A DNA stretch of 64,000 bases from Xanthobacter sp. YC-JY1. GTDB lineage: Bacteria > Pseudomonadota > Alphaproteobacteria > Rhizobiales > Xanthobacteraceae. The stretch spans positions 2,403,001 through 2,467,000 of the forward strand of contig NZ_CP032674.1 of assembly GCF_021730305.1 (NCBI RefSeq), in the 5' to 3' direction. A program made the position numbers and the translations under genes. This document shows, piece after piece, positions 1 to 64,000 of the stretch. The notes below the pieces were generated by a model. That model saw only the letters and a program-made list of their open reading frames with translations, had not been told where the DNA came from and made no database searches. Every line of letters starts with the position of its first letter. Within the stretch, counting starts at the first letter, position 1.

Positions 1-1
1 T

Positions 2-1108
2 GCCCTCCTGGTGGACAAGGGCAACCATCGCCACTTCATGGCGAAGGAGATCTACGAGCAGCCGGAGGTCATCTCCCACACCTTCGGCCACTATCTCGAC
101 CTCGCCGACGAGACCGTCTCGCTGCCCGAGCTGCCGTTCGACGCCAAGGAGGTGCAGCACATCTCCATCACCGCCTGCGGCACGGCGCTTTATGCCGGCG
201 CGGTGGCGGAATACTGGCTGGAGCGTTTCGGCCGCGTGCCGGTCTCCACCGACATCGCATCCGAGTTCCGCTATCGCGAGACGCCGCTGGCGCCGGGTGG
301 CGTCACCATCGTCATCTCCCAGTCGGGCGAGACGGCGGATACGCTCGCTTCGCTGCGCTACGCCAAGGAGTGCGGGCAGAAGGTGGTGGCCGTCGTGAAC
401 GTGCCCACCTCCACCATCGCCCGCGAGGCGGACGTGGTGCTGCCCATCCTCGCCGGTCCGGAAATCGGCGTCGCGTCTACCAAGGCCTTCACCTGCCAAC
501 TGGCGACCCTCGCCTGCCTGTCCGTCGCGTTCGGCCGCGCCAAGGGGGTTCTGTCGGCGGAGGACGAGCACAAGCTGGTGCGCGCTTTCATGGAAGTGCC
601 CCGCCTGATGACCGAGGCGCTGAAGCTCTCGCCCGAGATCGAGGTGCTGGCCCGCACGCTGGCGAAGGCGCGGGACGTGCTCTATCTCGGCCGCGGCACC
701 AATTATCCGCTGGCGCTGGAAGGCGCGCTGAAGCTCAAGGAAATCTCCTACATCCACGCCGAAGGCTATGCCGGCGGCGAGCTGAAGCACGGCCCCATCG
801 CGCTCATCGACGAGAAGATGCCGGTGGTGGTCATCGCCCCCCACGACCGCATCTTCGACAAGACCGTCTCCAACATGGAGGAGGTGGCGGCGCGCGGCGG
901 CAAGATCATCCTCGTCACCGACCCCAAGGGGGCCGAGGCCGCGCCTGTGAATGCGGTTCAGAAGCTGATCCTGCCGGAGATGCCGGCGACCGTCTGCCCC
1001 ATGGTCTATTCCATCCCGGTGCAGCTGATCGCCTACCATACGGCCGTCATCATGGGCACGGACGTGGACCAGCCGCGCAACCTCGCCAAATCCGTGACGG
1101 TGGAATAG
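2..1108 (+). CDS. glmS: Glutamine-fructose-6-phosphate aminotransferase (isomerizing), 3' part
   Basis: This is the C-terminal part of glucosamine-6-phosphate synthase, which makes glucosamine-6-phosphate from fructose-6-phosphate and glutamine for peptidoglycan and LPS. The reading frame is open to the window edge, and the first residues (KGNHRHFMAKEIYEQP) are internal to GlmS, so the glutaminase domain and true start lie upstream. Both SIS sugar-isomerase domains are present: the first has TACGTALYAG and ISQSGETADT, the second has YLGRGTNYPLALEGALKLKE and GELKHGP. The protein ends in the family's conserved DQPRNLAKSVTVE. Its usual partner glmU would be expected upstream and is not visible. 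Confidence 0.97.
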   Translation, partial: ALLVDKGNHRHFMAKEIYEQPEVISHTFGHYLDLADETVSLPELPFDAKEVQHISITACGTALYAGAVAEYWLERFGRVPVSTDIASEFRYRETPLAPGGVTIVISQSGETADTLASLRYAKECGQKVVAVVNVPTSTIAREADVVLPILAGPEIGVASTKAFTCQLATLACLSVAFGRAKGVLSAEDEHKLVRAFMEVPRLMTEALKLSPEIEVLARTLAKARDVLYLGRGTNYPLALEGALKLKEISYIHAEGYAGGELKHGPIALIDEKMPVVVIAPHDRIFDKTVSNMEEVAARGGKIILVTDPKGAEAAPVNAVQKLILPEMPATVCPMVYSIPVQLIAYHTAVIMGTDVDQPRNLAKSVTVE

Positions 1109-1152
1109 GCGGTCACGTTGCGCAATCCGGCCGCAGGGGCCTGAAAAGTGTT

Positions 1153-1174
1153 GCGCCGGACCACGATTCGGCGC
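1153..1174 (+). terminator. Possible terminator after glmS
   Basis: An 8-bp stem (GCGCCGGA pairing with TTCGGCGC, one G-T pair) with a 6-base loop lies 45 bases after the glmS stop. It is followed by a weak T-rich stretch (CTTGATTCT). The poor T tract makes this only a candidate. Confidence 0.4.
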
Positions 1175-1226
1175 CTTGATTCTCCGAGTTTAGCCAACGC
1201 TTGAGCCTGGGTCCGGACGCCGGTCG

Positions 1227-2405
1227 ATGCCTGCTGCGACCTTCCCGATCGTCATGAACGCCGTGGTGGCTGCGCTGTTCGCCGCGAGCTACCTCGCGCT
1301 GGCGCTGCTGCACCGTGGCAATACGGCCCCCCTGTGGTTCGCCGCCAGCTTCGGCGCCATCGTCATCACGCCGCTCGCGCTGCTGGCGCAGTCCTACACC
1401 GGCTGGGTGGTGCTGTTCGCGCCGGTGATCTACCTGTCCTTCGCCGCCTGCCTCATCCTGATGGTGCCGGGACTGGCGGTGCTCTACCGCAAGCCCATCC
1501 CGTGGGGGCTGGTGACGGTGCTGGGCATCGTCACCGTCGTGAGCGCCGCGCTGGCGCTGCAACTGCCGGTCAACACGCTCGTCCGGGTGGTCAGCTACCA
1601 GACGCCGTTCGTGCTCGCGACGGCGGCGAGCTGCTGGGTGGTGCTGCGCGACAGCCCCCGCCGGCTGCGCGATCTTCTCCTCGCCGGCCTATTCGCGCTG
1701 CTGTGCATGCACGTGCCCCTCAAGGCCGCGCTGGCGATTAGCCTGCATACGGGGCCGCACCAGATCAATTACATGGACACGCCGTTCGCGGTGGTGGCCC
1801 AGATCAGCACTGGCATCCTGATGGTCGCCACCGGCCTCCTGATTCTGGTGATCTCGGTGCTCGAACTGGTGCGGGAGACGCTGGAGGTGGCGGATACGGA
1901 CGCCCTGTCCGGTCTCCTCAATCGCCGCGGGTTCGAGCAGCGCGCCTCGGACCTCGTGCACGGACGGACCGGGGCGGCGCCGTTCGCTCTGCTCCTCATC
2001 GACATCGACCACTTCAAGGCCATCAACGACACGTTCGGCCATGGCGTAGGCGACCAGACCATCCGCGGCTTCGGCGACATGCTCCAGCACACGCTGCCGC
2101 AATCCGCGCTCATCGGCCGGGTGGGCGGGGAGGAGTTCGCCATCCTGCTGGAGCGCGCATCGCCCGAAATGGCGCGGCTGCAGGCGGAATCGGTGCGCCT
2201 CGCCATCATCGGCCATGACGATCCGGACGTGCCGCCCTTCACCGTCAGCATCGGCGTTGCGCTGGCCTCGCGGGAGGAGCCGCTGCTCGCCACGCTGGAG
2301 CGGGCGGATGCGGCCCTCTACGAGGCGAAGCGGTCCGGTCGCAACCGGGTCTGCTGCGCGGAGGAGGAAACCCTCCCCCACAACGTGGTGCCGCTGCGCC
2401 GCTGA
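1227..2405 (+). CDS. Membrane-bound GGDEF diguanylate cyclase
   Basis: This 392-residue protein should make cyclic di-GMP from two GTP at the inner membrane. About the first 210 residues are a run of hydrophobic helices resembling an integral-membrane sensor. A GGDEF domain follows: DTDALSGLLNRRGF, then DIDHFKAINDTFGH for metal and nucleotide binding, then GRVGGEEF near residue 300. The active-site GGEEF is intact, so it should be catalytic. No EAL domain and no RxxD product-inhibition motif just before GGEEF are evident. The start has only a weak ribosome-binding site, so a slightly different start is possible. It appears to be a single-gene unit after glmS. Confidence 0.9.
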   Translation: MPAATFPIVMNAVVAALFAASYLALALLHRGNTAPLWFAASFGAIVITPLALLAQSYTGWVVLFAPVIYLSFAACLILMVPGLAVLYRKPIPWGLVTVLGIVTVVSAALALQLPVNTLVRVVSYQTPFVLATAASCWVVLRDSPRRLRDLLLAGLFALLCMHVPLKAALAISLHTGPHQINYMDTPFAVVAQISTGILMVATGLLILVISVLELVRETLEVADTDALSGLLNRRGFEQRASDLVHGRTGAAPFALLLIDIDHFKAINDTFGHGVGDQTIRGFGDMLQHTLPQSALIGRVGGEEFAILLERASPEMARLQAESVRLAIIGHDDPDVPPFTVSIGVALASREEPLLATLERADAALYEAKRSGRNRVCCAEEETLPHNVVPLRR

Positions 2406-2417
2406 GGGGCCCGCGCG

Positions 2418-2891
2418 CTATCGGTTCGGCCGCGTCGCGATGAACACCGCAAGCACGGTGAACAGCACGCCGAGAAGGGCGAGCACGAAGGTCGGTGCGC
2501 CCAAATACCAGCTGCCGGTGAAGGTGCCGATGAAGCTCGACAGGGCGAACAGCTTCACCATGGGCGGGATCGCCCCGGTTTCCCGCCAGCGCACGACGCC
2601 GGGGCCGAGCCAGCGGTGATTGAGGAGCCAGGCCTCGAATTTCGGCGACGATCGGGTGAAGCACCAGGCGGCGAGGATCAGGAACACCGTGCCCGGCAGC
2701 ATGGGCACCACCATGCCGATGGCGCCGATGACGAGGAAGACGAAGCCGGCCGCGAACAGGAGCTTGCGGTAGATCGCGTCGCGGCTCCAGCGCCCGGCGG
2801 CCAGTGTCTCGCTCTGCGTCAGCCGTTTGTCCTGCGGGGGCGGGGGAGGGGCATCGTCGTCGGCGGCCATTGCCGGACCATGGCGCCTCAT
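2418..2891 (-). CDS. YbaN-family (DUF454) inner-membrane protein
   Basis: This protein of about 157 residues belongs to the DUF454/YbaN family of small membrane proteins of unknown function. After a polar, proline-rich N-terminus it has two hydrophobic blocks: one around the family motif MVPMLPGTVFLILAAWCF, and a C-terminal pair. The conserved segment RSSPKFEAWLLNH lies between them. The chosen ATG overlaps the recG stop as ATGA, implying translational coupling to recG. A second in-frame ATG at 2870 (MAADDD) is an equally reasonable start. Confidence 0.85.
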   Translation of the reverse strand: MRRHGPAMAADDDAPPPPPQDKRLTQSETLAAGRWSRDAIYRKLLFAAGFVFLVIGAIGMVVPMLPGTVFLILAAWCFTRSSPKFEAWLLNHRWLGPGVVRWRETGAIPPMVKLFALSSFIGTFTGSWYLGAPTFVLALLGVLFTVLAVFIATRPNR

Positions 2892-4981
2892 CCAGCGGAG
2901 AGCAAGCGCACCGCCGCATCCCGCTCTTGCAGGTGCAGCAGCGTGTGCAGCACCCGCGCGGACGGCAAAGCGAGATCGGGATCGGCCCGCACCTGCGCCG
3001 CCGCGGCGTTGCGCGCGGCCTCCACCTCGCCGCCGTGCCATTCCATGCGCGCGAGCCGGAAGCCGGGCAGGCCGCTCTGCCGCGTGCCCAGCACGTCGCC
3101 CTCGCCGCGCAGGCGCAGATCCTCCTCCGCGAGGCGGAACCCGTCCTGGCTCTCGCGCAGGATGGCGAGGCGCGCCTTCGCCGTCTCGCCCAGCGGGTGA
3201 CGGTAGAGCAGCAGGCACACGGACGGCTTGTCCCCGCGCCCCACGCGGCCGCGCAGCTGGTGCAATTGAGCGAGGCCGAAGCGCTCGGCGTGCTCGATGA
3301 CCATCACGGTCGCCTCGGGCACGTTCACGCCCACCTCGATCACGGTCGTGGCCACCAGCAGCCGCGTCTCGCCGCGGGCGAAGCGGCCCATGGCCTCGTC
3401 CTTGGCGGTGCCGGACATGCGGCCGTGCACCAGCCCGACCGATGCGCCGAAGATGGATTGCAGCGTCTCGTAGCGTTCCGTCGCTGCGGCGAGGTCGGAG
3501 GTGTCGGTCTCTTCCACCAGCGGGCAGATCCAGTAGGCGCGGGCACCGGACGCCAATGCCCGGCCGACCCCGGCCACCACCTCGTCCAGCCGGTCGAGGG
3601 GCAAGGCGCGGGTGTCGATGGCCTGCCGGCCCGGCGGTTTCTCGCGCAGCTCGCTGGAATCCATGTCGCCGAACAGGGTGAGGACGAGGGTGCGCGGGAT
3701 GGGCGTCGCCGTCATCACCAGCATGTCCACCGCCTCGCCCTTGCGCGCCAGCGTCAAGCGCTGCTCGACGCCGAAGCGGTGCTGCTCGTCCACCACCGCA
3801 AGGGCGAGATCGTGGAACACCACGTCGTCCTGAATCAGGGCATGGGTGCCGATCACGAGGTCGGTGCGGCCGGAGGCCAGCTCGGCCAGCACGGCCTCGC
3901 GGGCGCGGCCCTTTTCCCGGCCGGTGAGGATGGCGGTGGAGAGCCCGGCGGCTGCGGCCAGCGGGGCGATGGTTTCCAGATGCTGGCGGGCGAGGATCTC
4001 GGTGGGCGCCATCAGCGCCGTCTGCCGGCCGGCCTCGGCCACGGTGGCGGCGGCCATCAGGGCGACGACCGTCTTGCCCGAGCCCACATCGCCCTGGAGC
4101 AGCCGCAGCATCCGCGTGTCGGCGGCAAGGTCGGCGCGGATGGAAGCGATGGCCTGATCCTGCGCGCCGGTGAGGCGGAAGGGCAAAGCGTCTGCGAGAC
4201 GCGTTGCGATACGGCCGTCGCCCACAGTGGAACGCCCGCCGGCCTTCTCCTCCTGCGCCCGCACGAGGGCCAATGTGAGCTGGTGGGCCAGCAATTCGTC
4301 GAACGCGAGCCGTCGCCATGGCCCGCCGGCCGGCGTCGCCTCATGCGGCGAGGCCGGCTTGTGGATGCGCATCAGCGCGTCGCGGAAGGAGGGCCAGCCG
4401 CGCGCGGCGCGCAGTTCGTCCGGAATCCACTCGGGCAGGTCCGGCACGCGCTGGAGCGCGGCCTCGATGGCCCGGCGCAGATGGCCGGAGGCGAGGCCCT
4501 CCACCAGCGGATAGACCTGTTCCACCGCCGGCAGCCGCTCGACCCCGGCGGCGTCGAGGATGCGGTCAGGATGGGTCATCTGCCGCATCCCGTCGTAGAT
4601 CGAGATGCGCCCGCACAGCCAGCGCTTCGACCCCACCGGCAGCATCCGCTCGATGCGCGCGGGCTCGATCTTGAAATGCACCACGACCATGTCGCCGCTG
4701 GCATCGGACACATAGGTGCGGTGCGGCGCCCGGCTGCCGGGCGGGGGCGGCTGGTGGGCGTCCACCGTCACTTCCACCGTCACGTCGGTCTCGGGAACGG
4801 CTTCGGCGAGCAGGGGGCGGGCGCGGCGGTCCACGAAGCCGGACGGCATGTGGAACAGGAGGTCGATCACCCGCGGCATGTCCCGGCCGAGCAGGCGCGC
4901 ATACGGCTTCATCAGCTTGGGGCCGATACCGGAGAGGCTGTCGAGCGGCGCGAAGAGGGGGGACAGGACATCGGGGCGCAT
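2888..4981 (-). CDS. recG: ATP-dependent DNA helicase RecG
   Basis: RecG remodels stalled replication forks and Holliday junctions. The protein is 697 residues from the chosen ATG (MRPDVLSPLFAPL), which matches the normal start of alphaproteobacterial RecG; longer in-frame extensions exist but look unlike the family. An N-terminal wedge/OB domain is followed by the helicase core with Walker A GDVGSGKT, the RecG-type motif II DEQHRFG, TATPIPRT, and the motif VI region QLRGRVGRG. A C-terminal region with LRGEGDVLGTRQSGLPGF is characteristic of RecG. It lies divergent from pcm and is coupled to the downstream YbaN-type gene. Confidence 0.97.
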   Translation of the reverse strand: MRPDVLSPLFAPLDSLSGIGPKLMKPYARLLGRDMPRVIDLLFHMPSGFVDRRARPLLAEAVPETDVTVEVTVDAHQPPPPGSRAPHRTYVSDASGDMVVVHFKIEPARIERMLPVGSKRWLCGRISIYDGMRQMTHPDRILDAAGVERLPAVEQVYPLVEGLASGHLRRAIEAALQRVPDLPEWIPDELRAARGWPSFRDALMRIHKPASPHEATPAGGPWRRLAFDELLAHQLTLALVRAQEEKAGGRSTVGDGRIATRLADALPFRLTGAQDQAIASIRADLAADTRMLRLLQGDVGSGKTVVALMAAATVAEAGRQTALMAPTEILARQHLETIAPLAAAAGLSTAILTGREKGRAREAVLAELASGRTDLVIGTHALIQDDVVFHDLALAVVDEQHRFGVEQRLTLARKGEAVDMLVMTATPIPRTLVLTLFGDMDSSELREKPPGRQAIDTRALPLDRLDEVVAGVGRALASGARAYWICPLVEETDTSDLAAATERYETLQSIFGASVGLVHGRMSGTAKDEAMGRFARGETRLLVATTVIEVGVNVPEATVMVIEHAERFGLAQLHQLRGRVGRGDKPSVCLLLYRHPLGETAKARLAILRESQDGFRLAEEDLRLRGEGDVLGTRQSGLPGFRLARMEWHGGEVEAARNAAAAQVRADPDLALPSARVLHTLLHLQERDAAVRLLSAG

Positions 4982-5112
4982 GGCGGCGCGAGGGTGTCCG
5001 ATCGGCCGTTGCGGCGCAAGCCGGGGCAGGGCGCGCCGGATGGGAAGATGGTGGAAAGGCACCGGCTGGAGATCGGCGGCAATCTGCTATAGGTTTCAAC
5101 AGTTAGGCGGAG

Positions 5113-5784
5113 ATGGACACCGGGATGAGTACCGGCGAGGGCGACGGCGAGCAGGCGGAACGTGCGGCCTTCATCCTCCGGCTGCGCCAGCGCGGGATCA
5201 GGGATCTCGCGGTGCTGCGCGCCATCGAGCTGGTGCCGCGACCGCTGTTCGTGGATCCCATGATGCGCCGCCACGCCTATGACGACGTGGCGCTGCCCAT
5301 CGCCTGCGGCCAGACCATGTCGCAGCCGAGCCTCGTCGCCGCCATGACGGAAGCCCTCGGCGTCACCGCCGACCAGACCGTGCTGGAGGTTGGCACCGGC
5401 TCCGGCTACCAGGCCGCCGTGCTCTCCCATCTCGCCGCCCGCGTGGTAACGGTGGACCGCTATCGCTCCCTCGTCAGCGAGGCGCAGACGCGGTTCGAGG
5501 TGCTCGGCCTGCGCAACGTCACCGCCTATGTCGGAGACGGCATGAACGGGATGCCCGCACGGGCGCCGTTCGATCGCATCCTGGTTACCGCAGCGGCAAA
5601 CGACATTCCCGCAGCCCTGATGGACCAGCTCAAGCTCGGCGGCGTCATCGTCGCGCCCCTCGGTGCGCCGGAGGAGGTGCAGACGCTCGTCCGCATCGTC
5701 AAGGAGCAGTCCGGCCGCAGCCGCACTGACCTGATGAAGGTGCGCTTTGTACCGCTCGTTCCGGGCGCGGCGGCCACACTCTGA
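5113..5784 (+). CDS. pcm: Protein-L-isoaspartate O-methyltransferase
   Basis: This SAM-dependent methyltransferase repairs isoaspartyl residues in aged proteins. It is 223 residues, the usual length. The family signatures are visible: a PRPLFVDP-type N-terminal segment, LPIACGQTMSQPSLVAAM, and the SAM-binding LEVGTGSGYQAAVLSHLA. The strand ending FDRILVTAAANDIP is where the substrate-binding site sits. The Shine-Dalgarno-like GGAG abuts the first ATG, so the ATG at 5125 (MSTGEG) is an alternative start. pcm upstream of an nlpD-type gene is a common proteobacterial arrangement; here one extra gene separates them. Confidence 0.95.
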   Translation: MDTGMSTGEGDGEQAERAAFILRLRQRGIRDLAVLRAIELVPRPLFVDPMMRRHAYDDVALPIACGQTMSQPSLVAAMTEALGVTADQTVLEVGTGSGYQAAVLSHLAARVVTVDRYRSLVSEAQTRFEVLGLRNVTAYVGDGMNGMPARAPFDRILVTAAANDIPAALMDQLKLGGVIVAPLGAPEEVQTLVRIVKEQSGRSRTDLMKVRFVPLVPGAAATL

Positions 5785-5884
5785 GCGAAAGCAGCGCTTT
5801 CGCGGTACCGCGGTACCGAAGCCCGTTGCGGGGGTGCGAGCCCTCGTCTATCGGATCGGGAGTTGCGTTCCGGGGGATCAAGAA

Positions 5885-7159
5885 TTGAAGGTCGTTTCCG
5901 GCCGTGGGCGGCATGTTCTGGCGTGTGCGCTGCTGTTCGGCCTGTTGACAGGCTGCGCCGGGCGCCCCGATGGCGCGCTCATTCCCGTGCCCGATGCGGT
6001 TCCCGGCACGTCCCGCGTGGATATGGTCGTCGCCACCGTCCGTGAGCGGTCCGATGGCCCGGACATCTTCAACGGTGAGCGCGCCCGCACGCCGAGCTAT
6101 GCCGAGATCGAGGTTTCCATCCCGCCCGCCGGCGCCCGCAAGATCGGCGACGTGCAGTGGCCGCGGAGCATCCCCGGTAACCCAGCGACGGACTTCGTCA
6201 CCACCAAGCTCGACGACCTGACGCAGGATCAGGCGATCACGTGGTTCCACAACCGCATCAACCGCACCCCCGGCCGGCAGGCGCTGGTGTTCGTGCACGG
6301 CTATAATCAGCGCTTCGACGATGCGGTGTTCCGCTTCGCCCAGATCATCCACGATTCCGGGGCGCCGGTGACGCCGGTGCTGTTCACCTGGCCCTCGCGC
6401 GGCAGCCTGCTCGCCTACGGCTATGACCGGGAAAGCACTTCCTTCTCGCGGGATGCCCTCGAGCGGCTGCTCACCTTCATGGCCAAGGACCCGAACGTGG
6501 GCGAGATCTCGATCCTCGCCCACTCCATGGGCAACGTCGTGACGCTGGAGGCGCTCAGGCAGATGGCGATCCGCAACGGCCGCATCCTGCCCAAGATCAA
6601 GTATGTGATGCTGGCGGCGCCGGACGTGGACGTCGACGTCTTCTCCACCTTCTTCAACGAGATCGGCAAGGCCAGCCAGCGCCCGGACTTCACCCTTTTC
6701 GTCTCGCAGGATGACAGGGCGCTCGCGGTTTCCCGCCGGGTTTGGGGCGACGTGCCGCGTGTCGGCGCCGTGGATCCGGAGCAGGAACCGTTCCGCACCG
6801 AGTTCGAGAAGAACAACATCAACGTGGTGGACCTGACAAAGCTCAGGACCAACGATCCCCTGGCCCACGGCAAGTTCGCGGCGAGCCCCAAGGTGGTGCA
6901 GGCCATCGGCGCCCGCCTTGCGGAGGGCCAGACCATGACCGACTCCCGCGTCGGTGTCGGCGAGCACATCATCAAGGCGACCTCGGACGCCGCCGCGACC
7001 GTCGGCACCGCCGCCGGCCTCGTCATCGCTGCGCCCGTCGCCGTGGTGGACGAGAACACCCGCTCCCACTACGGCCAGCATGTGAACCAGCTGGGCCGCT
7101 CGGTGTCGGACACCGCCGAGAGCGGCGCCAGCGTGGTCACCGCCCCCAAGGGCAACTGA
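5885..7159 (+). CDS. DUF900-type alpha/beta hydrolase lipoprotein
   Basis: This protein of about 424 residues is a predicted serine hydrolase of the DUF900 family, probably anchored in the envelope as a lipoprotein. From a TTG start (5885, preceded by GGGGGA) it has a signal peptide ending in the lipobox LLTGC. An ATG-initiated frame from 5747 would put some 46 non-signal residues in front and overlap pcm, so I prefer the TTG. The hydrolase fold shows the oxyanion strand ALVFVHGYNQRFDDAV and the nucleophile elbow LAHSMGN. An Asp in APDVDVDVF and a downstream His would complete the triad. The C-terminal roughly 100 residues are Ala/Thr/Val-rich and poorly conserved. The substrate is unknown. 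Confidence 0.8.
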   Translation: MKVVSGRGRHVLACALLFGLLTGCAGRPDGALIPVPDAVPGTSRVDMVVATVRERSDGPDIFNGERARTPSYAEIEVSIPPAGARKIGDVQWPRSIPGNPATDFVTTKLDDLTQDQAITWFHNRINRTPGRQALVFVHGYNQRFDDAVFRFAQIIHDSGAPVTPVLFTWPSRGSLLAYGYDRESTSFSRDALERLLTFMAKDPNVGEISILAHSMGNVVTLEALRQMAIRNGRILPKIKYVMLAAPDVDVDVFSTFFNEIGKASQRPDFTLFVSQDDRALAVSRRVWGDVPRVGAVDPEQEPFRTEFEKNNINVVDLTKLRTNDPLAHGKFAASPKVVQAIGARLAEGQTMTDSRVGVGEHIIKATSDAAATVGTAAGLVIAAPVAVVDENTRSHYGQHVNQLGRSVSDTAESGASVVTAPKGN

Positions 7160-7290
7160 CGAAACGGCAGGTCGGGGGCTCCGACCTGTTGCAGGTTTGT
7201 CACGGGGGAGTCGAAAGTTCGGCAGGACGACGCCGAAGATGCGCCATTTAAGCCGCCGTTTACGCATGGGACCCTTAACTGCGGGCCGTA

Positions 7291-8553
7291 ATGTTTGCGT
7301 GCGAGTTCGGTCACATGCGTACTTCCTGCGGGACTCACGGGCGTAACGTCTTCGCGCGGCTGGCACTGATCGGGCTCGTGTCCGGAACGGTCGCAGGCTG
7401 TAGTTCGGATACGCTTCGCTTCTCTGCCGACTCTCCCCAGCCGCCGGCCGGGACCCCCGTCGCGGGCTATCAGGGCCAGCCTGGGGGCTATCCGCCTGCA
7501 GGCAGCGGGGATGTCACCGGCTCCCTCGGCTCCGGCCGTGTGGAAGCCATGCCGGCGCCCCCGCCGGGCCAGGCCGCCGCGCCCGGTTACCAGCCCTCCT
7601 CCTACGCCTCCACCGGCCCGGGCCAGCCGCTCTACGGCGCGCCCGGCTACGCGGCTGCGCCCGCTGCAGCTCCGGCCGCCCGCGGCCCCACGGCCGGCAC
7701 CCATGTGGTGGTGGCCGGCGAGACGCTCGGCTCCATTTCGCGCATGTACAACGTCTCGGTGGCGTCGCTGACCATCGCCAACAACATCCCGGCCGGCGGC
7801 ACCGTCCGCACCGGGCAGACGCTCATCATCCCGCCCGGCGGCAATGGCGCGTCCCAGGCCAAGGCCGCGCAGGCCGCTGCCCAGACCACCGCTGCCGCCA
7901 AGCCGCCGCAGCTCGCCGCTGCGGCTCCGGTCGCCAGCACGCTGCAGGTTCCCGGCTCGGCGAAGCCTGCCACGGTCGCCGCCGCGCCGGCTCCGGCGCT
8001 GACTGCCGCTCCTGCCGCCAAGCCCACCCCGGCCACTGCTGCCACCAAGCCCGCTGGCTCTGCCCCGACGCAGGCGGTCGCCAAGTCCGCCGCGCCCGAG
8101 CCCAAGGTCGAGACCGCCGCCAAGGTGACCCCGGTGGAGGACACGGACGATGGCCCGCGTGCTTCCGGCTCCGGTCCCCAGTTCCGCGCTCCGGTGCGCG
8201 GCCGCGTCATCGCCTCCTTCGGTCCTAAGCCCGGCGGCGCCCACAATGACGGCGTGAACTTCGCCGTGCCGGAAGGCACTGCGGTGCGCGCTGCGGAGGA
8301 CGGCACCGTGGCCTATGCCGGCAACGAGCTGAAGGGCTACGGCAACCTCGTGCTCATCAAGCACGCGGATGGCTATGTGACCGCCTATGCCAACAACAGC
8401 GAACTGACGGTGAAGCGCGGCGACACCGTGCGGCGCGGCCAGATCGTGGCCAAGGCCGGCCAGAGCGGCAATGTGGGTTCGCCCCAGCTGCACTTCGAGA
8501 TCCGCAAGGGCTCGACCCCGGTGGACCCGAGCCGCTACGTCGCTGGTCTCTGA
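7291..8553 (+). CDS. nlpD: NlpD-like LysM/LytM-domain lipoprotein, catalytically degenerate
   Basis: This is an envelope protein of about 420 residues, probably an activator of a cell-division amidase. It has a signal peptide with lipobox VAGC, a Pro/Gly-rich linker, a LysM peptidoglycan-binding domain (THVVVAGETLGSISRMYNVS to about QTLIIPP), a long Ala/Pro/Lys-rich linker, and a C-terminal M23/LytM domain. In that domain the zinc-ligand positions are altered: the usual HxGxD reads HNDGVN, the YAH position reads YAN, and the HLH position reads QLH. This fits regulators such as NlpD/EnvC rather than an active hydrolase. The start may instead be the ATG at 7315; neither has a good ribosome-binding site. 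Confidence 0.88.
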   Translation: MFACEFGHMRTSCGTHGRNVFARLALIGLVSGTVAGCSSDTLRFSADSPQPPAGTPVAGYQGQPGGYPPAGSGDVTGSLGSGRVEAMPAPPPGQAAAPGYQPSSYASTGPGQPLYGAPGYAAAPAAAPAARGPTAGTHVVVAGETLGSISRMYNVSVASLTIANNIPAGGTVRTGQTLIIPPGGNGASQAKAAQAAAQTTAAAKPPQLAAAAPVASTLQVPGSAKPATVAAAPAPALTAAPAAKPTPATAATKPAGSAPTQAVAKSAAPEPKVETAAKVTPVEDTDDGPRASGSGPQFRAPVRGRVIASFGPKPGGAHNDGVNFAVPEGTAVRAAEDGTVAYAGNELKGYGNLVLIKHADGYVTAYANNSELTVKRGDTVRRGQIVAKAGQSGNVGSPQLHFEIRKGSTPVDPSRYVAGL

Positions 8554-8577
8554 CGCCGGCTTCATCTCCAAACGAAA

Positions 8578-8603
8578 CGGCCGGGCTTCTGCCCGGCCGT
8601 TTT
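8578..8603. terminator. Bidirectional terminator between nlpD-like gene and carboxypeptidase
   Basis: A perfect 9-bp GC-rich stem (CGGCCGGGC / GCCCGGCCG) with a TTCT loop is followed by TTTT on the plus strand. It is preceded by an A-rich stretch that gives a T-rich tail on the minus strand. It sits between two convergent genes. Confidence 0.85.
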
Positions 8604-8621
8604 GCATTTGGGGGACGCGCT

Positions 8622-10130
8622 TCAGGCCGCCGCGGAATGCTCCATCTCGCCGCCATAGCGCCGGCGCAGGTGGGCCTTGAAGACCGAGGCATCGAGCGGA
8701 CGGCCGGTGGCGCGGGTGAGAAGCTCGTCCGTCTCCAGCAGAGAGGCCTGTCCGTGCACGTTCACGCGGAGCCACGCCAGCAGGGGCGCGAAATCGCCCT
8801 TGGCGATGCCGGGCAAAATGCCGGGATCGGCGCGGCAGGCGGCATCGAACAGCTGCGCGGCGGTCATCGCGCCCAGCGTGTAGGTGGGGAAATAGCCCCA
8901 GCCGCCGCCCGGCCAGTGGATGTCCTGGAGGCAGCCCAGCCGGTCGTCGGGCGGCGTCACGCCGAGCAGGGACTTCATGCCGTCTGCCCAGGCGCCGGGC
9001 AGGTCGGCGAGCTTCATCTCGCCGCCGATCAGCGCCTTTTCCAGCCGGTAGCGCAGGATGACGTGGGCGGGGTAGGTCACCTCGTCCGCATCCACCCGGA
9101 TGAAGCCGCGCTCCACCTTGGTGTAGAGCCGCCACAGGGCATCCGCCTCCCAGGCCGGGCCGGAGCCGTTGAAGGCGGCGCGCATGCGCGGGGCGGCGAA
9201 GGTTAGGAACTCCCGGCTGCGGCAGGCCTGCATTTCCATGAGCAGCGACTGGCTCTCATGAATGCTCATGGAGCGCGCCTGTCCCACCGGCTGGTGGATA
9301 TAGTCCTGCGGGCGGCCCTGCTCATAGAGCGCGTGGCCAGTCTCGTGCAGCACGCCCATGAGGGCGCGGGAGAAGTCGCTCTCGTCATAGCGGGTGGTGA
9401 TGCGTACGTCGTTGTCGGCACCGCCGCAGAAGGGATGGGCGGAGACGTCGAGGCGGCCGCGCTCGAAATCGAAGCCCACCGTCTTCATCAGCTCCAGCCC
9501 AAGCTGGCGCTGCGCCTCCACGGCGAAAGGGCCCTCCAGCGCGGGCGTCGCCGGCCGGCGGGCCTGGATCTCCAGCACTTCCTCGGTGAAGCCGGGCAGG
9601 AACTGGGCGAGGTCGTCGAACAGCGCATCGATGCGGGCCGAGCGGCCGCCGGGCTCGTAGCCGTTCAGGAGGGCATCATAGGGGGAGAGGCCGAGCTTCT
9701 CGCCCTTCACCCGGCCGATCTCGCGCTGGAGCCGCAGCACCTCCTCCAGATAGGGCAGGAGGGCCGGGAAGTCGGCATCCGCCCGCGCCTTGCGCCAGGC
9801 CATCTCGCAGCGGGACGAGGCGCGGCTGGAGGCTTCCACCAGATCGGCTGGGACGGCCGTGTCCACGGTGAAGCTGCGGGTGATCTCGCGCACATTGGCG
9901 CGCTCCCACGGGCCGAGGGCCTCGCTCTCGGACGCGGCGATCCAGTCGCCGATGCGAGGGTCGGTCGCCATGTTGTGGTGGAGCACGCGCAGCAAGGCGA
10001 GGCTCTCCGCGCGGGTCGAGGCGGCCCCCTTGGGCATCATGGTGTCGCTGTCCCACTGGAGGATGCCGATGCCGTTGGCGAGCGCCGCGGCACGGTCGAA
10101 ATGGGCTGCGAGGTCGGAATAGGCCGTCAT
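8622..10130 (-). CDS. Carboxypeptidase Taq family (M32) metallocarboxypeptidase
   Basis: This zinc metallocarboxypeptidase removes C-terminal residues from peptides and is probably cytoplasmic, since no signal peptide is seen. It is 502 residues, the normal M32 length. Family marks are the N-terminal LQWDSDTMMPKGA, the zinc-binding HExxH as HETGH (GVLHETGHALYEQG), the following IHESQSLLME supplying the third ligand, and HWPGGGWGYFPTYTLG near the C-terminus. The ATG at 10130 (MTAYSDLAAHFDRAAAL) matches the family N-terminus; the open frame upstream is repeat-rich intergenic DNA. Confidence 0.95.
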   Translation of the reverse strand: MTAYSDLAAHFDRAAALANGIGILQWDSDTMMPKGAASTRAESLALLRVLHHNMATDPRIGDWIAASESEALGPWERANVREITRSFTVDTAVPADLVEASSRASSRCEMAWRKARADADFPALLPYLEEVLRLQREIGRVKGEKLGLSPYDALLNGYEPGGRSARIDALFDDLAQFLPGFTEEVLEIQARRPATPALEGPFAVEAQRQLGLELMKTVGFDFERGRLDVSAHPFCGGADNDVRITTRYDESDFSRALMGVLHETGHALYEQGRPQDYIHQPVGQARSMSIHESQSLLMEMQACRSREFLTFAAPRMRAAFNGSGPAWEADALWRLYTKVERGFIRVDADEVTYPAHVILRYRLEKALIGGEMKLADLPGAWADGMKSLLGVTPPDDRLGCLQDIHWPGGGWGYFPTYTLGAMTAAQLFDAACRADPGILPGIAKGDFAPLLAWLRVNVHGQASLLETDELLTRATGRPLDASVFKAHLRRRYGGEMEHSAAA

Positions 10131-10240
10131 GGCGCGATCCTGTTGGCTCTGGGGCCGGGAAAAGGGCCAAGACGGTAGCCAAGCGGAGCCGGCAAGGAAA
10201 GGCCGGACGCTGCGCCCCCTTTGTCCGGGCAATCCTCCCA

Positions 10241-10359
10241 TCTCCCCTTGCGGGAGAGGGGCAGGGGGTGAGGGGATTCTCAGGTCGACGACCGCCCCCC
10301 GGATTATGTGGCGGCATACCCCTCCGCCCAGCCCCTCTCCCGCAAGGGGAAAGGGGGGC
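10241..10359. repeat. Inverted pair of dispersed GC-rich palindromic repeat (family A)
   Basis: Two units of one repeat face each other: CTCCCCTTGCGGGAGAGGGG at 10242-10261 with a tail GCAGGGGGTGAGGGG, and its reverse complement form at 10320-10359. Each unit carries its own short hairpin around CCTTGCGGG/CCCGCAAGG. A second inverted pair of the same family lies at 45285-45390. The rest of the 325-base gap between the carboxypeptidase and the haem monooxygenase shows no gene. Confidence 0.8.
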
Positions 10360-10455
10360 GCTCTCCTCCTGCCGCGGAACCGGCAAAAGAAACCCGGCGC
10401 GGACTTTTGGTCCGGCCGGGCTGGAGGTAACACCGTGGTTCGGGTCAGTGGGCCG

Positions 10456-10791
10456 TCAGGCCGCCTTCTCGCCGGGGGTGAGCGAGAGCACCGACTCAAA
10501 TCCTTCAAACTCCGGACCGCCGATATAGTTCACGCGGTTGGATGACGCACCCGCGTCGCGGTGGGCGAGGCGGAAGGCCTCGGACTTGGTCCAGGCCTCG
10601 AAATCGGCCTTCCCGGCCCAGACGGTGTGGGAGATGTAGAGGGTGTATTCCTCCTTCTCCGGCCCGCGGCACAGATCAAAGGCGACGAAGCCGGGCACGG
10701 CGGCAATGTAGGTGTCGCGCTCGCGCCAGACCCGCTCGAACTCGGCCTCGGACCCGTGCTTCACCTTGAACCTGTTGGTTGCAATGAACAT
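10456..10791 (-). CDS. hmuQ: Haem-degrading monooxygenase (HmuQ/IsdG-like, ABM domain)
   Basis: This 111-residue protein is a dimeric ferredoxin-like ABM-fold enzyme of the kind that opens the haem ring to release iron. The start MFIATNRFKVKHGSEAEFE is preceded by GGAG at good spacing. Features of the IsdG/HmuQ group are the N-terminal Asn (ATNRF), the Trp in FERVWRERD, and a His in the C-terminal half (RLAHRDAG) that could be the axial ligand. The gene begins 41 bases after the TonB receptor on the same strand, so the two probably form an operon. Position beside hmuTUV supports haem use rather than antibiotic biosynthesis. Confidence 0.8.
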   Translation of the reverse strand: MFIATNRFKVKHGSEAEFERVWRERDTYIAAVPGFVAFDLCRGPEKEEYTLYISHTVWAGKADFEAWTKSEAFRLAHRDAGASSNRVNYIGGPEFEGFESVLSLTPGEKAA

Positions 10792-10832
10792 TTCGACACT
10801 CCGTGTTGGCAATGGGATGGGCTGGTGGCCGC

Positions 10833-13040
10833 CTATTTCACCGGATAGGGCGTCGCCGCCGCGATGGTATCGGCGCCGATCTTGAACTTGAGGCCGGCCT
10901 TCGCGGTGATGCCGGCGCTCGGCAGGAACTGCTGATACTGAACGTACTGCTCGTTGAAGAGGTTCTCAACGGAGAGCTGGGCGAGCACGTTCGGATCCGG
11001 CTGGTAGCCGAGATAGACGTTCACGAGGTTGAAGCTCGGCGTCGGCTCGTAGGGGGAATCGGCCGGCAGGTCGGCCGCGGTCTTGGCGGCCACCCACTGC
11101 CAGCGCACCGAGACGGTGAGCTTGTTCTCGAAGAAGCGCGCACCCAGCGTGGTGGCGATGGTGTTGGGCATCACGTTGGCGAGGGGCTGGCCATTGTTCG
11201 TGTTTTCGCCCTCGGACACGGTGGCGTTGAAGCCTGCGAACCAGACGCCGGCGTCGTAATTGCTCTCGAACTCGAAGCCGCGCAGGCGGGCGTTGGCGAT
11301 GTTCTGGTACTGGTAGTTGGCATAGGTGCCGAACGGCGTCTTGTCGTAGCCCACCAGCTCGATGTAGTCCTCCACGTCGTTCTGGTAGACGTTGGCCTTG
11401 GCGCGGAACTTGTCGCCCTTGGTGAAGATGTCGTCGAACCGGAGGTTGAGGCCGATTTCCTTGTTCTTGCCGATTTCCGGCTTGAGATACGGGTTCGGCA
11501 CGAAGCAGAACACGCCGAAGCTGCCATCCGGGCAGAAGACGAGCGGGATGTTCGGCGGGTGCGCGCCGTTCACCAGCGTCTCGGTGACGGCGGGCGCGCG
11601 ATAGCCTTCCGCGAAGGTGCCGTAGAGCGTCACCCACTGCCACGGCGTCAGGCCCACCGTGATCTTGGGCGAGAGGTGGTCGCCGCTGGTGGAAACGCCG
11701 TCGCCGCTGAGATTGTAGGTGTCGTAGCGCAGCGCGCCGATGGCCTCGAACCAGGTGGAATAATTGGCCTTCCACTGGATGAAGGCGCCGCCCACGCCAC
11801 GCTCGCCGGACGGGTTGTAGCCGTCGCCGAACCCGTAATTGTCCACGTTGTCCACGTCATCGTGGAAATAGTCGCCACCGATGGTGATGGCGTTGCGGAT
11901 GTCGGCGAAGGTGAAGCGCGAGGTGTTGTTGAGGTCGAAGCCCAGGGTGTCGATGGTGAAATAGCGGGGATCGCCGACCGAGCCGGTGATGGAGCTGGGC
12001 GTGCCCGCCACCTTCAGCTGATCCTGCTTCACCCGGTTCCAGTAGATCTGGCTGCGCCAGTCGAAAATGTTGTCGTCCGGATTCGAGTAGTTCCAGCTCG
12101 CCGTCAGGGTCTGGTTGAGAACGGTGGTGCCGTATTGGGTGGAGCCGGTCGGAATCTCGTTGTTCACCAGCGCGGCGTTGTAGGTGGTGTAGTCGGCACT
12201 GTAGTTGATGCCGGTGATCTTCACCTCGTGATGGTCCGCCGGCCGGAAGGTCAGCTTGGCGACGCCGGTCCAGATGTCGGAGCCGGTGCCGGGCACCACG
12301 TTGCCGTCGCCGTCCGTATAGTCGCCCTGCGAGCGGTAGGTGCCGCCGAAGAACAGGTCGATGTTCGGGTTGACCTTCGCCGCCGCGAACAGGGCGCCGT
12401 ATCCCATCGGTCCGTTGGAGCCGAACTCCCCGGCGGATTCCACGCCCCAGGTCTGGCCGGGCTTGATGATGTCGTTGGCGTCCTTGGTGCGGAAGGTCAC
12501 CACGCCGCCGATGGCGCCGGAGCCGTAGATGTTGGCCACCGGGCCGCGCACCACGTCCACGTCCGCCAGAAGTCCGGGCTCCAGGAAGAAGGAGCCGGCG
12601 CCGGTGCCGTGGCCCAGCTGGGTGAAGTTCTGCCGCGCGCCGTCGATGAACACCGCGACGCGGCCGTAATCCTCCATGCCGCGAATGTTGATGGAGGCCT
12701 GCGTGGAATTGCCGTTCTGGATGACGGTGGTGCCCGGCATGCCGAAGAACACGTCCTGCGTGCGCGACGGCATCAGCTGTTCAAGATCGTCCGGCCGCAC
12801 CACGCTGATGGCGGCGAGCGCATCAATGGCGCGCTCTTCCGTGAGGCTGGCGGCGACCGTGATGGTGTCGAGGGAGATGGCCGTCGTGTCGTCGGTCGGG
12901 CCGGCATCCGGCGCGCTCTGGGCGCGTAGCGGCGTGGCCATCAGGACGGCACAGAGAGCCACGCCCGCGAGCAGCGCCTCTTTCCCGCGGCGATGTCCTT
13001 CGCCCTTGAACACGGCCATGCGCTGCGGTTCTCCCGCCAT
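10833..13040 (-). CDS. hmuR: TonB-dependent haem/haemoglobin receptor
   Basis: This outer-membrane receptor of 735 residues takes up haem using TonB energy. The ATG at 13040 is preceded by GGGGAGAA; a longer frame to 13241 lacks this site. A signal peptide ends about LRAQS. The plug domain follows, with a TonB-box-like DTITV and plug motifs GMEDYGRVAVFIDGARQNF and VRGPVANIYGSGAIGGVV, then a 22-strand-type barrel ending in a hydrophobic residue pattern. Haem-receptor hallmarks are EGYRAPAVTE (FRAP-box like), a nearby NGAHPP histidine, and PNPYLKPE (NPxL box). It lies divergent from hmuTUV. Confidence 0.93.
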   Translation of the reverse strand: MAGEPQRMAVFKGEGHRRGKEALLAGVALCAVLMATPLRAQSAPDAGPTDDTTAISLDTITVAASLTEERAIDALAAISVVRPDDLEQLMPSRTQDVFFGMPGTTVIQNGNSTQASINIRGMEDYGRVAVFIDGARQNFTQLGHGTGAGSFFLEPGLLADVDVVRGPVANIYGSGAIGGVVTFRTKDANDIIKPGQTWGVESAGEFGSNGPMGYGALFAAAKVNPNIDLFFGGTYRSQGDYTDGDGNVVPGTGSDIWTGVAKLTFRPADHHEVKITGINYSADYTTYNAALVNNEIPTGSTQYGTTVLNQTLTASWNYSNPDDNIFDWRSQIYWNRVKQDQLKVAGTPSSITGSVGDPRYFTIDTLGFDLNNTSRFTFADIRNAITIGGDYFHDDVDNVDNYGFGDGYNPSGERGVGGAFIQWKANYSTWFEAIGALRYDTYNLSGDGVSTSGDHLSPKITVGLTPWQWVTLYGTFAEGYRAPAVTETLVNGAHPPNIPLVFCPDGSFGVFCFVPNPYLKPEIGKNKEIGLNLRFDDIFTKGDKFRAKANVYQNDVEDYIELVGYDKTPFGTYANYQYQNIANARLRGFEFESNYDAGVWFAGFNATVSEGENTNNGQPLANVMPNTIATTLGARFFENKLTVSVRWQWVAAKTAADLPADSPYEPTPSFNLVNVYLGYQPDPNVLAQLSVENLFNEQYVQYQQFLPSAGITAKAGLKFKIGADTIAAATPYPVK

Positions 13041-13336
13041 GATCTTCTCCCCGGCTGATGTTCGGAGGCTGGCTGGCGTCGATCCGGAAGCCGGGGACGT
13101 GGCGGGCCGCAGGCGTGTTGCCTGAGCAGGCGTCTTGCCTGACACGATTTGGCTACCGTTGCGCCACGGGAGCGTCAAGAAGAATACATCCAACTTGCCA
13201 ATGAACTGAAATAACGTCAGATACTGTTGCGTGTCCGGCACGTAAAGATGTGCTCGATTGACATTGGAATAAATAAAATAAAGGCGAATCGTCCTCGTGA
13301 AGACTCGCCATCCGAAAATGGAGTTGCTCTGATTCC
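13041..13336. promoter_or_regulatory. Divergent haem-uptake promoter region
   Basis: This 296-base gap separates hmuR (minus) from hmuT (plus) and is strikingly A/T-rich around 13200-13290 for this genome. A TTGACA hexamer lies at 13258-13263 on the plus strand, but no convincing -10 is at 17 bases. I looked for an Irr-type ICE box or a RirA-type IRO box and found no clear match. Iron or haem control is expected from context only. Confidence 0.5.
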
Positions 13337-14299
13337 ATGTTGTTCAGGCCTCAGAAAGCGATCCACGCGTGCCGCGTTGCAGCGCGTCTTGCCGTCCTTG
13401 GTGCGGTCGTCGCCGTCCTTGTTGGCATCACCAGCTTGGCGCCACGCGGCGCGGCGGCCCAGCCGCAGGGGGCAGCGCAGCCGCGCGTCGTCGCCATCGG
13501 CGGCGCGGTGACCGAGATCCTGTTCGCCCTCGGCCTCGGCGATCGCGTGGTGGCGGTGGACCAGACCAGCCGCTATCCGGCCGCCGCCCGCCGCCTGCCG
13601 GATGTGGGCTATGCGCGCGCATTGTCGCCGGAGGGCGTGCTCTCGGTGGGGCCGACGCTGATCCTCGCCATGGAAGGCGCCGGGCCGCCCTCCACCATGG
13701 AGGTGCTGAAGCAGGCCTCGGTGCCGGTCGTCGTCATCCCGGACGGGCACGACAGGGAGGCCGTGCTGCGCAAGATCGCGGCGGTGGCCAAGGCGGTGGG
13801 CGCGGAGGAAAAGGGCAGGGCGCTCGCAGCCGAGGTGTCTGACGATTTCGCCGCGCTCGATGCCATGGTGAAGGCGCTGCCGGAGCGGCCGCGCGCGGTG
13901 TTCGTGCTCTCCGCCTCGGGCGGGGCGGCGGTGGTGGGTGGCTCGGACACCAGCGCCGATGCCATCCTGAAGCTCGCCGGCCTCACCAATGCCATGGCGC
14001 AGATCAAGGGCTTCAAGCCGGCGCTGGACGAGGCCGCCATGTCGGCGGAGCCGGAGGCGGTGGTGGTGATGCGCGGCGGCGGGCAGGTGCTCGACGCCGC
14101 CACCGTCTTCGCGCTGCCCGCCTTCGCCGGAACACCGGCCGCGCGGGACGAGCGCCTGGTGGCGCTGCCCGGCTCCTATCTGCTCGGCTTCGGCCCCCGC
14201 ACGCCGCGCGCGGCGCGCGATCTCGCGGCGGCGCTGCATCCGGGTGCGAAGCTGCCCGAGCTGCCGGCCCGGCCCTGGAGCGCGGAGCCGGACCAATGA
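13337..14299 (+). CDS. hmuT: Haemin ABC transporter, periplasmic binding protein
   Basis: This 320-residue periplasmic protein binds haem delivered by the outer-membrane receptor and hands it to HmuUV. A signal peptide (about residues 1-41, ending near AAAQPQ) precedes a class III binding-protein fold: RVVAIGGAVTEILFALGLGDRVVAVDQTS is split here as RVVAIGGAVTEILFALG and DRVVAVDQTSRYP. The haem-liganding Tyr of HmuT/PhuT proteins is plausibly in SRYPAAARRLPDVGYARALS. The gene's last bases overlap hmuU as ATGA. It is the first gene of a three-gene operon. Confidence 0.93.
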   Translation: MLFRPQKAIHACRVAARLAVLGAVVAVLVGITSLAPRGAAAQPQGAAQPRVVAIGGAVTEILFALGLGDRVVAVDQTSRYPAAARRLPDVGYARALSPEGVLSVGPTLILAMEGAGPPSTMEVLKQASVPVVVIPDGHDREAVLRKIAAVAKAVGAEEKGRALAAEVSDDFAALDAMVKALPERPRAVFVLSASGGAAVVGGSDTSADAILKLAGLTNAMAQIKGFKPALDEAAMSAEPEAVVVMRGGGQVLDAATVFALPAFAGTPAARDERLVALPGSYLLGFGPRTPRAARDLAAALHPGAKLPELPARPWSAEPDQ

Positions 14300-15381
14300 G
14301 CATGGAAGGCGTTGCCATGGCCACGGCGGAGGCGGGAACGCGGGGGCGTCCGGTGACGGCGGGGCTGACCCTGTTCGCGGTGCTGGCGGTCGCGGCCTTT
14401 GTGGGCGCGCTCGCCATCGGCCCGTTCACCATCGCCCCCGGCCGGGTGTTCGCCGTGCTGTGGGACTGGATCACCGGCGCGCAACCGGCCGGGTCATTGC
14501 GCGAGCGCATCGTGGTGCTGGATGTGCGCCTGCCCCGCGCCATCGTCGGTGCGCTGGCCGGGTCCGGCATGGCCGTGGCGGGGGCGCTGATGCAGGGCGT
14601 GTTCCGCAATCCGCTCGCCGATCCCAGCCTCGTCGGCGTGGCGCCGGGGGCGGCGCTGGCGGCAGTGGCGTTCGTCGTGTTCGGCGCGCCGCTCCTCGCT
14701 TTGTTGCCCCCGCCGCTGCAGGTGGTGGGGCTACCGCTCGCTGCCTTCGCGGGAGGGCTGGTGACCACCCTCGTCATCGCGCGGCTCGCGGAGCACGACG
14801 GGCGCACCTCCGTGGCGACGCTCCTCTTCGCCGGCCTGGCCCTCGGCGCGCTGGCCAGCGCTGGCACGGGGGTGATGGTGTTCCTCGCCTCCGAACAGCA
14901 GACGCGGGATTTCCTGTTCTGGACCCTCGGCAGCCTCGGCGGCGCCACCTGGATGAAGGCGGCGCTGGCCGCGCCCTTCGTGCTGGGCCTTCTCGCCATC
15001 GCCGCCGGTCTCGCCCGCGGGCTCGATGCGCTGGCGCTGGGGGAGGCGGAGGCGTTTCACGCCGGCGTCTCGGTGGAGCGGCTGAAGCGCACCGCCGTCG
15101 TCGCCGTCGCGGCGGGGGTGGGGGCGGCCGTGGCGGCTACGGGTGTCGTCGGTTTCGTCGGGCTGGTGGTGCCGCATCTCGCGCGGCTGGTGATCGGCCC
15201 GTCCCACCGCGCGCTGGTGCCGGCCTCGGCGCTGCTGGGGGCGGCGGTGCTGCTCGGCGCCGATATTCTCGCCCGCATGATCGCCGCTCCGGCCGAACTG
15301 CCGCTGGGGGTCGTCACCGCTTTGGTCGGCGCGCCCTTCTTCCTGTGGCTGCTGCTGAAGCGCCGGGCGTTCGTGGGGTGA
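14296..15381 (+). CDS. hmuU: Haemin ABC transporter permease (FecCD family)
   Basis: This 361-residue inner-membrane permease works as a dimer with HmuV to import haem. It has about ten hydrophobic segments and FecCD-family signatures: VRLPRAIVGALAGSGMAVAG, then QGVFRNPLADPSLVGVAPGAALAA, split by one loop. GFVGLVVPHLARLVIGPSHR is the coupling region, followed by LPLGVVTALVGAPFFLWLL. The start overlaps hmuT by four bases (ATGA). The protein is longer than some FecCD permeases at the N-terminus, where a second ATG (MATAEAGTRG) is possible. Confidence 0.94.
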   Translation: MSMEGVAMATAEAGTRGRPVTAGLTLFAVLAVAAFVGALAIGPFTIAPGRVFAVLWDWITGAQPAGSLRERIVVLDVRLPRAIVGALAGSGMAVAGALMQGVFRNPLADPSLVGVAPGAALAAVAFVVFGAPLLALLPPPLQVVGLPLAAFAGGLVTTLVIARLAEHDGRTSVATLLFAGLALGALASAGTGVMVFLASEQQTRDFLFWTLGSLGGATWMKAALAAPFVLGLLAIAAGLARGLDALALGEAEAFHAGVSVERLKRTAVVAVAAGVGAAVAATGVVGFVGLVVPHLARLVIGPSHRALVPASALLGAAVLLGADILARMIAAPAELPLGVVTALVGAPFFLWLLLKRRAFVG

Positions 15382-15383
15382 GC

Positions 15384-16160
15384 ATGTATCGCGCAGAGAA
15401 CGTCACCGTCACCGCCTCCGGCCGCCGCCTCGTGGATGGCGCGAGCATCACCGTGCGGCCGGGGCGCGTCACAGTGCTGGTGGGGCCGAACGGCGCCGGC
15501 AAGTCGACCCTGCTCAAGGCCATGTCGGGCGAGCACCGGCTCGCCACCGGGCGGGTGACGCTGGACGGCGTTTCCATCCATGACATGCGGCCGTTGGAGC
15601 TGGCGCGGCGCCGGGCGGTGCTGCCGCAGGCGGCGGAAGTGGCCTTTCCGTTCACCGCCGCCGAGGTCATCACCGCCGGCCTCATGACCGGGGAGGGGCA
15701 TGATCGCGCCCGCATCCTGCGCCTGCTGGCGCGGGTCGATCTGCCCGGCTTCGCCGACCGGCGCTATGACAGCCTGTCGGGCGGCGAGCGGCAGCGGGTG
15801 CAGCTCGCCCGAATCCTCGCTCAGCTGGACGCGGGGAAGCCCGATGTGCCGGGCTACCTCTTCCTGGACGAACCCACCGCCAGCCTCGACCTCGCCCACC
15901 AGCTCACCGTGCTGAACATCGCCCGCGCCCATGCGGATGCAGGCGGGGGCGTGCTGGCGGTGCTGCACGACCTCAACCTCGCCGCCATGGTGGCCGACGA
16001 GATCGTTGTGCTGGCGGGAGGGCGGGTCCGCGCGGCGGGTCCGGTGGCGGAGGTGCTGACCGAGCCGGTGCTGGCGGACGCCTTCGGCATCCGCCTGCGA
16101 ATCGGGGTGGCCTCGCCCGGCCCCTTCATCCTGCCGCAGAACGTGCAGGCGGCGCAGTAG
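15384..16160 (+). CDS. hmuV: Haemin ABC transporter ATP-binding protein
   Basis: This 258-residue ATPase powers HmuTU haem import. It contains Walker A (GPNGAGKST), Q-loop VLPQAAEVAFPF, signature LSGGERQRVQLARIL, Walker B YLFLDEPTASLD and switch VLHDLNLAA. The insertion AQLDAGKPDVPG before Walker B is typical of HmuV. The ATG lies three bases after the hmuU stop; a GTG at 15378, overlapping that stop, is an alternative start. Last gene of hmuTUV, convergent with bcp. Confidence 0.95.
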   Translation: MYRAENVTVTASGRRLVDGASITVRPGRVTVLVGPNGAGKSTLLKAMSGEHRLATGRVTLDGVSIHDMRPLELARRRAVLPQAAEVAFPFTAAEVITAGLMTGEGHDRARILRLLARVDLPGFADRRYDSLSGGERQRVQLARILAQLDAGKPDVPGYLFLDEPTASLDLAHQLTVLNIARAHADAGGGVLAVLHDLNLAAMVADEIVVLAGGRVRAAGPVAEVLTEPVLADAFGIRLRIGVASPGPFILPQNVQAAQ

Positions 16161-16196
16161 GGTCAGGCCCGGCGGGCTCCTTGCTCAGAGCGGGGC

Positions 16197-16670
16197 TCAG
16201 CCCAGCTCTTGAGCGGCCTTCAGGACATCGGCGGCGTGGCCGTCCACCTTCACCTTGGGCCAGGTCTTCGCCACCTTGCCGTCGCGGCCGATGAGGATCG
16301 TGGCGCGCTCGATGCCCATGTACTTGCGCCCGTACATGCTTTTTTCCACCCACACGCCATAGGCCTCGAGCATGGCCTTGTCGGGGTCGGAGCCCAGCGC
16401 GAAGCCCAGGCTGTACTTGTCGCGGAACTTGTCCTGCGCCTTCACCTGGTCGGCGGAGACGCCGAGGATGTCGGTGTCGACCGCGGCGAACTCCGCCTTC
16501 AGGCCGTTGAAGGCAATGGCTTCCTTGGTGCAGCCGGGCGTGTCAGCCTTGGGGTAGAAATAGACCACCAGCTTGCGGCCCTTGAAATCCTTCAAAGAAA
16601 CGGTACCGCCCCCATCACGGGTGAGCGAGAAAGCAGGCGCCTTGGCGCCAACCTCCGGGAAACTGGACAT
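16197..16670 (-). CDS. bcp: Thioredoxin-dependent thiol peroxidase (Bcp/PrxQ type)
   Basis: This 157-residue cytoplasmic peroxiredoxin reduces hydroperoxides. The peroxidatic cysteine lies in YPKADTPGCTKEA at about residue 47. It is the only cysteine in the protein: the position five residues on, often the resolving Cys in Bcp (CxxxxC), is Ala here, so it should work as a 1-Cys enzyme needing an external thiol. The start ATG (MSSFPEVG) is preceded by GGAAGGCGGA. It is divergent from the AsmA-like gene. Confidence 0.94.
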   Translation of the reverse strand: MSSFPEVGAKAPAFSLTRDGGGTVSLKDFKGRKLVVYFYPKADTPGCTKEAIAFNGLKAEFAAVDTDILGVSADQVKAQDKFRDKYSLGFALGSDPDKAMLEAYGVWVEKSMYGRKYMGIERATILIGRDGKVAKTWPKVKVDGHAADVLKAAQELG

Positions 16671-16929
16671 TCCGCCTTCCTTTCGACGTGTTCGGCGCCA
16701 TACGGGGCTGCTCAAATGCAAGCCCACAAGATGGCCGCCTTCTTGGGCCAGATGGTATCATCGAGGGAGTTGATCCACCTCATCTTTACGAGACGAGAGC
16801 AGGTTAGGGTCATTTCTTGCGGGCCGGATGCGAATCGAAGCGCACTCCGGAGGGCACCGCGGGACCATCACCGGGTTGCGGACGAACGGCCGGGAACGGC
16901 CGAAGCGGTAGAGGGAAGGTCCAGACGGA

Positions 16930-19900
16930 ATGGAGTTTCGGCAGGAGAGGCCGGCGGGGGCGCGGCGCGAGCCTAAGCGGTCCCGCTTCCGGGGCATTGT
17001 CGGTGCGCTGACCCCGCGCAGCCGTGCCGCGCGCCTGTTTACCGGCCTGTGCCTCGTCCTGATCGCCCTCGGCGGCGTCGCCGCCGTCACCCTCTATGTG
17101 CTCATTGCCACCGGCATGGTCACCGCCAACCTCGCCACGCCCTATATCGAGCGGGCACTGGAAGAGCGCATCGGCGGCGGCCACAAGGTGAGCATCGGCG
17201 CGACGACCATGGAGACGGTCGGCCACGGCGCGACCGTCGTGGTGGTGCACGATATCCGCGTCACCGGCCCCGACGGCCAGCTGGTCGCCAGCGCGCCGAG
17301 CGCCGAGGTGGAGCTCGAAGGCTCCATCCTGTCGCTCATGCCGAAGGCACGGCGCATCGATCTGGTGGGCGCTGAGATGACCGTGCGCATCGCCCCCACC
17401 GGACAGGTGGCGGTGGCCACCGGCCGCGGCGCCAAGGCCATTCCGGCCGGCCCATCCGCCCGCACCGGGGCAAATCCCGCCGCCGCGCCTTCCGCCACCC
17501 CGGCCGCCGCGCCCGAGCAGACGCCGCAGGCTGCCGCCGATGCCGCCTCCTCCGGCGACATCGATCCGCTGAAGCCGGTCGCGCTCACCCGCTGGATGGC
17601 GGACCTCGAAACCGCCGGTTTCGACGGTGGCGCCCTGGCGGATGTGGGCCTCAAGGACGGCACGGTGATCGTGGAGAACGAGGGCGCCGGCCGCCGTATC
17701 GTCTTCCAGCACATGAGCGTCCGGCTGGCGCGGCCGCGCGGGGGCGGCGCGGAGCTGACCTTCACCACCCAGTCGCCGCAGGGCGTCGCCACCGCCGTCG
17801 CCCGCGTCAGCCCCGCCCAGGATGGCCAGCGCGGCATCGACGTGTCCATCCGGAACGTCTCGACCCGCGATCTGCTGCACGCCTTCGTGCAGGACCAGCG
17901 GCGCTTTTATATCGACACCCCGCTCAACGCCTCCTTCTCCGCCCGCGTCGCCCTCGACGGCGCGCTCACGTCCGCGGATGCGAGCCTCGACCTCGGCGCC
18001 GGCGCGCTGGGCAGCGGCGAGGACCCGGAAGAGCGCTTCGTCATCGACCGCGCCCGCATCGTGGCCAAGCTGGATGTGGCGCGCCGGGTGATCGTGGTCG
18101 CCCCCATCGAGGCGGTGAAGAGCCAGAACCTCATCGAGCTGGCGGGCGAGATCCACGTGCCGGCCAAGGCGCAGGAGCCGTGGCCGTTCCAGATGGGGCC
18201 GAAGCAGATCGTGTTTCAGGGCCCGGAAATGCCCGAGCACCCGCTCGTCATCACCAAGGTGGACGTGTCCGGCCGGTTCGATCCACCAAGCCGCCAGATC
18301 GTGGTGGACCAGGGCCTGCTGGGCGCCTCCACCGCGAGCTTCAGCTTCACCGCCTTGTTCGATTTCGGCGTGCCCGTTCCCTACCTGAAGTTCGATGGCG
18401 TCGCCTCGTCCATGCCGGTGGCGACGGTGAAGCGCTTCTGGCCGGTGAACATCGCGCCTCCCGCCCGTCAGTTCGCGGTTGAAAACGTCTCCGGCGGCAC
18501 GGCGGAAGGCATCGCCGTCGCCGTCAAGCTGCCGCTCGACCTCATCGGCCAGAAGCAGGTGCCGCTGCCTGAGGACGGCGTGCGCTTCACCATCACCGGC
18601 AAGGGCGTGACGATCCGGCCGGTGAAGGGCCTGCCGCCCATCACCAATTCCAGCCTCGCCATCCTCGTCACCGGCCGCTCGGTGCGCATCACCATGCCCG
18701 ACGGCACGGTGGTGACGCCGCAGAACCGCAAGATTGCGGTGAGCGACGGGGTGATGCTGATCCCCGACTATTTCCCGCGCGAGCCCTCCGCGCAGATCCG
18801 GGTGAATTTCAACGGCCCCGCCGACGCCGGCATCGAGGTGCTGGGCATGGAGCCGCTGAAGGGGCCCCAGGGCACCGCCTTCGATCCCTCCACCACGCGC
18901 GGCCGGCTCTCGGCGCTGCTGCAGGTGAACATGATCTTCCGCAAGGTTCCGCTGCCGGAGGATCTCGACTATTCGCTGGAGGCGAACCTCACCGACTTCG
19001 GCGTGGACAAGGTGTTCCGCGGCCAGCGGCTGGAAGGCGCGACGGTGAAGGCCTTCGCCTCGCCCGCCGGCATCGTCCTGCGCGGCGAGGGCAAGCTCGC
19101 CGGGGCACCGCTCGCCTTCGAGTACGAGAAGAAGAAGGACGCGGCCGATTCGGACATCCGCGTCTCCGCGACCCTCGACGATGCCGCCCGCGGCAAGCTG
19201 GGCGTGGACATTCCCGGCGTCAGCGGTCCCGTGACCGTTCGGCTGGTTGGCACCACCAACAACAAGGACACACGGGCGAGCATCGAAGGCGACCTGACCC
19301 AGGCGCGGATCGCCGATCTTATTCCCGGCCTCAGCAAGCCCGCCGGCAAGCCGCTCAAGGCGCGCTTCACGGTGAACGACAAGGGCAACTCCGTCCGCCT
19401 CGACGACATGGTGATCGACGGCTCGGGCACCCTGCTCAAGGGCAACATCGAACTGTCCGACAACGGCGAGCTTCTGGGCGCGGCCTTCCCGACCTTCCAG
19501 CTCTCCGATGGCGACAAGGCCTCGGCCAAGGCCGAGCGGGTCGGCTCGGTGCTGAAGATCCGCATCACCGGCGAGGTAATGGACGCCCGCGGCATCATGA
19601 AGAGCCTCGTCAGCGGTCCGCCCACCGACAAGCGCAAGTCGCAGGACGTGGACGTGGAGGCCCGCATCGGCGCGCTCACCGGCAATAATGGCGAGGTGCT
19701 GCGCCAGTTCGACCTCTCCACCACGCGGCGCGGCGTCGAGATGCGGGATTTCACCCTCACCGCCAAAACGGGCCGGGACGGCACGGTGGCCGGGGAAATG
19801 CGCACCTGGCAGGGGCGCGAGCGGGCTCTGCAGGTCACCACCTCGGACGCCGGCGCGCTGTTCCGCTTCCTGGACATCTACGCCAAGATGCAGGGCGGCG

Positions 19901-20427
19901 AGGCGTGGCTGGTGGTTGATCCCCCGCGTAGCGACAACACGCCGCAGGAAGGCGTGCTGCACCTCAGCGACTTCTCAATCAAGGGCGAGCCGGGCCTCGA
20001 ACGCCTCTCCAGCGCCGCCCGCGACAGCTCCGGCCGCATCGAGAACGGCACAGCCGCGTTCGAGAAGGCGCAGGCCCAATTCTCCCGCTCCACCGGCAAG
20101 ATCGTCTTCAAGGAAGGTGCCATCTGGGGCCCCTCCGTAGGCGCCACCTTCGACGGCTCGCTGGATTTTGCGGCCGATCGCATCAACATGCGCGGCACCT
20201 TTGTGCCGGCCTATGCGCTCAACAACATATTCTCCAAGCTGCCGGTCATCGGCCTGTTCCTCGGCGGCGGACCCAATGAGGGCCTGGTGGGCGTGACCTT
20301 CGAGGTCGTCGGCCCGCTGTCCACGGGACCGACCCTGCGCATCAACCCCATCTCGGCCGTGGCGCCGGGCTTCCTGCGCAAGATCTTCGAATTCCGCGAT
20401 TCGACCGGAACGCCGCCCACCCGGTGA
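16930..20427 (+). CDS. AsmA/YhdP-like (DUF3971) membrane-anchored periplasmic giant protein
   Basis: This 1165-residue protein belongs to the AsmA-like superfamily, whose members bridge inner and outer membranes and are linked to phospholipid transport to the outer membrane. A basic N-terminus is followed by one transmembrane helix (about residues 38-62, LFTGLCLVLIALGGVAAVTL) and then a very long periplasmic beta-rich region. A low-complexity Ala/Pro linker lies near residues 175-205. The C-terminus, with GAIWGPSVGATFDGSLDFAADR, YALNNIFSKLPVIG and NPISAVAPGFLRKIFEF, is the conserved AsmA_2/DUF3971 end. It stands alone, divergent from bcp. The exact lipid role here is inferred from the family. 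Confidence 0.85.
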   Translation: MEFRQERPAGARREPKRSRFRGIVGALTPRSRAARLFTGLCLVLIALGGVAAVTLYVLIATGMVTANLATPYIERALEERIGGGHKVSIGATTMETVGHGATVVVVHDIRVTGPDGQLVASAPSAEVELEGSILSLMPKARRIDLVGAEMTVRIAPTGQVAVATGRGAKAIPAGPSARTGANPAAAPSATPAAAPEQTPQAAADAASSGDIDPLKPVALTRWMADLETAGFDGGALADVGLKDGTVIVENEGAGRRIVFQHMSVRLARPRGGGAELTFTTQSPQGVATAVARVSPAQDGQRGIDVSIRNVSTRDLLHAFVQDQRRFYIDTPLNASFSARVALDGALTSADASLDLGAGALGSGEDPEERFVIDRARIVAKLDVARRVIVVAPIEAVKSQNLIELAGEIHVPAKAQEPWPFQMGPKQIVFQGPEMPEHPLVITKVDVSGRFDPPSRQIVVDQGLLGASTASFSFTALFDFGVPVPYLKFDGVASSMPVATVKRFWPVNIAPPARQFAVENVSGGTAEGIAVAVKLPLDLIGQKQVPLPEDGVRFTITGKGVTIRPVKGLPPITNSSLAILVTGRSVRITMPDGTVVTPQNRKIAVSDGVMLIPDYFPREPSAQIRVNFNGPADAGIEVLGMEPLKGPQGTAFDPSTTRGRLSALLQVNMIFRKVPLPEDLDYSLEANLTDFGVDKVFRGQRLEGATVKAFASPAGIVLRGEGKLAGAPLAFEYEKKKDAADSDIRVSATLDDAARGKLGVDIPGVSGPVTVRLVGTTNNKDTRASIEGDLTQARIADLIPGLSKPAGKPLKARFTVNDKGNSVRLDDMVIDGSGTLLKGNIELSDNGELLGAAFPTFQLSDGDKASAKAERVGSVLKIRITGEVMDARGIMKSLVSGPPTDKRKSQDVDVEARIGALTGNNGEVLRQFDLSTTRRGVEMRDFTLTAKTGRDGTVAGEMRTWQGRERALQVTTSDAGALFRFLDIYAKMQGGEAWLVVDPPRSDNTPQEGVLHLSDFSIKGEPGLERLSSAARDSSGRIENGTAAFEKAQAQFSRSTGKIVFKEGAIWGPSVGATFDGSLDFAADRINMRGTFVPAYALNNIFSKLPVIGLFLGGGPNEGLVGVTFEVVGPLSTGPTLRINPISAVAPGFLRKIFEFRDSTGTPPTR

Positions 20428-20730
20428 GGGGAGCGTTCCCCGGACCAGCGACGGCAAAGCCGGAGCGCCCATCCGGGGTCCAGGGGAAATGTCGGCGAAG
20501 CCGACGAGGCCCGAAGGTCTCCCCGCTGGAGCCGCCTTGGGCGAAGCTTTGCGCGGGGACCCGGATCACATTCCGCTGCGCTCGGTGCGTCCGGGGCAAT
20601 TGTGCGACGGTCTCATGAAACCGCCCCAAGGTGCGACGCTTTGCCCAAACGCCCCTTGCGATGGCCCACGGCACCCCTCACACTCCGCCCATAAACATAA
20701 TTGGCAGGAAACGTAGTGAGGGTGGGATAG
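20428..20730. other. Intergenic region upstream of hppA, no gene seen
   Basis: This 303-base gap separates the AsmA-like gene from hppA. It contains a GGGGTCCAGGGG-type imperfect repeat near 20435-20490 but no hairpin with a T tract. It ends with GGTGGGATAG as the likely ribosome-binding site of hppA. I could not identify a confident promoter or small gene. Confidence 0.5.
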
Positions 20731-22872
20731 ATGCTGGCTCTGGTGCTCATCATCGTCTGCGGCCTCTTGGCCGTGGCGTACGGCGTATGGACGATCAAGG
20801 GGTTGATGGAGGCGGACCCGGGAACCGCCAGGATGCAGGAGATCGCATCCGCCATCGCTGAAGGCGCGCAGGCCTATTTGCGCCGGCAATATGCCACCAT
20901 CGGCGTCGTCGGTGCGGTCATCTTCGTCCTCGTGGGCGTGTTCCTCGGCTGGCTGGTGGCCATCGGCTTCGCGCTGGGCGCCATTCTCTCCGGCCTTGCC
21001 GGCTTCATCGGCATGAACGTTTCGGTCCGCGCCAACGTGCGCACCGCGCAGGCCGCGACGCTCTCGCTGGCCGGCGGCCTCGACCTCGCCTTCAAGGCGG
21101 GCGCTGTCACCGGCCTTCTGGTGGCCGGCCTCGCGCTGCTCGGCGTCAGCGTCTACTTCCTCGTCCTCACTGGCTTCCTCGGCTTCGCGCCCAACAGCCG
21201 CACGGTGGTGGATGCGCTGGTGGCGCTGGGCTTCGGCGCCTCGCTCATCTCCATCTTCGCCCGTCTCGGCGGCGGCATCTTCACCAAGGGCGCGGACGTG
21301 GGCGGCGACCTCGTCGGCAAGGTGGAAGCCGGCATTCCCGAGGACGACCCGCGTAACCCGGCCACCATCGCCGACAACGTGGGCGACAATGTCGGCGACT
21401 GCGCCGGCATGGCGGCCGACCTGTTCGAGACTTATGCGGTGACGGTGGTCGCCACCATGGTGCTCGCGGCCATCTTCTTCGCCGCGAACCCGGCGACGCT
21501 CGCCACCATGATCGTCTATCCGCTGGCTATCGGCGGCGCGTGCATCCTCACCTCCATCGCCGGCACCTATTTCGTGCGGCTGGGGGCCAACTCCTCCATC
21601 ATGGGCGCGCTCTACAAGGGCCTCATGGCGACGGCGGGCTTCTCCGTTATCGCGCTGGCGGTGGTGACGTGGCTGCTGCCCGGGTTCGGGCCGATCCAGG
21701 GCGCCGACTATACGGGCACGGCACTGTTCCTCAGCGGCCTCGTCGGCCTCGCGGTGACCGGCGCTATCGTCGTCATCACCGAATACTATACCGGCACCGG
21801 CTATCGCCCGGTCGTGTCCATCGCCCAGGCCTCGGTGACGGGCCACGGCACCAACATCATCCAGGGCCTCGCCGTCTCGCTGGAATCGACGGCGCTGCCG
21901 ACCCTCGTCATCATCGCAGGCATCCTGTGCGCCTACGGCCTTGCCGGCCTGTTCGGCATCGCCATCGCCGCCACCACCATGCTCGGCGTCGCTGGCATGA
22001 TCGTGGCCCTCGATGCCTTCGGCCCGGTGACGGACAATGCCGGCGGCATCGCCGAGATGGCGGGCCTGCCCAAGGAGGTGCGCCAGTCCACCGACGCACT
22101 CGACGCGGTGGGCAACACCACCAAGGCGGTGACCAAGGGCTACGCCATCGGCTCCGCCGGCCTCGGCGCGCTGGTGCTGTTCGCCGCCTACAACCAGGAC
22201 CTCAAGTTCTTCATCTCGCAGGCGGCGCCGGGCACCTACTTCGCGGGGGTCGCGCCCAACTTCTCGTTGGAGAACCCCTATGTGGTGGTCGGCCTGCTGT
22301 TCGGCGGCCTGCTGCCCTACCTCTTCGGCGCCATGGGCATGACCGCCGTGGGCCGGGCGGCGGGCGCCATCGTGGAAGAGGTGCGCCGGCAGTTCCGGGA
22401 GAAGCCGGGCATCATGGCCGGCACCGAGAAGCCGGACTATTCCCGCGCCGTGGACATGCTGACCAAGGCAGCGATCAAGGAGATGATCATCCCCTCGCTG
22501 CTGCCGGTGCTCTCGCCCATCGTCGTCTATTTCGTCATCTACTTCGTGGCGGGCGGCGGCGTGGCGGGCAAGTCGGCGGCCTTCTCGGCGGTGGGCGCGA
22601 TGCTGCTCGGTGTCATCGTCACCGGCCTGTTCGTCGCCATCTCCATGACCTCGGGCGGCGGCGCCTGGGACAATGCCAAGAAGTCGTTCGAGGACGGCTT
22701 CGTGGACAAGGATGGCGTGCGCCACATGAAGGGCTCTGAAGCCCACAAGGCCTCCGTCACCGGCGACACCGTGGGCGATCCCTACAAGGACACGGCGGGA
22801 CCCGCCGTGAACCCGATGATCAAGATCACCAACATCGTCGCGCTGCTGCTGCTGGCGGTGCTGGGGCACTGA
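20731..22872 (+). CDS. hppA: Membrane-bound proton-pumping pyrophosphatase, K+-independent type
   Basis: This 713-residue integral membrane enzyme couples pyrophosphate hydrolysis to proton export. It has about 16 hydrophobic helices and the catalytic [20 protein letters not shown] region followed by [18 protein letters not shown]. The second acidic motif is [16 protein letters not shown] and the C-terminal one is [18 protein letters not shown]. At the site that sets potassium dependence the sequence reads GNTTKA, with Lys rather than Ala, which marks the K+-insensitive subgroup. It has a good ribosome-binding site and a strong terminator behind it. Confidence 0.97.
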
Positions 22873-22906
22873 ACCGCCCCGGTTCGCCGGGGACGACACC
22901 AAGGCT

Positions 22907-22940
22907 GCCGCCTGTCCCTGCCGGGGCAGGCGGCGTTTTT
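22907..22940 (+). terminator. Rho-independent terminator after hppA
   Basis: A 12-bp stem (GCCGCCTGTCCC with GGGGCAGGCGGC, one G-T pair) and a four-base loop are followed by G and five T residues. It lies 35 bases after the hppA stop and just before the TRIC-like gene. Confidence 0.88.
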
Positions 22941-22955
22941 GCGCGGGGGCCGATC

Positions 22956-23597
22956 CTGAATTCGTACATCTCGCCGCAGACCCTGCTCCACATCCTCTAT
23001 CTCGTCGCCATCGTGGCCGAGGCCATGACGGCGGCGCTCGCCGCCGGGCGGCGGGAGATGGACTGGGTGGGCGTGTTCCTGCTCGGCTGCGTCACCGCGC
23101 TCGGCGGCGGCTCGGTGCGGGACGTGCTGCTCGGCAATTACCCGCTGTCATGGGTCGCGCACCCCTCCTACCTAGTAGTCACCGGCGGGGCGGCGCTGGG
23201 CACGGTCTTCCTCGCCCGTGTCATGGACCATCTGCGGCAGGTGTTCCTCTTCCTCGACGCCGTGGGCCTTGTGGTGTTCACCGTCATCGGCTGCAACGTG
23301 GCCATCGGGCTGGGCCTGCCGGTGATCGTGGTGATCGCGGCGGGCATGATCACCGGCTGCGTCGGCGGCGTGCTGCGGGACGTGCTGTGCAACGAGGTGC
23401 CGCTGCTGTTCCGCGCCGAGCTTTATGCCACCGTCTCGATCCTGACGGGGCTGCTCTACGTGGCCGGGCCGCTGGCCGGGCTGCCGCAGCCGCTCACCAT
23501 GGCCATCGCCATGGCCGCCGGCCTGACCCTCCGCCTGCTGGCGTTGCGGTTCGGCTGGAGCATGCCGAAATTCGTCTACACGAAGGACCTGCATTAG
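22956..23597 (+). CDS. YadS/TRIC-like (UPF0126) membrane channel protein
   Basis: This protein of about 213 residues belongs to the UPF0126 family, related to trimeric intracellular cation channels. It has two repeats of three helices, each with the family glycine motif: ALGGGSVRDVLLGNYPLSW and GCVGGVLRDVLCNEVPLL. Aligning with the family, the first helix must include TLLHILYLVAIVAEAM, which lies upstream of the first conventional start (GTG 23013). The only start with a purine-rich site (GGGGG, six bases away) is a CTG at 22956, so I place the start there with low certainty. Ion selectivity is unknown. Confidence 0.8.
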   Translation: MNSYISPQTLLHILYLVAIVAEAMTAALAAGRREMDWVGVFLLGCVTALGGGSVRDVLLGNYPLSWVAHPSYLVVTGGAALGTVFLARVMDHLRQVFLFLDAVGLVVFTVIGCNVAIGLGLPVIVVIAAGMITGCVGGVLRDVLCNEVPLLFRAELYATVSILTGLLYVAGPLAGLPQPLTMAIAMAAGLTLRLLALRFGWSMPKFVYTKDLH

Positions 23598-23619
23598 CGC
23601 CGCGCGTAGCGGCGCTTTT
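23597..23619 (+). terminator. Terminator after the TRIC-like gene
   Basis: A perfect 7-bp stem GCGCCGC/GCGGCGC with a five-base loop is followed by TTTT. It starts at the last base of the stop codon and lies between convergent genes. Confidence 0.8.
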
Positions 23620-23627
23620 CGCCCACC

Positions 23628-24086
23628 TTATTCCACGGCGGGCTGCTCCGGCTCAGGGGGAATAGCAAAGCGTCCCGAATTGCAGCCATCGGTCCAGAAG
23701 GTGGGCGGGTCGCTCGAAGGCAAGCTGCGACTGACAGCGAAGCTGTAGGGGCGCTCGTTCGCCCACGCCGCCGCGAGGCCAACACCAGCACCGCAGTTTT
23801 CTCCGTTCTCGCCGCCATAGGACATCACCACCACCTCGGCCGGCAATGTCCCCTTGAGTTGTCTGAGGACCTCGAGCCGCGCTTCAATGGTGGGTTCTGG
23901 AAGGTCTGGCGATACCGGCGGAAGCTTCCGGACCGAAAGCACACGGCCCGAGAAAACATAGGTGTTCCGCGCGATGATGAGGTCGCGTCGTGCATCCGCA
24001 TCCTTCGGCAGGATGCACTGGCAGGCGGTGGCAACCGAAGGCGCAAGGAGCAAGCCGGCAATAGCCGCCGCGGTTGCAGGTCTCAT
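23628..24086 (-). CDS. Small exported cysteine-containing protein, function unknown
   Basis: This 152-residue protein has a clear Sec signal peptide (MRPATAAAIAGLLLAPSVATA) and a mature form that starts with CQC. Two more cysteines occur later (ENCGAG, DGCNSG), which suggests disulfides in the periplasm. The start CxC followed by an ARNTYVFSGRVLSV strand recalls the TIMP/netrin-like OB-fold proteins found in some bacteria, but this is an impression, not a demonstrated match. The ATG has a good ribosome-binding site (GGAAGGATTTCACG). It is convergent with the TRIC-like gene and divergent from the purine permease. Confidence 0.7.
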   Translation of the reverse strand: MRPATAAAIAGLLLAPSVATACQCILPKDADARRDLIIARNTYVFSGRVLSVRKLPPVSPDLPEPTIEARLEVLRQLKGTLPAEVVVMSYGGENGENCGAGVGLAAAWANERPYSFAVSRSLPSSDPPTFWTDGCNSGRFAIPPEPEQPAVE

Positions 24087-24179
24087 CGTGAAATCCTTCC
24101 TTTGGCCTTGCCCGCCTCCGACTGGCGCAGCCGCAGAAAGTCGGGGTTTAATGGCATGGGCATGGCAAGGGGGAGTGGG

Positions 24180-25478
24180 ATGCGACGCCTGATCGAGCGC
24201 GTCTTCCAGCTGGAAGCGCACGGCACCACCATCCCGACCGAGGTGGTGGCGGGCATCACCACCTTCCTCACCATGGCCTATATCGTGGTGGTGAACCCCC
24301 AGATCATGGCGCAGGCCGGCATCGATGCCGGGGCGGCCTTTACCGCCACCTGCCTTTCGGCGGCGTTCGGCTCGGCGATGATGGGCATCATCGCGAACTA
24401 TCCCATCGCCGTGGCGCCGGCCATGGGCATCAACGCCTATTTCACCTTCACCGTGGTGCTGGGCATGGGCGTGCCGTGGCAGCAGGCGCTGGGGGCGGTG
24501 TTCGTCTCCGGCGTGCTGTTTCTCGCGCTCAGCCTGTTCAAGGTGCGGGAATGGCTGCTCAATTCCATTCCCATGTCGCTCAAGCTCGGCATGGGCACGG
24601 GCATCGGCCTGTTCCTCGCGCTGCTTGGCCTGAAGGGAATGGGCGTGGTGGTGGCAAGCCCGGTGACTCTGGTGGCGCTCGGCAACCTCGCCGCGCCGCC
24701 CACCTTCATCGCCTGCGGCGGCTTCCTGCTCATGAGCGGCCTTGCGGCGCGGGGCGTGCCGGGGGCGATCCTCATCGGCATTGCGGCAGCGACACTGGCC
24801 GGCGTGCCGTTCGGCCTCGTCTCCTTCTCCGGCATCGTCTCGGCCCCGCCCTCGCTGGCGCCGACGCTGCTCCAGCTCGACATTGCAGGCGTGCTGCGCC
24901 TCTCCATGACGGGGGTGATCGCGGCGCTGTTCCTGCTCGTGCTGCTGGACAATATGGGCACGCTGATCGCCACCCTCTACAAGGGCGGCCTCATGCGGGA
25001 GGACGGCTCCGTGCCGCGCCTCGGCCGGGTGTTGATCGCCGATTCGGGCGGCGCCATCGTCGGCTCGGCGCTCGGCACCTCCACGCTCACCTCCTACATC
25101 GAAAGCGCCGCCGGCATCGAGGCGGGAGGGCGCACGGGGCTCACCGCCGTGGTGGTGGCGCTCATGTTCCTCGCCTGCCTGCTGTTCGCGCCCCTGGCGC
25201 TCGCGGTGCCGGGCTACGCGACGGCGCCGGCGCTGCTGGTGGTCGCCCTCGCCATGATCGGCGCCATGGGCGACCTGCCGTGGGATGACGCCGCCGAAGC
25301 CTTCCCCGCTGCCGCGACGGCGCTGGCGGTGGTCTTCACCTTCTCCATCGCCACCGGCATCGGCCTCGGCTTCATCACCTATGTGGCGGTGAACCTCATC
25401 GCCGGCCGCTGGCGGCGGATCAGCGGGGCGGTGTGGGTGATCGCGATCGCGTCGGCGGTGTTGCTGGTGATCGAGTAG
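24180..25478 (+). CDS. AzgA-type purine (adenine/guanine/hypoxanthine) permease
   Basis: This 432-residue permease of the NCS2/AzgA group (COG2252) imports purine bases by proton symport. Family signatures are TEVVAGITTFLTMAYIVVVN, then NYPIAVAPAMGINAYFTFTV and GTSTLTSYIESAAGIEAGGR. There are about 12 to 13 hydrophobic helices. The chosen ATG (MRRLIERVFQLEAHGTT) is preceded by GGGGGAG; an ATG 18 bases upstream is also in frame. The exact base transported cannot be told from sequence. Confidence 0.92.
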   Translation: MRRLIERVFQLEAHGTTIPTEVVAGITTFLTMAYIVVVNPQIMAQAGIDAGAAFTATCLSAAFGSAMMGIIANYPIAVAPAMGINAYFTFTVVLGMGVPWQQALGAVFVSGVLFLALSLFKVREWLLNSIPMSLKLGMGTGIGLFLALLGLKGMGVVVASPVTLVALGNLAAPPTFIACGGFLLMSGLAARGVPGAILIGIAAATLAGVPFGLVSFSGIVSAPPSLAPTLLQLDIAGVLRLSMTGVIAALFLLVLLDNMGTLIATLYKGGLMREDGSVPRLGRVLIADSGGAIVGSALGTSTLTSYIESAAGIEAGGRTGLTAVVVALMFLACLLFAPLALAVPGYATAPALLVVALAMIGAMGDLPWDDAAEAFPAAATALAVVFTFSIATGIGLGFITYVAVNLIAGRWRRISGAVWVIAIASAVLLVIE

Positions 25479-25796
25479 GGGCGAGAGAGGGAAGGGCGGA
25501 CCATGACGGGGGAGGGCATCCATCGCCGCGGAGTAGTTGCTATGCTCCTCACCAGAACGGTCCCCGCCCGTGCCGCGACTGCGGCGGCCCGTTGGGTGAA
25601 GGCCAATATGCCCAATCTTTCGTCACGCCTGCAGACGCGGCTGATGACGGGAGTCGAGCATATGCAATAGCGGGGCCGGGTTGCGCGCATCGCAGGCATC
25701 GCGCCGCTCCCGCTCTTCCCTCCCGGCGTCCGATCGTGTAGGGAACCCGCGACCTGCGCGCCGGGGCACCGCTCTGGCGCGAACGTGATGGATTCC
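25479..25796. other. Intergenic region upstream of secG, no gene seen
   Basis: This gap of about 318 bases separates the purine permease and secG. I checked it for a tRNA, because a tRNA-Leu often lies near secG, and saw none. No hairpin with a T tract or convincing promoter was found. Confidence 0.5.
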
Positions 25797-26228
25797 ATGC
25801 AGACGGTTCTCATCGTAATTCACCTGATGGTGGTGCTCGCCCTGATCGGCGTGGTGCTCATCCAGCGCTCGGAAGGCGGCGGCCTTGGCATCGGCGGGGG
25901 CGGCGGCGGTTCGGGCGGCGGCTTCTTCACCGCGCGTGGCACGGCCAACGTGCTCACCCGCGCCACCGCGATTCTCGCGCTGATCTTCTTCATCACCTCC
26001 CTGTCGCTGACCATCGTGGCCGGCTGGGGTCGCTCCCCGCGCTCCATCCTGCCGCCGGCGCAGCAGAATCAGGGTGGGCCGCAGGTGCCGCAGAGCGGTG
26101 GTTCGATTCTCGACCAGCTGCGCCAGCAGGCTCCGGCTGCTCCGCAGGGTACCGCTGCCCCTCAGGGTGAGGCCGCTCCGGCTGCGCCCGCAGCGCCGTC
26201 CGGCCCGCAGGTTCCGCAGTCCAAGTGA
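25797..26228 (+). CDS. secG: Protein translocase subunit SecG
   Basis: SecG is the small auxiliary subunit of the SecYEG channel. The start MQTVLIVIHLMVVLALIG is the usual SecG N-terminus; in-frame GTG (25785) and ATG (25788) codons just upstream are alternatives. Two transmembrane helices flank the Gly-rich loop QRSEGGGLGIGGGGGGSGG, and GTANVLTRATAILA starts the second helix. The C-terminal roughly 60 residues are a Pro/Gln/Ala-rich tail, common in alphaproteobacteria and not conserved. It lies directly upstream of pyrG. Confidence 0.95.
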   Translation: MQTVLIVIHLMVVLALIGVVLIQRSEGGGLGIGGGGGGSGGGFFTARGTANVLTRATAILALIFFITSLSLTIVAGWGRSPRSILPPAQQNQGGPQVPQSGGSILDQLRQQAPAAPQGTAAPQGEAAPAAPAAPSGPQVPQSK

Positions 26229-27974
<1,746 letters not shown>

Positions 27975-28198
27975 GCCGTTTCTTTGCAATGGCTTAGGGC
28001 GCCGTCCCGGGTTTTCTTCCTCCGGGCGGTAGCCACGTCGCGGCAATTCGCACTAAGCTCCGGCCGGGCCGTCGGGGGGATGCGCCCGCCAACCAGGCGA
28101 CGCGCGGCCCCTTGCCGTAGCGTTCCTTCCCATGATTCTGCCGTTGCGGAATGCGCGCCCGATGGGGTCGCAGCATCGGCCCGATGAGAGGAGAAGCC

Positions 28199-29071
28199 AT
28201 GCGACGCGGCCTCGACCACGTTGTGCACCTCGTCCGCGATCTCGACGCAGCTGGCGAAATCTACGACCTTCTGGGCTTCACCGTGGGTGCCCGCAACCGC
28301 CACCCGTGGGGCACGGAAAACCGCATCATCCAGACGCCCGGCTTCTTCATCGAGCTGTTGCAGATCGTCGAGCCGGAGAAGATCCCCGCCGCGCAGGGCG
28401 AGGCCTTCTCCTTCGGCGCCTTCAATCAGGATTTCCTCGCCCGCCTCGGGGAGGGCCTCTCCATGCTGGTGCTGGAGGGCTCGGACGCGACGCACGAGAA
28501 GGCCGCCTTCGATGCGGACGGCTTCGGCGGGTTCGACATCTTCGATTTCGGCCGCAAGGCGCGCCGGCCGGACGGGCAGGAGGTGGACGTGGGCTTCCGC
28601 CTCGCCTTCGCCCGCGATCCCGCGAGCCCGGACTTCGGCGCCTTCACCTGCACCCAGCTCAATCCCGAGAATTTCTGGTCGCCCGACCTCCAGCGCCATT
28701 CCAACCAGGTGACGTCTGTCGCCGGCGTGGTTCTGGTGGCCGATGCCCCGGCCGAGCACCAGGCATTTCTTGAGACCTTCTCCGGCTGTTCGGTGCAGCG
28801 CGCGCTCGATGCCTGGTATGTGGCGCAGACGCCGCGCGGCTCCATCGACGTGATGTCCCGCGAGATGTTCACCGAGCGCTATGGCGTCCCCGCCCCGGGC
28901 GGACCCGGCCTGCGCCTCGCAGCCATCCGCTTTTCCACCCCCGGTGCGCCGGAACTGCGCCGCTCGCTTGCCGCGCGCCGCATGGTGGAAGAGGCCATCG
29001 ACGGCATCGTCGTCGTGCCGCCGCGTGCCGCTCTGGGGGCCACGCTGGTGTTTGAGCTGACGCCGGCCTGA
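28199..29071 (+). CDS. VOC-superfamily (glyoxalase-like) protein
   Basis: This 290-residue protein has two vicinal-oxygen-chelate type modules. The first is plain at the N-terminus: RRGLDHVVHLVRDLDAAGEI, then YDLLGFTVGARNRHPWGTEN with a His candidate metal ligand and FIELLQIVEP. The second begins near VTSVAGVVLVADAPAEHQAF. It matches the Glyoxalase_3-like group, whose members are mostly uncharacterised; the metal and substrate are unknown. The ATG is supported by AGGAGAAGCC. Nothing in the neighbourhood suggests its substrate. Confidence 0.8.
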   Translation: MRRGLDHVVHLVRDLDAAGEIYDLLGFTVGARNRHPWGTENRIIQTPGFFIELLQIVEPEKIPAAQGEAFSFGAFNQDFLARLGEGLSMLVLEGSDATHEKAAFDADGFGGFDIFDFGRKARRPDGQEVDVGFRLAFARDPASPDFGAFTCTQLNPENFWSPDLQRHSNQVTSVAGVVLVADAPAEHQAFLETFSGCSVQRALDAWYVAQTPRGSIDVMSREMFTERYGVPAPGGPGLRLAAIRFSTPGAPELRRSLAARRMVEEAIDGIVVVPPRAALGATLVFELTPA

Positions 29072-29137
29072 GGGCATCAGTTTCACTATCAGGAAAATCA
29101 TATTACATCGGACCGGGCGGAGGCCTCCGCCCCTGGG

Positions 29138-29186
29138 CACGGACGACCGTGACCCTCCTTTGTCACGCGGCGGGGACGACCCCGCC
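29138..29186 (+). ncRNA. Guanidine-II (mini-ykkC) riboswitch
   Basis: Two hairpins with identical ACGA loops stand in tandem: CACGG-ACGA-CCGTG at 29138-29151 and GGCGGGG-ACGA-CCCCGCC at 29169-29186. The 17-base linker contains CCTCC, an anti-Shine-Dalgarno-like sequence. Two stem-loops with ACGR loops are the defining architecture of mini-ykkC RNA, in which the loops pair with each other when guanidinium is bound. It ends 17 bases before an SMR gene of the guanidinium-exporter type, the classical target. An AT-rich stretch at 29080-29107 just upstream may contain the promoter. Confidence 0.88.
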
Positions 29187-29203
29187 TCTCGTGGTGTCTG
29201 CCC

Positions 29204-29521
29204 ATGGCATGGGTCTATCTGTTCATCGCCGGCCTCACCGAAATCGCGTGGGCCATCGGAATGAAGCAATCGGAAGGGTTTACCCGGCTCTGGCCGAGCC
29301 TGTTCACGCTCGGCGCCATCGGGGTGAGCCTGCTGCTTTTGTCACTCGCGCTCCGGGGCATCCCCATCGGCACGGCCTATGCCGTGTGGGCGGGAATCGG
29401 CACGGTGGGCACGGCGGTCGCCGGCATCCTGTTCTTCTCCGAATCGACCGACCTGCTGCGCCTCGCTTCCATCGGCCTCATCGCCGCCGGTATCGTCGGC
29501 CTCAAGCTGGTCACGCACTGA
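29204..29521 (+). CDS. gdx: Guanidinium exporter of the SMR family (Gdx/SugE)
   Basis: This 105-residue protein has four transmembrane helices and is the size of small multidrug resistance proteins. The central Glu13 sits in AGLTEIAWAIGMKQSEGF, the Gdx/SugE subtype sequence, not the EmrE type. The conserved GTAYAVWAGIGTVGTAVAG lies in helix 3. Members of this subtype export guanidinium in exchange for protons as antiparallel dimers. The guanidine-II riboswitch directly upstream strongly supports that job and implies induction by guanidinium. Confidence 0.93.
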   Translation: MAWVYLFIAGLTEIAWAIGMKQSEGFTRLWPSLFTLGAIGVSLLLLSLALRGIPIGTAYAVWAGIGTVGTAVAGILFFSESTDLLRLASIGLIAAGIVGLKLVTH

Positions 29522-29543
29522 ACGGCCTTCCCGATCGGCCTTT

Positions 29544-29578
29544 GCGCGGTCCGGCCTGCTCGCAGCGCCGGACCGCGC
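29544..29578 (+). terminator. Hairpin after the guanidinium exporter
   Basis: A perfect 12-bp stem (GCGCGGTCCGGC/GCCGGACCGCGC) with an 11-base loop lies 22 bases after the gdx stop. The tail (GCATTCGCGATTT) has few consecutive T residues, so it is a probable but not textbook terminator. Confidence 0.55.
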
Positions 29579-29733
29579 GCATTCGCGATTTAGCGAAATG
29601 GGGAAAATGCTCTATCAAGGGCGCGCTCCGGCCGCGTCGCCCCGCGCAGCGGCCGGAAAGCTGAATTTATTCTGAGGCTTAAGGACGCTTCCGGTCTGCT
29701 GGCGGCGTTCCATGAGCCGTTGAGGGATCGCTC

Positions 29734-30600
29734 ATGACCGTCGCACCGCCGCCCGTCGCCCCGCAGAGCATCGTCGAGGCCGGCCCCGTGCGCTTCGGCA
29801 ACGCCCTGCCTCTGACGCTGATCGCCGGCCCCTGCCAGATGGAAAGCCGCGCCCACGCGCTGGAGGTCGCCGCCGCGCTCAAGGAGATCGCGACGCGCCG
29901 CAACATCGGCCTGGTCTTCAAGACCTCCTTCGACAAGGCCAACCGCACCTCGCTCTCGGCCGCCCGCGGCCTCGGGCTCCAGGCGGCGCTGCCGGTGTTC
30001 GGCGAGATCAAGGAGAGCCTCGGCCTGCCGGTGCTCACCGACGTGCACGAGATCGACCAGTGCGCCGCCGCAGCCGAGGTGGTGGACGTGCTGCAGATTC
30101 CCGCCTTCCTCTGCCGCCAGACCGACCTTCTCGTTGCCGCCGCCCGCACGGGCCGGGTGGTGAACGTGAAGAAGGGCCAGTTCCTCGCACCGTGGGACAT
30201 GGCGAACGTGGTCAACAAGCTGACCGGCGCCGGCAATGGCCGCGTGCTGGTGACGGAGCGCGGTGTCTCCTTCGGCTACAACACCCTCGTTTCCGACATG
30301 CGCGGCCTGCCGATCCTCGCCAAGACCACCGGCGCGCCGGTGGTGTTCGACGCCACCCATTCCGTGCAGCAGCCGGGCGGGCAGGGCACCTCCTCCGGCG
30401 GACAGCGCGAATTCGTGCCGGTTCTGGCCCGCGCGGCGGTGGCCGTTGGCGTGGCGGCCGTGTTCATCGAGACCCATCCGGACCCGGACAAGGCGCCCTC
30501 CGATGGGCCGAACATGGTGCCGCTGGCGAAGCTGGAGGAGTTGATTACCACCCTTCAGGCCTTCGACGCGGTTGCGAAAGCAAATCCCGTCACCATCTGA
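29734..30600 (+). CDS. kdsA: 3-deoxy-8-phosphooctulonate (KDO-8-P) synthase
   Basis: This 288-residue cytoplasmic enzyme condenses phosphoenolpyruvate with arabinose-5-phosphate to give KDO-8-phosphate for LPS inner core. Signatures are [55 protein letters not shown] and [13 protein letters not shown]. The metal-site Cys in AGPCQ and the late [16 protein letters not shown] agree with the class. GAGGGA precedes the ATG. It is followed by gshA on the same strand. Confidence 0.97.
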
Positions 30601-30789
30601 GCGGAACCTTGGCCTTCCTTCCGTGCGGTGCGGCGCGCGGACGAGGGCTGGCCCCGCTTGTTCGCCTGTCTGAAGTCCCTGCCGTTCCAGTCCCCGCCTT
30701 TCCCGCCCCCGTCGGCCCTGACCCCACGCGCTTGCCTTGACCGAGGTGCCGTGTATGGTCTCGCGCCCCTCCGCTTGAAGAGCTTCCTG

Positions 30790-32160
30790 ATGGCCCGCGA
30801 CACGCTCGACGCGACCCCGATTTCCGACCGCGGCGAACTCGTCGCCTGGATGGAAGGGGGCTCGAAGCCGGAGCGGTCCTTCCGGATCGGCACGGAGCAC
30901 GAGAAGATCCCCTTCACCATGGGCCGCCACGAGCCCGTGCCCTATGAGGGGCCGAAGGGTATCCGCAAGCTGCTGGAGGGGATGCGCTCCCTGCTCGGCT
31001 GGGAGCCGATCATGGAGGGCGAGACCATCATCGGCCTCGCGGATGTCACCGGCGGCGGGGCCATCTCGCTGGAGCCCGGCGGGCAGTTCGAGCTGTCCGG
31101 CGCGCCGCTGCGCACCATCCACGAGACCTGCTCGGAGCTGAACGCGCACCTCGCCCAAGTGCGGGAAGTGGCGACGCCGCTCGGCATCGGCTTCCTCGCC
31201 ATCGGCATGAGCCCGAAGTGGTCGCGCTCCGAGACGCCGGTGATGCCCAAGGGCCGCTACAAGATCATGTCCAACTACATGCCGAAGGTCGGCACGCTCG
31301 GCCTCGACATGATGTTCCGCACCTGCACCGTGCAGGTGAACCTCGACTTCTCCTCCGAAGCCGACATGGTGAAGAAGATGCGCGTGGGCCTGGCGCTTCA
31401 GCCGGTGGCCACCGCTCTCTTCGCCAACTCGCCCTTCACCGAAGGCAAGCCCAACGGCTTCCTCTCCTTCCGCTCCGAGATCTGGCGCGACACCGACAAT
31501 GCACGCTCCGGCATGCTGCCCTTCGCCTTCGAGGAGGGATTCGGCTTCGAGCGCTATGTGGACTACGCCCTCGACGTACCCATGTATTTCGTGAAGCGCG
31601 GCGACCATTACGTGGACGTGGCGGGCACCTCGTTCCGCGATCTTCTCGCTGGCCGCAATCCGCTGCTGCCGGGAGAGACGGCGACGCTCTCCGACTGGAT
31701 CAACCACCTCTCCACCATCTTCCCCGAGGTGCGCCTGAAGCGCTTCCTGGAGATGCGCGGCGCCGACGCCGGCCCCTCCATCAATCTCTGCGCCCTGCCG
31801 GCCTTCTGGGTGGGCCTGCTTTATGACCAGCAGAGCCTCGATGCGGCTTGGGATCTGGTGAAGGACTGGACCGCCGAGGAGCGCCAGACGCTGCGGGACG
31901 ACGTGCCCCGCCTCGCCCTCAAGGCCGAGATCCGCAGCTGGCCGCTGCGCGAGATCGCGCGCGAGGTCCTCAAGCTTTCGCAGGCCGGCCTCAAGCGGCG
32001 CGGCTTCCATGACCGGCTGGGGCGCGACGAGACGCGATTCCTGGAGCCGCTGGAACAGGCGGTGCTCACCGGCCGCGCCCCGGCGGAGGAACTGCTGGAG
32101 CTGTACCACGGGCCGTGGAACGGTTCGGTGGAGCCGGCGTTCGACGCGCTCGCCTACTGA
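30790..32160 (+). CDS. gshA: Glutamate-cysteine ligase (plant/alphaproteobacterial type)
   Basis: This 456-residue enzyme catalyses the first step of glutathione synthesis. It belongs to the GCS2 group shared by alphaproteobacteria and plants: [12 protein letters not shown], the substrate region [59 protein letters not shown] and [10 protein letters not shown]. The ATG ([20 protein letters not shown]) has GAAGAG upstream; an open frame 162 bases longer is not needed. A perfect 16-bp palindrome, CGCCGGCATGCCGGCG, lies 10 bases after the stop (32171-32186). Confidence 0.95.
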
Positions 32161-32366
32161 TCCAAGACACCGCCGGCATGCCGGCGACGCACTGCGCGGG
32201 GCTGCCATGCGCGTAGGTCATGGCTGGGAATCGTCCAGCGCCGGGCCGCTCAGGCGCTGATCTTCCGCCCCTCGTCGTGGCTCAGCTCAGGCTGGTCGCG
32301 CGCCCGCCGCGCGTTGCCGGGGGCAGGGTGACCGCATAGGGTGCACCACCCTCCGGATTCCACTCC

Positions 32367-33293
32367 ATGCATGCCCCACCGCCCCGCACCGACGGACCGC
32401 TCGGCCCGCGCGAGCTTCTGCTTTACGCGGTCTGCGTGCTCATTTTCGGCACGGGCTGGCTGCCGCTGAAGCTGCAGCTCGGCGTGGTCGCGCCGGAGGT
32501 CTCGGGCGTCTGGCGTTTCGCCGTGGCCGCCTCGGTGATGCTGGGCTTCGTGCTCGTCACGGGCGGGCGGCTCGCCTTCGGCTGGCGCGACCATGTGTTG
32601 TTCGCGGGGCTCGGCGCGACGCTGTTCTCGCTCAATTTCGTCAGCTTCTACTATGCCGGCTATCACCTGCCTTCGGGGCTGATGTCCGTCATCTTCGCCC
32701 TGTCGGCCATCATCATCCCCGTCCTCTCCGCGCTGTTCCTGCGCGTGCCGCTGCGCCGGCAGATCCTCGGCGGGGCGGTGGCGGGCGTGGTGGGGCTTGC
32801 GCTGGTGTTCGGTCCGAGCCTTTTGGAAGGCAAGGGCATCGACGGGGCCGGGGAGGGACTGGCGCTGGGGCTTGCCGGCACCTTCTTCTTCTCGGTCGGC
32901 AGCCTGCTCACCGGCGTCGCCGGGCGGCGGCAATATCCCATCGCCTCGCTGACCACCTGGGGCTTCTTCTACGGCATGCTCGTGCTGCTGGGGATCGCCC
33001 TGGTGCACGGCGTGCCGTTCCGGTTCGACTGGAGCCCCGTTTATGTGGGCTCCCTCGCCGGCCTCATCATCGTCCAGACGCTGGCGGGCTTTGCCGCCTA
33101 CAACATGCTGGTGCGGCGCATCGGGGCCAACCGCGCCGGCTACGGCACGGTGGTGTTCCCGCTGGTGGCGCTCGCCATCTCGACCGTGTTCGAGGGCTAC
33201 CACTGGACGCTGGTGTCCGCCGGCGGCATCGCGCTCGTGCTCGCCGGCGTGCTGCTGGTGCTGCGGCCGAACCCGGCCCCGCCGGTGGTGTGA
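32367..33293 (+). CDS. EamA-family (DMT) transporter
   Basis: This 308-residue inner-membrane protein has about ten hydrophobic helices in two EamA repeats, as in the drug/metabolite transporter superfamily. The N-terminal repeat includes LLLYAVCVLIFGTGWLPLKL and the second ends in TLVSAGGIALVLAGVLLVLR. Such carriers export amino acids, amines or other metabolites; the substrate cannot be told. It ends five bases before the stop of the convergent enamidase gene, and whether it belongs with the nicotinate island is unclear. Confidence 0.85.
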   Translation: MHAPPPRTDGPLGPRELLLYAVCVLIFGTGWLPLKLQLGVVAPEVSGVWRFAVAASVMLGFVLVTGGRLAFGWRDHVLFAGLGATLFSLNFVSFYYAGYHLPSGLMSVIFALSAIIIPVLSALFLRVPLRRQILGGAVAGVVGLALVFGPSLLEGKGIDGAGEGLALGLAGTFFFSVGSLLTGVAGRRQYPIASLTTWGFFYGMLVLLGIALVHGVPFRFDWSPVYVGSLAGLIIVQTLAGFAAYNMLVRRIGANRAGYGTVVFPLVALAISTVFEGYHWTLVSAGGIALVLAGVLLVLRPNPAPPVV

Positions 33294-33298
33294 GGGCG

Positions 33299-34498
33299 TC
33301 AGCCCTTCACGATCACCGGCATGCGCGTGGCGGGCGGTGTGTTGCGCGAGCGCTGGGTGCGGACGATGCCGTCGATGATGGTCATGCACACACCGGGCAG
33401 GTCGCCGAGGCGCACGCTGTCCAAGAGCGTGGTGCCGGGCGAGTGCTGCGCCTTGTCCATCAGCACGAAATCCGCCGCGCGACCGATCTCGATCAGGCCG
33501 GAATCCAGCGCCCGCATCCGCGCCGTGTTGCCGGTGGCGAGGCAGAAGGCTTCTTCGGCAGGTAGTTCGCCGAGGGAGGAGAGCATGGATACCATGCGCA
33601 GGATGCCGAGCGGCTGCACGCCGGAACCGGCAGGCCCGTCCGTGCCGAGGATGACTCGCTGGAGCTCGCCCAGCTCGCGGGCGAGGCGCAGCGTGTAGAG
33701 GGCCGAGCGCTCGTTGCCGTTATGAACGATCTCGAGGCCGCGCTTGCAGCCCTCGCAGATACAGCGGATCTGGTTGTCCGGCAGCGCGGTGTGGCCGCCA
33801 TTGATGTGGCCCACCACGTCCGTGTCCGCCTCCAGCACCACGTCCTTGTCGATGAGGCCGGAGCCGGGGATGGAGGGGCCGCCGGTGTGGATGGTGGACT
33901 GGATGCCGTACTTGCGCGCCCATCCCACCATCTTGCGGGCGGTGGGGCCGTCCTTCACGCCTCCTAGGCCGACCTCGCCGAGCAGCTTCACGCCGGCGGC
34001 GGCCAGCTCCTTGAAATCGTCCTCCACCATCTCGTTTTCGATGACGGGGGCACCAGCATGGACCTTCACGCCCGAGGGGCGGAAGGCCGAGAAGGCGCGC
34101 TGCGCGGTGATGGCGAGGGCCTTCACCCCCACCACGTCGCGGGCGCGGCCGGGATAATGCACCTCGCCGGCCGAGATCATGGTGGTGACGCCGCCATGGA
34201 GCGAGGAATCGATCCAGTTGATCTGGCTCTGGCGGGGCGTCCAGTCGCCGGCCACGGGGTGGACGTGGCTGTCGATGAGGCCGGGTGTGAGCGTGGTGCC
34301 GTTGGCGTCGATGAGGGTGGTCGCGCCCTCGGTGTCCACGTCCTTCTCGCGGCCGATGGCGGTGATGCGCCCGTCCAGCGCCACCACCGTGTCGGCGTCC
34401 AGAATGGGCTTCGCGAGGTCGCCGCTGAGGAGAAGGCCGATGTTGCGGATCACCAGCTTGGTGGGGCCGGCGGGACCCTGGGGCGCGTCGTGGGCCAT
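33299..34498 (-). CDS. ena: Enamidase (1,4,5,6-tetrahydro-6-oxonicotinate to 2-formylglutarate)
   Basis: This 399-residue amidohydrolase closely resembles as I recall it the enamidase of Eubacterium barkeri, a binuclear Fe-Zn enzyme that opens the reduced nicotinate ring and releases ammonia. Shared segments include LTPGLIDSHVHP, SLHGGVTTMISAG, AGVKLLGEVGLG, HTGGPSIPGS, GHINGGHTALP and RSRNTPPATR. Candidate metal ligands are His78, His80, Glu175, His204, His231 and Asp287. It lies with ferredoxin, Fpr and nicotinate dehydrogenase genes on the same strand. The 104-base gap behind fpr holds a copy of the shared operator motif, so it may have its own promoter. Confidence 0.88.
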   Translation of the reverse strand: MAHDAPQGPAGPTKLVIRNIGLLLSGDLAKPILDADTVVALDGRITAIGREKDVDTEGATTLIDANGTTLTPGLIDSHVHPVAGDWTPRQSQINWIDSSLHGGVTTMISAGEVHYPGRARDVVGVKALAITAQRAFSAFRPSGVKVHAGAPVIENEMVEDDFKELAAAGVKLLGEVGLGGVKDGPTARKMVGWARKYGIQSTIHTGGPSIPGSGLIDKDVVLEADTDVVGHINGGHTALPDNQIRCICEGCKRGLEIVHNGNERSALYTLRLARELGELQRVILGTDGPAGSGVQPLGILRMVSMLSSLGELPAEEAFCLATGNTARMRALDSGLIEIGRAADFVLMDKAQHSPGTTLLDSVRLGDLPGVCMTIIDGIVRTQRSRNTPPATRMPVIVKG

Positions 34499-34540
34499 GC
34501 TCTCGTCTCCGGAGGGGGCGCGGCGACGCGCGCCTTTCTG

Positions 34541-34558
34541 TTTGTAGGCATATGAAGT
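34541..34558. promoter_or_regulatory. Operator-like motif copy upstream of enamidase
   Basis: TTTGTAGGCATATGAAGT matches the island consensus TTWGTGTACAWATGAAAW at 14 of 18 positions. It lies 42 bases before the enamidase start in the only sizeable gap between it and fpr. Confidence 0.55.
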
Positions 34559-34602
34559 TTACGCCCGCGCCGGGCCGCTGAAAACCGGGCGCGGGGCGGA
34601 TT

Positions 34603-35376
34603 TCACCGCTCAGCGAAAGCCTTTTCGATCACGAAATGCCCCGGCTCGCTGCCCGAGCCCTCGGCGAAGCCGCGGGATTCCAGCAGCGTCTTCAGGTCCA
34701 CCATCATGGCCGGCGAGCCGCAGATCATCACCCGGTCGGTGGCGGCATCGAGCGGCGGAAGGCCCACGTCCGCGCAGAGCTTGCCGCTGTCCAGCAGGGT
34801 GGAGATGCGGCCGGTGTTGCGGAAGGGCTCGCGCGTCACGGTGGGGTAATAGAGCAGCTTGGCCGCGATCTCCTCGCCGAGGAATTCGTGGGCCGGCAAC
34901 TCCTGCGTGATGAGATCCTCATAGGCGAGGTCCGCCACGTTCCTGCAGCCATGGACCAGCACGACCTTCTCGAAGCGCTCGTAGGTCTCCGGATCGCGGA
35001 TCACCGAGAGGAAGGGCGCAAGGCCCGTGCCCGTGCCGAGCAGATAGAGGTTCTTGCCGGGCAGCAAATTGTCCATCACCAGCGTGCCGGTGGCCTTGCG
35101 GCCGACCGTGATGGCATCGCCCACCTGGATGTGCTGCAGGCGGGAGGTGAGGGGGCCGTTCGGCACCTTGATGGAGAAGAATTCCAGCGTCTCCGCCCAG
35201 GCCGGGCTCACCACCGAATAGGCGCGCAGCAGCGGACGGCCGTCCACCTTCAGGCCGATCATGGTGAATTCGCCGGTGCGGAAGCGGAAGCCGGGGTCGC
35301 GAGTGGTGGTGAAGCTGAACAGGCGGTCGGTCCAGTGATGGACGCTGAGCACCTGCTCCTCGAAGAAATTGCTCAT
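34603..35376 (-). CDS. fpr: Ferredoxin-NADP+ reductase
   Basis: This 257-residue flavoprotein moves electrons between NADPH and ferredoxin. The FAD-binding RAYSVVSPAW, the following SIKVPNGPLTSRLQ, and the NADP-binding LLGTGTGLAPFLSVIRD are those of the bacterial Fpr subfamily, with the usual C-terminal VIEKAFAER-type end. It starts 18 bases after the ferredoxin gene stop, so fdxA-fpr is an operon. In this context it probably supplies reduced ferredoxin to the 6-hydroxynicotinate reductase encoded about 5 kb away; a general stress role is the alternative. Confidence 0.93.
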   Translation of the reverse strand: MSNFFEEQVLSVHHWTDRLFSFTTTRDPGFRFRTGEFTMIGLKVDGRPLLRAYSVVSPAWAETLEFFSIKVPNGPLTSRLQHIQVGDAITVGRKATGTLVMDNLLPGKNLYLLGTGTGLAPFLSVIRDPETYERFEKVVLVHGCRNVADLAYEDLITQELPAHEFLGEEIAAKLLYYPTVTREPFRNTGRISTLLDSGKLCADVGLPPLDAATDRVMICGSPAMMVDLKTLLESRGFAEGSGSEPGHFVIEKAFAER

Positions 35377-35394
35377 GGTGGTCTCGGGGAGGTT

Positions 35395-35727
35395 CTAGAG
35401 GCTGGCAGGATCGGCGGAGAGGAGGGCGCGCTTGTCTGGCGTGTCCTTCCAGGCATCGGCATCGGCCGGCGGCGCGCCCTTCTCGGTGATGTTGGGCCAC
35501 ACCGCCGCATATTCGGCATTGAGCGCGGTCCATTCGGCGGCGCGCGGGTCGTTGTCCGGGAAGATGGCCGCCGCCGGGCATTCCGGCTCGCAGACGCCGC
35601 AGTCGATGCACTCGTCCGGATGGATCACCAGCATGTTCGCGCCGGCATAGAAGCAATCCACCGGGCACACCGCGACGCAATCCATGTAGGTGCAGCGGAT
35701 GCAGCCTTCGGTCACCACATAGGCCAT
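35395..35727 (-). CDS. fdxA: Seven-iron ferredoxin (FdxA type)
   Basis: This 110-residue ferredoxin should carry one [3Fe-4S] and one [4Fe-4S] cluster. The cysteine pattern is [18 protein letters not shown] near the N-terminus, and [12 protein letters not shown] after [10 protein letters not shown]. The 50-residue tail ([20 protein letters not shown]) is the usual FdxA extension. The ATG at 35727 gives the family length; the open frame upstream is not conserved. An operator motif copy lies 21 bases ahead of the start. Its place between nicotinate genes suggests it is a dedicated electron donor. Confidence 0.94.
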
Positions 35728-35748
35728 GGGAACGTCCTCGGCATATTG

Positions 35749-35766
35749 TTTGTGTACAAATGAAAA
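35749..35766. promoter_or_regulatory. Operator-like motif and promoter upstream of fdxA-fpr
   Basis: TTTGTGTACAAATGAAAA fits the consensus TTWGTGTACAWATGAAAW at every position. On the minus strand a perfect TTGACA (35787-35792) is followed 18 bases later by TATTTT (35763-35768), overlapping the motif. A repressor bound here would block transcription of fdxA-fpr. Confidence 0.65.
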
Positions 35767-35877
35767 TAGAGTCGGGTTGCGAAGACTGTCAACGGCTTGC
35801 CGGACGCCGGATGCGGCTCTTTTGGGCAGCGGGGCGGGATATTTTGGGCAGGGCGGGCCGCTCTTCCATTCACCTCC

Positions 35878-35990
35878 CGTCATCCCCCGGCTTGTCCGGG
35901 GGATCCACGGTGTGGCGGGGCCGGCTGCTGGGCATCATGCAGTCGGCAGGCGGCCAAGTGGATGCCCCGGACAAGCCGGGGCATGACGGC
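35878..35990. repeat. Inverted pair of dispersed palindromic repeat (family B)
   Basis: CCGTCATCCCCCGGCTTGTC at 35878-35897, continuing CGGGGGATCCAC, is mirrored by GTGGATGCCCCGGACAAGCC at 35958-35977, continuing GGGGCATGACGGC. Each unit is itself a palindrome (CCCCGGACAAGCCGGGG type). A third, single unit lies at 60041-60073. The pair fills most of the 293-base gap between nicB and fdxA. Confidence 0.8.
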
Positions 35991-36020
35991 AGTGAAAAGC
36001 AAAGGCCGGGAGCGTTCGTT

Positions 36021-39000
36021 TCAATGCGTCGGCGCCGCCCGCAATCTCGCCACCGTCCCCTCAAGTCCCTCCCACGCCGGTGCATCCGGTGCGAATTTGG
36101 CGCGCATGTAGCGCACGAGGTCGGCCACCTGCGCGTCATCGAGGCTGTCGCGGAAGGCGGGCATGTCGCCCAGCTCCGGCGCGGCGGGCTTGGGGATGCC
36201 TTCGAGGATGACGCGGATGAGATTGTCCGGCCGGGCCGCATGGACATTGGTGTTCAGTGCCAGCGCCGGGCGCGCGCCGAACAGGGTCGGCCCCTCCGGC
36301 GCATGGCAGGCGGCGCAGGCGCCGGCGAACAGGCGGCCGCCCACCGTGTCCATGGGGCGGAGTGAGGCTTCGGCCTTTGCCTCCAGCGTCGCCGCCGCCG
36401 TGACGGGATCGGCGATGGTGGGGCCGGAGAGCGAGGAGAGATAGACCGCCATGGCGCGCACGTCGGCGTCCGGCACTTCGGACAGCGCATGTACCACCGG
36501 CGCCATGGGGCCGGCTGCGGTGCCGTGGAAGCGGGAGAAGCCGGTGCGCAGATAGGTGAAGAGTTCGTCCTCGGTCCAGGGAATGGGCGCCTTCGACAGC
36601 TCCGTGAGCGCCGGCGCCTCCCATCCATCGGCAAAGCCGCCGGCAAGATAGGCCGCGCCTGTCTTCTCCGCCCCCAGCGGGTTGCGCGGCGTGTGGCAGG
36701 CGCCGCAATGGCCGAGGCCCTCCACGAGGTAGCGCCCCCGGTTCCACTGGGGGGACTGTACAGGCTCCGCCTGAAGCTGGCCGGGGCGATGGAACAGCAG
36801 GTTCCAGCCGGCCATCAGCGGGCGGATATTGAAGGGGAAGGTCATGCGGTTGTCGGGCGCCGCCGCCGTCACCGCCTGCTGCGACATGAGGAAGGCGTAG
36901 AGCGCCTGCATGTCGGCATCGCTGATGCGGCTGAAGGCGGTGTAGGGGAAGGCCGGGTAGAGGTGCCGCCCGTCGCGCCCGATGCCCTCGCGCATGGCGC
37001 GCTCGAAGGCGGCATAGGACCATGCGCCGATGCCTGTCGCCACATCCGGTGTGAGATTGGTGGAATAGACCGTGCCGAAGGGCGTGTGCAGCGGCCGCCC
37101 GCCGGCATTGGCGATGCCGCCGTCGGCCGTGTGGCAGACCGCGCAATCGCCCAGTGCCGCCAGCACCTTGCCGCGTGCGATCATGTCGGCGGAGAAGGTT
37201 GCGGGGTCGGGCGGGGCGATGGGCGCGATGGCGCCCCGGATCGGCAGCGCCAGCGTCGCCATGCCCAAGGCACCTGCAAGCGCCGCACCCGCCATCGCGA
37301 GCCACGGCCTGCGGGTCTTCTCCTTCACCGGGCGGGGCGTGGCCTCGCCGGCGAGGGCCGCGCGTACGCGGTCCGGCGTGAAGGGCGGTTCGCGCAGGCG
37401 CACGCCGGTGGCGTCGAAGATGGCATTGGCGATGGCCGCCGCGCTGGGCACCGAGGCGGATTCGCCCGACCCGAGGGGCGGATCATCCGGCCGGGGCATC
37501 AGCACCACGTTGATGACCGGCACTTCCGGGAAGGTGAGGATGGGGTAGGCGCCCCATTCTCGGCTGGTGACGGCCTTTTCGTCGAACGTCACCTGCTCCT
37601 TCAGCGCGCGGGAGGTGGACTGGATGACGTTGCCGTGGATCTGGTGCTCGATGCCGGCCGGGTTGATCATCAGCCCGGAATCCTGGCCCACGGTGACGCG
37701 CTTCACCGCCACGTCGCCGGTCGCGGTGTTCACCTCCACATCGGCCACCCAGGCGGACCATGCGGCGCCGTAGCCGGGGAATTTGGAGTGGACATAGAGG
37801 GCATAGGCGAAGCCCTGCCCGCGCACGATGTCGCCCTCCACCACCTCCTGCCGTGGTCCTGTGCGCTTCTGCCAGCCGGCGCGCTCCGCGGTGGCCTTCA
37901 CGAGGTCCACGGCGCGCGGGTCGTGCAGATGGCGCAGGCGATAATCCACCGGATCGACGCCGGCGGCGGCGGCCAGCTCATCCACATAGCTCTCGTGGGC
38001 GAAGCTGTTGGGCAAGGCCGAGACGCCGCGCAGCCAGGAGGCGCGCACGATGGGCGCCACGTCGTCCACCGCCACACGCATCACGTCATAGGCATAGGGC
38101 GGGATCGCGGTGCGGTCGCCCATCTCGTAGACGGGATTGTCCGCCGGCACCCGGCCGGTCAGCAGCAGCGCGAGGGTGACGGCGGCGTTGGAGGGGTAGC
38201 GGGTGAGGAAATCGTAGAAAGCGGGCGTGCCGTCCGCGTTGATGCCGCCCTTCACCTCCATGAGCTGGCCGGCGCCCTTGGGCTCCCAGGCGTGCTCCTG
38301 CTCGCGGGTGAGCTGCACCCGCACCGGCCGGCCCACGGCCCGGGAGAGCAAGGCGGCATCGGCGGCCACGTCGTCCGCACAATTGCGGCCATAGCAGCCC
38401 GCCGCCTCGAAGCGGATGATCTCGATGTCCTCCTCGGGCAGCCCGAGCAGCAGGGAGATGTCGGTGCGCAGCCAGTAGGGGTTCTGCGTGCCCGCCCAGA
38501 TGGTGGCGCTGTCCTCGCGCACGTCGGCGACAGCGCAGGAGGGGCCGATGGAGGCGTGCATCTGGTAGGGCCAGACATAGGTCGCCTCGATCACCTGCGC
38601 CGCGTCCGCGCGGGCGGTGTCGAGGTTGCCTTGCTCGTGGAGCAGACGTGTCTTCGCCTTCTCGGCCCCGCGCAGGGCCTCCTCGGTGCGGGAGAGGTCG
38701 GGCAGGGCAGGGGTGTCCCGCCAGTCGGCCTTCAGCACGCGGGCGGCCTCGGCGGCCTGTTCCTCGCGCTCGGCGACGACGCCGATGAAGTCGCCCATGG
38801 TGACGACCGCCACCACGCCGGGAACATGGGCGACGGAGTGCTCGTCCACCCGGATCAGGCTCTTGCCCACGAACGGGCCGGCATCGATGCCGGCATAAGG
38901 CGGGCGCACCACGCGGCCGTGGAGCATGCCCGGCACGCGCACGTCGTGGACATAGGTGAAGGTGCCCGTCGCCTTGGCCGGAATATCCACCCGCGGCACG

Positions 39001-39569
39001 CGGCGGCCGACGATGCGGTGCTCGCTCGCCGGCTTCACCGCGGTCTCCTGATGGAGCATCAGCCGGTCGGCGCGGCCCTTGAGCAGGTCGGCATAGGAGA
39101 GGCCGGTGTTGCGCCCATCCTTTGGACGGACGATGCCCTCCTCCACCTCAAGTTGGTCGACGGGAATGCCCAATGCCTCCGCCGCGAGCGTCACCAGATG
39201 GGCGCGGGCCTGCGCCGCCGCGTGGCGCAGCGGGCGGGCGGAGACCTGGATGGAATCGGAGGCGATGGTGCCGCCCTGGTTCGGCGCGACGCCGGTATGG
39301 CCGAGCACCATGGTGACGCTATCGAGCGCCACATCCAGCTCCTCGGCGACGATCTGGGCCAGCGCCGTGCGGATGCCGGTGCCGAGGTCCACATGGCCGT
39401 TGAAGGCGGTGACGGTGCCGGTGTCGTCCACCAGCAGGAACAGGTCGAGGGCGCCGTCCTTCGGGGCTGCGCTCGGCACGAGGCCGTGCACCACCTGCGC
39501 CGGCCGCAGGATGGCGAGATTGCCGGTGGCGGCGAGCAGCGCCGCGGGATCGGGCCGCGGCTCGCTCAC
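36021..39569 (-). CDS. nicB: Nicotinate dehydrogenase large subunit: molybdopterin domain fused to tri-haem cytochrome c
   Basis: This 1182-residue protein matches the NicB design of Pseudomonas putida (about 1187 residues). The first 740 or so residues are a xanthine-dehydrogenase-family molybdopterin domain with GHVDLGTGIRTALAQIVAEE, VLGHTGVAPNQGGTIASDS, AAGCYGRNCADDVAADAALL and PLGSGESASVP. A membrane-anchor-like hydrophobic stretch (near residues 760-785) precedes three cytochrome c modules with CAVCH, CGACH and CAACH near residues 808, 954 and 1083. It should hydroxylate nicotinate at C6 and pass electrons to the respiratory chain. The GTG start overlaps the nicA stop (GTGA). Confidence 0.88.
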   Translation of the reverse strand: MSEPRPDPAALLAATGNLAILRPAQVVHGLVPSAAPKDGALDLFLLVDDTGTVTAFNGHVDLGTGIRTALAQIVAEELDVALDSVTMVLGHTGVAPNQGGTIASDSIQVSARPLRHAAAQARAHLVTLAAEALGIPVDQLEVEEGIVRPKDGRNTGLSYADLLKGRADRLMLHQETAVKPASEHRIVGRRVPRVDIPAKATGTFTYVHDVRVPGMLHGRVVRPPYAGIDAGPFVGKSLIRVDEHSVAHVPGVVAVVTMGDFIGVVAEREEQAAEAARVLKADWRDTPALPDLSRTEEALRGAEKAKTRLLHEQGNLDTARADAAQVIEATYVWPYQMHASIGPSCAVADVREDSATIWAGTQNPYWLRTDISLLLGLPEEDIEIIRFEAAGCYGRNCADDVAADAALLSRAVGRPVRVQLTREQEHAWEPKGAGQLMEVKGGINADGTPAFYDFLTRYPSNAAVTLALLLTGRVPADNPVYEMGDRTAIPPYAYDVMRVAVDDVAPIVRASWLRGVSALPNSFAHESYVDELAAAAGVDPVDYRLRHLHDPRAVDLVKATAERAGWQKRTGPRQEVVEGDIVRGQGFAYALYVHSKFPGYGAAWSAWVADVEVNTATGDVAVKRVTVGQDSGLMINPAGIEHQIHGNVIQSTSRALKEQVTFDEKAVTSREWGAYPILTFPEVPVINVVLMPRPDDPPLGSGESASVPSAAAIANAIFDATGVRLREPPFTPDRVRAALAGEATPRPVKEKTRRPWLAMAGAALAGALGMATLALPIRGAIAPIAPPDPATFSADMIARGKVLAALGDCAVCHTADGGIANAGGRPLHTPFGTVYSTNLTPDVATGIGAWSYAAFERAMREGIGRDGRHLYPAFPYTAFSRISDADMQALYAFLMSQQAVTAAAPDNRMTFPFNIRPLMAGWNLLFHRPGQLQAEPVQSPQWNRGRYLVEGLGHCGACHTPRNPLGAEKTGAAYLAGGFADGWEAPALTELSKAPIPWTEDELFTYLRTGFSRFHGTAAGPMAPVVHALSEVPDADVRAMAVYLSSLSGPTIADPVTAAATLEAKAEASLRPMDTVGGRLFAGACAACHAPEGPTLFGARPALALNTNVHAARPDNLIRVILEGIPKPAAPELGDMPAFRDSLDDAQVADLVRYMRAKFAPDAPAWEGLEGTVARLRAAPTH

Positions 39570-40054
39570 GGCTGGGCCTCCACGCTCTCGCTGGAGCCGG
39601 CAGCGGCGCGCAGGACGGCGCGCAGGATCTCCACATGCGTCCCGCAACGGCACAGGTTGTAGCGCAGCGCCGCGCGGGCCTCGGCCTCGGTGGGGGAGGG
39701 ATTGCGCGCGAGGAAAGCGACCGTGGTCATGATCATGCCGTTGAGACAATAGCCGCACTGGGCCGCCTGCTCGGCGATGAAGGCGGCCTGCACCGGGTGC
39801 AGGGTGCCCTGCGTCGCGAGCCCCTCCAGCGTCGTCACCGCGCGCCCCTCGGCCGTGCCCAGCGTGGTGACGCAGGAGCGCGTGGCGCGGCCGTCCATCA
39901 GCACCGTGCAGGCGCCGCATTCCCCGAGGCCGCAGCCGAACTTGGGGCCGTTCAACCCCAGGTCGTTGCGCAGCACGTAGATCAGCGGCGTCTCGCGCGG
40001 CAACGCGAAGGCGTGGGTTTCGCCGTTGACCTGGAGTAGGATGGGGGCGGACAT
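39566..40054 (-). CDS. nicA: Nicotinate dehydrogenase small subunit, 2x[2Fe-2S]
   Basis: This 162-residue iron-sulfur subunit relays electrons from the molybdenum site of NicB to its haems. The plant-type cluster lies in GPKFGCGLGECGACTVLMDG plus a following Cys (TRSCVTT). The second cluster is in AAQCGYCLNGMIM and YNLCRCGTHVEI. The chosen ATG (MSAPILLQVNGE) gives the family N-terminus. There is no FAD subunit gene nearby, as expected for the cytochrome-linked type. It is the first gene of nicAB, divergent from hnr. Confidence 0.92.
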   Translation of the reverse strand: MSAPILLQVNGETHAFALPRETPLIYVLRNDLGLNGPKFGCGLGECGACTVLMDGRATRSCVTTLGTAEGRAVTTLEGLATQGTLHPVQAAFIAEQAAQCGYCLNGMIMTTVAFLARNPSPTEAEARAALRYNLCRCGTHVEILRAVLRAAAGSSESVEAQP

Positions 40055-40123
40055 CTCGAAGGAACCGCTCAGCCTTTGCCGCAAGAAACCGGGACCGGGA
40101 CGGGCCCGCCACAGAGTGGATTG

Positions 40124-40141
40124 TTTCTATACTAATGATCG
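40124..40141. promoter_or_regulatory. Weaker operator-like motif copy upstream of nicAB
   Basis: TTTCTATACTAATGATCG matches the island consensus at 12 of 18 positions. On the minus strand it reads CATTAGTATAGAAAC, sharing CATTAGTRTA with the hnr copy. A TTGACG hexamer (minus, 40144-40149) lies just beyond it. It is 70 bases ahead of the nicA start. Confidence 0.45.
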
Positions 40142-40277
40142 AGCGTCAAGCGCGCGGGACGCTCAAAACACAGGCTCCCGGCGGCCACCCGAAGAACGGG
40201 GACGGCGGAAAAATGCTGCAAGCGCAAAAGAATGACAGCAGTGCTGCCTCTTCGTGCGGCCTGCCCGTTCCTTGTGC

Positions 40278-40323
40278 TTGACACTCGGGGCCGACGCGAT
40301 TTTCATTAGTGTACATATGAAAT
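40278..40323 (+). promoter_or_regulatory. hnr promoter with palindromic operator
   Basis: A perfect TTGACA (40278-40283) is followed 17 bases on by TTTCAT (40301-40306) in the -10 position. That hexamer starts an imperfect 22-bp palindrome running to 40322, whose outer arms TTTCAT and ATGAAA match exactly. The core TTAGTGTACATATGAAAT (40306-40323) fits the island consensus fully. The overlap suggests repression by a dimeric regulator such as the MarR protein encoded downstream. Confidence 0.65.
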
Positions 40324-40359
40324 CGGATGCCCCCGTCGTGGGGCCGGAGCCGGGGTCCC

Positions 40360-41841
40360 ATGGCCGAAGAGTCCACCATCACCGCCCGCGCCGAGGATGA
40401 CAAGATCCGCTGCGATGCGTGCCCGGTCATGTGTTACATCCGGCCCGGCCTCACCGGCGCCTGCGACCGCTACGCCAACCGCGACGGCGAACTGATCCGC
40501 GTCGATCCCCACATCGTGCTCGACCGCACGCTGGCGCAGGGCGGCAAGGTCGTGCCCTTCGATCGCGGCGGCGACTGGGACGGGCGGCTCGTCTCGGGTG
40601 GTGAATCCTTCGTCACCGCCGTGGGCTCCGGCACCACCTATCCCGACTACAAGCCCGCGCCCTTCATCGTCTCCGCCGAAGTGAACGGCGTGGACATGGT
40701 GACCGTCGTCACCGAAGGCATCTTCAGCTACGCTGGCGCGAAGGTGAAGATCGACACCGATCGCTTCCTCGGCCCCGAGCAGTCGGCGGTCCGGGTGGAT
40801 GGCGAGGCGGTGGGCCATGTCACCACGAGCGAGTACGGCTCGCAGATGCTGTCGCTCGGCGGCGTGCATCACCTCACCGGCGGCTCCAAGAAGGAAGGCC
40901 GCGTCACCTGCGAGGCGCTGCTGGAGCTGTGCAACGGCAAGGCCGTGGAACTCGCCATCGACGGCGGCGCCACCCTCGTGGTGCAAGCCGGCAAGCCGCC
41001 CATCGTCAACGGCGCCGAGGAGGCGCGCATGCGGGTGGGCTGCGGTTCCGCCACCATCGGCATGTTCGCCAAGCAGTGGCACGGCAAGGTGGACGAGGTG
41101 GTGGTGGTGGACGACCACATCACCGGCGTCCTCTCCGAGCATCAGGCCGGCAAGCTCCTGGGCATCCGTGATACCGGCATCCGCATGAAGGGCCGCCGGT
41201 CCACCCCCGGCCGCTACTTCCAGGTGGCCGAGCCGGGCCTCGGCTGGGGCGGCACCAACATTTCCGATCCGCTCTCCATCCTCGGCGCGTTCGACGCCAA
41301 GCTGGCGTGGCCGGGCCTGCGCCTGCTGCTCGTCTCCACCACCGGCGAGCACTACGGCTATTACGTGCTCGACGAGCATCTGGTGCCCGTTGAAACCGAA
41401 GTCCCCGCCGATCTCTATCCCTCCGTGGAGCGCATCCGCGAGAATTGCGAACCGGCGCTTGCCTCCGTGCTGTTCATGGCCGGTGCCGGCGGCTCGCTGC
41501 GCGCGGGGGTGACGGAAAATCCGGTGCGGCTGACGCGCTCGGTGAAGGATTCCATCACCCGAGTCACCTGCGGCGGCGCGCCTGTCTATGTCTGGCCGGG
41601 CGGCGGCATCACCTTCATGGTGGATGTCACCCACGTGCCGGAGAACGGCTTCGGCTATGTGCCGACCCCGGCGCTGGTGGCGCCCATCGAATTCACGCTG
41701 CCGCTCGCCGCCTATGCGGCGCTGGGCGGGCATATGGACCATGTGCGCCCGGCAACCTCGGTGATCGAGCGCGAGGCGGTGCGCGAGATGGCGCCCTTCT
41801 CCGACATTCCGTGGCCGCTGGCGGCCCGGTCGCAGGGCTGA
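40360..41841 (+). CDS. hnr: 6-hydroxynicotinate reductase
   Basis: This 493-residue protein corresponds to 6-hydroxynicotinate reductase (Hnr), known from Eubacterium barkeri as a ferredoxin-dependent Fe-S enzyme with covalently bound flavin that makes 1,4,5,6-tetrahydro-6-oxonicotinate. Cys18, 21, 25 and 35 (CDACPVMC then C) form a [4Fe-4S]-type motif at the N-terminus, and more cysteines occur later (TCEALLELC, VGCGSA, ENCEP, VTCGG). The remaining fold is one I do not otherwise recognise. It begins the plus-strand operon, divergent from nicAB, and the neighbouring ferredoxin, Fpr and enamidase genes support the assignment. A frame 33 bases longer exists, but GGAG and GGGG lie just ahead of this ATG. 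Confidence 0.83.
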   Translation: MAEESTITARAEDDKIRCDACPVMCYIRPGLTGACDRYANRDGELIRVDPHIVLDRTLAQGGKVVPFDRGGDWDGRLVSGGESFVTAVGSGTTYPDYKPAPFIVSAEVNGVDMVTVVTEGIFSYAGAKVKIDTDRFLGPEQSAVRVDGEAVGHVTTSEYGSQMLSLGGVHHLTGGSKKEGRVTCEALLELCNGKAVELAIDGGATLVVQAGKPPIVNGAEEARMRVGCGSATIGMFAKQWHGKVDEVVVVDDHITGVLSEHQAGKLLGIRDTGIRMKGRRSTPGRYFQVAEPGLGWGGTNISDPLSILGAFDAKLAWPGLRLLLVSTTGEHYGYYVLDEHLVPVETEVPADLYPSVERIRENCEPALASVLFMAGAGGSLRAGVTENPVRLTRSVKDSITRVTCGGAPVYVWPGGGITFMVDVTHVPENGFGYVPTPALVAPIEFTLPLAAYAALGGHMDHVRPATSVIEREAVREMAPFSDIPWPLAARSQG

Positions 41842-41845
41842 GGCC

Positions 41846-42847
41846 ATGCTGCGCCCCGCCGACATCCCCGCTCAAGCGCCCAAGGTCGCGATTCCTGCCG
41901 CGACACCCGCGATGCCGGTACAGCGGCGCCTGCCGCAAGCGGGGCTGCTGGCGGACGGGCGTCGGCTGCATCTCAATGACGGACCCATCGATCTCGTGAT
42001 CGAGGCCGATGGCCCGGCGGACGTGGTCGCCTCCGCCTACCGCGCGGCGACCGAACGCCTCGCGGGCCTCCTCGATACGCTGTGCGGCGAGCTTTCCTTG
42101 CTTCGCCGGCCTGCCCATCCCGGGCCTTGCCCCCTTCAGGGCCCGGTGGCGCGACGCATGTGGGCGGCGGTGTCGCCCCATGCGCGCGCCGTTTTCATCA
42201 CCCCCATGGCGGCCGTCGCCGGGGCGGTGGCGGAAGAGGTGCTCGCCGCCATGGTGCGGCCGGGCCTCACCCGCGCCTTCGTCAACAATGGCGGCGACAT
42301 CGCGCTTTATCTTTCGCCCGGCACCGAGCTGGTGGCGGGCATCGTGGATCGGCCGGACCGCCCGCGCGTGGTCGGTTCCGCCCGCATCACGGCGGATGGA
42401 CCGGTGCGCGGCATCGCCACCTCCGGCTGGCGCGGGCGCAGCTTCTCCCTCGGCATCGCCGATGCCGTGACCGTGCTGGCGCCCACCGCTGCGGCGGCGG
42501 ATGCGGCGGCCACCGTCATCGCCAATGCGGTGAACCTGCCCGCCCATCCAGGCATCGTCCGCGTCCCGGCGCGCGAGGTGCTGCCCGACAGCGACCTCGG
42601 CCTGCTGAAAGTGACGCGCCACGTGCCTGAACTGACGCCCGCCGAGCGGGACGAGGCGCTGGCCGAAGGCCTCGCCTGCGCCGGCGCGCTGGTGGCGCGC
42701 GGCCTCATCACCGCCGCCGCGCTGCACCTGCAGGGTGCCAGCGTCTCCACCTGTCCGATGGGGGATGCCGCAATGTCATCCCGTCCCATTACCCTTTCTC
42801 CAGTTACCTTTGCCGCAGAACAAGAAAGAGGCGTCGCCCATGCCTGA
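41846..42847 (+). CDS. UPF0280 (ApbE-like fold) protein
   Basis: This 333-residue protein belongs to the UPF0280 family, which I recall as sharing the ApbE-like fold of FAD:protein FMN transferases. Recognisable blocks are GPVARRMWAAVSPHA, FITPMAAVAGAVAEEVLAAM, RAFVNNGGDIALYL, GIATSGWRGRSFSLGIADAV and AAATVIANAVNLP, which parallel ApbE's NxGGD and TSG motifs. Its ATG is four bases after hnr, so they are co-expressed. Because Hnr of E. barkeri carries covalent flavin, a role in attaching flavin to Hnr is an attractive but untested inference. The 8-base overlap with the next gene confirms operon membership. Confidence 0.75.
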   Translation: MLRPADIPAQAPKVAIPAATPAMPVQRRLPQAGLLADGRRLHLNDGPIDLVIEADGPADVVASAYRAATERLAGLLDTLCGELSLLRRPAHPGPCPLQGPVARRMWAAVSPHARAVFITPMAAVAGAVAEEVLAAMVRPGLTRAFVNNGGDIALYLSPGTELVAGIVDRPDRPRVVGSARITADGPVRGIATSGWRGRSFSLGIADAVTVLAPTAAAADAAATVIANAVNLPAHPGIVRVPAREVLPDSDLGLLKVTRHVPELTPAERDEALAEGLACAGALVARGLITAAALHLQGASVSTCPMGDAAMSSRPITLSPVTFAAEQERGVAHA

Positions 42848-43424
42848 GGTCAAGATCCGCAAGCAGGTCCGCATCCTGGAGGAGATCTTCCACGAGGGCG
42901 GCCCCGCTGCCGCCACCCCGCGCAAGCGCGGCGCCATCGTGACGGTGATCGAGAACCCGTTCGCCGGCCGCTATGTGGAAGACATCGCCGGCTTCATGGA
43001 AGACCTGAAGCCGCTGGGCGCCGCCATGGCCAAGGAACTCCTTGCCGCGCTCGGCGGTGATGCCAAGGCCATCGACGGCTACGGCAAGGGCGCCATTGTC
43101 GGCGCCGCCGGCGAGATCGAGCACGGCGCGCTCTGGCACGTGCCGGGCGGCTACGCCATGCGCGAGGCGCTGGGCGATGCCAAGGCCATCGTGCCTTCCA
43201 CCAAGAAGGTGGGCGGGCCGGGCACAAGGCTCGACGTGCCGGTGACCCATGTGAACGCCTCCTACGTGCGCTCGCATTTCGACGCCATGGAAGTGGGCGT
43301 GTCCGACGCCCCCAAGGCCGACGAGATCGCGCTCGTGCTGGTCATGACCTGCGGCCCGCGCGTCCATGCCCGCGTCGGCGGCCTCGCGGCGGAAGCCATC
43401 AAGGGCGAGGACGGCCTGCGATGA
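42840..43424 (+). CDS. DUF1185 (AA_synth) family protein, first copy
   Basis: This 194-residue protein belongs to the family labelled 'amino acid synthesis' (DUF1185), whose biochemical activity I do not know. Conserved blocks are GAIVTVIENPFAGRYVEDIA, then YGKGAIVGAAGEIEHGALW, ALGDAKAIVPSTKKVGGPGT, and RSHFDAMEVGVSDAPKADEI. It overlaps the UPF0280 gene by eight bases and its stop overlaps the next gene as ATGA. A paralogue of the same length follows at once, so the two may form a heteromer. No signal peptide or membrane helix is seen, so it is probably cytoplasmic. Confidence 0.8.
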   Translation: MPEVKIRKQVRILEEIFHEGGPAAATPRKRGAIVTVIENPFAGRYVEDIAGFMEDLKPLGAAMAKELLAALGGDAKAIDGYGKGAIVGAAGEIEHGALWHVPGGYAMREALGDAKAIVPSTKKVGGPGTRLDVPVTHVNASYVRSHFDAMEVGVSDAPKADEIALVLVMTCGPRVHARVGGLAAEAIKGEDGLR

Positions 43425-44005
43425 GCGCAAACATCCGCAAGATCGTCACCATCGTCGAGGAGACGCGGACCGAGATGGGCCGCCCCGTCTCCCCGCCCAC
43501 CCGTCGCGCGGCGGCCATTGCGGTGATCGAGAACCCGTTCGCCGGCCGCTATGTGGAAGACCTCGCCGATCTCATCGCCATGGGCGACGAGCTGGGCGGC
43601 CTTCTCGCCCGAAAGGCGGTGGAGGCCCTCGGCATCGAGGGGCCAGCGGCCGAGAGCTACGGCAAGGCGGCGCTGGTGGGCGAGAATGGCGAGCTGGAGC
43701 ACGCCGCGGCCCTGCTGCACCCCAAGATGGGCGCGCCGGTGCGCGTTGTGCTGGGCAAGGGCGCGGCGCTCATCCCCTCGTCCAAGCGGCGCGGCGGCCT
43801 CGGCGCGGAGCTGGACATCCCGCTCGGCCACAAGGATGCGGCCTTCGTGCGCAGCCATTTCGACGGCATGATCGTCAGCGTGTCGGATGCGCCGCGGGCG
43901 AACGAGATCGTGGTCGCCGTGGCGGTCACGGATTCCGGCCGGCCGCTGCCGCGCGTCGGCGGGCTGAAGAAGGACGAGATCAAGGGCGAGGACGGGCTGA
44001 GATAG
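43421..44005 (+). CDS. DUF1185 (AA_synth) family protein, second copy
   Basis: This second DUF1185 protein is also 194 residues and shares the same blocks as its neighbour: AAIAVIENPFAGRYVEDLAD, SYGKAALVGENGELEHAAAL, ALIPSSKRRGGLGAELDIPL, RSHFDGMIVSVSDAPRANEI and a C-terminal IKGEDGLR identical in both. The centre differs clearly, so this is an old duplication, not a recent one. ATGA overlap with the first copy implies coupled translation at similar levels. Position between hnr and an ABC transporter suggests a step or chaperone-like role in nicotinate breakdown. Confidence 0.8.
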   Translation: MSANIRKIVTIVEETRTEMGRPVSPPTRRAAAIAVIENPFAGRYVEDLADLIAMGDELGGLLARKAVEALGIEGPAAESYGKAALVGENGELEHAAALLHPKMGAPVRVVLGKGAALIPSSKRRGGLGAELDIPLGHKDAAFVRSHFDGMIVSVSDAPRANEIVVAVAVTDSGRPLPRVGGLKKDEIKGEDGLR

Positions 44006-44056
44006 GCCCCGCCCCCGCGCGGACGGTTCATGGGAAATCATAAAAGGGGAATGGAC

Positions 44057-45253
44057 ATGAAGAAGCTGGTCGCGGCATCCCTCGCCGCTCTCCTCCTCGC
44101 CGCAGGCGGGGCGCGGGCGCAGCAGGGCGAGATCAAGGTAGGCGAGATCAATTCCTATTCGGCGTTGCCCGCCTTCCTCGATCCCTATCGCAAGGGGATG
44201 GATCTGGCGCTGAAGGAAGTGAACGACGCCGGCGGCATCAAGGGCAAGAAGCTCGTCATCATCTCCAAGGACGACGGCGGCAAGCCGGCCGATGCGCTCA
44301 CCGCCGCCAACGAGCTGGTCTCGCGCGACGGCGTGGTGATGATCGCCGGCGGCTTCCTCTCCAATGTCGGCCTCGCGCTCGCCGACTTCGCCAAGCAGAA
44401 GCAGGTGATGTACCTGGCCGCCGAGCCGCTCACCGACGCGCTCGTCTGGTCCAAGGGCAACGACTACACCTTCCGCCTGCGCACCTCGAACTACATGCAG
44501 GCCGCCATGCTGGCGGAAGAGGCGGCGAAGCTCCCGGCCAAGCGCTGGGCCACCATCGCCCCCAACTACGAGTTCGGCCAGTCCTTCGTCGCGGTGTTCA
44601 AGGAACTGCTGAAGAAGCGCAAGCCGGACGTGGAGTTCGTCGCCGAACAGTGGCCGCCGCTGAACAAGATCGACGCCGGCCCGGTGCTCCAGGCCATCGA
44701 CGCCGCCAATCCCGAGGCCATCCTCAACGCCACCTTCGCCGGCGACCTCGTGAAGCTGGTGCGTGAGGGCAATACGCGCGGTATCTTCAAGAACCGCGTC
44801 GTGGTGAGCTATCTCACCGGCGAGCCGGAATATCTCGACCCGCTGAAGACCGAGACCCCCGAGGGCTGGATCGTCACCGGCTATCCCTGGTACGGCATCA
44901 AGACCGCTGAGCACCAGGCGTTCCTCGACGCCTACCAGCAGCTCCACAAGGACTATCCGCGCCTCGGCTCCATCGTCGGCTATTCGACCGTGAAGTCCAT
45001 CGCCGCGGCGCTGAAGGCGACCGACGACTACTCCACCGCCGGCCTCCTCAAGGCGATGAAGAACCTCAAGGTCTCCACCCCCTTCGGCGATGTCGTCTAC
45101 CGGGCGGCGGACCACCAGTCGACCATGGGCGCCTATATCGGCACGACCTCGCAGAAGGACGGGCAGGGCATCATGGTGAACTTCCAGTTCAAGCCCGGTG
45201 CCGACTACCTGCCGAGCGAAGCCGAAGCCGCGAAGCTGCGCCCGGCGAACTGA
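44057..45253 (+). CDS. Liv-type ABC transporter substrate-binding protein, candidate nicotinate binder
   Basis: This 398-residue periplasmic protein has a Sec signal peptide (MKKLVAASLAALLLAAGGARA) and a Peripla_BP_6 fold as in LivJ-type proteins: GEIKVGEINSYSALPAFLDPY, split by loops, then ALKEVNDAGGIKGKKLVII and the conserved NDAGG motif. The ATG at 44057 has GGGGA six bases ahead. Proteins of this class bind branched amino acids, amides, urea or aromatic acids. Its place in a nicotinate operon suggests nicotinate or 6-hydroxynicotinate as ligand; this is inference. Confidence 0.88.
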   Translation: MKKLVAASLAALLLAAGGARAQQGEIKVGEINSYSALPAFLDPYRKGMDLALKEVNDAGGIKGKKLVIISKDDGGKPADALTAANELVSRDGVVMIAGGFLSNVGLALADFAKQKQVMYLAAEPLTDALVWSKGNDYTFRLRTSNYMQAAMLAEEAAKLPAKRWATIAPNYEFGQSFVAVFKELLKKRKPDVEFVAEQWPPLNKIDAGPVLQAIDAANPEAILNATFAGDLVKLVREGNTRGIFKNRVVVSYLTGEPEYLDPLKTETPEGWIVTGYPWYGIKTAEHQAFLDAYQQLHKDYPRLGSIVGYSTVKSIAAALKATDDYSTAGLLKAMKNLKVSTPFGDVVYRAADHQSTMGAYIGTTSQKDGQGIMVNFQFKPGADYLPSEAEAAKLRPAN

Positions 45254-45284
45254 GGGCGGCCTTCGTCGGTCGTCACGGTGCGAA

Positions 45285-45390
45285 CCCTCTCCCCTCGCGG
45301 GAGAGTGCAGGGTGAGGGGAGGGGCATCGGAATTCCGCCCGGCGCCTGACCCCTCACCCCCGCCCCCTCTCCCGCAAGGGGAGAGGGGGG
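45285..45390. repeat. Inverted pair of dispersed palindromic repeat (family A)
   Basis: CCCTCTCCCCTCGCGGGAGA at 45285-45304 with its tail GTGCAGGGTGAGGGG faces CCCCCTCTCCCGCAAGGGGA at 45364-45383 with its preceding ACCCCTCACCCCCG. These are the same units as at 10241-10359. The pair lies between the binding-protein gene and the permease gene, where its hairpins could protect the upstream mRNA and raise binding-protein yield. Confidence 0.8.
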
Positions 45391-45505
45391 CAAACACGGC
45401 GCGGGCGGCGCCAGTCAGCCGCCCCCGCATATCCGGCCCCGGCCCTCGACGGCAGGTGGTCCAAAAAGACCAAAACTTCCAGCAGGTGAACGAGAGGCTG
45501 AAGCC

Positions 45506-47395
45506 GTGGAATTTCTTCTGGTCCAGGCCCTGAGCGGGCTCGCCAGCGCCGCGTCGCTGTTTCTGGTGGCGTCGGGACTGTCGATCATCTTCGGCGTCAC
45601 GCGCATCGTGAACTTCGCCCATGGCGCCTTCTACATGCTGGGCGCCTATGTGGCCTACACGCTGACGACGCGCTTTGCCGGGCCGCTCGGCTTCTGGGGC
45701 GCCATCGTCGCGGCGGCGATCATCGTCGCGATCCTCGGCGCGCTGATGGAGATGGTGCTGCTGCGGCGCATCTATCAGGCGCCGGAACTCTTCCAGCTCC
45801 TCGCCACCTTCGGCGTGACGCTGATGGTGCAGGACCTCGTGGTGGTGATCTGGGGCCCGGAAGACCTCCTCGGCCCGCGCGCGCCCGGCTTCACCGGCGC
45901 CATCAGCCTGTTCGGCCGCATGGTGCCCACCTACGATCTCTTCATGATGACCCTCGGGCCCGTGGTGCTCGGCATCCTCTGGCTGCTGTTCCACAAGACC
46001 CGCTGGGGCGTGCTGGTGCGCGCGGCGACGCAGGACCGCGAGATGGTCGCGGCGCTGGGCGTGAACCAGAAATGGCTGTTCACCGGCGTGTTCGCGCTGG
46101 GCGTCTTCCTCGCCGCCCTCGGCGGCGCGCTGCAGATCCCGCGCACCACCGTCACCCATGCCATGGACCTCTCCATCATCGTGGAGGTGTTCGTGGTGGT
46201 GGTCATCGGCGGCCTTGGTTCGGTGTTCGGTGCGTTCGTGGCGGCCATCATCGTGGCTGAGCTGAACGCCTTCGGCATTCTCATCCTGCCGCAGATTTCG
46301 CTCATCACCGTGTTCCTGGTGATGGCGGTGGTGCTGGTGGTGCGGCCCTGGGGCCTGTTCGGCAAGCCGGAGAGCGCACCCCGTGCCGCTGCCGGCCTCA
46401 CTATCCGGCCCTGGCGTCCGTTCACGCAGATGGAGCGGGCCGGCGTGGCGCTGGTGGTGGTCGCGGTGGCAGCGCTGCCCTTCTTCCTCGGCAACTATGC
46501 CCTTACGGTGGGCGCGGAAATCCTCATCTACGTGCTGTTCGCGGCCAGCCTGCATTTCATGATGACGGTGGGCGGCCTCGCCTCCTTCGGCCATGCCGCC
46601 TATTTCGGCCTGGGCGCCTATGGCGCGGCCTTCCTGGTGAAATATATGGGCGCGCCCATGGAGGCGGCGCTCATCGTCGGCCCGCTGCTGGGGCTGGCCG
46701 GGGCGGTGCTGTTCGGCTGGTTCTGCGTGCGGCTCTCGGGCGTCTATTTCGCCATGCTGACGCTGGCCTTCGCGCAGATCGCCTGGTCCATCGCCTTCCA
46801 GTGGGTGGACGTGACCGGCGGCGACAACGGCCTGCTCGGCATCTGGCCGGCGAGCTGGGCGTCGCGGCCGGCCGGCTTCTTCTGGCTGGCGCTAGGCATC
46901 GCGGTGGTGGGTGTCGCCGTGCTCAGGATGCTCGTGTTCTCGCCGTTCGGCTATGGGCTCAGGGCGGTGCGCGACAGCGCGCTGCGCTCCGAGGCCATCG
47001 GCCTCAACCGGCAGCGGATGCAATGGGCAGCCTTCATCGTCGCCGGCACCTTCGCCGGGCTGGCGGGCGCGCTGTTCGCCTTCCTCAAGGGCTCGGTCTT
47101 CCCCGACTACATGGCCATCCCCACCTCGGTGGACGGCCTCGTGATGGTGCTGCTCGGCGGCGTCGAGACGGTCTCCGGCGCGGTGGTGGGCGCGGTGCTC
47201 TACAAGGCGCTCGCCATCTGGCTGATGAGCCAGACCGACCTCTCCAAGCTGGTGCTGGGCGGCGTCATCGTCGTCATCGTGCTCGCCTTCCCCAAGGGGG
47301 TCGTGGGCTTCATCGAGGACCTGCGCCATCGCTGGCCCCGCAAGGGCAATGGAGCCGGTGCGCCGGTTGGCGCCACCAAAGCGGAGGCCGCGTGA
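45506..47395 (+). CDS. Fused LivH-LivM ABC transporter permease
   Basis: This 629-residue protein carries both permease subunits of a branched-chain-type transporter in one chain. The LivH half (about residues 1-290) has SGLSIIFGVTRIVNFAHGAF, MLGAYVAY and VVVIGGLGSVFGAFVAAIIV. The LivM half (about 310-610) has GGLASFGHAAYFGLGAYGAA, GVYFAMLTLAFAQI, RAVRDSALRSEAIGLN and a VMVLLGGVETVSGAVVGAVL loop. Each half has its EAA-like coupling loop. The GTG start has GAGAGG ahead. Such fusions occur, but separate livH and livM are more usual. livG follows with a one-base overlap. Confidence 0.92.
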   Translation: MEFLLVQALSGLASAASLFLVASGLSIIFGVTRIVNFAHGAFYMLGAYVAYTLTTRFAGPLGFWGAIVAAAIIVAILGALMEMVLLRRIYQAPELFQLLATFGVTLMVQDLVVVIWGPEDLLGPRAPGFTGAISLFGRMVPTYDLFMMTLGPVVLGILWLLFHKTRWGVLVRAATQDREMVAALGVNQKWLFTGVFALGVFLAALGGALQIPRTTVTHAMDLSIIVEVFVVVVIGGLGSVFGAFVAAIIVAELNAFGILILPQISLITVFLVMAVVLVVRPWGLFGKPESAPRAAAGLTIRPWRPFTQMERAGVALVVVAVAALPFFLGNYALTVGAEILIYVLFAASLHFMMTVGGLASFGHAAYFGLGAYGAAFLVKYMGAPMEAALIVGPLLGLAGAVLFGWFCVRLSGVYFAMLTLAFAQIAWSIAFQWVDVTGGDNGLLGIWPASWASRPAGFFWLALGIAVVGVAVLRMLVFSPFGYGLRAVRDSALRSEAIGLNRQRMQWAAFIVAGTFAGLAGALFAFLKGSVFPDYMAIPTSVDGLVMVLLGGVETVSGAVVGAVLYKALAIWLMSQTDLSKLVLGGVIVVIVLAFPKGVVGFIEDLRHRWPRKGNGAGAPVGATKAEAA

Positions 47396-48177
47396 TGAGC
47401 CCGCTGCTCGAAGTCAAAGACCTGATGAAGTCCTATGGCGGCGTCCATGCCGTGCGGGGCGTGTCCTTCACGGTGGAGGCTGGCCAGATGCTCGCCCTCA
47501 TCGGCCCCAACGGCGCCGGCAAGAGCACCTGCTTCAACATGCTCAACGGCCAGATTCCGCCCGATGCCGGCACGGTGCGCATCGAGGGCAAGGACATCAA
47601 GGGCCTGCCGCCGCGCGCCGTGTGGCGGCTCGGCGTCGGCCGTACCTTCCAGATCACCGCCACCTTCGCCTCAATGACGGTGCGCGAGAACGTGCAGGTG
47701 GCGCTCATCTCCTTCCACGGGCTCATCTCCCGCGTGTTCGGCTTTGCCGGTGCGGCCTGCCGGGAGGAGGCGGATGCGCTCCTCGCCCTCGTCGGCCTCA
47801 CCACCCAGGCAGAGCGGCCGTGCGGGGAACTGGCCTATGGCGACCTGAAGCGGCTTGAACTGGCGGTGGCGCTCGCCAACCAGCCGCGCCTCCTCCTCAT
47901 GGACGAGCCCACCGCCGGAATGGCGCCGCGCGAGCGCGTCGAGCTGATGCGCCTGACTGCCGAGATCGCCCGCGCCAAGGGCATCGGCGTGCTCTTCACC
48001 GAGCACGACATGGACGTGGTGTTCGAGCATGCCGACGAGGTGATGGTGCTCAACCGCGGCCAGCTCATCGCCCGCGGCACCCCGGCCGAGGTGCGGCGCG
48101 ACCCGCAGGTGCGCGCCATCTATCTCGGCGAAGGACTGCTCTACGACGCACGGCACCGCGAGGGGACTGCGGCATGA
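47395..48177 (+). CDS. Liv-type ABC transporter ATP-binding protein (LivG)
   Basis: This 260-residue ATPase is one of the two that drive the fused permease. Walker A is GPNGAGKST, followed by the LivG-typical GVGRTFQITATFASMTVREN. The signature region reads GELAYGDLKRLELAVALAN, so the usual LSGG is replaced by LAYGD, as is common in LivG. Walker B is LLLMDEPTAGMAP, then the switch FTEHDMDVVFEHAD. GGAGG precedes the ATG, which overlaps the upstream stop by one base; the gene's own stop overlaps livF as ATGA. Confidence 0.93.
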   Translation: MSPLLEVKDLMKSYGGVHAVRGVSFTVEAGQMLALIGPNGAGKSTCFNMLNGQIPPDAGTVRIEGKDIKGLPPRAVWRLGVGRTFQITATFASMTVRENVQVALISFHGLISRVFGFAGAACREEADALLALVGLTTQAERPCGELAYGDLKRLELAVALANQPRLLLMDEPTAGMAPRERVELMRLTAEIARAKGIGVLFTEHDMDVVFEHADEVMVLNRGQLIARGTPAEVRRDPQVRAIYLGEGLLYDARHREGTAA

Positions 48178-48878
48178 AACTTCAGGTCTCGAACCTCAAC
48201 AGCCATTACGGCCCCGCCCACATCCTCTACGATGTGGGCCTCGAGATCGGCGCCGGCGAGGTGGTGGCGCTGCTCGGCCGCAACGGGGCGGGCAAGAGCA
48301 CGACCTTCCGCTCCATCGTCGGCCTCGTACCCCAGCGCGAGGGTACCGTGATGTTCGACGGTGCCGACGTCTCGCGCCTGCCGACCTACGAGATCGTGCG
48401 GCGCGGCCTCGGCTACGTGCCGGAGGACCGGCGCATCTTCAGCCATCTGACGGTGGAGGAGAATTTCGAGGTGGGCCGGCAGGCGCCGCGCCCGGGCGTC
48501 GCCACCTGGACGCCGGACATGCTCTACAAGCTGTTCCCCAACCTCGGCGAGATGCGGAAGCGGCCTGGCGGGCAGATGAGCGGCGGAGAGCAGCAGATGC
48601 TCACCATCGGCCGGACCTTGATGGGCAATCCCTCCCTCGTGCTGCTGGACGAGCCCTCCGAGGGCCTCGCGCCCAAGATCGTGGAGCAGATGGCCGACGC
48701 CATCCTCGCCATGAAGGGGGAGGGGCTCTCGGTGGTCATCTCCGAGCAGAACCTGCACTTCGCCAAGCTGATCTCGGATCGCGCCTACATCATCGAGAAG
48801 GGCCGCATCCGCTTTTCCGGCACCATCGCGGATCTGGAGGCAAATCCGGAAATCCGCGACGCCTATCTGGCGGTCTGA
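48174..48878 (+). CDS. Liv-type ABC transporter ATP-binding protein (LivF)
   Basis: This 234-residue ATPase pairs with the LivG-type protein. It has Walker A GRNGAGKST, the LivF hallmark RRGLGYVPEDRRIFSHLTVE, signature MSGGEQQMLTIGRTLM, Walker B LVLLDEPSEGLAP and a switch with Gln in place of His (VISEQNLHFAKLISD), normal for LivF. The ATGA overlap with livG shows coupled expression. The MarR gene follows after three bases. Confidence 0.93.
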   Translation: MKLQVSNLNSHYGPAHILYDVGLEIGAGEVVALLGRNGAGKSTTFRSIVGLVPQREGTVMFDGADVSRLPTYEIVRRGLGYVPEDRRIFSHLTVEENFEVGRQAPRPGVATWTPDMLYKLFPNLGEMRKRPGGQMSGGEQQMLTIGRTLMGNPSLVLLDEPSEGLAPKIVEQMADAILAMKGEGLSVVISEQNLHFAKLISDRAYIIEKGRIRFSGTIADLEANPEIRDAYLAV

Positions 48879-48881
48879 GCC

Positions 48882-49421
48882 ATGGCGTCCGAAGTCAAGC
48901 CTGAACGAACCCCACGCGCCCGCAAGGCCCTGCCGGCGCCGGTGAACAGCCCGGCACATGACGCCGTACCCCTGCAGGTGCGCCGCCCCGTGCGGCGCAC
49001 GCGGACCAATGCGCCCTACGTGCTGGACGAACAGGTGGGCTTCATGCTGCGCCAGGTGGGCCAGCGCCACGCCGCCATCTTCGCCGCGCGCATCGGCGAC
49101 GATCTGACCATGACCCAGTGGGCTGCCCTCTCGAAGCTCGCTGAGACCGGCCCCTGCTCGCAGAACCTCCTCGGGCGACTCACCGCCATGGATGCCGCCA
49201 CCATCAAGGGCGTGGTGGACCGCCTCGTGCGCCGCGGCTTCGTGGAGACACGGCCGGACACCGAGGACGGCCGCCTGCTCGTGGTGGTGCTCACCTCCGC
49301 CGGCGAGGAGGCGGTGGCGCGGGCCAGCGTGAACGCGTTCGCCATTACCGAGGAAACGCTCGCGCCGCTGGATGCCGCCGAGCGTGCCATGCTGCTGAAG
49401 CTATTGGACAGGCTGCGGTAG
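48882..49421 (+). CDS. MarR-family regulator, candidate repressor of the nicotinate island
   Basis: This 179-residue regulator has a 40-residue basic, Pro-rich N-terminus and then a MarR winged-helix domain: EQVGFMLRQVGQRHAAIFAA, LTMTQWAALSKLAETGPCSQ, LLGRLTAMDAATIKGVVDRL and the wing RRGFVETRPDTEDGRLLVVV. It is the last gene of the hnr-to-transporter operon. MarR proteins NicR of Pseudomonas and BpsR of Bordetella are known repressors of nicotinate catabolism that release DNA on binding 6-hydroxynicotinate; this gene could play that part, acting on the palindromic motif found before several units. That link is inference. Confidence 0.88.
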   Translation: MASEVKPERTPRARKALPAPVNSPAHDAVPLQVRRPVRRTRTNAPYVLDEQVGFMLRQVGQRHAAIFAARIGDDLTMTQWAALSKLAETGPCSQNLLGRLTAMDAATIKGVVDRLVRRGFVETRPDTEDGRLLVVVLTSAGEEAVARASVNAFAITEETLAPLDAAERAMLLKLLDRLR

Positions 49422-49615
49422 GCGCCGCATCCGCCATCCCGGGGAAGAGGGATTCGCGCCGCACGCCTCTGCGCCGCGCGGACAGCTGCGCGCGACCTTC
49501 CCGATGGTAAAATGCGCGCTTCTGTCGCAGCGCGTCAACGTCAGCCAAGCCATGGGCTGAACCCTCGCCAACCTCTTGTTTCGCGCGCGAAATCAGGCGT
49601 AGGGCCGCCCAATTG

Positions 49616-49652
49616 ATAGAGTGAAGCTATCGATATCGCGAAACTTATCTAT
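49616..49652 (+). promoter_or_regulatory. OxyR-type operator upstream of ahpC
   Basis: The OxyR tetramer site is four ATAG/CTAT elements with 7-base spacing. Here ATAG (49616-49619), CTAT (49627-49630) and CTAT (49649-49652) are perfect and all spacings are seven; only the third element is degenerate (GCGA at 49638-49641). It lies 83 bases before ahpC, in a 314-base gap with no other gene. The promoter probably lies just downstream. Confidence 0.8.
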
Positions 49653-49735
49653 TTCACTTATGGCACCGGCCCCCATATGTTGCACTGCGATGGCTTCGGC
49701 CCGTCGTAGCGCAAACACCCCATCGAGGAATTGCC

Positions 49736-50299
49736 ATGTCGCTCGTCAATACTAAGATCAAGCCTTTCACGACGCAGGCCTTCAAGGATGGCAAGTTCAT
49801 CCAGGTTTCGGACACCGATCTTGCCGGCAAGTGGGCCGTCTTCTTCTTCTACCCGGCCGACTTCACCTTCGTCTGCCCGACCGAGCTGGGCGATCTTGCC
49901 GATCACTATGGCGAGTTCCAGAAGCTCGGCGTCGAGATCTACTCGGTCTCCACCGACACCCACTTCACCCACAAGGCGTGGCACGATTCCTCCGAGACCA
50001 TCGGCAAGGTGAAGTACACCATGCTCGGTGACCCGGCCGGCGTGATCACCAACAACTTTGGCGTGATGCGCGAAGGCCAGGGCCTCGCCGACCGCGGCAC
50101 CTTCGTGGTGGACCCGAACGGCGTCATCCAGGCCGTGGAAGTCACCGCCGAGGGCATCGGCCGCGACGCCGCCGACCTGTTGCGGAAGATCAAGGCTGCC
50201 CAGTACGTCGCCTCCCATCCTGGCGAGGTCTGCCCTGCCAAGTGGCAGGAAGGCGAGAAGACGCTGGCGCCCTCCCTCGATCTCGTCGGCAAGATCTGA
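49736..50299 (+). CDS. ahpC: Alkyl hydroperoxide reductase subunit C (2-Cys peroxiredoxin)
   Basis: This 187-residue peroxiredoxin reduces peroxides and peroxynitrite and is recycled by AhpF. The peroxidatic Cys is in [20 protein letters not shown] (about residue 47) and the resolving Cys is in [13 protein letters not shown] (about residue 166), so it is a typical 2-Cys AhpC. GAGGAATTGCC supports the ATG. It is the first gene of an ahpC-ahpF-oxyR cluster and has an OxyR-type operator upstream. Confidence 0.97.
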
Positions 50300-50317
50300 G
50301 GTTTTACGACCCGATCC

Positions 50318-50343
50318 GGCCTTGAGGCTTTTGCCTTAAGGCC
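50318..50343 (+). terminator. Hairpin behind ahpC, possible attenuator
   Basis: An 11-bp stem (GGCCTTGAGGC/GCCTTAAGGCC, one G-T pair) with a TTTT loop starts 18 bases after the ahpC stop. It lacks a downstream T tract, so partial termination or mRNA end protection is more likely than full termination. Confidence 0.45.
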
Positions 50344-50375
50344 CCACCGGTTCCCGAAAGGGAGGCGCCCCGACC

Positions 50376-50405
50376 GTCCGCCGCGGCCTTGAGCCTGCGG
50401 CGGAC
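50376..50405 (+). other. Second strong hairpin between ahpC and ahpF
   Basis: A perfect 9-bp stem GTCCGCCGC/GCGGCGGAC with a 12-base loop lies 62 bases before ahpF. With the preceding hairpin it could make ahpC transcripts more abundant or stable than ahpF. Confidence 0.45.
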
Positions 50406-50467
50406 GTGGCCCGTTTGTTTCCCGTCGAACCGAAGGTTCGGCGCGCATTGCCTGCCGGAGAATTGCC

Positions 50468-52057
50468 ATGCTCGACTCTGCCATGAAGACCCAGCTCAAG
50501 GCCTATCTGGAGCGCGTGGTCCGCCCCGTCGAAATCACCGCCGCGGTGGATGGCGGGCCGAAGTCGAAGGAAATGAGCGAGCTTCTGGCCGATATCGCCG
50601 AGCTGTCCGACAAGATCACCGTGCGGGAGCACCAGGAGCCGGGCGCGCGCGTGCCGTCCTTCTCGCTGTCGAGCCCCGGCCACGACATTTCCCTCACCTT
50701 CGCCGGCCTGCCCATGGGCCACGAATTCACCTCGCTCGTGCTGGCGCTGCTTCAGGTGGGCGGCTATCCGCCCAAGGTGGAGGAGGCGGTGATCGAGCAG
50801 GTGAAGGCGCTCGACGGCGACTTCGCGTTCGAGACCTATTTCTCCCAGTCCTGCCAGAACTGCCCGGACGTGGTGCAGGCGCTGAACCTGATGGCCGTGC
50901 TGAACCCGCGGGTGAAGCATGTGGCCGTCGACGGCGCCCTGTTCCAGGCCGAAGTCGATGCGCGGCAGGTGATGAGCGTGCCCACCGTCTATCTAAATGG
51001 CGAGGTCTTCGGACAGGGCCGCATGGGCATCGAGGAGATCGTCGCCAAGCTCGACACCGGCGCGGCCGCCCGCGACGCCAAGCGCATGGGCGAGATGAAC
51101 CGCTTCGACGTGCTGGTGGTGGGCGGTGGCCCGGCCGGCGCCACGGCGGCGGTCTATGCCGCCCGCAAGGGCATCCGCACCGGCGTCGCCGCCGAGCGCT
51201 TCGGCGGGCAGGTGCTGGACACCATGGCCATCGAGAATTTCATCTCTGTCCCCTACACCGAGGGGCCGAAGCTCGCCGCCGCGCTGGAGCAGCACGTGCG
51301 CGAGTATGAGGTGGAGATCCTGAACCTCCAGCGCGCCGTCAAGCTCGTTCCGGGCAAGGACGTGGTGGAGGTGGAGTTCGCCAACGGCGCCAGCCTGCGC
51401 TCGCGCACCGTCATCCTCGCCACCGGCGCCCGCTGGCGGCAGATGAACGTGCCCGGCGAGGATGCCTATCGCAACAAGGGCGTGGCCTACTGCCCCCATT
51501 GCGACGGCCCGCTGTTCAAGGGCAAGCGCGTGGCGGTCATCGGCGGCGGCAATTCCGGCGTGGAAGCGGCCATCGACCTCGCCGGCATCGTCGCCCATGT
51601 CACGCTGATCGAGTTCGACAGCGCACTGCGCGCCGACGACGTGCTCCAGCGCAAGCTGAAGAGCCTGTCCAACGTCACCATCCTGACCTCCGCCCGCACC
51701 ACCGAGGTGCTGGGCGACGGCCAGAAGGTGAGCGGCCTCACCTACGAGAACCGCAACACCGGCGACATCCACAAGGTGGAGCTGGAAGGCATCTTCGTGC
51801 AGATCGGCCTCCTGCCCAACACCGAGTGGCTCAAGGGCGTGGTGGACCTCTCTCCGCGCGGCGAGATCGTCGTGGACGCCCACGGCCAGACCTCGGTGCC
51901 CGGCGTGTTCGCGGCCGGCGACTGCACCACGGTGCCCTACAAGCAGATCGTGATCGCGCTGGGCGAAGGGGCGAAGGCCTCGCTCTCCGCCTTCGATCAC
52001 CTCATCCGCACCAGCGCCCCCGCAGAGGACAAGGAGGCGGCCGTCAGGGCCGCCTGA
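50468..52057 (+). CDS. ahpF: Alkyl hydroperoxide reductase subunit F
   Basis: This 529-residue flavoprotein passes electrons from NAD(P)H to AhpC. The N-terminal double thioredoxin fold carries the redox pair in [15 protein letters not shown]. After a linker comes the thioredoxin-reductase-like body: FAD-binding [20 protein letters not shown], the second redox pair in [17 protein letters not shown]-binding [19 protein letters not shown], and [20 protein letters not shown]. Length and layout are those of AhpF, not plain TrxB. oxyR begins 25 bases after its stop. Confidence 0.97.
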
Positions 52058-52082
52058 CCGGGCCGGCGGCGGGGCGGACATC

Positions 52083-52991
52083 ATGACCCTGCGCGAGCTG
52101 CAATATCTTCTCGCCCTTGCCGACACCCGCAGCTTCCGCCGGGCGGCGGAGCTGTGCAGTGTCAGTCAGCCCACCCTCTCCACCCAGATCCGCAAGCTGG
52201 AGGAGGAGCTGGGCGTGGCCCTCATCGAGCGCACGCCGCGCAAGGCCATGCTCACCCCCGCCGGCCGCGACGCGGTGGAGCGGGCGCGGCGTATCCTCAC
52301 CGAGGTCGACCAGCTGAAGGAGGCGGCCCACCGCAGCCGCTTCGCCGAGGGCGGGGCGCTGAAGCTCGGCGTGTTCCCCACCCTCGGGCCCTATCTCCTG
52401 CCACATGTGGTACCTCTGATCCGGCAGCGGTTTCCCGAGCTGGAACTGCTGCTGTTCGAGGAGAAGAGCGCCAACCTGATCCAGCGGCTGAATCTCGGCA
52501 CGCTGGACGCCGCCTTCCTCGCGCTGCCGGTGCATGACAGCCATTTCCACAGCGAGTTCCTGTTCGAGGAACCCTTCCTCCTCGCCGTCCCCGGCACCCA
52601 CAGCCTGGCCCGGCGGGATACGTTGGGGGTGGCGGAGCTGGCGGGGCAGAACCTGATGCTGCTGGAGGAGGGGCACTGCCTGCGCGACCAGGCGCTGGAC
52701 GTGTGCCACCAGTCCGGCGCGCGCGAGAAGTCCGAGTTCCGCGCCACCAGCCTCGAAACCCTGCGCCAGATGGTGGCGGCGGGTGTCGGCATCACGCTCC
52801 TGCCCATGCTGGCGACGCGCAATCCGGTGCCTCCGGCGCAGAACATCCACCTGCTGGCCTTTTCGGATTCCCGCCCCAGCCGACAGATCGCGCTGCTCTG
52901 GCGCAAGACTTCGGCGCTGGGGCAACTGCTGCACCAGGTGGCCGATATCTGCCGTGGGCTACCGGAAGACCTGCTGACGTTGCGCCATTGA
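52083..52991 (+). CDS. oxyR: Hydrogen-peroxide sensor and activator OxyR (LysR family)
   Basis: This 302-residue LysR-type regulator senses peroxide. The N-terminal winged helix is LRELQYLLALADTRSFRRAA then CSVSQPTLSTQIRKLEEELG. The two redox cysteines fall exactly at residues 199 and 208 (GHCLRDQALDVCHQSG), the same numbers as in E. coli OxyR, which distinguishes it from other LysR proteins. It lies downstream of its likely targets ahpC and ahpF on the same strand, so its own level may rise with them. Confidence 0.96.
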   Translation: MTLRELQYLLALADTRSFRRAAELCSVSQPTLSTQIRKLEEELGVALIERTPRKAMLTPAGRDAVERARRILTEVDQLKEAAHRSRFAEGGALKLGVFPTLGPYLLPHVVPLIRQRFPELELLLFEEKSANLIQRLNLGTLDAAFLALPVHDSHFHSEFLFEEPFLLAVPGTHSLARRDTLGVAELAGQNLMLLEEGHCLRDQALDVCHQSGAREKSEFRATSLETLRQMVAAGVGITLLPMLATRNPVPPAQNIHLLAFSDSRPSRQIALLWRKTSALGQLLHQVADICRGLPEDLLTLRH

Positions 52992-53145
52992 GCGGCTCTC
53001 CATTGTGCCGTTACGGTAACCCTTTCCGGACGTGTCGAAATTTCCGCGCGCTCGCTCTTCGTCGATTTTCGCGCCCCTCAACCGGTGCTAGAAGGCTGGA
53101 GTTCGAGCCGGCAAATCAGCCCCCATGGGGAGGGAGGTCGAAGCA

Positions 53146-54723
53146 GTGATCCGGCGTACCTTCGCCTTCAGGTCCGTCGCTGCTCTCCTTTTGGTCTGGG
53201 TCGGTCTCGTCGCGGTTTTCGCGATGCTGATGATCCGGAACAACCTTTCGCGTGCCGATGCGGAGGTTGAGGCCGAGGGCGTCGCCCTGCACCGGCTCCT
53301 GTCCCAGCGCGTCGCCCAGCACGATGCCCATCTCACCAGCCTTGCCGCCCTCGTTCAGGCGAGCGATCCGCCGCCGGCCGAGACGGTCCGGCAGGTGGCG
53401 ACGGGCATCATGCGCTATTACCGCCGCATCCTCTCCATAAGGGTGCTGGAGATGACCCCCGATCAGGTCATCGAGACGCTGGTCGCGGTGCCGGGTGAGA
53501 TGGAGGGCACGGTGATGCCCCGGTTCGCCCAGCTGGTCTTCGGCCAGAGGGCGGGGGAGGCGCGCTATTATGTGGAAGCCGATCGCCCCGAGCACTATTT
53601 CCTCGGCAAGCGCGCGGGCAGCGACCGGCGCCTCGCCATCATCCTGGAAATCGATCCCAACGGCCTGCTGACGCCGGAGGAACGGCTCTCCAGCGACCGC
53701 ATCAGCCTGAGCCTCGGGCCCTTCGCGCTGACCGGGAGCGCGCCTGCGGTCGAGCCCGGCGCCTTCGCGACTCTCACCTTCTTCCGACCGGCTGACAGCA
53801 CCACCCAGCCGGTCAATCTCGGCATCGAGCGGCCGGTCTCCTTCTACAAGGCCGTCGCACCGGTGCCGGTCGCGGCCTTTGCCCTGTTCTCGCTCCTCGC
53901 CTTGTTTGCCGGGCGCTACACGCTGATCCAGCGACACGAGGCGCGCCATTCCCAGCAGCTCGCGGCACTGGCAGAGGAGCGCAGCCGCCTCCTGGAACGC
54001 GAGACGCAGCTCGCCCATGCCGCGCGGGTCAATTCGCTGGGCGAGCTCGCCTCCGGTATCGCCCACGAACTCACCCAGCCGCTCACCGCCCTGTTGAGCC
54101 AGAGCCAGGCGGCGCTGCGTCTGTCCGGTCCCGATGGCGATCCCGCGCGGCTCTCCGAGGCGCTGGACGCCAATGTGCGGGAGGCGCGCCGGGCCGGCGA
54201 GATCCTGCGCCGGATGCGGGACTACATCGCCCGCCGTGCCAGCGAGCGCACGCCCATCGACATCACCGACGTGGTGGACGACGCCGCGACCCTCGCGCGC
54301 GCCGATCTCTCCCGCCGCGGCATCACGCTGGAGCTGGACCTGGAGCGCCCCATGCCCCGGGCCAATGCGGATCCGGTGGAGCTGGAGCAGGTGCTGCACA
54401 ACCTCATCCGCAACGCGGCGGACAGCCTCGAGGAGCGCGACGGGCCGGACAAGCGCATCCTCATCCGCACCTTCGATGCCGGTGAGACGGTGGCGATCCG
54501 CGTCAGCGATACCGGCAAGGGCATTTCGGCGGACGTGCTGCCCCGGCTGTTCGAGCCCTTCTTCACCACCAAGAACGAGGGCATGGGGCTGGGACTCTCG
54601 CTGTGCGCCACCCTGGTGGAGCGCGCGGGCGGCACCATCGAGGCCGAGGCCCGGCCGGGGCAGGGGGCGTCGTTCCTCATCAGCCTTCCCGCCCTGGCGG
54701 AACGCCGGCTGGCGGCGCAGTGA
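53146..54723 (+). CDS. Membrane sensor histidine kinase
   Basis: This 525-residue kinase has two transmembrane helices (about residues 9-27 and 240-262) around a periplasmic sensor domain of about 210 residues. A coiled-coil-like linker leads to the dimerization domain, with phosphorylatable His in LASGIAHELTQPLTALLSQS (about residue 307). The ATPase domain has N box VLHNLIRNAADSLEE, G1 VSDTGKGI and GMGLGLSLC. The family is FixL/DctB-like. I chose GTG 53146 because GGAGG lies eight bases ahead; the ATG at 53125 has no such site. The response regulator gene overlaps the stop. Confidence 0.92.
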   Translation: MIRRTFAFRSVAALLLVWVGLVAVFAMLMIRNNLSRADAEVEAEGVALHRLLSQRVAQHDAHLTSLAALVQASDPPPAETVRQVATGIMRYYRRILSIRVLEMTPDQVIETLVAVPGEMEGTVMPRFAQLVFGQRAGEARYYVEADRPEHYFLGKRAGSDRRLAIILEIDPNGLLTPEERLSSDRISLSLGPFALTGSAPAVEPGAFATLTFFRPADSTTQPVNLGIERPVSFYKAVAPVPVAAFALFSLLALFAGRYTLIQRHEARHSQQLAALAEERSRLLERETQLAHAARVNSLGELASGIAHELTQPLTALLSQSQAALRLSGPDGDPARLSEALDANVREARRAGEILRRMRDYIARRASERTPIDITDVVDDAATLARADLSRRGITLELDLERPMPRANADPVELEQVLHNLIRNAADSLEERDGPDKRILIRTFDAGETVAIRVSDTGKGISADVLPRLFEPFFTTKNEGMGLGLSLCATLVERAGGTIEAEARPGQGASFLISLPALAERRLAAQ

Positions 54724-55340
54724 GCGCGCCCCGCATCTATCTCGTCGATGACGATGCCGCCGTGCGGCAGGCCCTCACGCTGCTCCTCTCCACCTATGGC
54801 ATGACGGTGGAAGCCTTCGCCGATCCCGAGACCTTCCTCGCCCATGTGGACCCGGAGCGCCCGGGCTGCCTGCTGCTGGACCTCAGGATGCCCATGATCT
54901 CCGGCATCCAGCTGAAGGAGAAGCTCGCCGCCCGCGGCATCGACTGGCCGGCGGTGATGATTACCGGCCATGGCGACGTCAATGCCTGCCGCCGCGCCTT
55001 CCGGGCCGGGGTGGTGGATTTCCTCACCAAGCCGGTGGACGAGCAGGTGCTGCTCGATGCCCTCGGCACCGCCGCCCGCGCCCTCGACGCCCTCATGGAG
55101 CGGCGCGAGGCAGCGTCTCTCCTCGCTAGCTTGACGGAGCGCGAGCGCGAGGTTCTGGACATGGTGTGCCGCGGCTGGGCGACGAAGGAGATCGCCGCGG
55201 CGCTCAGCGTTTCCCCCCGCACCATCGACGCCCACCGGGCGAACATCGCCGAGAAGCTCGGCACTTGCTCCGTGGCGGATTTCGTGCGGATGACACTCAA
55301 CTCCCGCGTGCTCGGTAGTTCTACCGATTCCGCCCGGTGA
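54720..55340 (+). CDS. FixJ/NarL-type response regulator
   Basis: This 206-residue regulator has an N-terminal receiver (IYLVDDDAAVRQALTLLLST, phosphoacceptor Asp in CLLLDLRMPMISG near residue 54, conserved Lys in VDFLTKPVDE) and a C-terminal LuxR-type helix-turn-helix (LTEREREVLDMVCRGWATKE, IAAALSVSPRTIDAHRANI). The arrangement is that of FixJ/TodT-group regulators, which activate transcription when phosphorylated. It starts at GTG overlapping the kinase stop as GTGA, so the pair is translationally coupled. Confidence 0.94.
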   Translation: MSAPRIYLVDDDAAVRQALTLLLSTYGMTVEAFADPETFLAHVDPERPGCLLLDLRMPMISGIQLKEKLAARGIDWPAVMITGHGDVNACRRAFRAGVVDFLTKPVDEQVLLDALGTAARALDALMERREAASLLASLTEREREVLDMVCRGWATKEIAAALSVSPRTIDAHRANIAEKLGTCSVADFVRMTLNSRVLGSSTDSAR

Positions 55341-55444
55341 GGCGACGGATTCAGCTGGGAGCTAGGCCGGCCTAGAGAAGCTCTGCGCCATCGCCCGGCG
55401 CAGAAGAATCTCCGGTCGCTCGCGCGGCCGCCAAGAAAGGGCCG

Positions 55445-55942
55445 ATGATGAAACGCCTTCTCCTCGCCGCCGCCGTCTCCGCCTCCTTCGCCACGCTTGC
55501 CGGCCCCGTCGCGGCCCAGGCGCTGCAGGAGCGGAACATGCCGCTGGCGATCGCCCTCGACATCGCCCGCGAGGGCGTCGCGGCCTGCGCGGCGCAGGGC
55601 TACAACGTGTCGGTGGCGGTGGTTGACCGCGCCGGCGTCCTGAGGGCCTTCGCCCGCGCCGACAATGCCGGCCCGCATACGGTCGAGGCGGCGCGCCGCA
55701 AGGCCTTCACCTCCGCCTCCACCCGCACCCCGACCACGGTGATTGTCGAGAACGTGCAGAAAAACCCCGCCTCTGCGCAGCTCGTGGCCATCGACGGCTT
55801 CCTGGTGCTGGGTGGAGGCGTGCCGGTGAAGGTGGGCAACGAGACCATCGGCGCGGTGGGCATCGGCGGCGCCCCCGGCGGCAACCTCGACGAGGCCTGC
55901 GCCATCGCCGCCATCGCCAAAGTCGAATCCCAGCTCAAGTGA
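55445..55942 (+). CDS. Secreted HbpS/GlcG-like (DUF336) protein
   Basis: This 165-residue protein has a Sec signal peptide (MMKRLLLAAAVSASFATLAG, cleavage near VAAQA) and a DUF336 domain: GYNVSVAVVDRAGVLRAFAR, HTVEAARRKAFTSASTRTPT, GFLVLGGGVPVKVGNETIGA and VGIGGAPGGNLDEACA. The family includes GlcG and the haem-binding HbpS of Streptomyces, which modulates a neighbouring two-component system. It lies 104 bases after the kinase/regulator pair on the same strand, recalling that arrangement. Ligand unknown. Either of the two adjacent ATG codons may be the start. Confidence 0.85.
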   Translation: MMKRLLLAAAVSASFATLAGPVAAQALQERNMPLAIALDIAREGVAACAAQGYNVSVAVVDRAGVLRAFARADNAGPHTVEAARRKAFTSASTRTPTTVIVENVQKNPASAQLVAIDGFLVLGGGVPVKVGNETIGAVGIGGAPGGNLDEACAIAAIAKVESQLK

Positions 55943-56057
55943 GATGGGCCACCGGCTGCCGCGCGGCGGCCGGTTGCAAGCTTGATCCCGGATGCTTAGG
56001 TCAATGGTCCTCCTGACTTTGGGGGACGATGCCTCAAGCTCCGGGATTTGCTTTTGA

Positions 56058-56534
56058 ATGTCCGTTGCCTTCACGCGTGAAACCGATCTCGAAGCCACTG
56101 CCGCCGACCTTCCGGACCGGCCCATCTCGCCGCATCCGAATCTGGTGACGGCGAGCGGCCTTGCCGCGCTCGATGCCGCGCTGGCCGAGGCGCGCGCCGC
56201 CTATTCCGAGGCGCAGATGGGCGATGTGCAGGCCGACCGCATGGCCATGGCGCGGGCGACGCGCGACCTGCGCTATTACGGCGCCCGCCGCGCCAGCGCC
56301 CAGCTCATCGAGACGCCGGCCCATCCCGAGACCGTCCAGTTCGGCACCACCGTGATCCTTGATCGCGAGGACGGCCGGCGCCAGACCTTCCGTATCGTCG
56401 GCGAGGACGAGGCCGACCCTGCCAAGGGTTCGGTGTCCTATGTATCGCCCATCGCCGCCGCTGTGATGGGCAAGGCCGTGGGCGATGTGGCGCTGGTGGC
56501 GGGGCGCGAGGTCGAGGTCGTCGCCATCGCCTGA
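56058..56534 (+). CDS. GreA-family transcription factor, divergent paralogue
   Basis: This 158-residue protein resembles GreA: an N-terminal coiled-coil region (NLVTASGLAALDAALAEARA to about SAQLIETP) and a C-terminal FKBP-like globular domain (QFGTTVILDREDGRRQTFRI, VGEDEADPAKGSVSYVSPIA, AAVMGKAVGDVALV). GreA rescues arrested RNA polymerase by aligning metal for RNA cleavage through acidic residues at the coil tip (GDLKEN in E. coli). Here that segment reads GDVQAD: the Asp is kept but the Glu is Ala. It may bind polymerase without normal cleavage. Probably a paralogue, with the main greA elsewhere. Confidence 0.82.
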   Translation: MSVAFTRETDLEATAADLPDRPISPHPNLVTASGLAALDAALAEARAAYSEAQMGDVQADRMAMARATRDLRYYGARRASAQLIETPAHPETVQFGTTVILDREDGRRQTFRIVGEDEADPAKGSVSYVSPIAAAVMGKAVGDVALVAGREVEVVAIA

Positions 56535-56583
56535 TACCCCCCGGCGATGCCGGCTCGCGTGCCCGGAGCGTTGCGGCGCAGCA

Positions 56584-56599
56584 TTTGGATCGATCTAAA
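56584..56599. promoter_or_regulatory. Palindromic LacI-type operator candidate
   Basis: TTTGGATCGATCTAAA is a 16-bp palindrome with one mismatched pair. It lies seven bases before a TTGACC hexamer (56606-56611), with TAGACA as a possible -10 at 56630. LacI proteins bind centred CG palindromes of this size, so it may be the autoregulatory site of the operon below. Confidence 0.45.
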
Positions 56600-56686
56600 T
56601 TTTCGTTGACCACACCCTGCGCCTTCTCCTAGACAAAGGCCGTCGAGAGGTCCGCCAAGGACCCGGAACTGCCGAGGAGGCTGCGC

Positions 56687-57811
56687 GTGGAGGGTGCCAA
56701 GGGGCCGCAGGGCCGCCGCTTGCCGGCCGCCCGCGATGCTGCCGAACCGTCTGATCTGCCGGACGAGGCGCCGCTCGCCGGCGGCCTCCGGGTGCGGCTG
56801 AAGGACGTGGCGGCCCATGCCGGTGTCTCCCGCGCCACGGTCTCCCTCGTCCTGCGCAAGAGCCCGCTGGTGAAGGCGGAGACCCGCGCCAAGGTCGAGG
56901 AGGCCATGGCCGGCCTCGGCTATGTCTACAATCGCAGCGCCGCCAACCTGCGCTCCGGCGCCTCGCGCACCGTCGGGCTCGTCCTGTGCGAGATCACCAC
57001 CCCCAACTTCGCCCAGCTCACCGCCGGCATCGACGAGGTGCTGGGCACCGAAGGCTACATGGCCTTCATCGGCAACGCCGCCGAGGACGCCGCCCGCCAG
57101 CGCGAGGTGCTGGTGCGGATGCAGGAGCACGGCGTCGACGGGCTGGTGGTGGTCGCATCCGAGAACACCCGCGCCGATGCGCTGGAGGAGGGGGCCTGCG
57201 CGCGCATGCCGTGTGTCCTCGCACAGCGCCGCGTGGAGGGCTTCCCCGCCGATTATGTCGGCCCGGACTACGGCGCCGGCATGGAGCTGATCACCGAGCA
57301 TCTGATCGGGCTGGGCCACAGGAACATCGCCTTCATCGGCGGCGTGCGCCGCATCGCGCCGCTGGCCGAGCGCATGGCCGGCTTCCACCGCGCCCTGCGC
57401 CGCCACAAACTGAAGAGCGGCGCCGTGGTGCCCTGTGCGGTCATCGACCGCTCGTCGGGCTATACGGCAGCGCGTGAGCTGCTGGCCAAGGGCGACATCC
57501 CCTCGGCCATCGTCTGCTACAACGACGTGGTGGCCTTCGGCGTCATGCTCGCCCTCGACGAGCGCGGCCTGGTGCCGGGCCGGGACGTGGCCGTCGTGGG
57601 CTGCGACGACGTGGACGAAGCGGGCCTGCACCGCCCCGCGCTCACCACCTTCACCACCGATCCCCGCGTTGTCGGGCGCGAGGCCGCGCGGCTGCTGCTG
57701 CGCCGCATCGCCCATCCCGACCGCCCGCGGGAAGAGATCATCGTGCCGCCGCGCCTTGTCATCCGCCAGTCGTGCGGCGCGGCCAATCGCCCGACAGGAG
57801 GCGCAAGATGA
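56687..57811 (+). CDS. LacI-family regulator of the sugar-acid operon
   Basis: This 374-residue regulator has a 35-residue leader and then the LacI helix-turn-helix and hinge: RLKDVAAHAGVSRATVSLVL, KAETRAKVEEAMAGLGYVYN, RSAANLRSG. The effector domain has GLVLCEITTPNFAQLTAGID, GLGHRNIAFIGG and IVCYNDVVAFGVMLALDERG. GTG is the start, with GAGGAGG seven bases upstream. Its stop overlaps the first permease gene, so regulator and transport genes are one unit. The likely effector is the imported sugar acid or the phosphorylated intermediate. Confidence 0.9.
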   Translation: MEGAKGPQGRRLPAARDAAEPSDLPDEAPLAGGLRVRLKDVAAHAGVSRATVSLVLRKSPLVKAETRAKVEEAMAGLGYVYNRSAANLRSGASRTVGLVLCEITTPNFAQLTAGIDEVLGTEGYMAFIGNAAEDAARQREVLVRMQEHGVDGLVVVASENTRADALEEGACARMPCVLAQRRVEGFPADYVGPDYGAGMELITEHLIGLGHRNIAFIGGVRRIAPLAERMAGFHRALRRHKLKSGAVVPCAVIDRSSGYTAARELLAKGDIPSAIVCYNDVVAFGVMLALDERGLVPGRDVAVVGCDDVDEAGLHRPALTTFTTDPRVVGREAARLLLRRIAHPDRPREEIIVPPRLVIRQSCGAANRPTGGAR

Positions 57812-58482
57812 ACTACGTCTTCCAGTTCGGAGACGTCTTCAACGCATGGCCCGAGCTGCTGACGGGCGCCTGGCTGACGATCCGTCTCTCGGGCCTTGCC
57901 ATGATGCTCGGGCTCGCCGTGGCGGTGCTCTGCGCGCTCGGCAAGACGCAGGGGCCGCGGCCTGTCCGCTGGCTGGTGGACCTCTATGTGGAGGTGATCC
58001 GCAACACGCCTTTCCTGGTGCAGATCTTCCTCATCTTCTTCGGCCTGCCGCGTGCCGGCATACGGCTCGACGCCAACGAGGCGGCGCTGCTCGCCATGGT
58101 CGTCAATGCCGGCGCCTATTGCACCGAGATCGTGCGCGCGGGCATCGAGACCATCCACAAGGGACAGATCGAGGCCGGGCTGGCGCTGGGCCTCAAGCGG
58201 CTGCAGATCTTCCTCTATGTGGTTCTGTTCCCGGCGCTGAAGGCGATCTATCCCTCGCTCACCAGCCAGTTCATCCTGCTGATGCTGACCTCCTCCGTCG
58301 TTTCCGCCATCTCGGCAGAGGAACTGACCGCGGTCGCCAACAACCTGCAATCGCAGACCTTCCGCTCGTTCGAGATCTATATCGTCGTGACGGGCATGTA
58401 TTTCGCCATGTCGCTGATGTTCGCCGGCGCGTTCGCCCTCATCTACCGCGCGGTGTTCGCGCGGACAGATGCCGCACGCTGA
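57808..58482 (+). CDS. Polar-amino-acid-type ABC transporter permease, first subunit
   Basis: This 224-residue inner-membrane permease is of the His/Glu/Gln (HAAT/PAAT) type. TGAWLTIRLSGLAMMLGLAV, YVEVIRNTPFLVQIFLIFFG, NAGAYCTEIVRAGIETIHKG and QIEAGLALGLKRLQIFLYVV form the usual helices and EAA coupling loop. GGAGGCGCAAG precedes the ATG, which overlaps the lacI-type stop. It should pair with the next gene's product. Confidence 0.93.
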   Translation: MNYVFQFGDVFNAWPELLTGAWLTIRLSGLAMMLGLAVAVLCALGKTQGPRPVRWLVDLYVEVIRNTPFLVQIFLIFFGLPRAGIRLDANEAALLAMVVNAGAYCTEIVRAGIETIHKGQIEAGLALGLKRLQIFLYVVLFPALKAIYPSLTSQFILLMLTSSVVSAISAEELTAVANNLQSQTFRSFEIYIVVTGMYFAMSLMFAGAFALIYRAVFARTDAAR

Positions 58483-58495
58483 GGAGGGGAGCGAC

Positions 58496-59149
58496 ATGAT
58501 CCGCCAGTTCACCTCTGCCGAATTCTTCTTCCTCGTCTCCGCCGTACGCTGGACGCTGCTGCTCTCGGCCATCGCCTTCGTCGGCGGCGCGACGCTGGGC
58601 CTCGTCGTGGCGCTGGCGCGCACGTCGCCGTGGCAGTGGCTGCGGGCGACGGCCGGGGCCTACATCCTCGTCTTCCAGGGCACGCCGCTGCTGATGCAGC
58701 TCTTCCTCGTCTTCTTCGGCGCCACCATGGTCGGCGCCTCGGTGGACCCGCTGGCGGCGGCTGCGATCGGCCTCACGCTGAATGCCGCCGCCTTCCTCGG
58801 CGAGATCTGGCGCGGCTGCATCCAGGCCATCCCCAAGGGCCAGTGGGAGGCCTCCACCGCCCTCGGCCTGCATTATGTGACGCGGATGCGCGAGATCATC
58901 CTGCCCCAGGCGGCCAAGATCGCCGTGGCGCCCACGGTGGGCTTCCTCGTGCTGCTGGTGAAGAGCACGTCGCTCGCCTCCATCATCGGCTTCGTGGAAC
59001 TGACCCGCGCCGGGCAGATCGTGAACAATGCGACCTTCCGGCCGTTCCTGGTGTTCGGCATCGTCGCGGCCATCTACTTCGCCCTGTGCTGGCCGCTCTC
59101 GCTCTATGCCCGCCACCTCGAAAAGCGTTTCGGCACCGTGTCGCGGTGA
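58496..59149 (+). CDS. Polar-amino-acid-type ABC transporter permease, second subunit
   Basis: This 217-residue protein is the partner permease. Family features are VRWTLLLSAIAFVGGATLGL, YILVFQGTPLLMQLFLVFFG, LNAAAFLGEIWRGCIQAIPK and GQWEASTALGLHYVTRMREI, the last being the coupling loop. GAGGAGGGGAGCGAC gives a strong ribosome-binding site. It follows the first permease by 13 bases. Confidence 0.93.
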   Translation: MIRQFTSAEFFFLVSAVRWTLLLSAIAFVGGATLGLVVALARTSPWQWLRATAGAYILVFQGTPLLMQLFLVFFGATMVGASVDPLAAAAIGLTLNAAAFLGEIWRGCIQAIPKGQWEASTALGLHYVTRMREIILPQAAKIAVAPTVGFLVLLVKSTSLASIIGFVELTRAGQIVNNATFRPFLVFGIVAAIYFALCWPLSLYARHLEKRFGTVSR

Positions 59150-59213
59150 CGGTTCAGGTTGACCCTCAAGACAAAGGCCGCCCCGGACGCGGCGCAGACG
59201 GAGGAATAAGACG

Positions 59214-60029
59214 ATGACTTTCGGCACCATTCTGAAGAGCGCGCGCGGCGCCGTCGCGGCGCTGGGCCTTGCGGCTCTGGCCGCCACCGGCCTCTCCCAC
59301 GGCGCCTCGGCGCAGAGCATCGACGACATCCTGTCGAAGAAGAAGCTCACCGTCGGCATGCTGGTGGACGTGGCGCCCTTCGGCCTGCTTGACACCCAGG
59401 GCAAGCCGGAAGGCTATGATGCCGACGTCGCCCGCCTCATGGGCAAGTATCTCGGCGTCGAGGTGGAGCTGGTGCCGGTGACCGGGCCGAACCGCATTCC
59501 CTATCTGCTCACCAACAAGGTGGACGTGCTTATCGCCGTGTTCGGCATCACCCCCGAGCGCGCCAAGCAGGTGATGTTCTCCATCCCCTATTCCACCATC
59601 GAGATCCAGCTGATCGGTCCCAAGAAGACCGAGATCAAGAGCATGGACCAGACGGTGGGCAAGAAGATCGCCGTGGCCCGCGCCTCCACCCAGGACACCG
59701 CGCTGACCGCCGCCGTGCCGAAGGGGGCGACCATCATGCGTTTCGACGACGACGCCACCGCCGCCCAGGCCTTCATCTCCGGCCAGGTGGACCTGCTCGG
59801 CGCCAACAACCTCATCGGCACCCAGCTGGCCGAGGCGAACCCGGACATGGGCATCGAGAAGAAGATCACGCTGCGCAGCCAGTATAACGGCATTACCGTG
59901 CGCCGCGGCTCCACCGATTTCCTGCAGTGGATCAATACCTTCCTCTACTTCGTGAAGAACAATGGCGAGCTCGACGCCATCAATCAGAAGTGGTTCAAGG
60001 TTCCCCTGCCCACCATGCCGACGTTCTGA
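59214..60029 (+). CDS. Polar-amino-acid-type ABC transporter binding protein
   Basis: This 271-residue periplasmic protein has a signal peptide (about residues 1-33, ending GASAQS) and an SBP_bac_3 fold: [60 protein letters not shown]. The ligand-binding Arg of amino-acid binders is expected in the [11 protein letters not shown] segment, which is kept, so a ligand with an alpha-amino acid moiety is plausible. A repeat unit follows its stop. Confidence 0.92.
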
Positions 60030-60040
60030 GGAAAACCGCG

Positions 60041-60073
60041 CGTCATGCCCCGGACAAGCCGGGGCATGACGGC
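60041..60073. repeat. Single unit of dispersed palindromic repeat (family B)
   Basis: CGTCATGCCCCGGACAAGCC, continuing GGGGCATGACGGC, forms a near-perfect long hairpin between the binding-protein and ATPase genes. It is the same unit as at 35878-35990. REP-like hairpins at this place often stabilise the binding-protein message. Confidence 0.75.
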
Positions 60074-60121
60074 GAACAACACCGGCGTTCGGACATCGAC
60101 AGACACGAGAAGGGCTTTGCC

Positions 60122-60901
<780 letters not shown>

Positions 60902-60905
60902 GCCC

Positions 60906-61811
60906 ATGACGCCCGCGCTCATCACCTGTGATTGGGGCACGAGTTCGCTCCGCGCCTATCTCATGGCGGCGGACGGACAGGTGCTGGCCACCAGCGCGAG
61001 CGGGCAGGGCATCATGGCCCTCGGCGGCGCGACCTTTCCCGAGGTTCTGACGGCCATCGCCGGCGACTGGGCGCGGGACCATGGCCCGCTGCCGGTGCTG
61101 CTCTCCGGCATGGTGGGCAGCCGGCAGGGCTGGGTGGAAGCGCCCTATGCGCGCTGCCCCGCCGGTCTGCCGGACCTCGCCGCCGCCCTCGCCGAGGTGC
61201 CGGCCCAGCCCGGCTTCGGCCGCATCGCCATCGTGCCCGGCGTGCTCAAGGATGACGACACCGCGCCGGACGTAATCCGCGGCGAGGAGGTGGAGGTGTT
61301 CGGCGCCCTCGCACGCCTCGGCGTCGCGGACGGCCTGTTCGTGCTGCCGGGCACCCATTCCAAGTGGGTGCGGGTGGAGGCGGGGCGCATCGCCACCTTC
61401 GCCACCTACATGACCGGCGAGGTGTTCGCCGCGCTCAAGGGCCACACCATCCTCGGCCGCATGATGGAGGAGGGCGCCTTCTCCGCCGAAGGCTTCCGCC
61501 GGGGTGTGGAAGCGGCGGCGGAACTCGAAGGGCCGGGGGCGCTGCTCGGCCGCCTGTTCTCGCTGCGCGCGCTGGGCCTGACCGGGCGGCTGGCGGGGGC
61601 GGACAGCGCGGACATGCTCTCCGGCCTCCTCATCGGCGCTGAACTGCGCGATGCCTCGGCCGGCGAGCCCTTCACGCTGGTTGCCAACCCCGCCCTCGCC
61701 GCGCGCTATGCGGAAGCCGCGACCATCCTCGGCCTGCCCCACGCCCGCGCGCCGGAGGGCTGCGGCCCGGCCGGACAGCACGCGGTGGCGAAGGCGGCTG
61801 GCTTCATCTGA
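60906..61811 (+). CDS. dgoK: 2-dehydro-3-deoxygalactonokinase
   Basis: This 301-residue kinase phosphorylates 2-keto-3-deoxygalactonate at C6. The N-terminal LITCDWGTSSLRAYLMAADG is the DgoK start, followed by VLLSGMVGSRQGWVEAPYA, FVLPGTHSKWVRVEAGRI, and TFATYMTGEVFAALKGHTIL, all characteristic of the family. Four bases separate it from the ABC ATPase gene. Together with the next gene it converts the keto-deoxy acid to pyruvate and glyceraldehyde-3-phosphate. Confidence 0.95.
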   Translation: MTPALITCDWGTSSLRAYLMAADGQVLATSASGQGIMALGGATFPEVLTAIAGDWARDHGPLPVLLSGMVGSRQGWVEAPYARCPAGLPDLAAALAEVPAQPGFGRIAIVPGVLKDDDTAPDVIRGEEVEVFGALARLGVADGLFVLPGTHSKWVRVEAGRIATFATYMTGEVFAALKGHTILGRMMEEGAFSAEGFRRGVEAAAELEGPGALLGRLFSLRALGLTGRLAGADSADMLSGLLIGAELRDASAGEPFTLVANPALAARYAEAATILGLPHARAPEGCGPAGQHAVAKAAGFI

Positions 61812-61828
61812 TTTCAGGAGTGCGATCC

Positions 61829-62458
61829 ATGCCCACCTTCAAGGACGCCCTTGCCGCCTGTCCTCTCGTCGCCATCCTGCGTGGGCTGAAGCCGGAGGAG
61901 GCGCTGGATATCGGCGCGGCGCTGGTGGGGGCGGGCTTCACCATCATCGAGGTGCCGCTCAACTCGCCGCAGCCGCTGGACACCATCCGCATCCTCGCCG
62001 ACGCCTTCGGCGAGCGCGCCCTGATCGGCGCCGGCACGGTGCTGACTCCGGAGGACGTGGCGGCGGTGAAGGCGGCGGGCGGCCAGCTCATCGTCATGCC
62101 CCATGCGGACCTCGCCGTGGTGCGTGCCGCCAAGGCGGCCGGCCTCTTCTGCACGCCGGGCGTCGCCACCCCCACCGAAGCCTTCGCCGCCCGCGCCGCC
62201 GGCGCCGACGCCCTGAAGCTGTTCCCGGCAGAAGGCATCCCGCCCCACCTCGTGAAGGCGTGGCGCGCGGTGCTCACCGACATCCCGCTCCTGCCCGTGG
62301 GCGGCATCGACACCACCAACATGGCCGCCTACCGCGCGGCCGGGGCGGAGGGCTTCGGTATCGGCTCGGCCTTGTTCAAGCCGGGCAAGGCGGTGGAAGC
62401 CATCGCGGCGGACGCGCACGCGCTGGTGGCGGCAGCGCGGACCGTGTTCGGCCGCTAG
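61829..62458 (+). CDS. dgoA: 2-dehydro-3-deoxy-6-phosphogalactonate aldolase
   Basis: This 209-residue class I aldolase splits 2-keto-3-deoxy-6-phosphogalactonate into pyruvate and glyceraldehyde-3-phosphate. Family marks are CPLVAILRGLKPEEALDIGA, FTIIEVPLNSPQPLDTI (catalytic Glu), LIGAGTVLTPEDV, GLFCTPGVATPTEA and DALKLFPAEGIPPHLVKAW with the Schiff-base Lys in LKLFPAE. The PLNSP motif points to DgoA rather than the KDPG aldolase Eda. CAGGAG supports this ATG over a GTG nine bases earlier. Its stop overlaps the convergent regulator gene. Confidence 0.95.
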   Translation: MPTFKDALAACPLVAILRGLKPEEALDIGAALVGAGFTIIEVPLNSPQPLDTIRILADAFGERALIGAGTVLTPEDVAAVKAAGGQLIVMPHADLAVVRAAKAAGLFCTPGVATPTEAFAARAAGADALKLFPAEGIPPHLVKAWRAVLTDIPLLPVGGIDTTNMAAYRAAGAEGFGIGSALFKPGKAVEAIAADAHALVAAARTVFGR

Positions 62459-63237
62459 ATCCGCGCACTGCGGCGCAGGGTGTCCGCGCGCTCGCGGCGG
62501 GCGCGCTCCTCGTCGATGGTGCGGATGGTCTGGGCGACGAAGGCGAGATGATCGTCGGAGGCCCGCCGGGCGGCGTCGGCGTCTCCAGCGGCGATGGTGT
62601 CCATCAGCGTCTGGTGCTGCGCGGAGAGCCGCTCATAGGTGCGGGGCACGATATAGAGCTTGTCGAGACTCTCGGAGATGCTGCTCTGCAGAAGCCCGAA
62701 CATGCTCGACATGACCGAGCGCAGCACCGCATTGTGCGAGGCATCGGCGATGGCGAGGTGGAAGGCGGCGTCCGCACGGGCCTCGGCCACCGCGTCGCCC
62801 TTCTCGTGATAGGCCGAGAGCTGGTCGATGCAGCGCCGGATGGCGTCGAGATCGTCCGGCGTCGCCCTAAGCGCGGCGTGGTAGGCGGCCTGGCCCTCCA
62901 GCCCCCGGCGCACTTCCAGAACGTCATGGCCGAAGCCGGGGTTGCCCGCCACCACTGACGCCAGAGGATCGGCGATGGTGGCGGTCGTCCAGCGCGCCTC
63001 GGCCGGCTCGGCGATGATGTTGCCGCCCTTGCGGATGGTGATCCGCCCCCGCGCGCCGAGGCGCATCAGGGCTTCGCGCAGGGTGTTGCGCGAGGCGCCC
63101 AGCATTTCGGAGAGGGCGCGCTCGGAGGGAAGCCGGTCGCCCACGGCAAGGCCGCGCGCCTCAATCAGCGCCTCGATCGCCAGCTCGACCCGGTCGGCCA
63201 CGCGCTGGGCGGAGGAAGGGGAGGGGGACGGCGCCAT
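62455..63237 (-). CDS. FCD-type GntR regulator (LldR/FadR-like)
   Basis: This 260-residue regulator has an N-terminal winged helix (RVELAIEALIEARGLAVGDR, LPSERALSEMLGASRNTLRE, ALMRLGARGRITIRKGGN) and a C-terminal FCD ligand domain (VLEVRRGLEGQAAYHAALRA, ADAAFHLAIADASHNAVL, SAQHQTLMDTIAAGDADAA) with the metal-binding Asp/His set expected for FCD. It follows the gene for an L-lactate-type permease on the same strand, so an LldR-like role in lactate control is likely. It could instead act on the convergent dgo operon, with which it overlaps by four bases. Confidence 0.9.
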   Translation of the reverse strand: MAPSPSPSSAQRVADRVELAIEALIEARGLAVGDRLPSERALSEMLGASRNTLREALMRLGARGRITIRKGGNIIAEPAEARWTTATIADPLASVVAGNPGFGHDVLEVRRGLEGQAAYHAALRATPDDLDAIRRCIDQLSAYHEKGDAVAEARADAAFHLAIADASHNAVLRSVMSSMFGLLQSSISESLDKLYIVPRTYERLSAQHQTLMDTIAAGDADAARRASDDHLAFVAQTIRTIDEERARRERADTLRRSARI

Positions 63238-63345
63238 CGATGAAAGCCCTGTCTGGGTCCGAGCCGGAGGAGATCGGGCCGGACAAGCCGGCTATGCGGG
63301 CTCCACTATGTCGGGCTGCCGCACCGACTTCCAGCCCGCAACGCG

Positions 63346-63379
63346 CATTGTCCCGGTGCTGCGGGGCACCGGGACAATG
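63346..63379. terminator. Strong hairpin between lactate permease and GntR gene
   Basis: A perfect 14-bp stem CATTGTCCCGGTGC/GCACCGGGACAATG with a six-base loop lies 34 bases after the permease stop on the minus strand. It has no T tract, so it may be a processing or pausing element rather than a full terminator. A partial family B unit (CCGGACAAGCCGG) lies nearby at 63279-63291. Confidence 0.5.
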
Positions 63380-63413
63380 GCCCAGTCAGTCGGAGTCTTC
63401 CGCGCCTCGCCCC

Positions 63414-64000
63414 TTAGGGGATCATCCACGGCGTCAGGTAGGCCTGGATGGTGGTCATGATGCCGACGATGGCTGCCAGCGCGAGGCTGTGCTTGACGGT
63501 GAAGCGGAACAGGTCCGACTCCCGGCCGATCAGCCCGGCCGCCGCGCAGGCGATGGCGATGGACTGGGGCGAGATCATCTTGCCGGTGACGCCGCCGGTG
63601 GTGTTGACCGCCACGAGGAGCACGTCGCTCACGCCGATCTGGTGCGCGGTGGTGGCCTGCAGCGAGGCGAACAGCGCGTTGGCCGAGGTGTCCGAACCGG
63701 TGAGGAACACACCGAGCCAGCCGAGGAAGGGCGAGAAGAAGGTGAAGCTCGGCCCGGTCTCCGACAGCGCGAGGCCTAGGGTGGAGGACAGGCCCGAGTA
63801 ATTGGCGATGAAGGCGAAGGCCAGCACCATGCCGATGGAGTAGATCGGGATCAGCAGGCCCTTGATGGTCGAGACGAAGGTCGAGACGGCGCGCGACGGC
63901 TTCATGCCGAGGAAGACGACCGACACGATGGCGGCGAGGAAGATCGCCGTGCCCGTGGCGGAGAGCCAGTCGAACTTGTAGTCGGCGGCGAAGGGCTTCG
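63414..64000 (-). CDS. lldP: L-lactate permease (LctP family), 3' part
   Basis: This is the C-terminal part of a lactate permease; the frame is open to the window edge, so the start lies beyond 64000. Visible family sequence includes [20 protein letters not shown], then [37 protein letters not shown] and [20 protein letters not shown]. About four to five transmembrane helices are seen. Transcription runs toward the FCD-type regulator, which fits an lld-like unit. Glycolate is an alternative substrate for this family. Confidence 0.92.

Follow-up and report, generated by a model that had tools for sequence, protein, structure and literature searches.

Genetic organisation of a nicotinate cluster in Xanthobacter sp. 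YC-JY1 and a possible flavin-transferase role for its UPF0280 protein

The gene island described here lies in a window of 64,000 nucleotides from Xanthobacter sp. YC-JY1, the window being the whole stretch of DNA that was analysed. Its genes and operator-like sites are collected in Table 1. In this complete Xanthobacter-like genome all the named island genes are present as long open reading frames with GC-rich third positions, and hnr is divergent from nicAB. The gene list of a preliminary description of this DNA is borne out, each gene lying where it had been placed and family and structure searches being in agreement. The probable starts of FdxA, DUF1185 paralogue 1 and NicA are downstream of the longest-frame starts; that of FdxA was set inward from 35883 to about 35727. 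For Hnr, an alternative start is possible at the ATG at 40360.

Table 1 Features of the nicotinate island, in window coordinates
Feature	Position	Strand	Evidence
Enamidase (ena), putative amidohydrolase opening 1,4,5,6-tetrahydro-6-oxonicotinate	33299..34498	-	PDB 2vun match
Fpr-type ferredoxin--NADP reductase	34603..35376	-	PRK10926; Pfam FAD_binding_6 and NAD_binding_1
FdxA ferredoxin	35395..35727	-	NF045490 FdxA_Protbact
Operator-like palindrome TTTGTGTACAAA, just before fdxA	35749..35760	.	1 mismatch to TTNGTATACNAA
NicB, molybdopterin subunit with hydrophobic stretch and tri-haem cytochrome c domain	36021..39569	-	motifs, PDB matches
NicA, 2x[2Fe-2S] subunit	39566..40054	-	eight Cys; orthologues in related loci
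Operator-like palindrome TTTCTATACTAA, nicA promoter region	40124..40135	.	1 mismatch to TTNGTATACNAA
Weaker operator-like site TTAGTGTACATA, before hnr	40306..40317	.	2 mismatches to TTNGTATACNAA
Hnr, probable 6-hydroxynicotinate reductase	40327..41841	+	literature cluster, annotated homologues, Cys conservation
UPF0280 protein, ApbE-like, putative cytosolic flavin transferase/maturase of Hnr	41846..42847	+	NF003322, fold search, hhalign, co-occurrence
DUF1185 (AA_synth) paralogue 1	42840..43424	+	PF06684 E 2.3e-72
DUF1185 (AA_synth) paralogue 2	43421..44005	+	PF06684 E 4.3e-72; PDB 2qtp E 4.5e-84
Liv-type substrate-binding protein	44030..45253	+	Peripla_BP_6 E 2.4e-67
Fused LivH-LivM permease	45506..47395	+	two BPD_transp_2 stretches
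LivG ATPase	47395..48177	+	ABC_tran and BCA_ABC_TP_C
LivF ATPase	48174..48878	+	ABC_tran E 5e-31
BpsR-like MarR regulator, possible 6-hydroxynicotinate sensor	48882..49421	+	PDB 2nnn, 6pcp matches

The co-location of hnr, ena and nicAB with a Liv-type transporter and a MarR gene corresponds to the content of the Azorhizobium-type reductive nicotinate cluster. Furthermore, the plus-strand order hnr-UPF0280-DUF1185-Liv genes-marR is complete in 62 of the 66 loci with at least 9 kb beyond hnr, drawn from the 80 best related loci, and the arrangement is therefore not due to chance. The preliminary description had held the island to be without a full genetic description; this does not stand, since Shettigar et al. 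(2012; PMC3511419) had already drawn the cluster for Azorhizobium (A. caulinodans), Bradyrhizobium (B. japonicum) and Rhodopseudomonas, where an ABC transporter and conserved proteins of unknown function accompany the first three enzymes. In the excerpts of that paper the functions are assigned by homology, as is the route in strain SG-6C, which carries the cluster and degrades 6-hydroxynicotinate, and no hnr or ena knockouts are found. The Xanthobacter-like genome differs in having fdxA-fpr-ena as one block, and no functional difference from the published cluster was seen. In Xanthobacter, the island repeats a gene set known from earlier work, by which aerobic bacteria oxidise nicotinate (vitamin B3) through respiration before its ring is reduced and cleaved; the "hybrid" pathway is not new. 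What goes beyond the prior description is the pairing of UPF0280 with Hnr, with its lead towards flavin attachment, the palindrome and the BpsR-like MarR protein.

NicB (1182 residues) contains three CxxCH motifs, and its cytochrome and molybdopterin parts match PDB chains 8gy3_A (E 3.7e-105) and 8gy3_C (E 1.2e-51), respectively. The cysteine arrangement of NicA is one that we take to be the two-cluster [2Fe-2S] pattern. The pair thus resembles NicAB of Pseudomonas putida, a two-subunit hydroxylase with a cytochrome c domain, although in P. putida this step is followed by oxygen-dependent ring opening, unlike what is proposed here. In Eubacterium barkeri, in contrast, the first step of nicotinate fermentation is carried out by the four-subunit NdhFSLM.

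The likeness to E. barkeri lies further down the route. The product that the preliminary description had called enamidase-like proved a clear homologue of the E. barkeri enzyme (2vun, ENAMIDASE; phmmer E 9.7e-110 over residues 13-394), and the HxH, H, H and D positions, presumably the metal-ligand positions typical of the amidohydrolase superfamily, are identical in the alignment. The companion FdxA exceeds the cut-off of its family model (154 bits against 135, the match starting at residue 53 of the reading frame), whereas Fpr falls below that of PRK10926 (E 3.9e-50; 170 bits against 390). Among 64 long related loci, the enamidase is missing from 8 and Fpr from 9 (present in 55), and only 5 have FdxA close to the cluster.

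Profile searches matched Hnr to no Pfam or NCBIfam family. Its probable identity is drawn from the literature cluster and from homologues in plasmid records annotated "6-hydroxynicotinate reductase", rather than from a direct comparison with E. barkeri Hnr; the name hnr is thus already in public records. The excerpts of PMC3511419 describe the reductase as a homologue of that of E. barkeri (42% for SG-6C). After removal of rows with stops or low coverage, the four cysteines of an N-terminal CxxCxxxCx9C motif (Cys 29, 32, 36 and 46) are conserved in 114-116 of 116 alignment rows, and Cys 239 and Cys 374 in all 116; these rows, like the 115 of UPF0280, include repeat copies of the same genomes, such as the window, L081 and L109. 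Neither sequence nor profile searches of the PDB returned a credible relative of Hnr, and its predicted structure, with a pLDDT of 41, was left out of the fold comparison; the chemistry of Hnr is therefore assigned by homology only.

The preliminary description had proposed that the ring is oxidised through respiration, then reduced and opened hydrolytically. The gene content fits this scheme, and the reactions in Xanthobacter sp. YC-JY1 are those that we infer from it; we regard the core of the pathway as very probable. The Liv-type transporter would import nicotinate, which the membrane-anchored NicAB would hydroxylate to 6-hydroxynicotinate, passing electrons through its three haems to respiration. 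Hnr, presumably fed with NADPH electrons by Fpr through ferredoxin, would reduce 6-hydroxynicotinate to 1,4,5,6-tetrahydro-6-oxonicotinate, whose ring the enamidase would open to give 2-formylglutarate and ammonia.

The carbon would then reach glutarate and glutaryl-CoA through enzymes encoded outside the island, whereas the E. barkeri lower route passes via methyleneglutarate. Candidate genes for a CoA-transferase and an acyl-CoA dehydrogenase are adjacent at 2027528-2029990 of the same genome. The former is 71% identical to a succinate--glutarate-type CoA-transferase gene of the A. oxalatiphilum cluster, itself below the cut-off of that model. The glutaryl-CoA dehydrogenase model has 18 matches in the genome, all below its cut-off, among which the acyl-CoA dehydrogenase ranks fourth. 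Alternatively, 6-hydroxynicotinate could be degraded through the oxygen-dependent NicC/NicX maleamate route, which NicAB-type enzymes feed in P. putida, the Hnr branch acting on another N-heterocycle. We consider this very improbable: the genome has no match to Peptidase_M29, a weak test that assumes NicX to be related to that family, and the enamidase is a clear 2vun homologue. The degradation of 6-hydroxynicotinate by SG-6C, its route assigned by homology in the excerpts of PMC3511419, argues in the same direction.

The two DUF1185 genes raise the question of the step after the enamidase, for which decarboxylation of 2-formylglutarate or opening of a semialdehyde lactol or lactone could be envisaged as their role. 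Indeed, 20 of the 21 Hnr genomes have DUF1185 and UPF0280 as neighbours separated by 14-95 bp. The excerpts of PMC7913881 place the homologue HcdD in a 7-hydroxycoumarin pathway and credit the homologue TgnF with stimulating the oxidation of succinate semialdehyde, although attempts to find a TgnF-like effect with HcdD failed. In Kaistia (L007), however, DUF1185 is missing from the neighbourhood of Hnr, and genome G139 lacks it altogether. Two copies are not the rule either: the 77 loci with room have one copy in 54 cases, two in 22 and none in 1. We view such a catalytic role as unlikely.

The palindrome TTNGTATACNAA stands before fdxA, nicA and, in weaker form, hnr. Operators of this type occur in 72 of 79 related loci (the 80 minus one with too little upstream DNA), with an enrichment to 3.48 sites per kb from 0.048. 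Visual inspection of the palindromes of L011, L012, L014, L017, L020 and L030 gave the consensus, so that the 72 include its source loci; the nicA-hnr region of the window was in view at that time, and the fdxA site contributed nothing. By number the sites are not above chance, either in the window (3 in 64 kb with at most 2 mismatches, the mean being 1.31 and 3 being reached in 14 of 100 shuffles) or in the genome (6 with at most 1 mismatch, against 13 for a backwards control). It is position that counts, all three window sites being at island promoters.

The regulator is closer to 2nnn (E 1.8e-40) than to BpsR of Bordetella (6pcp, E 2.2e-19), a MarR family protein that contacts 6-hydroxynicotinate through Tyr15, His23, Arg26 and His32. 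Three of these four contacts are kept in the island MarR, where Tyr46, Arg57 and His63 are present in 66 of 66 rows; the full BpsR-type set is not, the His23 position being Phe in all 66. The island MarR is thus a possible 6-hydroxynicotinate sensor. We infer its pairing with the operator: it would repress the three promoters through TTNGTATACNAA and be released by 6-hydroxynicotinate. This prediction makes the regulon directly testable.

The UPF0280 protein, which scores 408 bits against an NF003322 cut-off of 290, co-occurs strictly with Hnr. Among 299 sampled Pseudomonadota genomes the two (UPF0280 over cut-off) are found in the identical 21, always adjacent, with match ends 3-498 bp apart; the Fisher values treat genomes as independent, kinship being ignored. 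UPF0280 also adjoins Hnr in 78 of the 80 best related loci, the remaining two ending at most 452 bp from the hnr match. Plasmids, searched with E-value limits of 1e-5 for Hnr and 0.01 for UPF0280, gave the same picture: all 26 Hnr plasmids, 12 of them from Sulfitobacter, carry UPF0280 at 12-516 bp, and a 27th UPF0280 plasmid (one copy examined) has a 3' remnant of hnr beside IS1071. Further matches to the UPF0280 model, below its cut-off, lie in M. jannaschii and M. acetivorans, and the fold search gave DVU1097 of Desulfovibrio as a relative. Neither a printed link between UPF0280 and Hnr nor the term "UPF0280" was found in the literature searched, which consisted of papers outside subscription. 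The word "nicotinate" is absent from PMC12052999 and PMC8238504, as is "UPF" from PMC8238504.

The predicted structure of UPF0280 (pLDDT 81) has an ApbE-like fold. Foldseek ranks 3 to 40 are all ApbE, FmnB or Ftp; the FmnB match has an E-value of 5.4e-5 and a probability of 1.00, with query TM-scores of 0.33-0.35 over the FmnB chains, within a low range of 0.22-0.39 for ApbE-type chains. A single hhalign comparison with ApbE gave 95.6% and E 1.3e-8. UPF0280 is not a member of Pfam ApbE (PF02424), which in this genome matches only another gene, at 1659542-1660384. E. barkeri Hnr carries a covalent flavin, and because of this and of the ApbE resemblance we propose that UPF0280, as a dedicated partner, may attach the flavin of Hnr covalently, a possibility to which we give somewhat less than an even chance.

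ApbE uses a Ser-His-Asp catalytic triad, according to the excerpts of PMC12052999. UPF0280 has Ser193 and Asp219 aligned where the triad Ser241 and Asp285 are taken to be, and these two residues, together with Thr223, are invariant in 115 of 115 rows; the triad Ser and Asp thus seem to be kept, and UPF0280 also shares an ADA-AT block with ApbE/FmnB. In contrast, the ApbE His257 loop is absent from UPF0280 in the hhalign alignment, which leaves the triad incomplete, and no signal peptide was seen by eye. The standard ApbE target motif D-x-x-[ST]-G-A-[ST] occurs in 0 of 116 Hnr rows, and its [ST]GA[ST] core alone in 2; a near-miss, D-x-x-T-G-V-[LV]-[ST], lies at Hnr residues 263-270.

The missing His257 loop and target motif, and the fact that the closest solved structure, DVU1097 (2o34), was deposited as a hypothetical protein, would also suit a protein that carries flavin, acts as a chaperone without catalysis or, derived from the ApbE fold, catalyses a different reaction. 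We give this nearly an even chance, the invariant Ser193, Asp219 and Thr223 and the strict pairing with Hnr speaking against it. Under the flavin-transferase proposal, UPF0280 would represent a new class of cytosolic protein-flavin transferases that lacks the ApbE catalytic His, is dedicated to Hnr and perhaps modifies D-x-x-T-G-V-[LV]-[ST]; we put this forward tentatively, with a probability appreciable but below one half. If true, the ring-reducing flavo-iron-sulfur enzyme of these aerobes would need its own maturase, and an uncharacterised family with methanogen and Desulfovibrio relatives would gain a testable function. Heterologous production of active Hnr might then become possible and would make its ring-reduction chemistry accessible to study.

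All the open reading frames named in the preliminary description were found in the island, and they are backed by family and structure matches. In the complete 5.39 Mb genome of strain YC-JY1, of which the window covers positions 2,403,001 to 2,467,000, the island is composed of three blocks: fdxA-fpr-ena and nicAB, both on the minus strand, and a long plus-strand block in the order hnr-UPF0280-DUF1185-DUF1185-binding protein-livHM-livG-livF-marR. A collection scan gave at least 581 relatives, of which the best 80 loci were retained, so that locus counts describe the closest relatives. Of the named relatives within these best 80, Xanthobacter aminoxidans is the closest (Hnr 98%), and the complete plus-strand order is kept in 62 of the 66 loci with at least 9 kb past hnr, the exceptions being L007, L023, L025 and L075. 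Immediately 3' of the island lie genes for AhpC, AhpF-like and LysR-family proteins, the last of which we take, from its position, to be OxyR-like.

Alhapel reportedly noted in 2006 that nine Proteobacteria carry genes for the first three enzymes. Passages of Shettigar et al. 2012 (PMC3511419) place the cluster in A. caulinodans, B. japonicum, R. palustris HaA2 and SG-6C, located by BLAST using the E. barkeri cluster, and give a route via tetrahydro-6-oxonicotinate, for A. caulinodans also via glutarate. Moreover, A. caulinodans is grouped with E. barkeri in a section of PMC9304392, and an excerpt of PMC3357923 describes a strain of this species with an insertion in a nicotinate dehydrogenase gene as Nic-, 6-OH-Nic+. 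The hybrid of respiratory NicAB with anaerobe-type Hnr and enamidase had been thought to lack a full genetic description; the island is sound and the pathway reading mostly right, but since both cluster and route are already in the literature (PMC3511419), the novelty falls and the island is a known system.

NicB (1182 residues) comprises a molybdopterin part, a hydrophobic stretch around residue 757 and three CxxCH motifs. Its front part matches the large subunit of an aldehyde dehydrogenase (8gy3_C, E 1.2e-51) and its cytochrome part the cytochrome c subunit of the same enzyme (8gy3_A, E 3.7e-105). A NicB match is present in 74 of the best 80 loci, with at least 55% identity and on the strand opposite hnr in 68 of them; when the best-match open frame was scored, 63 of the 74 carried three CxxCH. 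Frames without the three motifs are cut by a contig end (L012, L042, L048, L062) or short (L066, L076), or belong to a CxxCH-free molybdenum-enzyme relative of 29-40% identity that replaces NicAB near hnr (L005, L006, L008, L071, L075), adjoined in L005 by an FAD-binding subunit gene. Because such relatives stand near hnr in five loci, the initial oxidation step appears to be a replaceable module, swapped between lineages while hnr stays constant. The alignment of the enamidase with 2vun runs from end to end. Hnr matched no Pfam or NCBIfam family and had no credible relative in the PDB; its relatives are annotated as 6-hydroxynicotinate reductase in public plasmid records. One genome (G016, L101/L102) has two overlapping hnr matches in different frames, possibly a frameshift or sequencing error.

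As a candidate for the lower route, Azorhizobium oxalatiphilum (L004) carries between nicA and hnr a CoA-transferase gene that scores best against the succinate--glutarate CoA-transferase model (607 bits, under the cut-off of 750). Kaistia (L007) also has one, at 580 bits, together with a gene for an acyl-CoA dehydrogenase. In YC-JY1, a CoA-transferase gene with 71% identity to that of L004 lies about 0.4 Mb from the island and adjoins an acyl-CoA dehydrogenase gene, whose product ranks 4th among the 18 that match the model for glutaryl-CoA dehydrogenase, below cut-off.

Coordinates of sites and genes in the window and in the YC-JY1 genome
Feature	Window	Genome	Related locus
TTNGTATACNAA site, fdxA	35749
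TTNGTATACNAA site, nicA	40124
TTNGTATACNAA site, hnr	40306
ahpC, ahpF-like and LysR-family genes	49736-52991
CoA-transferase gene		2027528-2028682
Third DUF1185 gene		2237970-2238497	L137:5965-6513

The palindrome TTNGTATACNAA, whose consensus was drawn from six of the counted loci, occurs with at least 9 of 10 positions matching in a 480 bp region around the start of hnr; this holds for 72 of 79 loci among the best 80, at 3.48 per kb there versus 0.048 elsewhere in the same loci. The table holds the only window sites with at most two mismatches; genome-wide there are six with at most one, two of them within the island, and neither the window nor the genome number is above its control. The island MarR is most similar to 2nnn, then to BpsR, which according to part of PMC6837509 contacts 6-hydroxynicotinate through Tyr15, His23, Arg26 and His32; the island family keeps the Tyr, Arg and His32 counterparts in all 66 aligned homologues, whereas His23 is replaced by Phe. 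We infer that the island MarR binds these sites.

Among 299 evenly drawn Pseudomonadota genomes, Hnr is found in 21 and UPF0280 above cut-off in the identical 21, on the same strand and with 3 to 498 bp between the ends of the two matches; G293 has an additional weak UPF0280 match under cut-off (E 8e-5). UPF0280 directly follows Hnr in 78 of the best 80 loci, and in the other two the sequence on that side ends 452 and 118 bases past the hnr match. In 72,556 plasmid records, Hnr occurs in 26 and UPF0280 in 27, all 26 being common to both and the genes adjoining in every one (12 to 516 bp apart). The 27th, from Hydrogenophaga sp. BPS33 (L168), has UPF0280 at four places; the one examined lies in a repeated segment and adjoins an IS1071 transposase gene, and because an Hnr C-terminal remnant (query residues 448-490, E 0.001) sits between the two, this exception looks like a broken hnr-UPF0280 pair. 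On a Sagittula stellata plasmid typed conjugative (L170), hnr-UPF0280-DUF1185 stands beside hydantoinase A/B and ring-hydroxylating dioxygenase genes, with no enamidase match in the 25 kb examined.

DUF1185, described in part of Bakolitsa 2010 (PMC2954203) as a chorismate-mutase-like hexamer without known substrate, occurs in 41 of the 299 genomes. It accompanies Hnr in 20 of 21, 14-95 bp from UPF0280, and as it is also found in 21 genomes without Hnr, it is a broader helper. Of the 77 loci among the best 80 that leave room for it, 54 carry a single copy and 22 a pair, and one lacks the gene. The third YC-JY1 copy lies in a catabolic-looking cluster amid Liv-type binding protein and permease genes, with genes for a GntR/UTRA regulator and an AurF-like di-iron protein.

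The predicted structure of UPF0280 (pLDDT 81) retrieved DVU1097 (2o34) first, and every chain ranked 3 to 40 is of flavin-transferase type, whether ApbE, FmnB or Ftp (E 5e-5 to 0.35; query-based TM 0.22-0.39); its profile also matches a 29-row ApbE alignment (95.6%, E 1.3e-8). E. barkeri Hnr is said, from Alhapel's 2006 work, to carry a covalent flavin. We propose that UPF0280 flavinylates Hnr. Part of PMC12052999 includes Ser241, His257 and Asp285 in the V. cholerae ApbE triad, and UPF0280 Ser193 and Asp219 align where the Ser and Asp are taken to be; together with Thr223 they are invariant in 115 of 115 homologues. The His257 loop is absent from UPF0280 in the profile alignment with ApbE, and no standard flavinylation motif was found in 116 Hnr sequences, which both count against an ordinary ApbE reaction. 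Hnr has instead a block D-x-x-T-G-V followed by [LV] and [ST], with D263, T266, G267 and V268 invariant in the 116. The same portion of PMC12052999 mentions cytosolic ApbEs and says that a soluble fumarate reductase of Klebsiella depends on one, which sets a precedent for flavinylation in the cytosol. It is the UPF0280 lead that merits following up.
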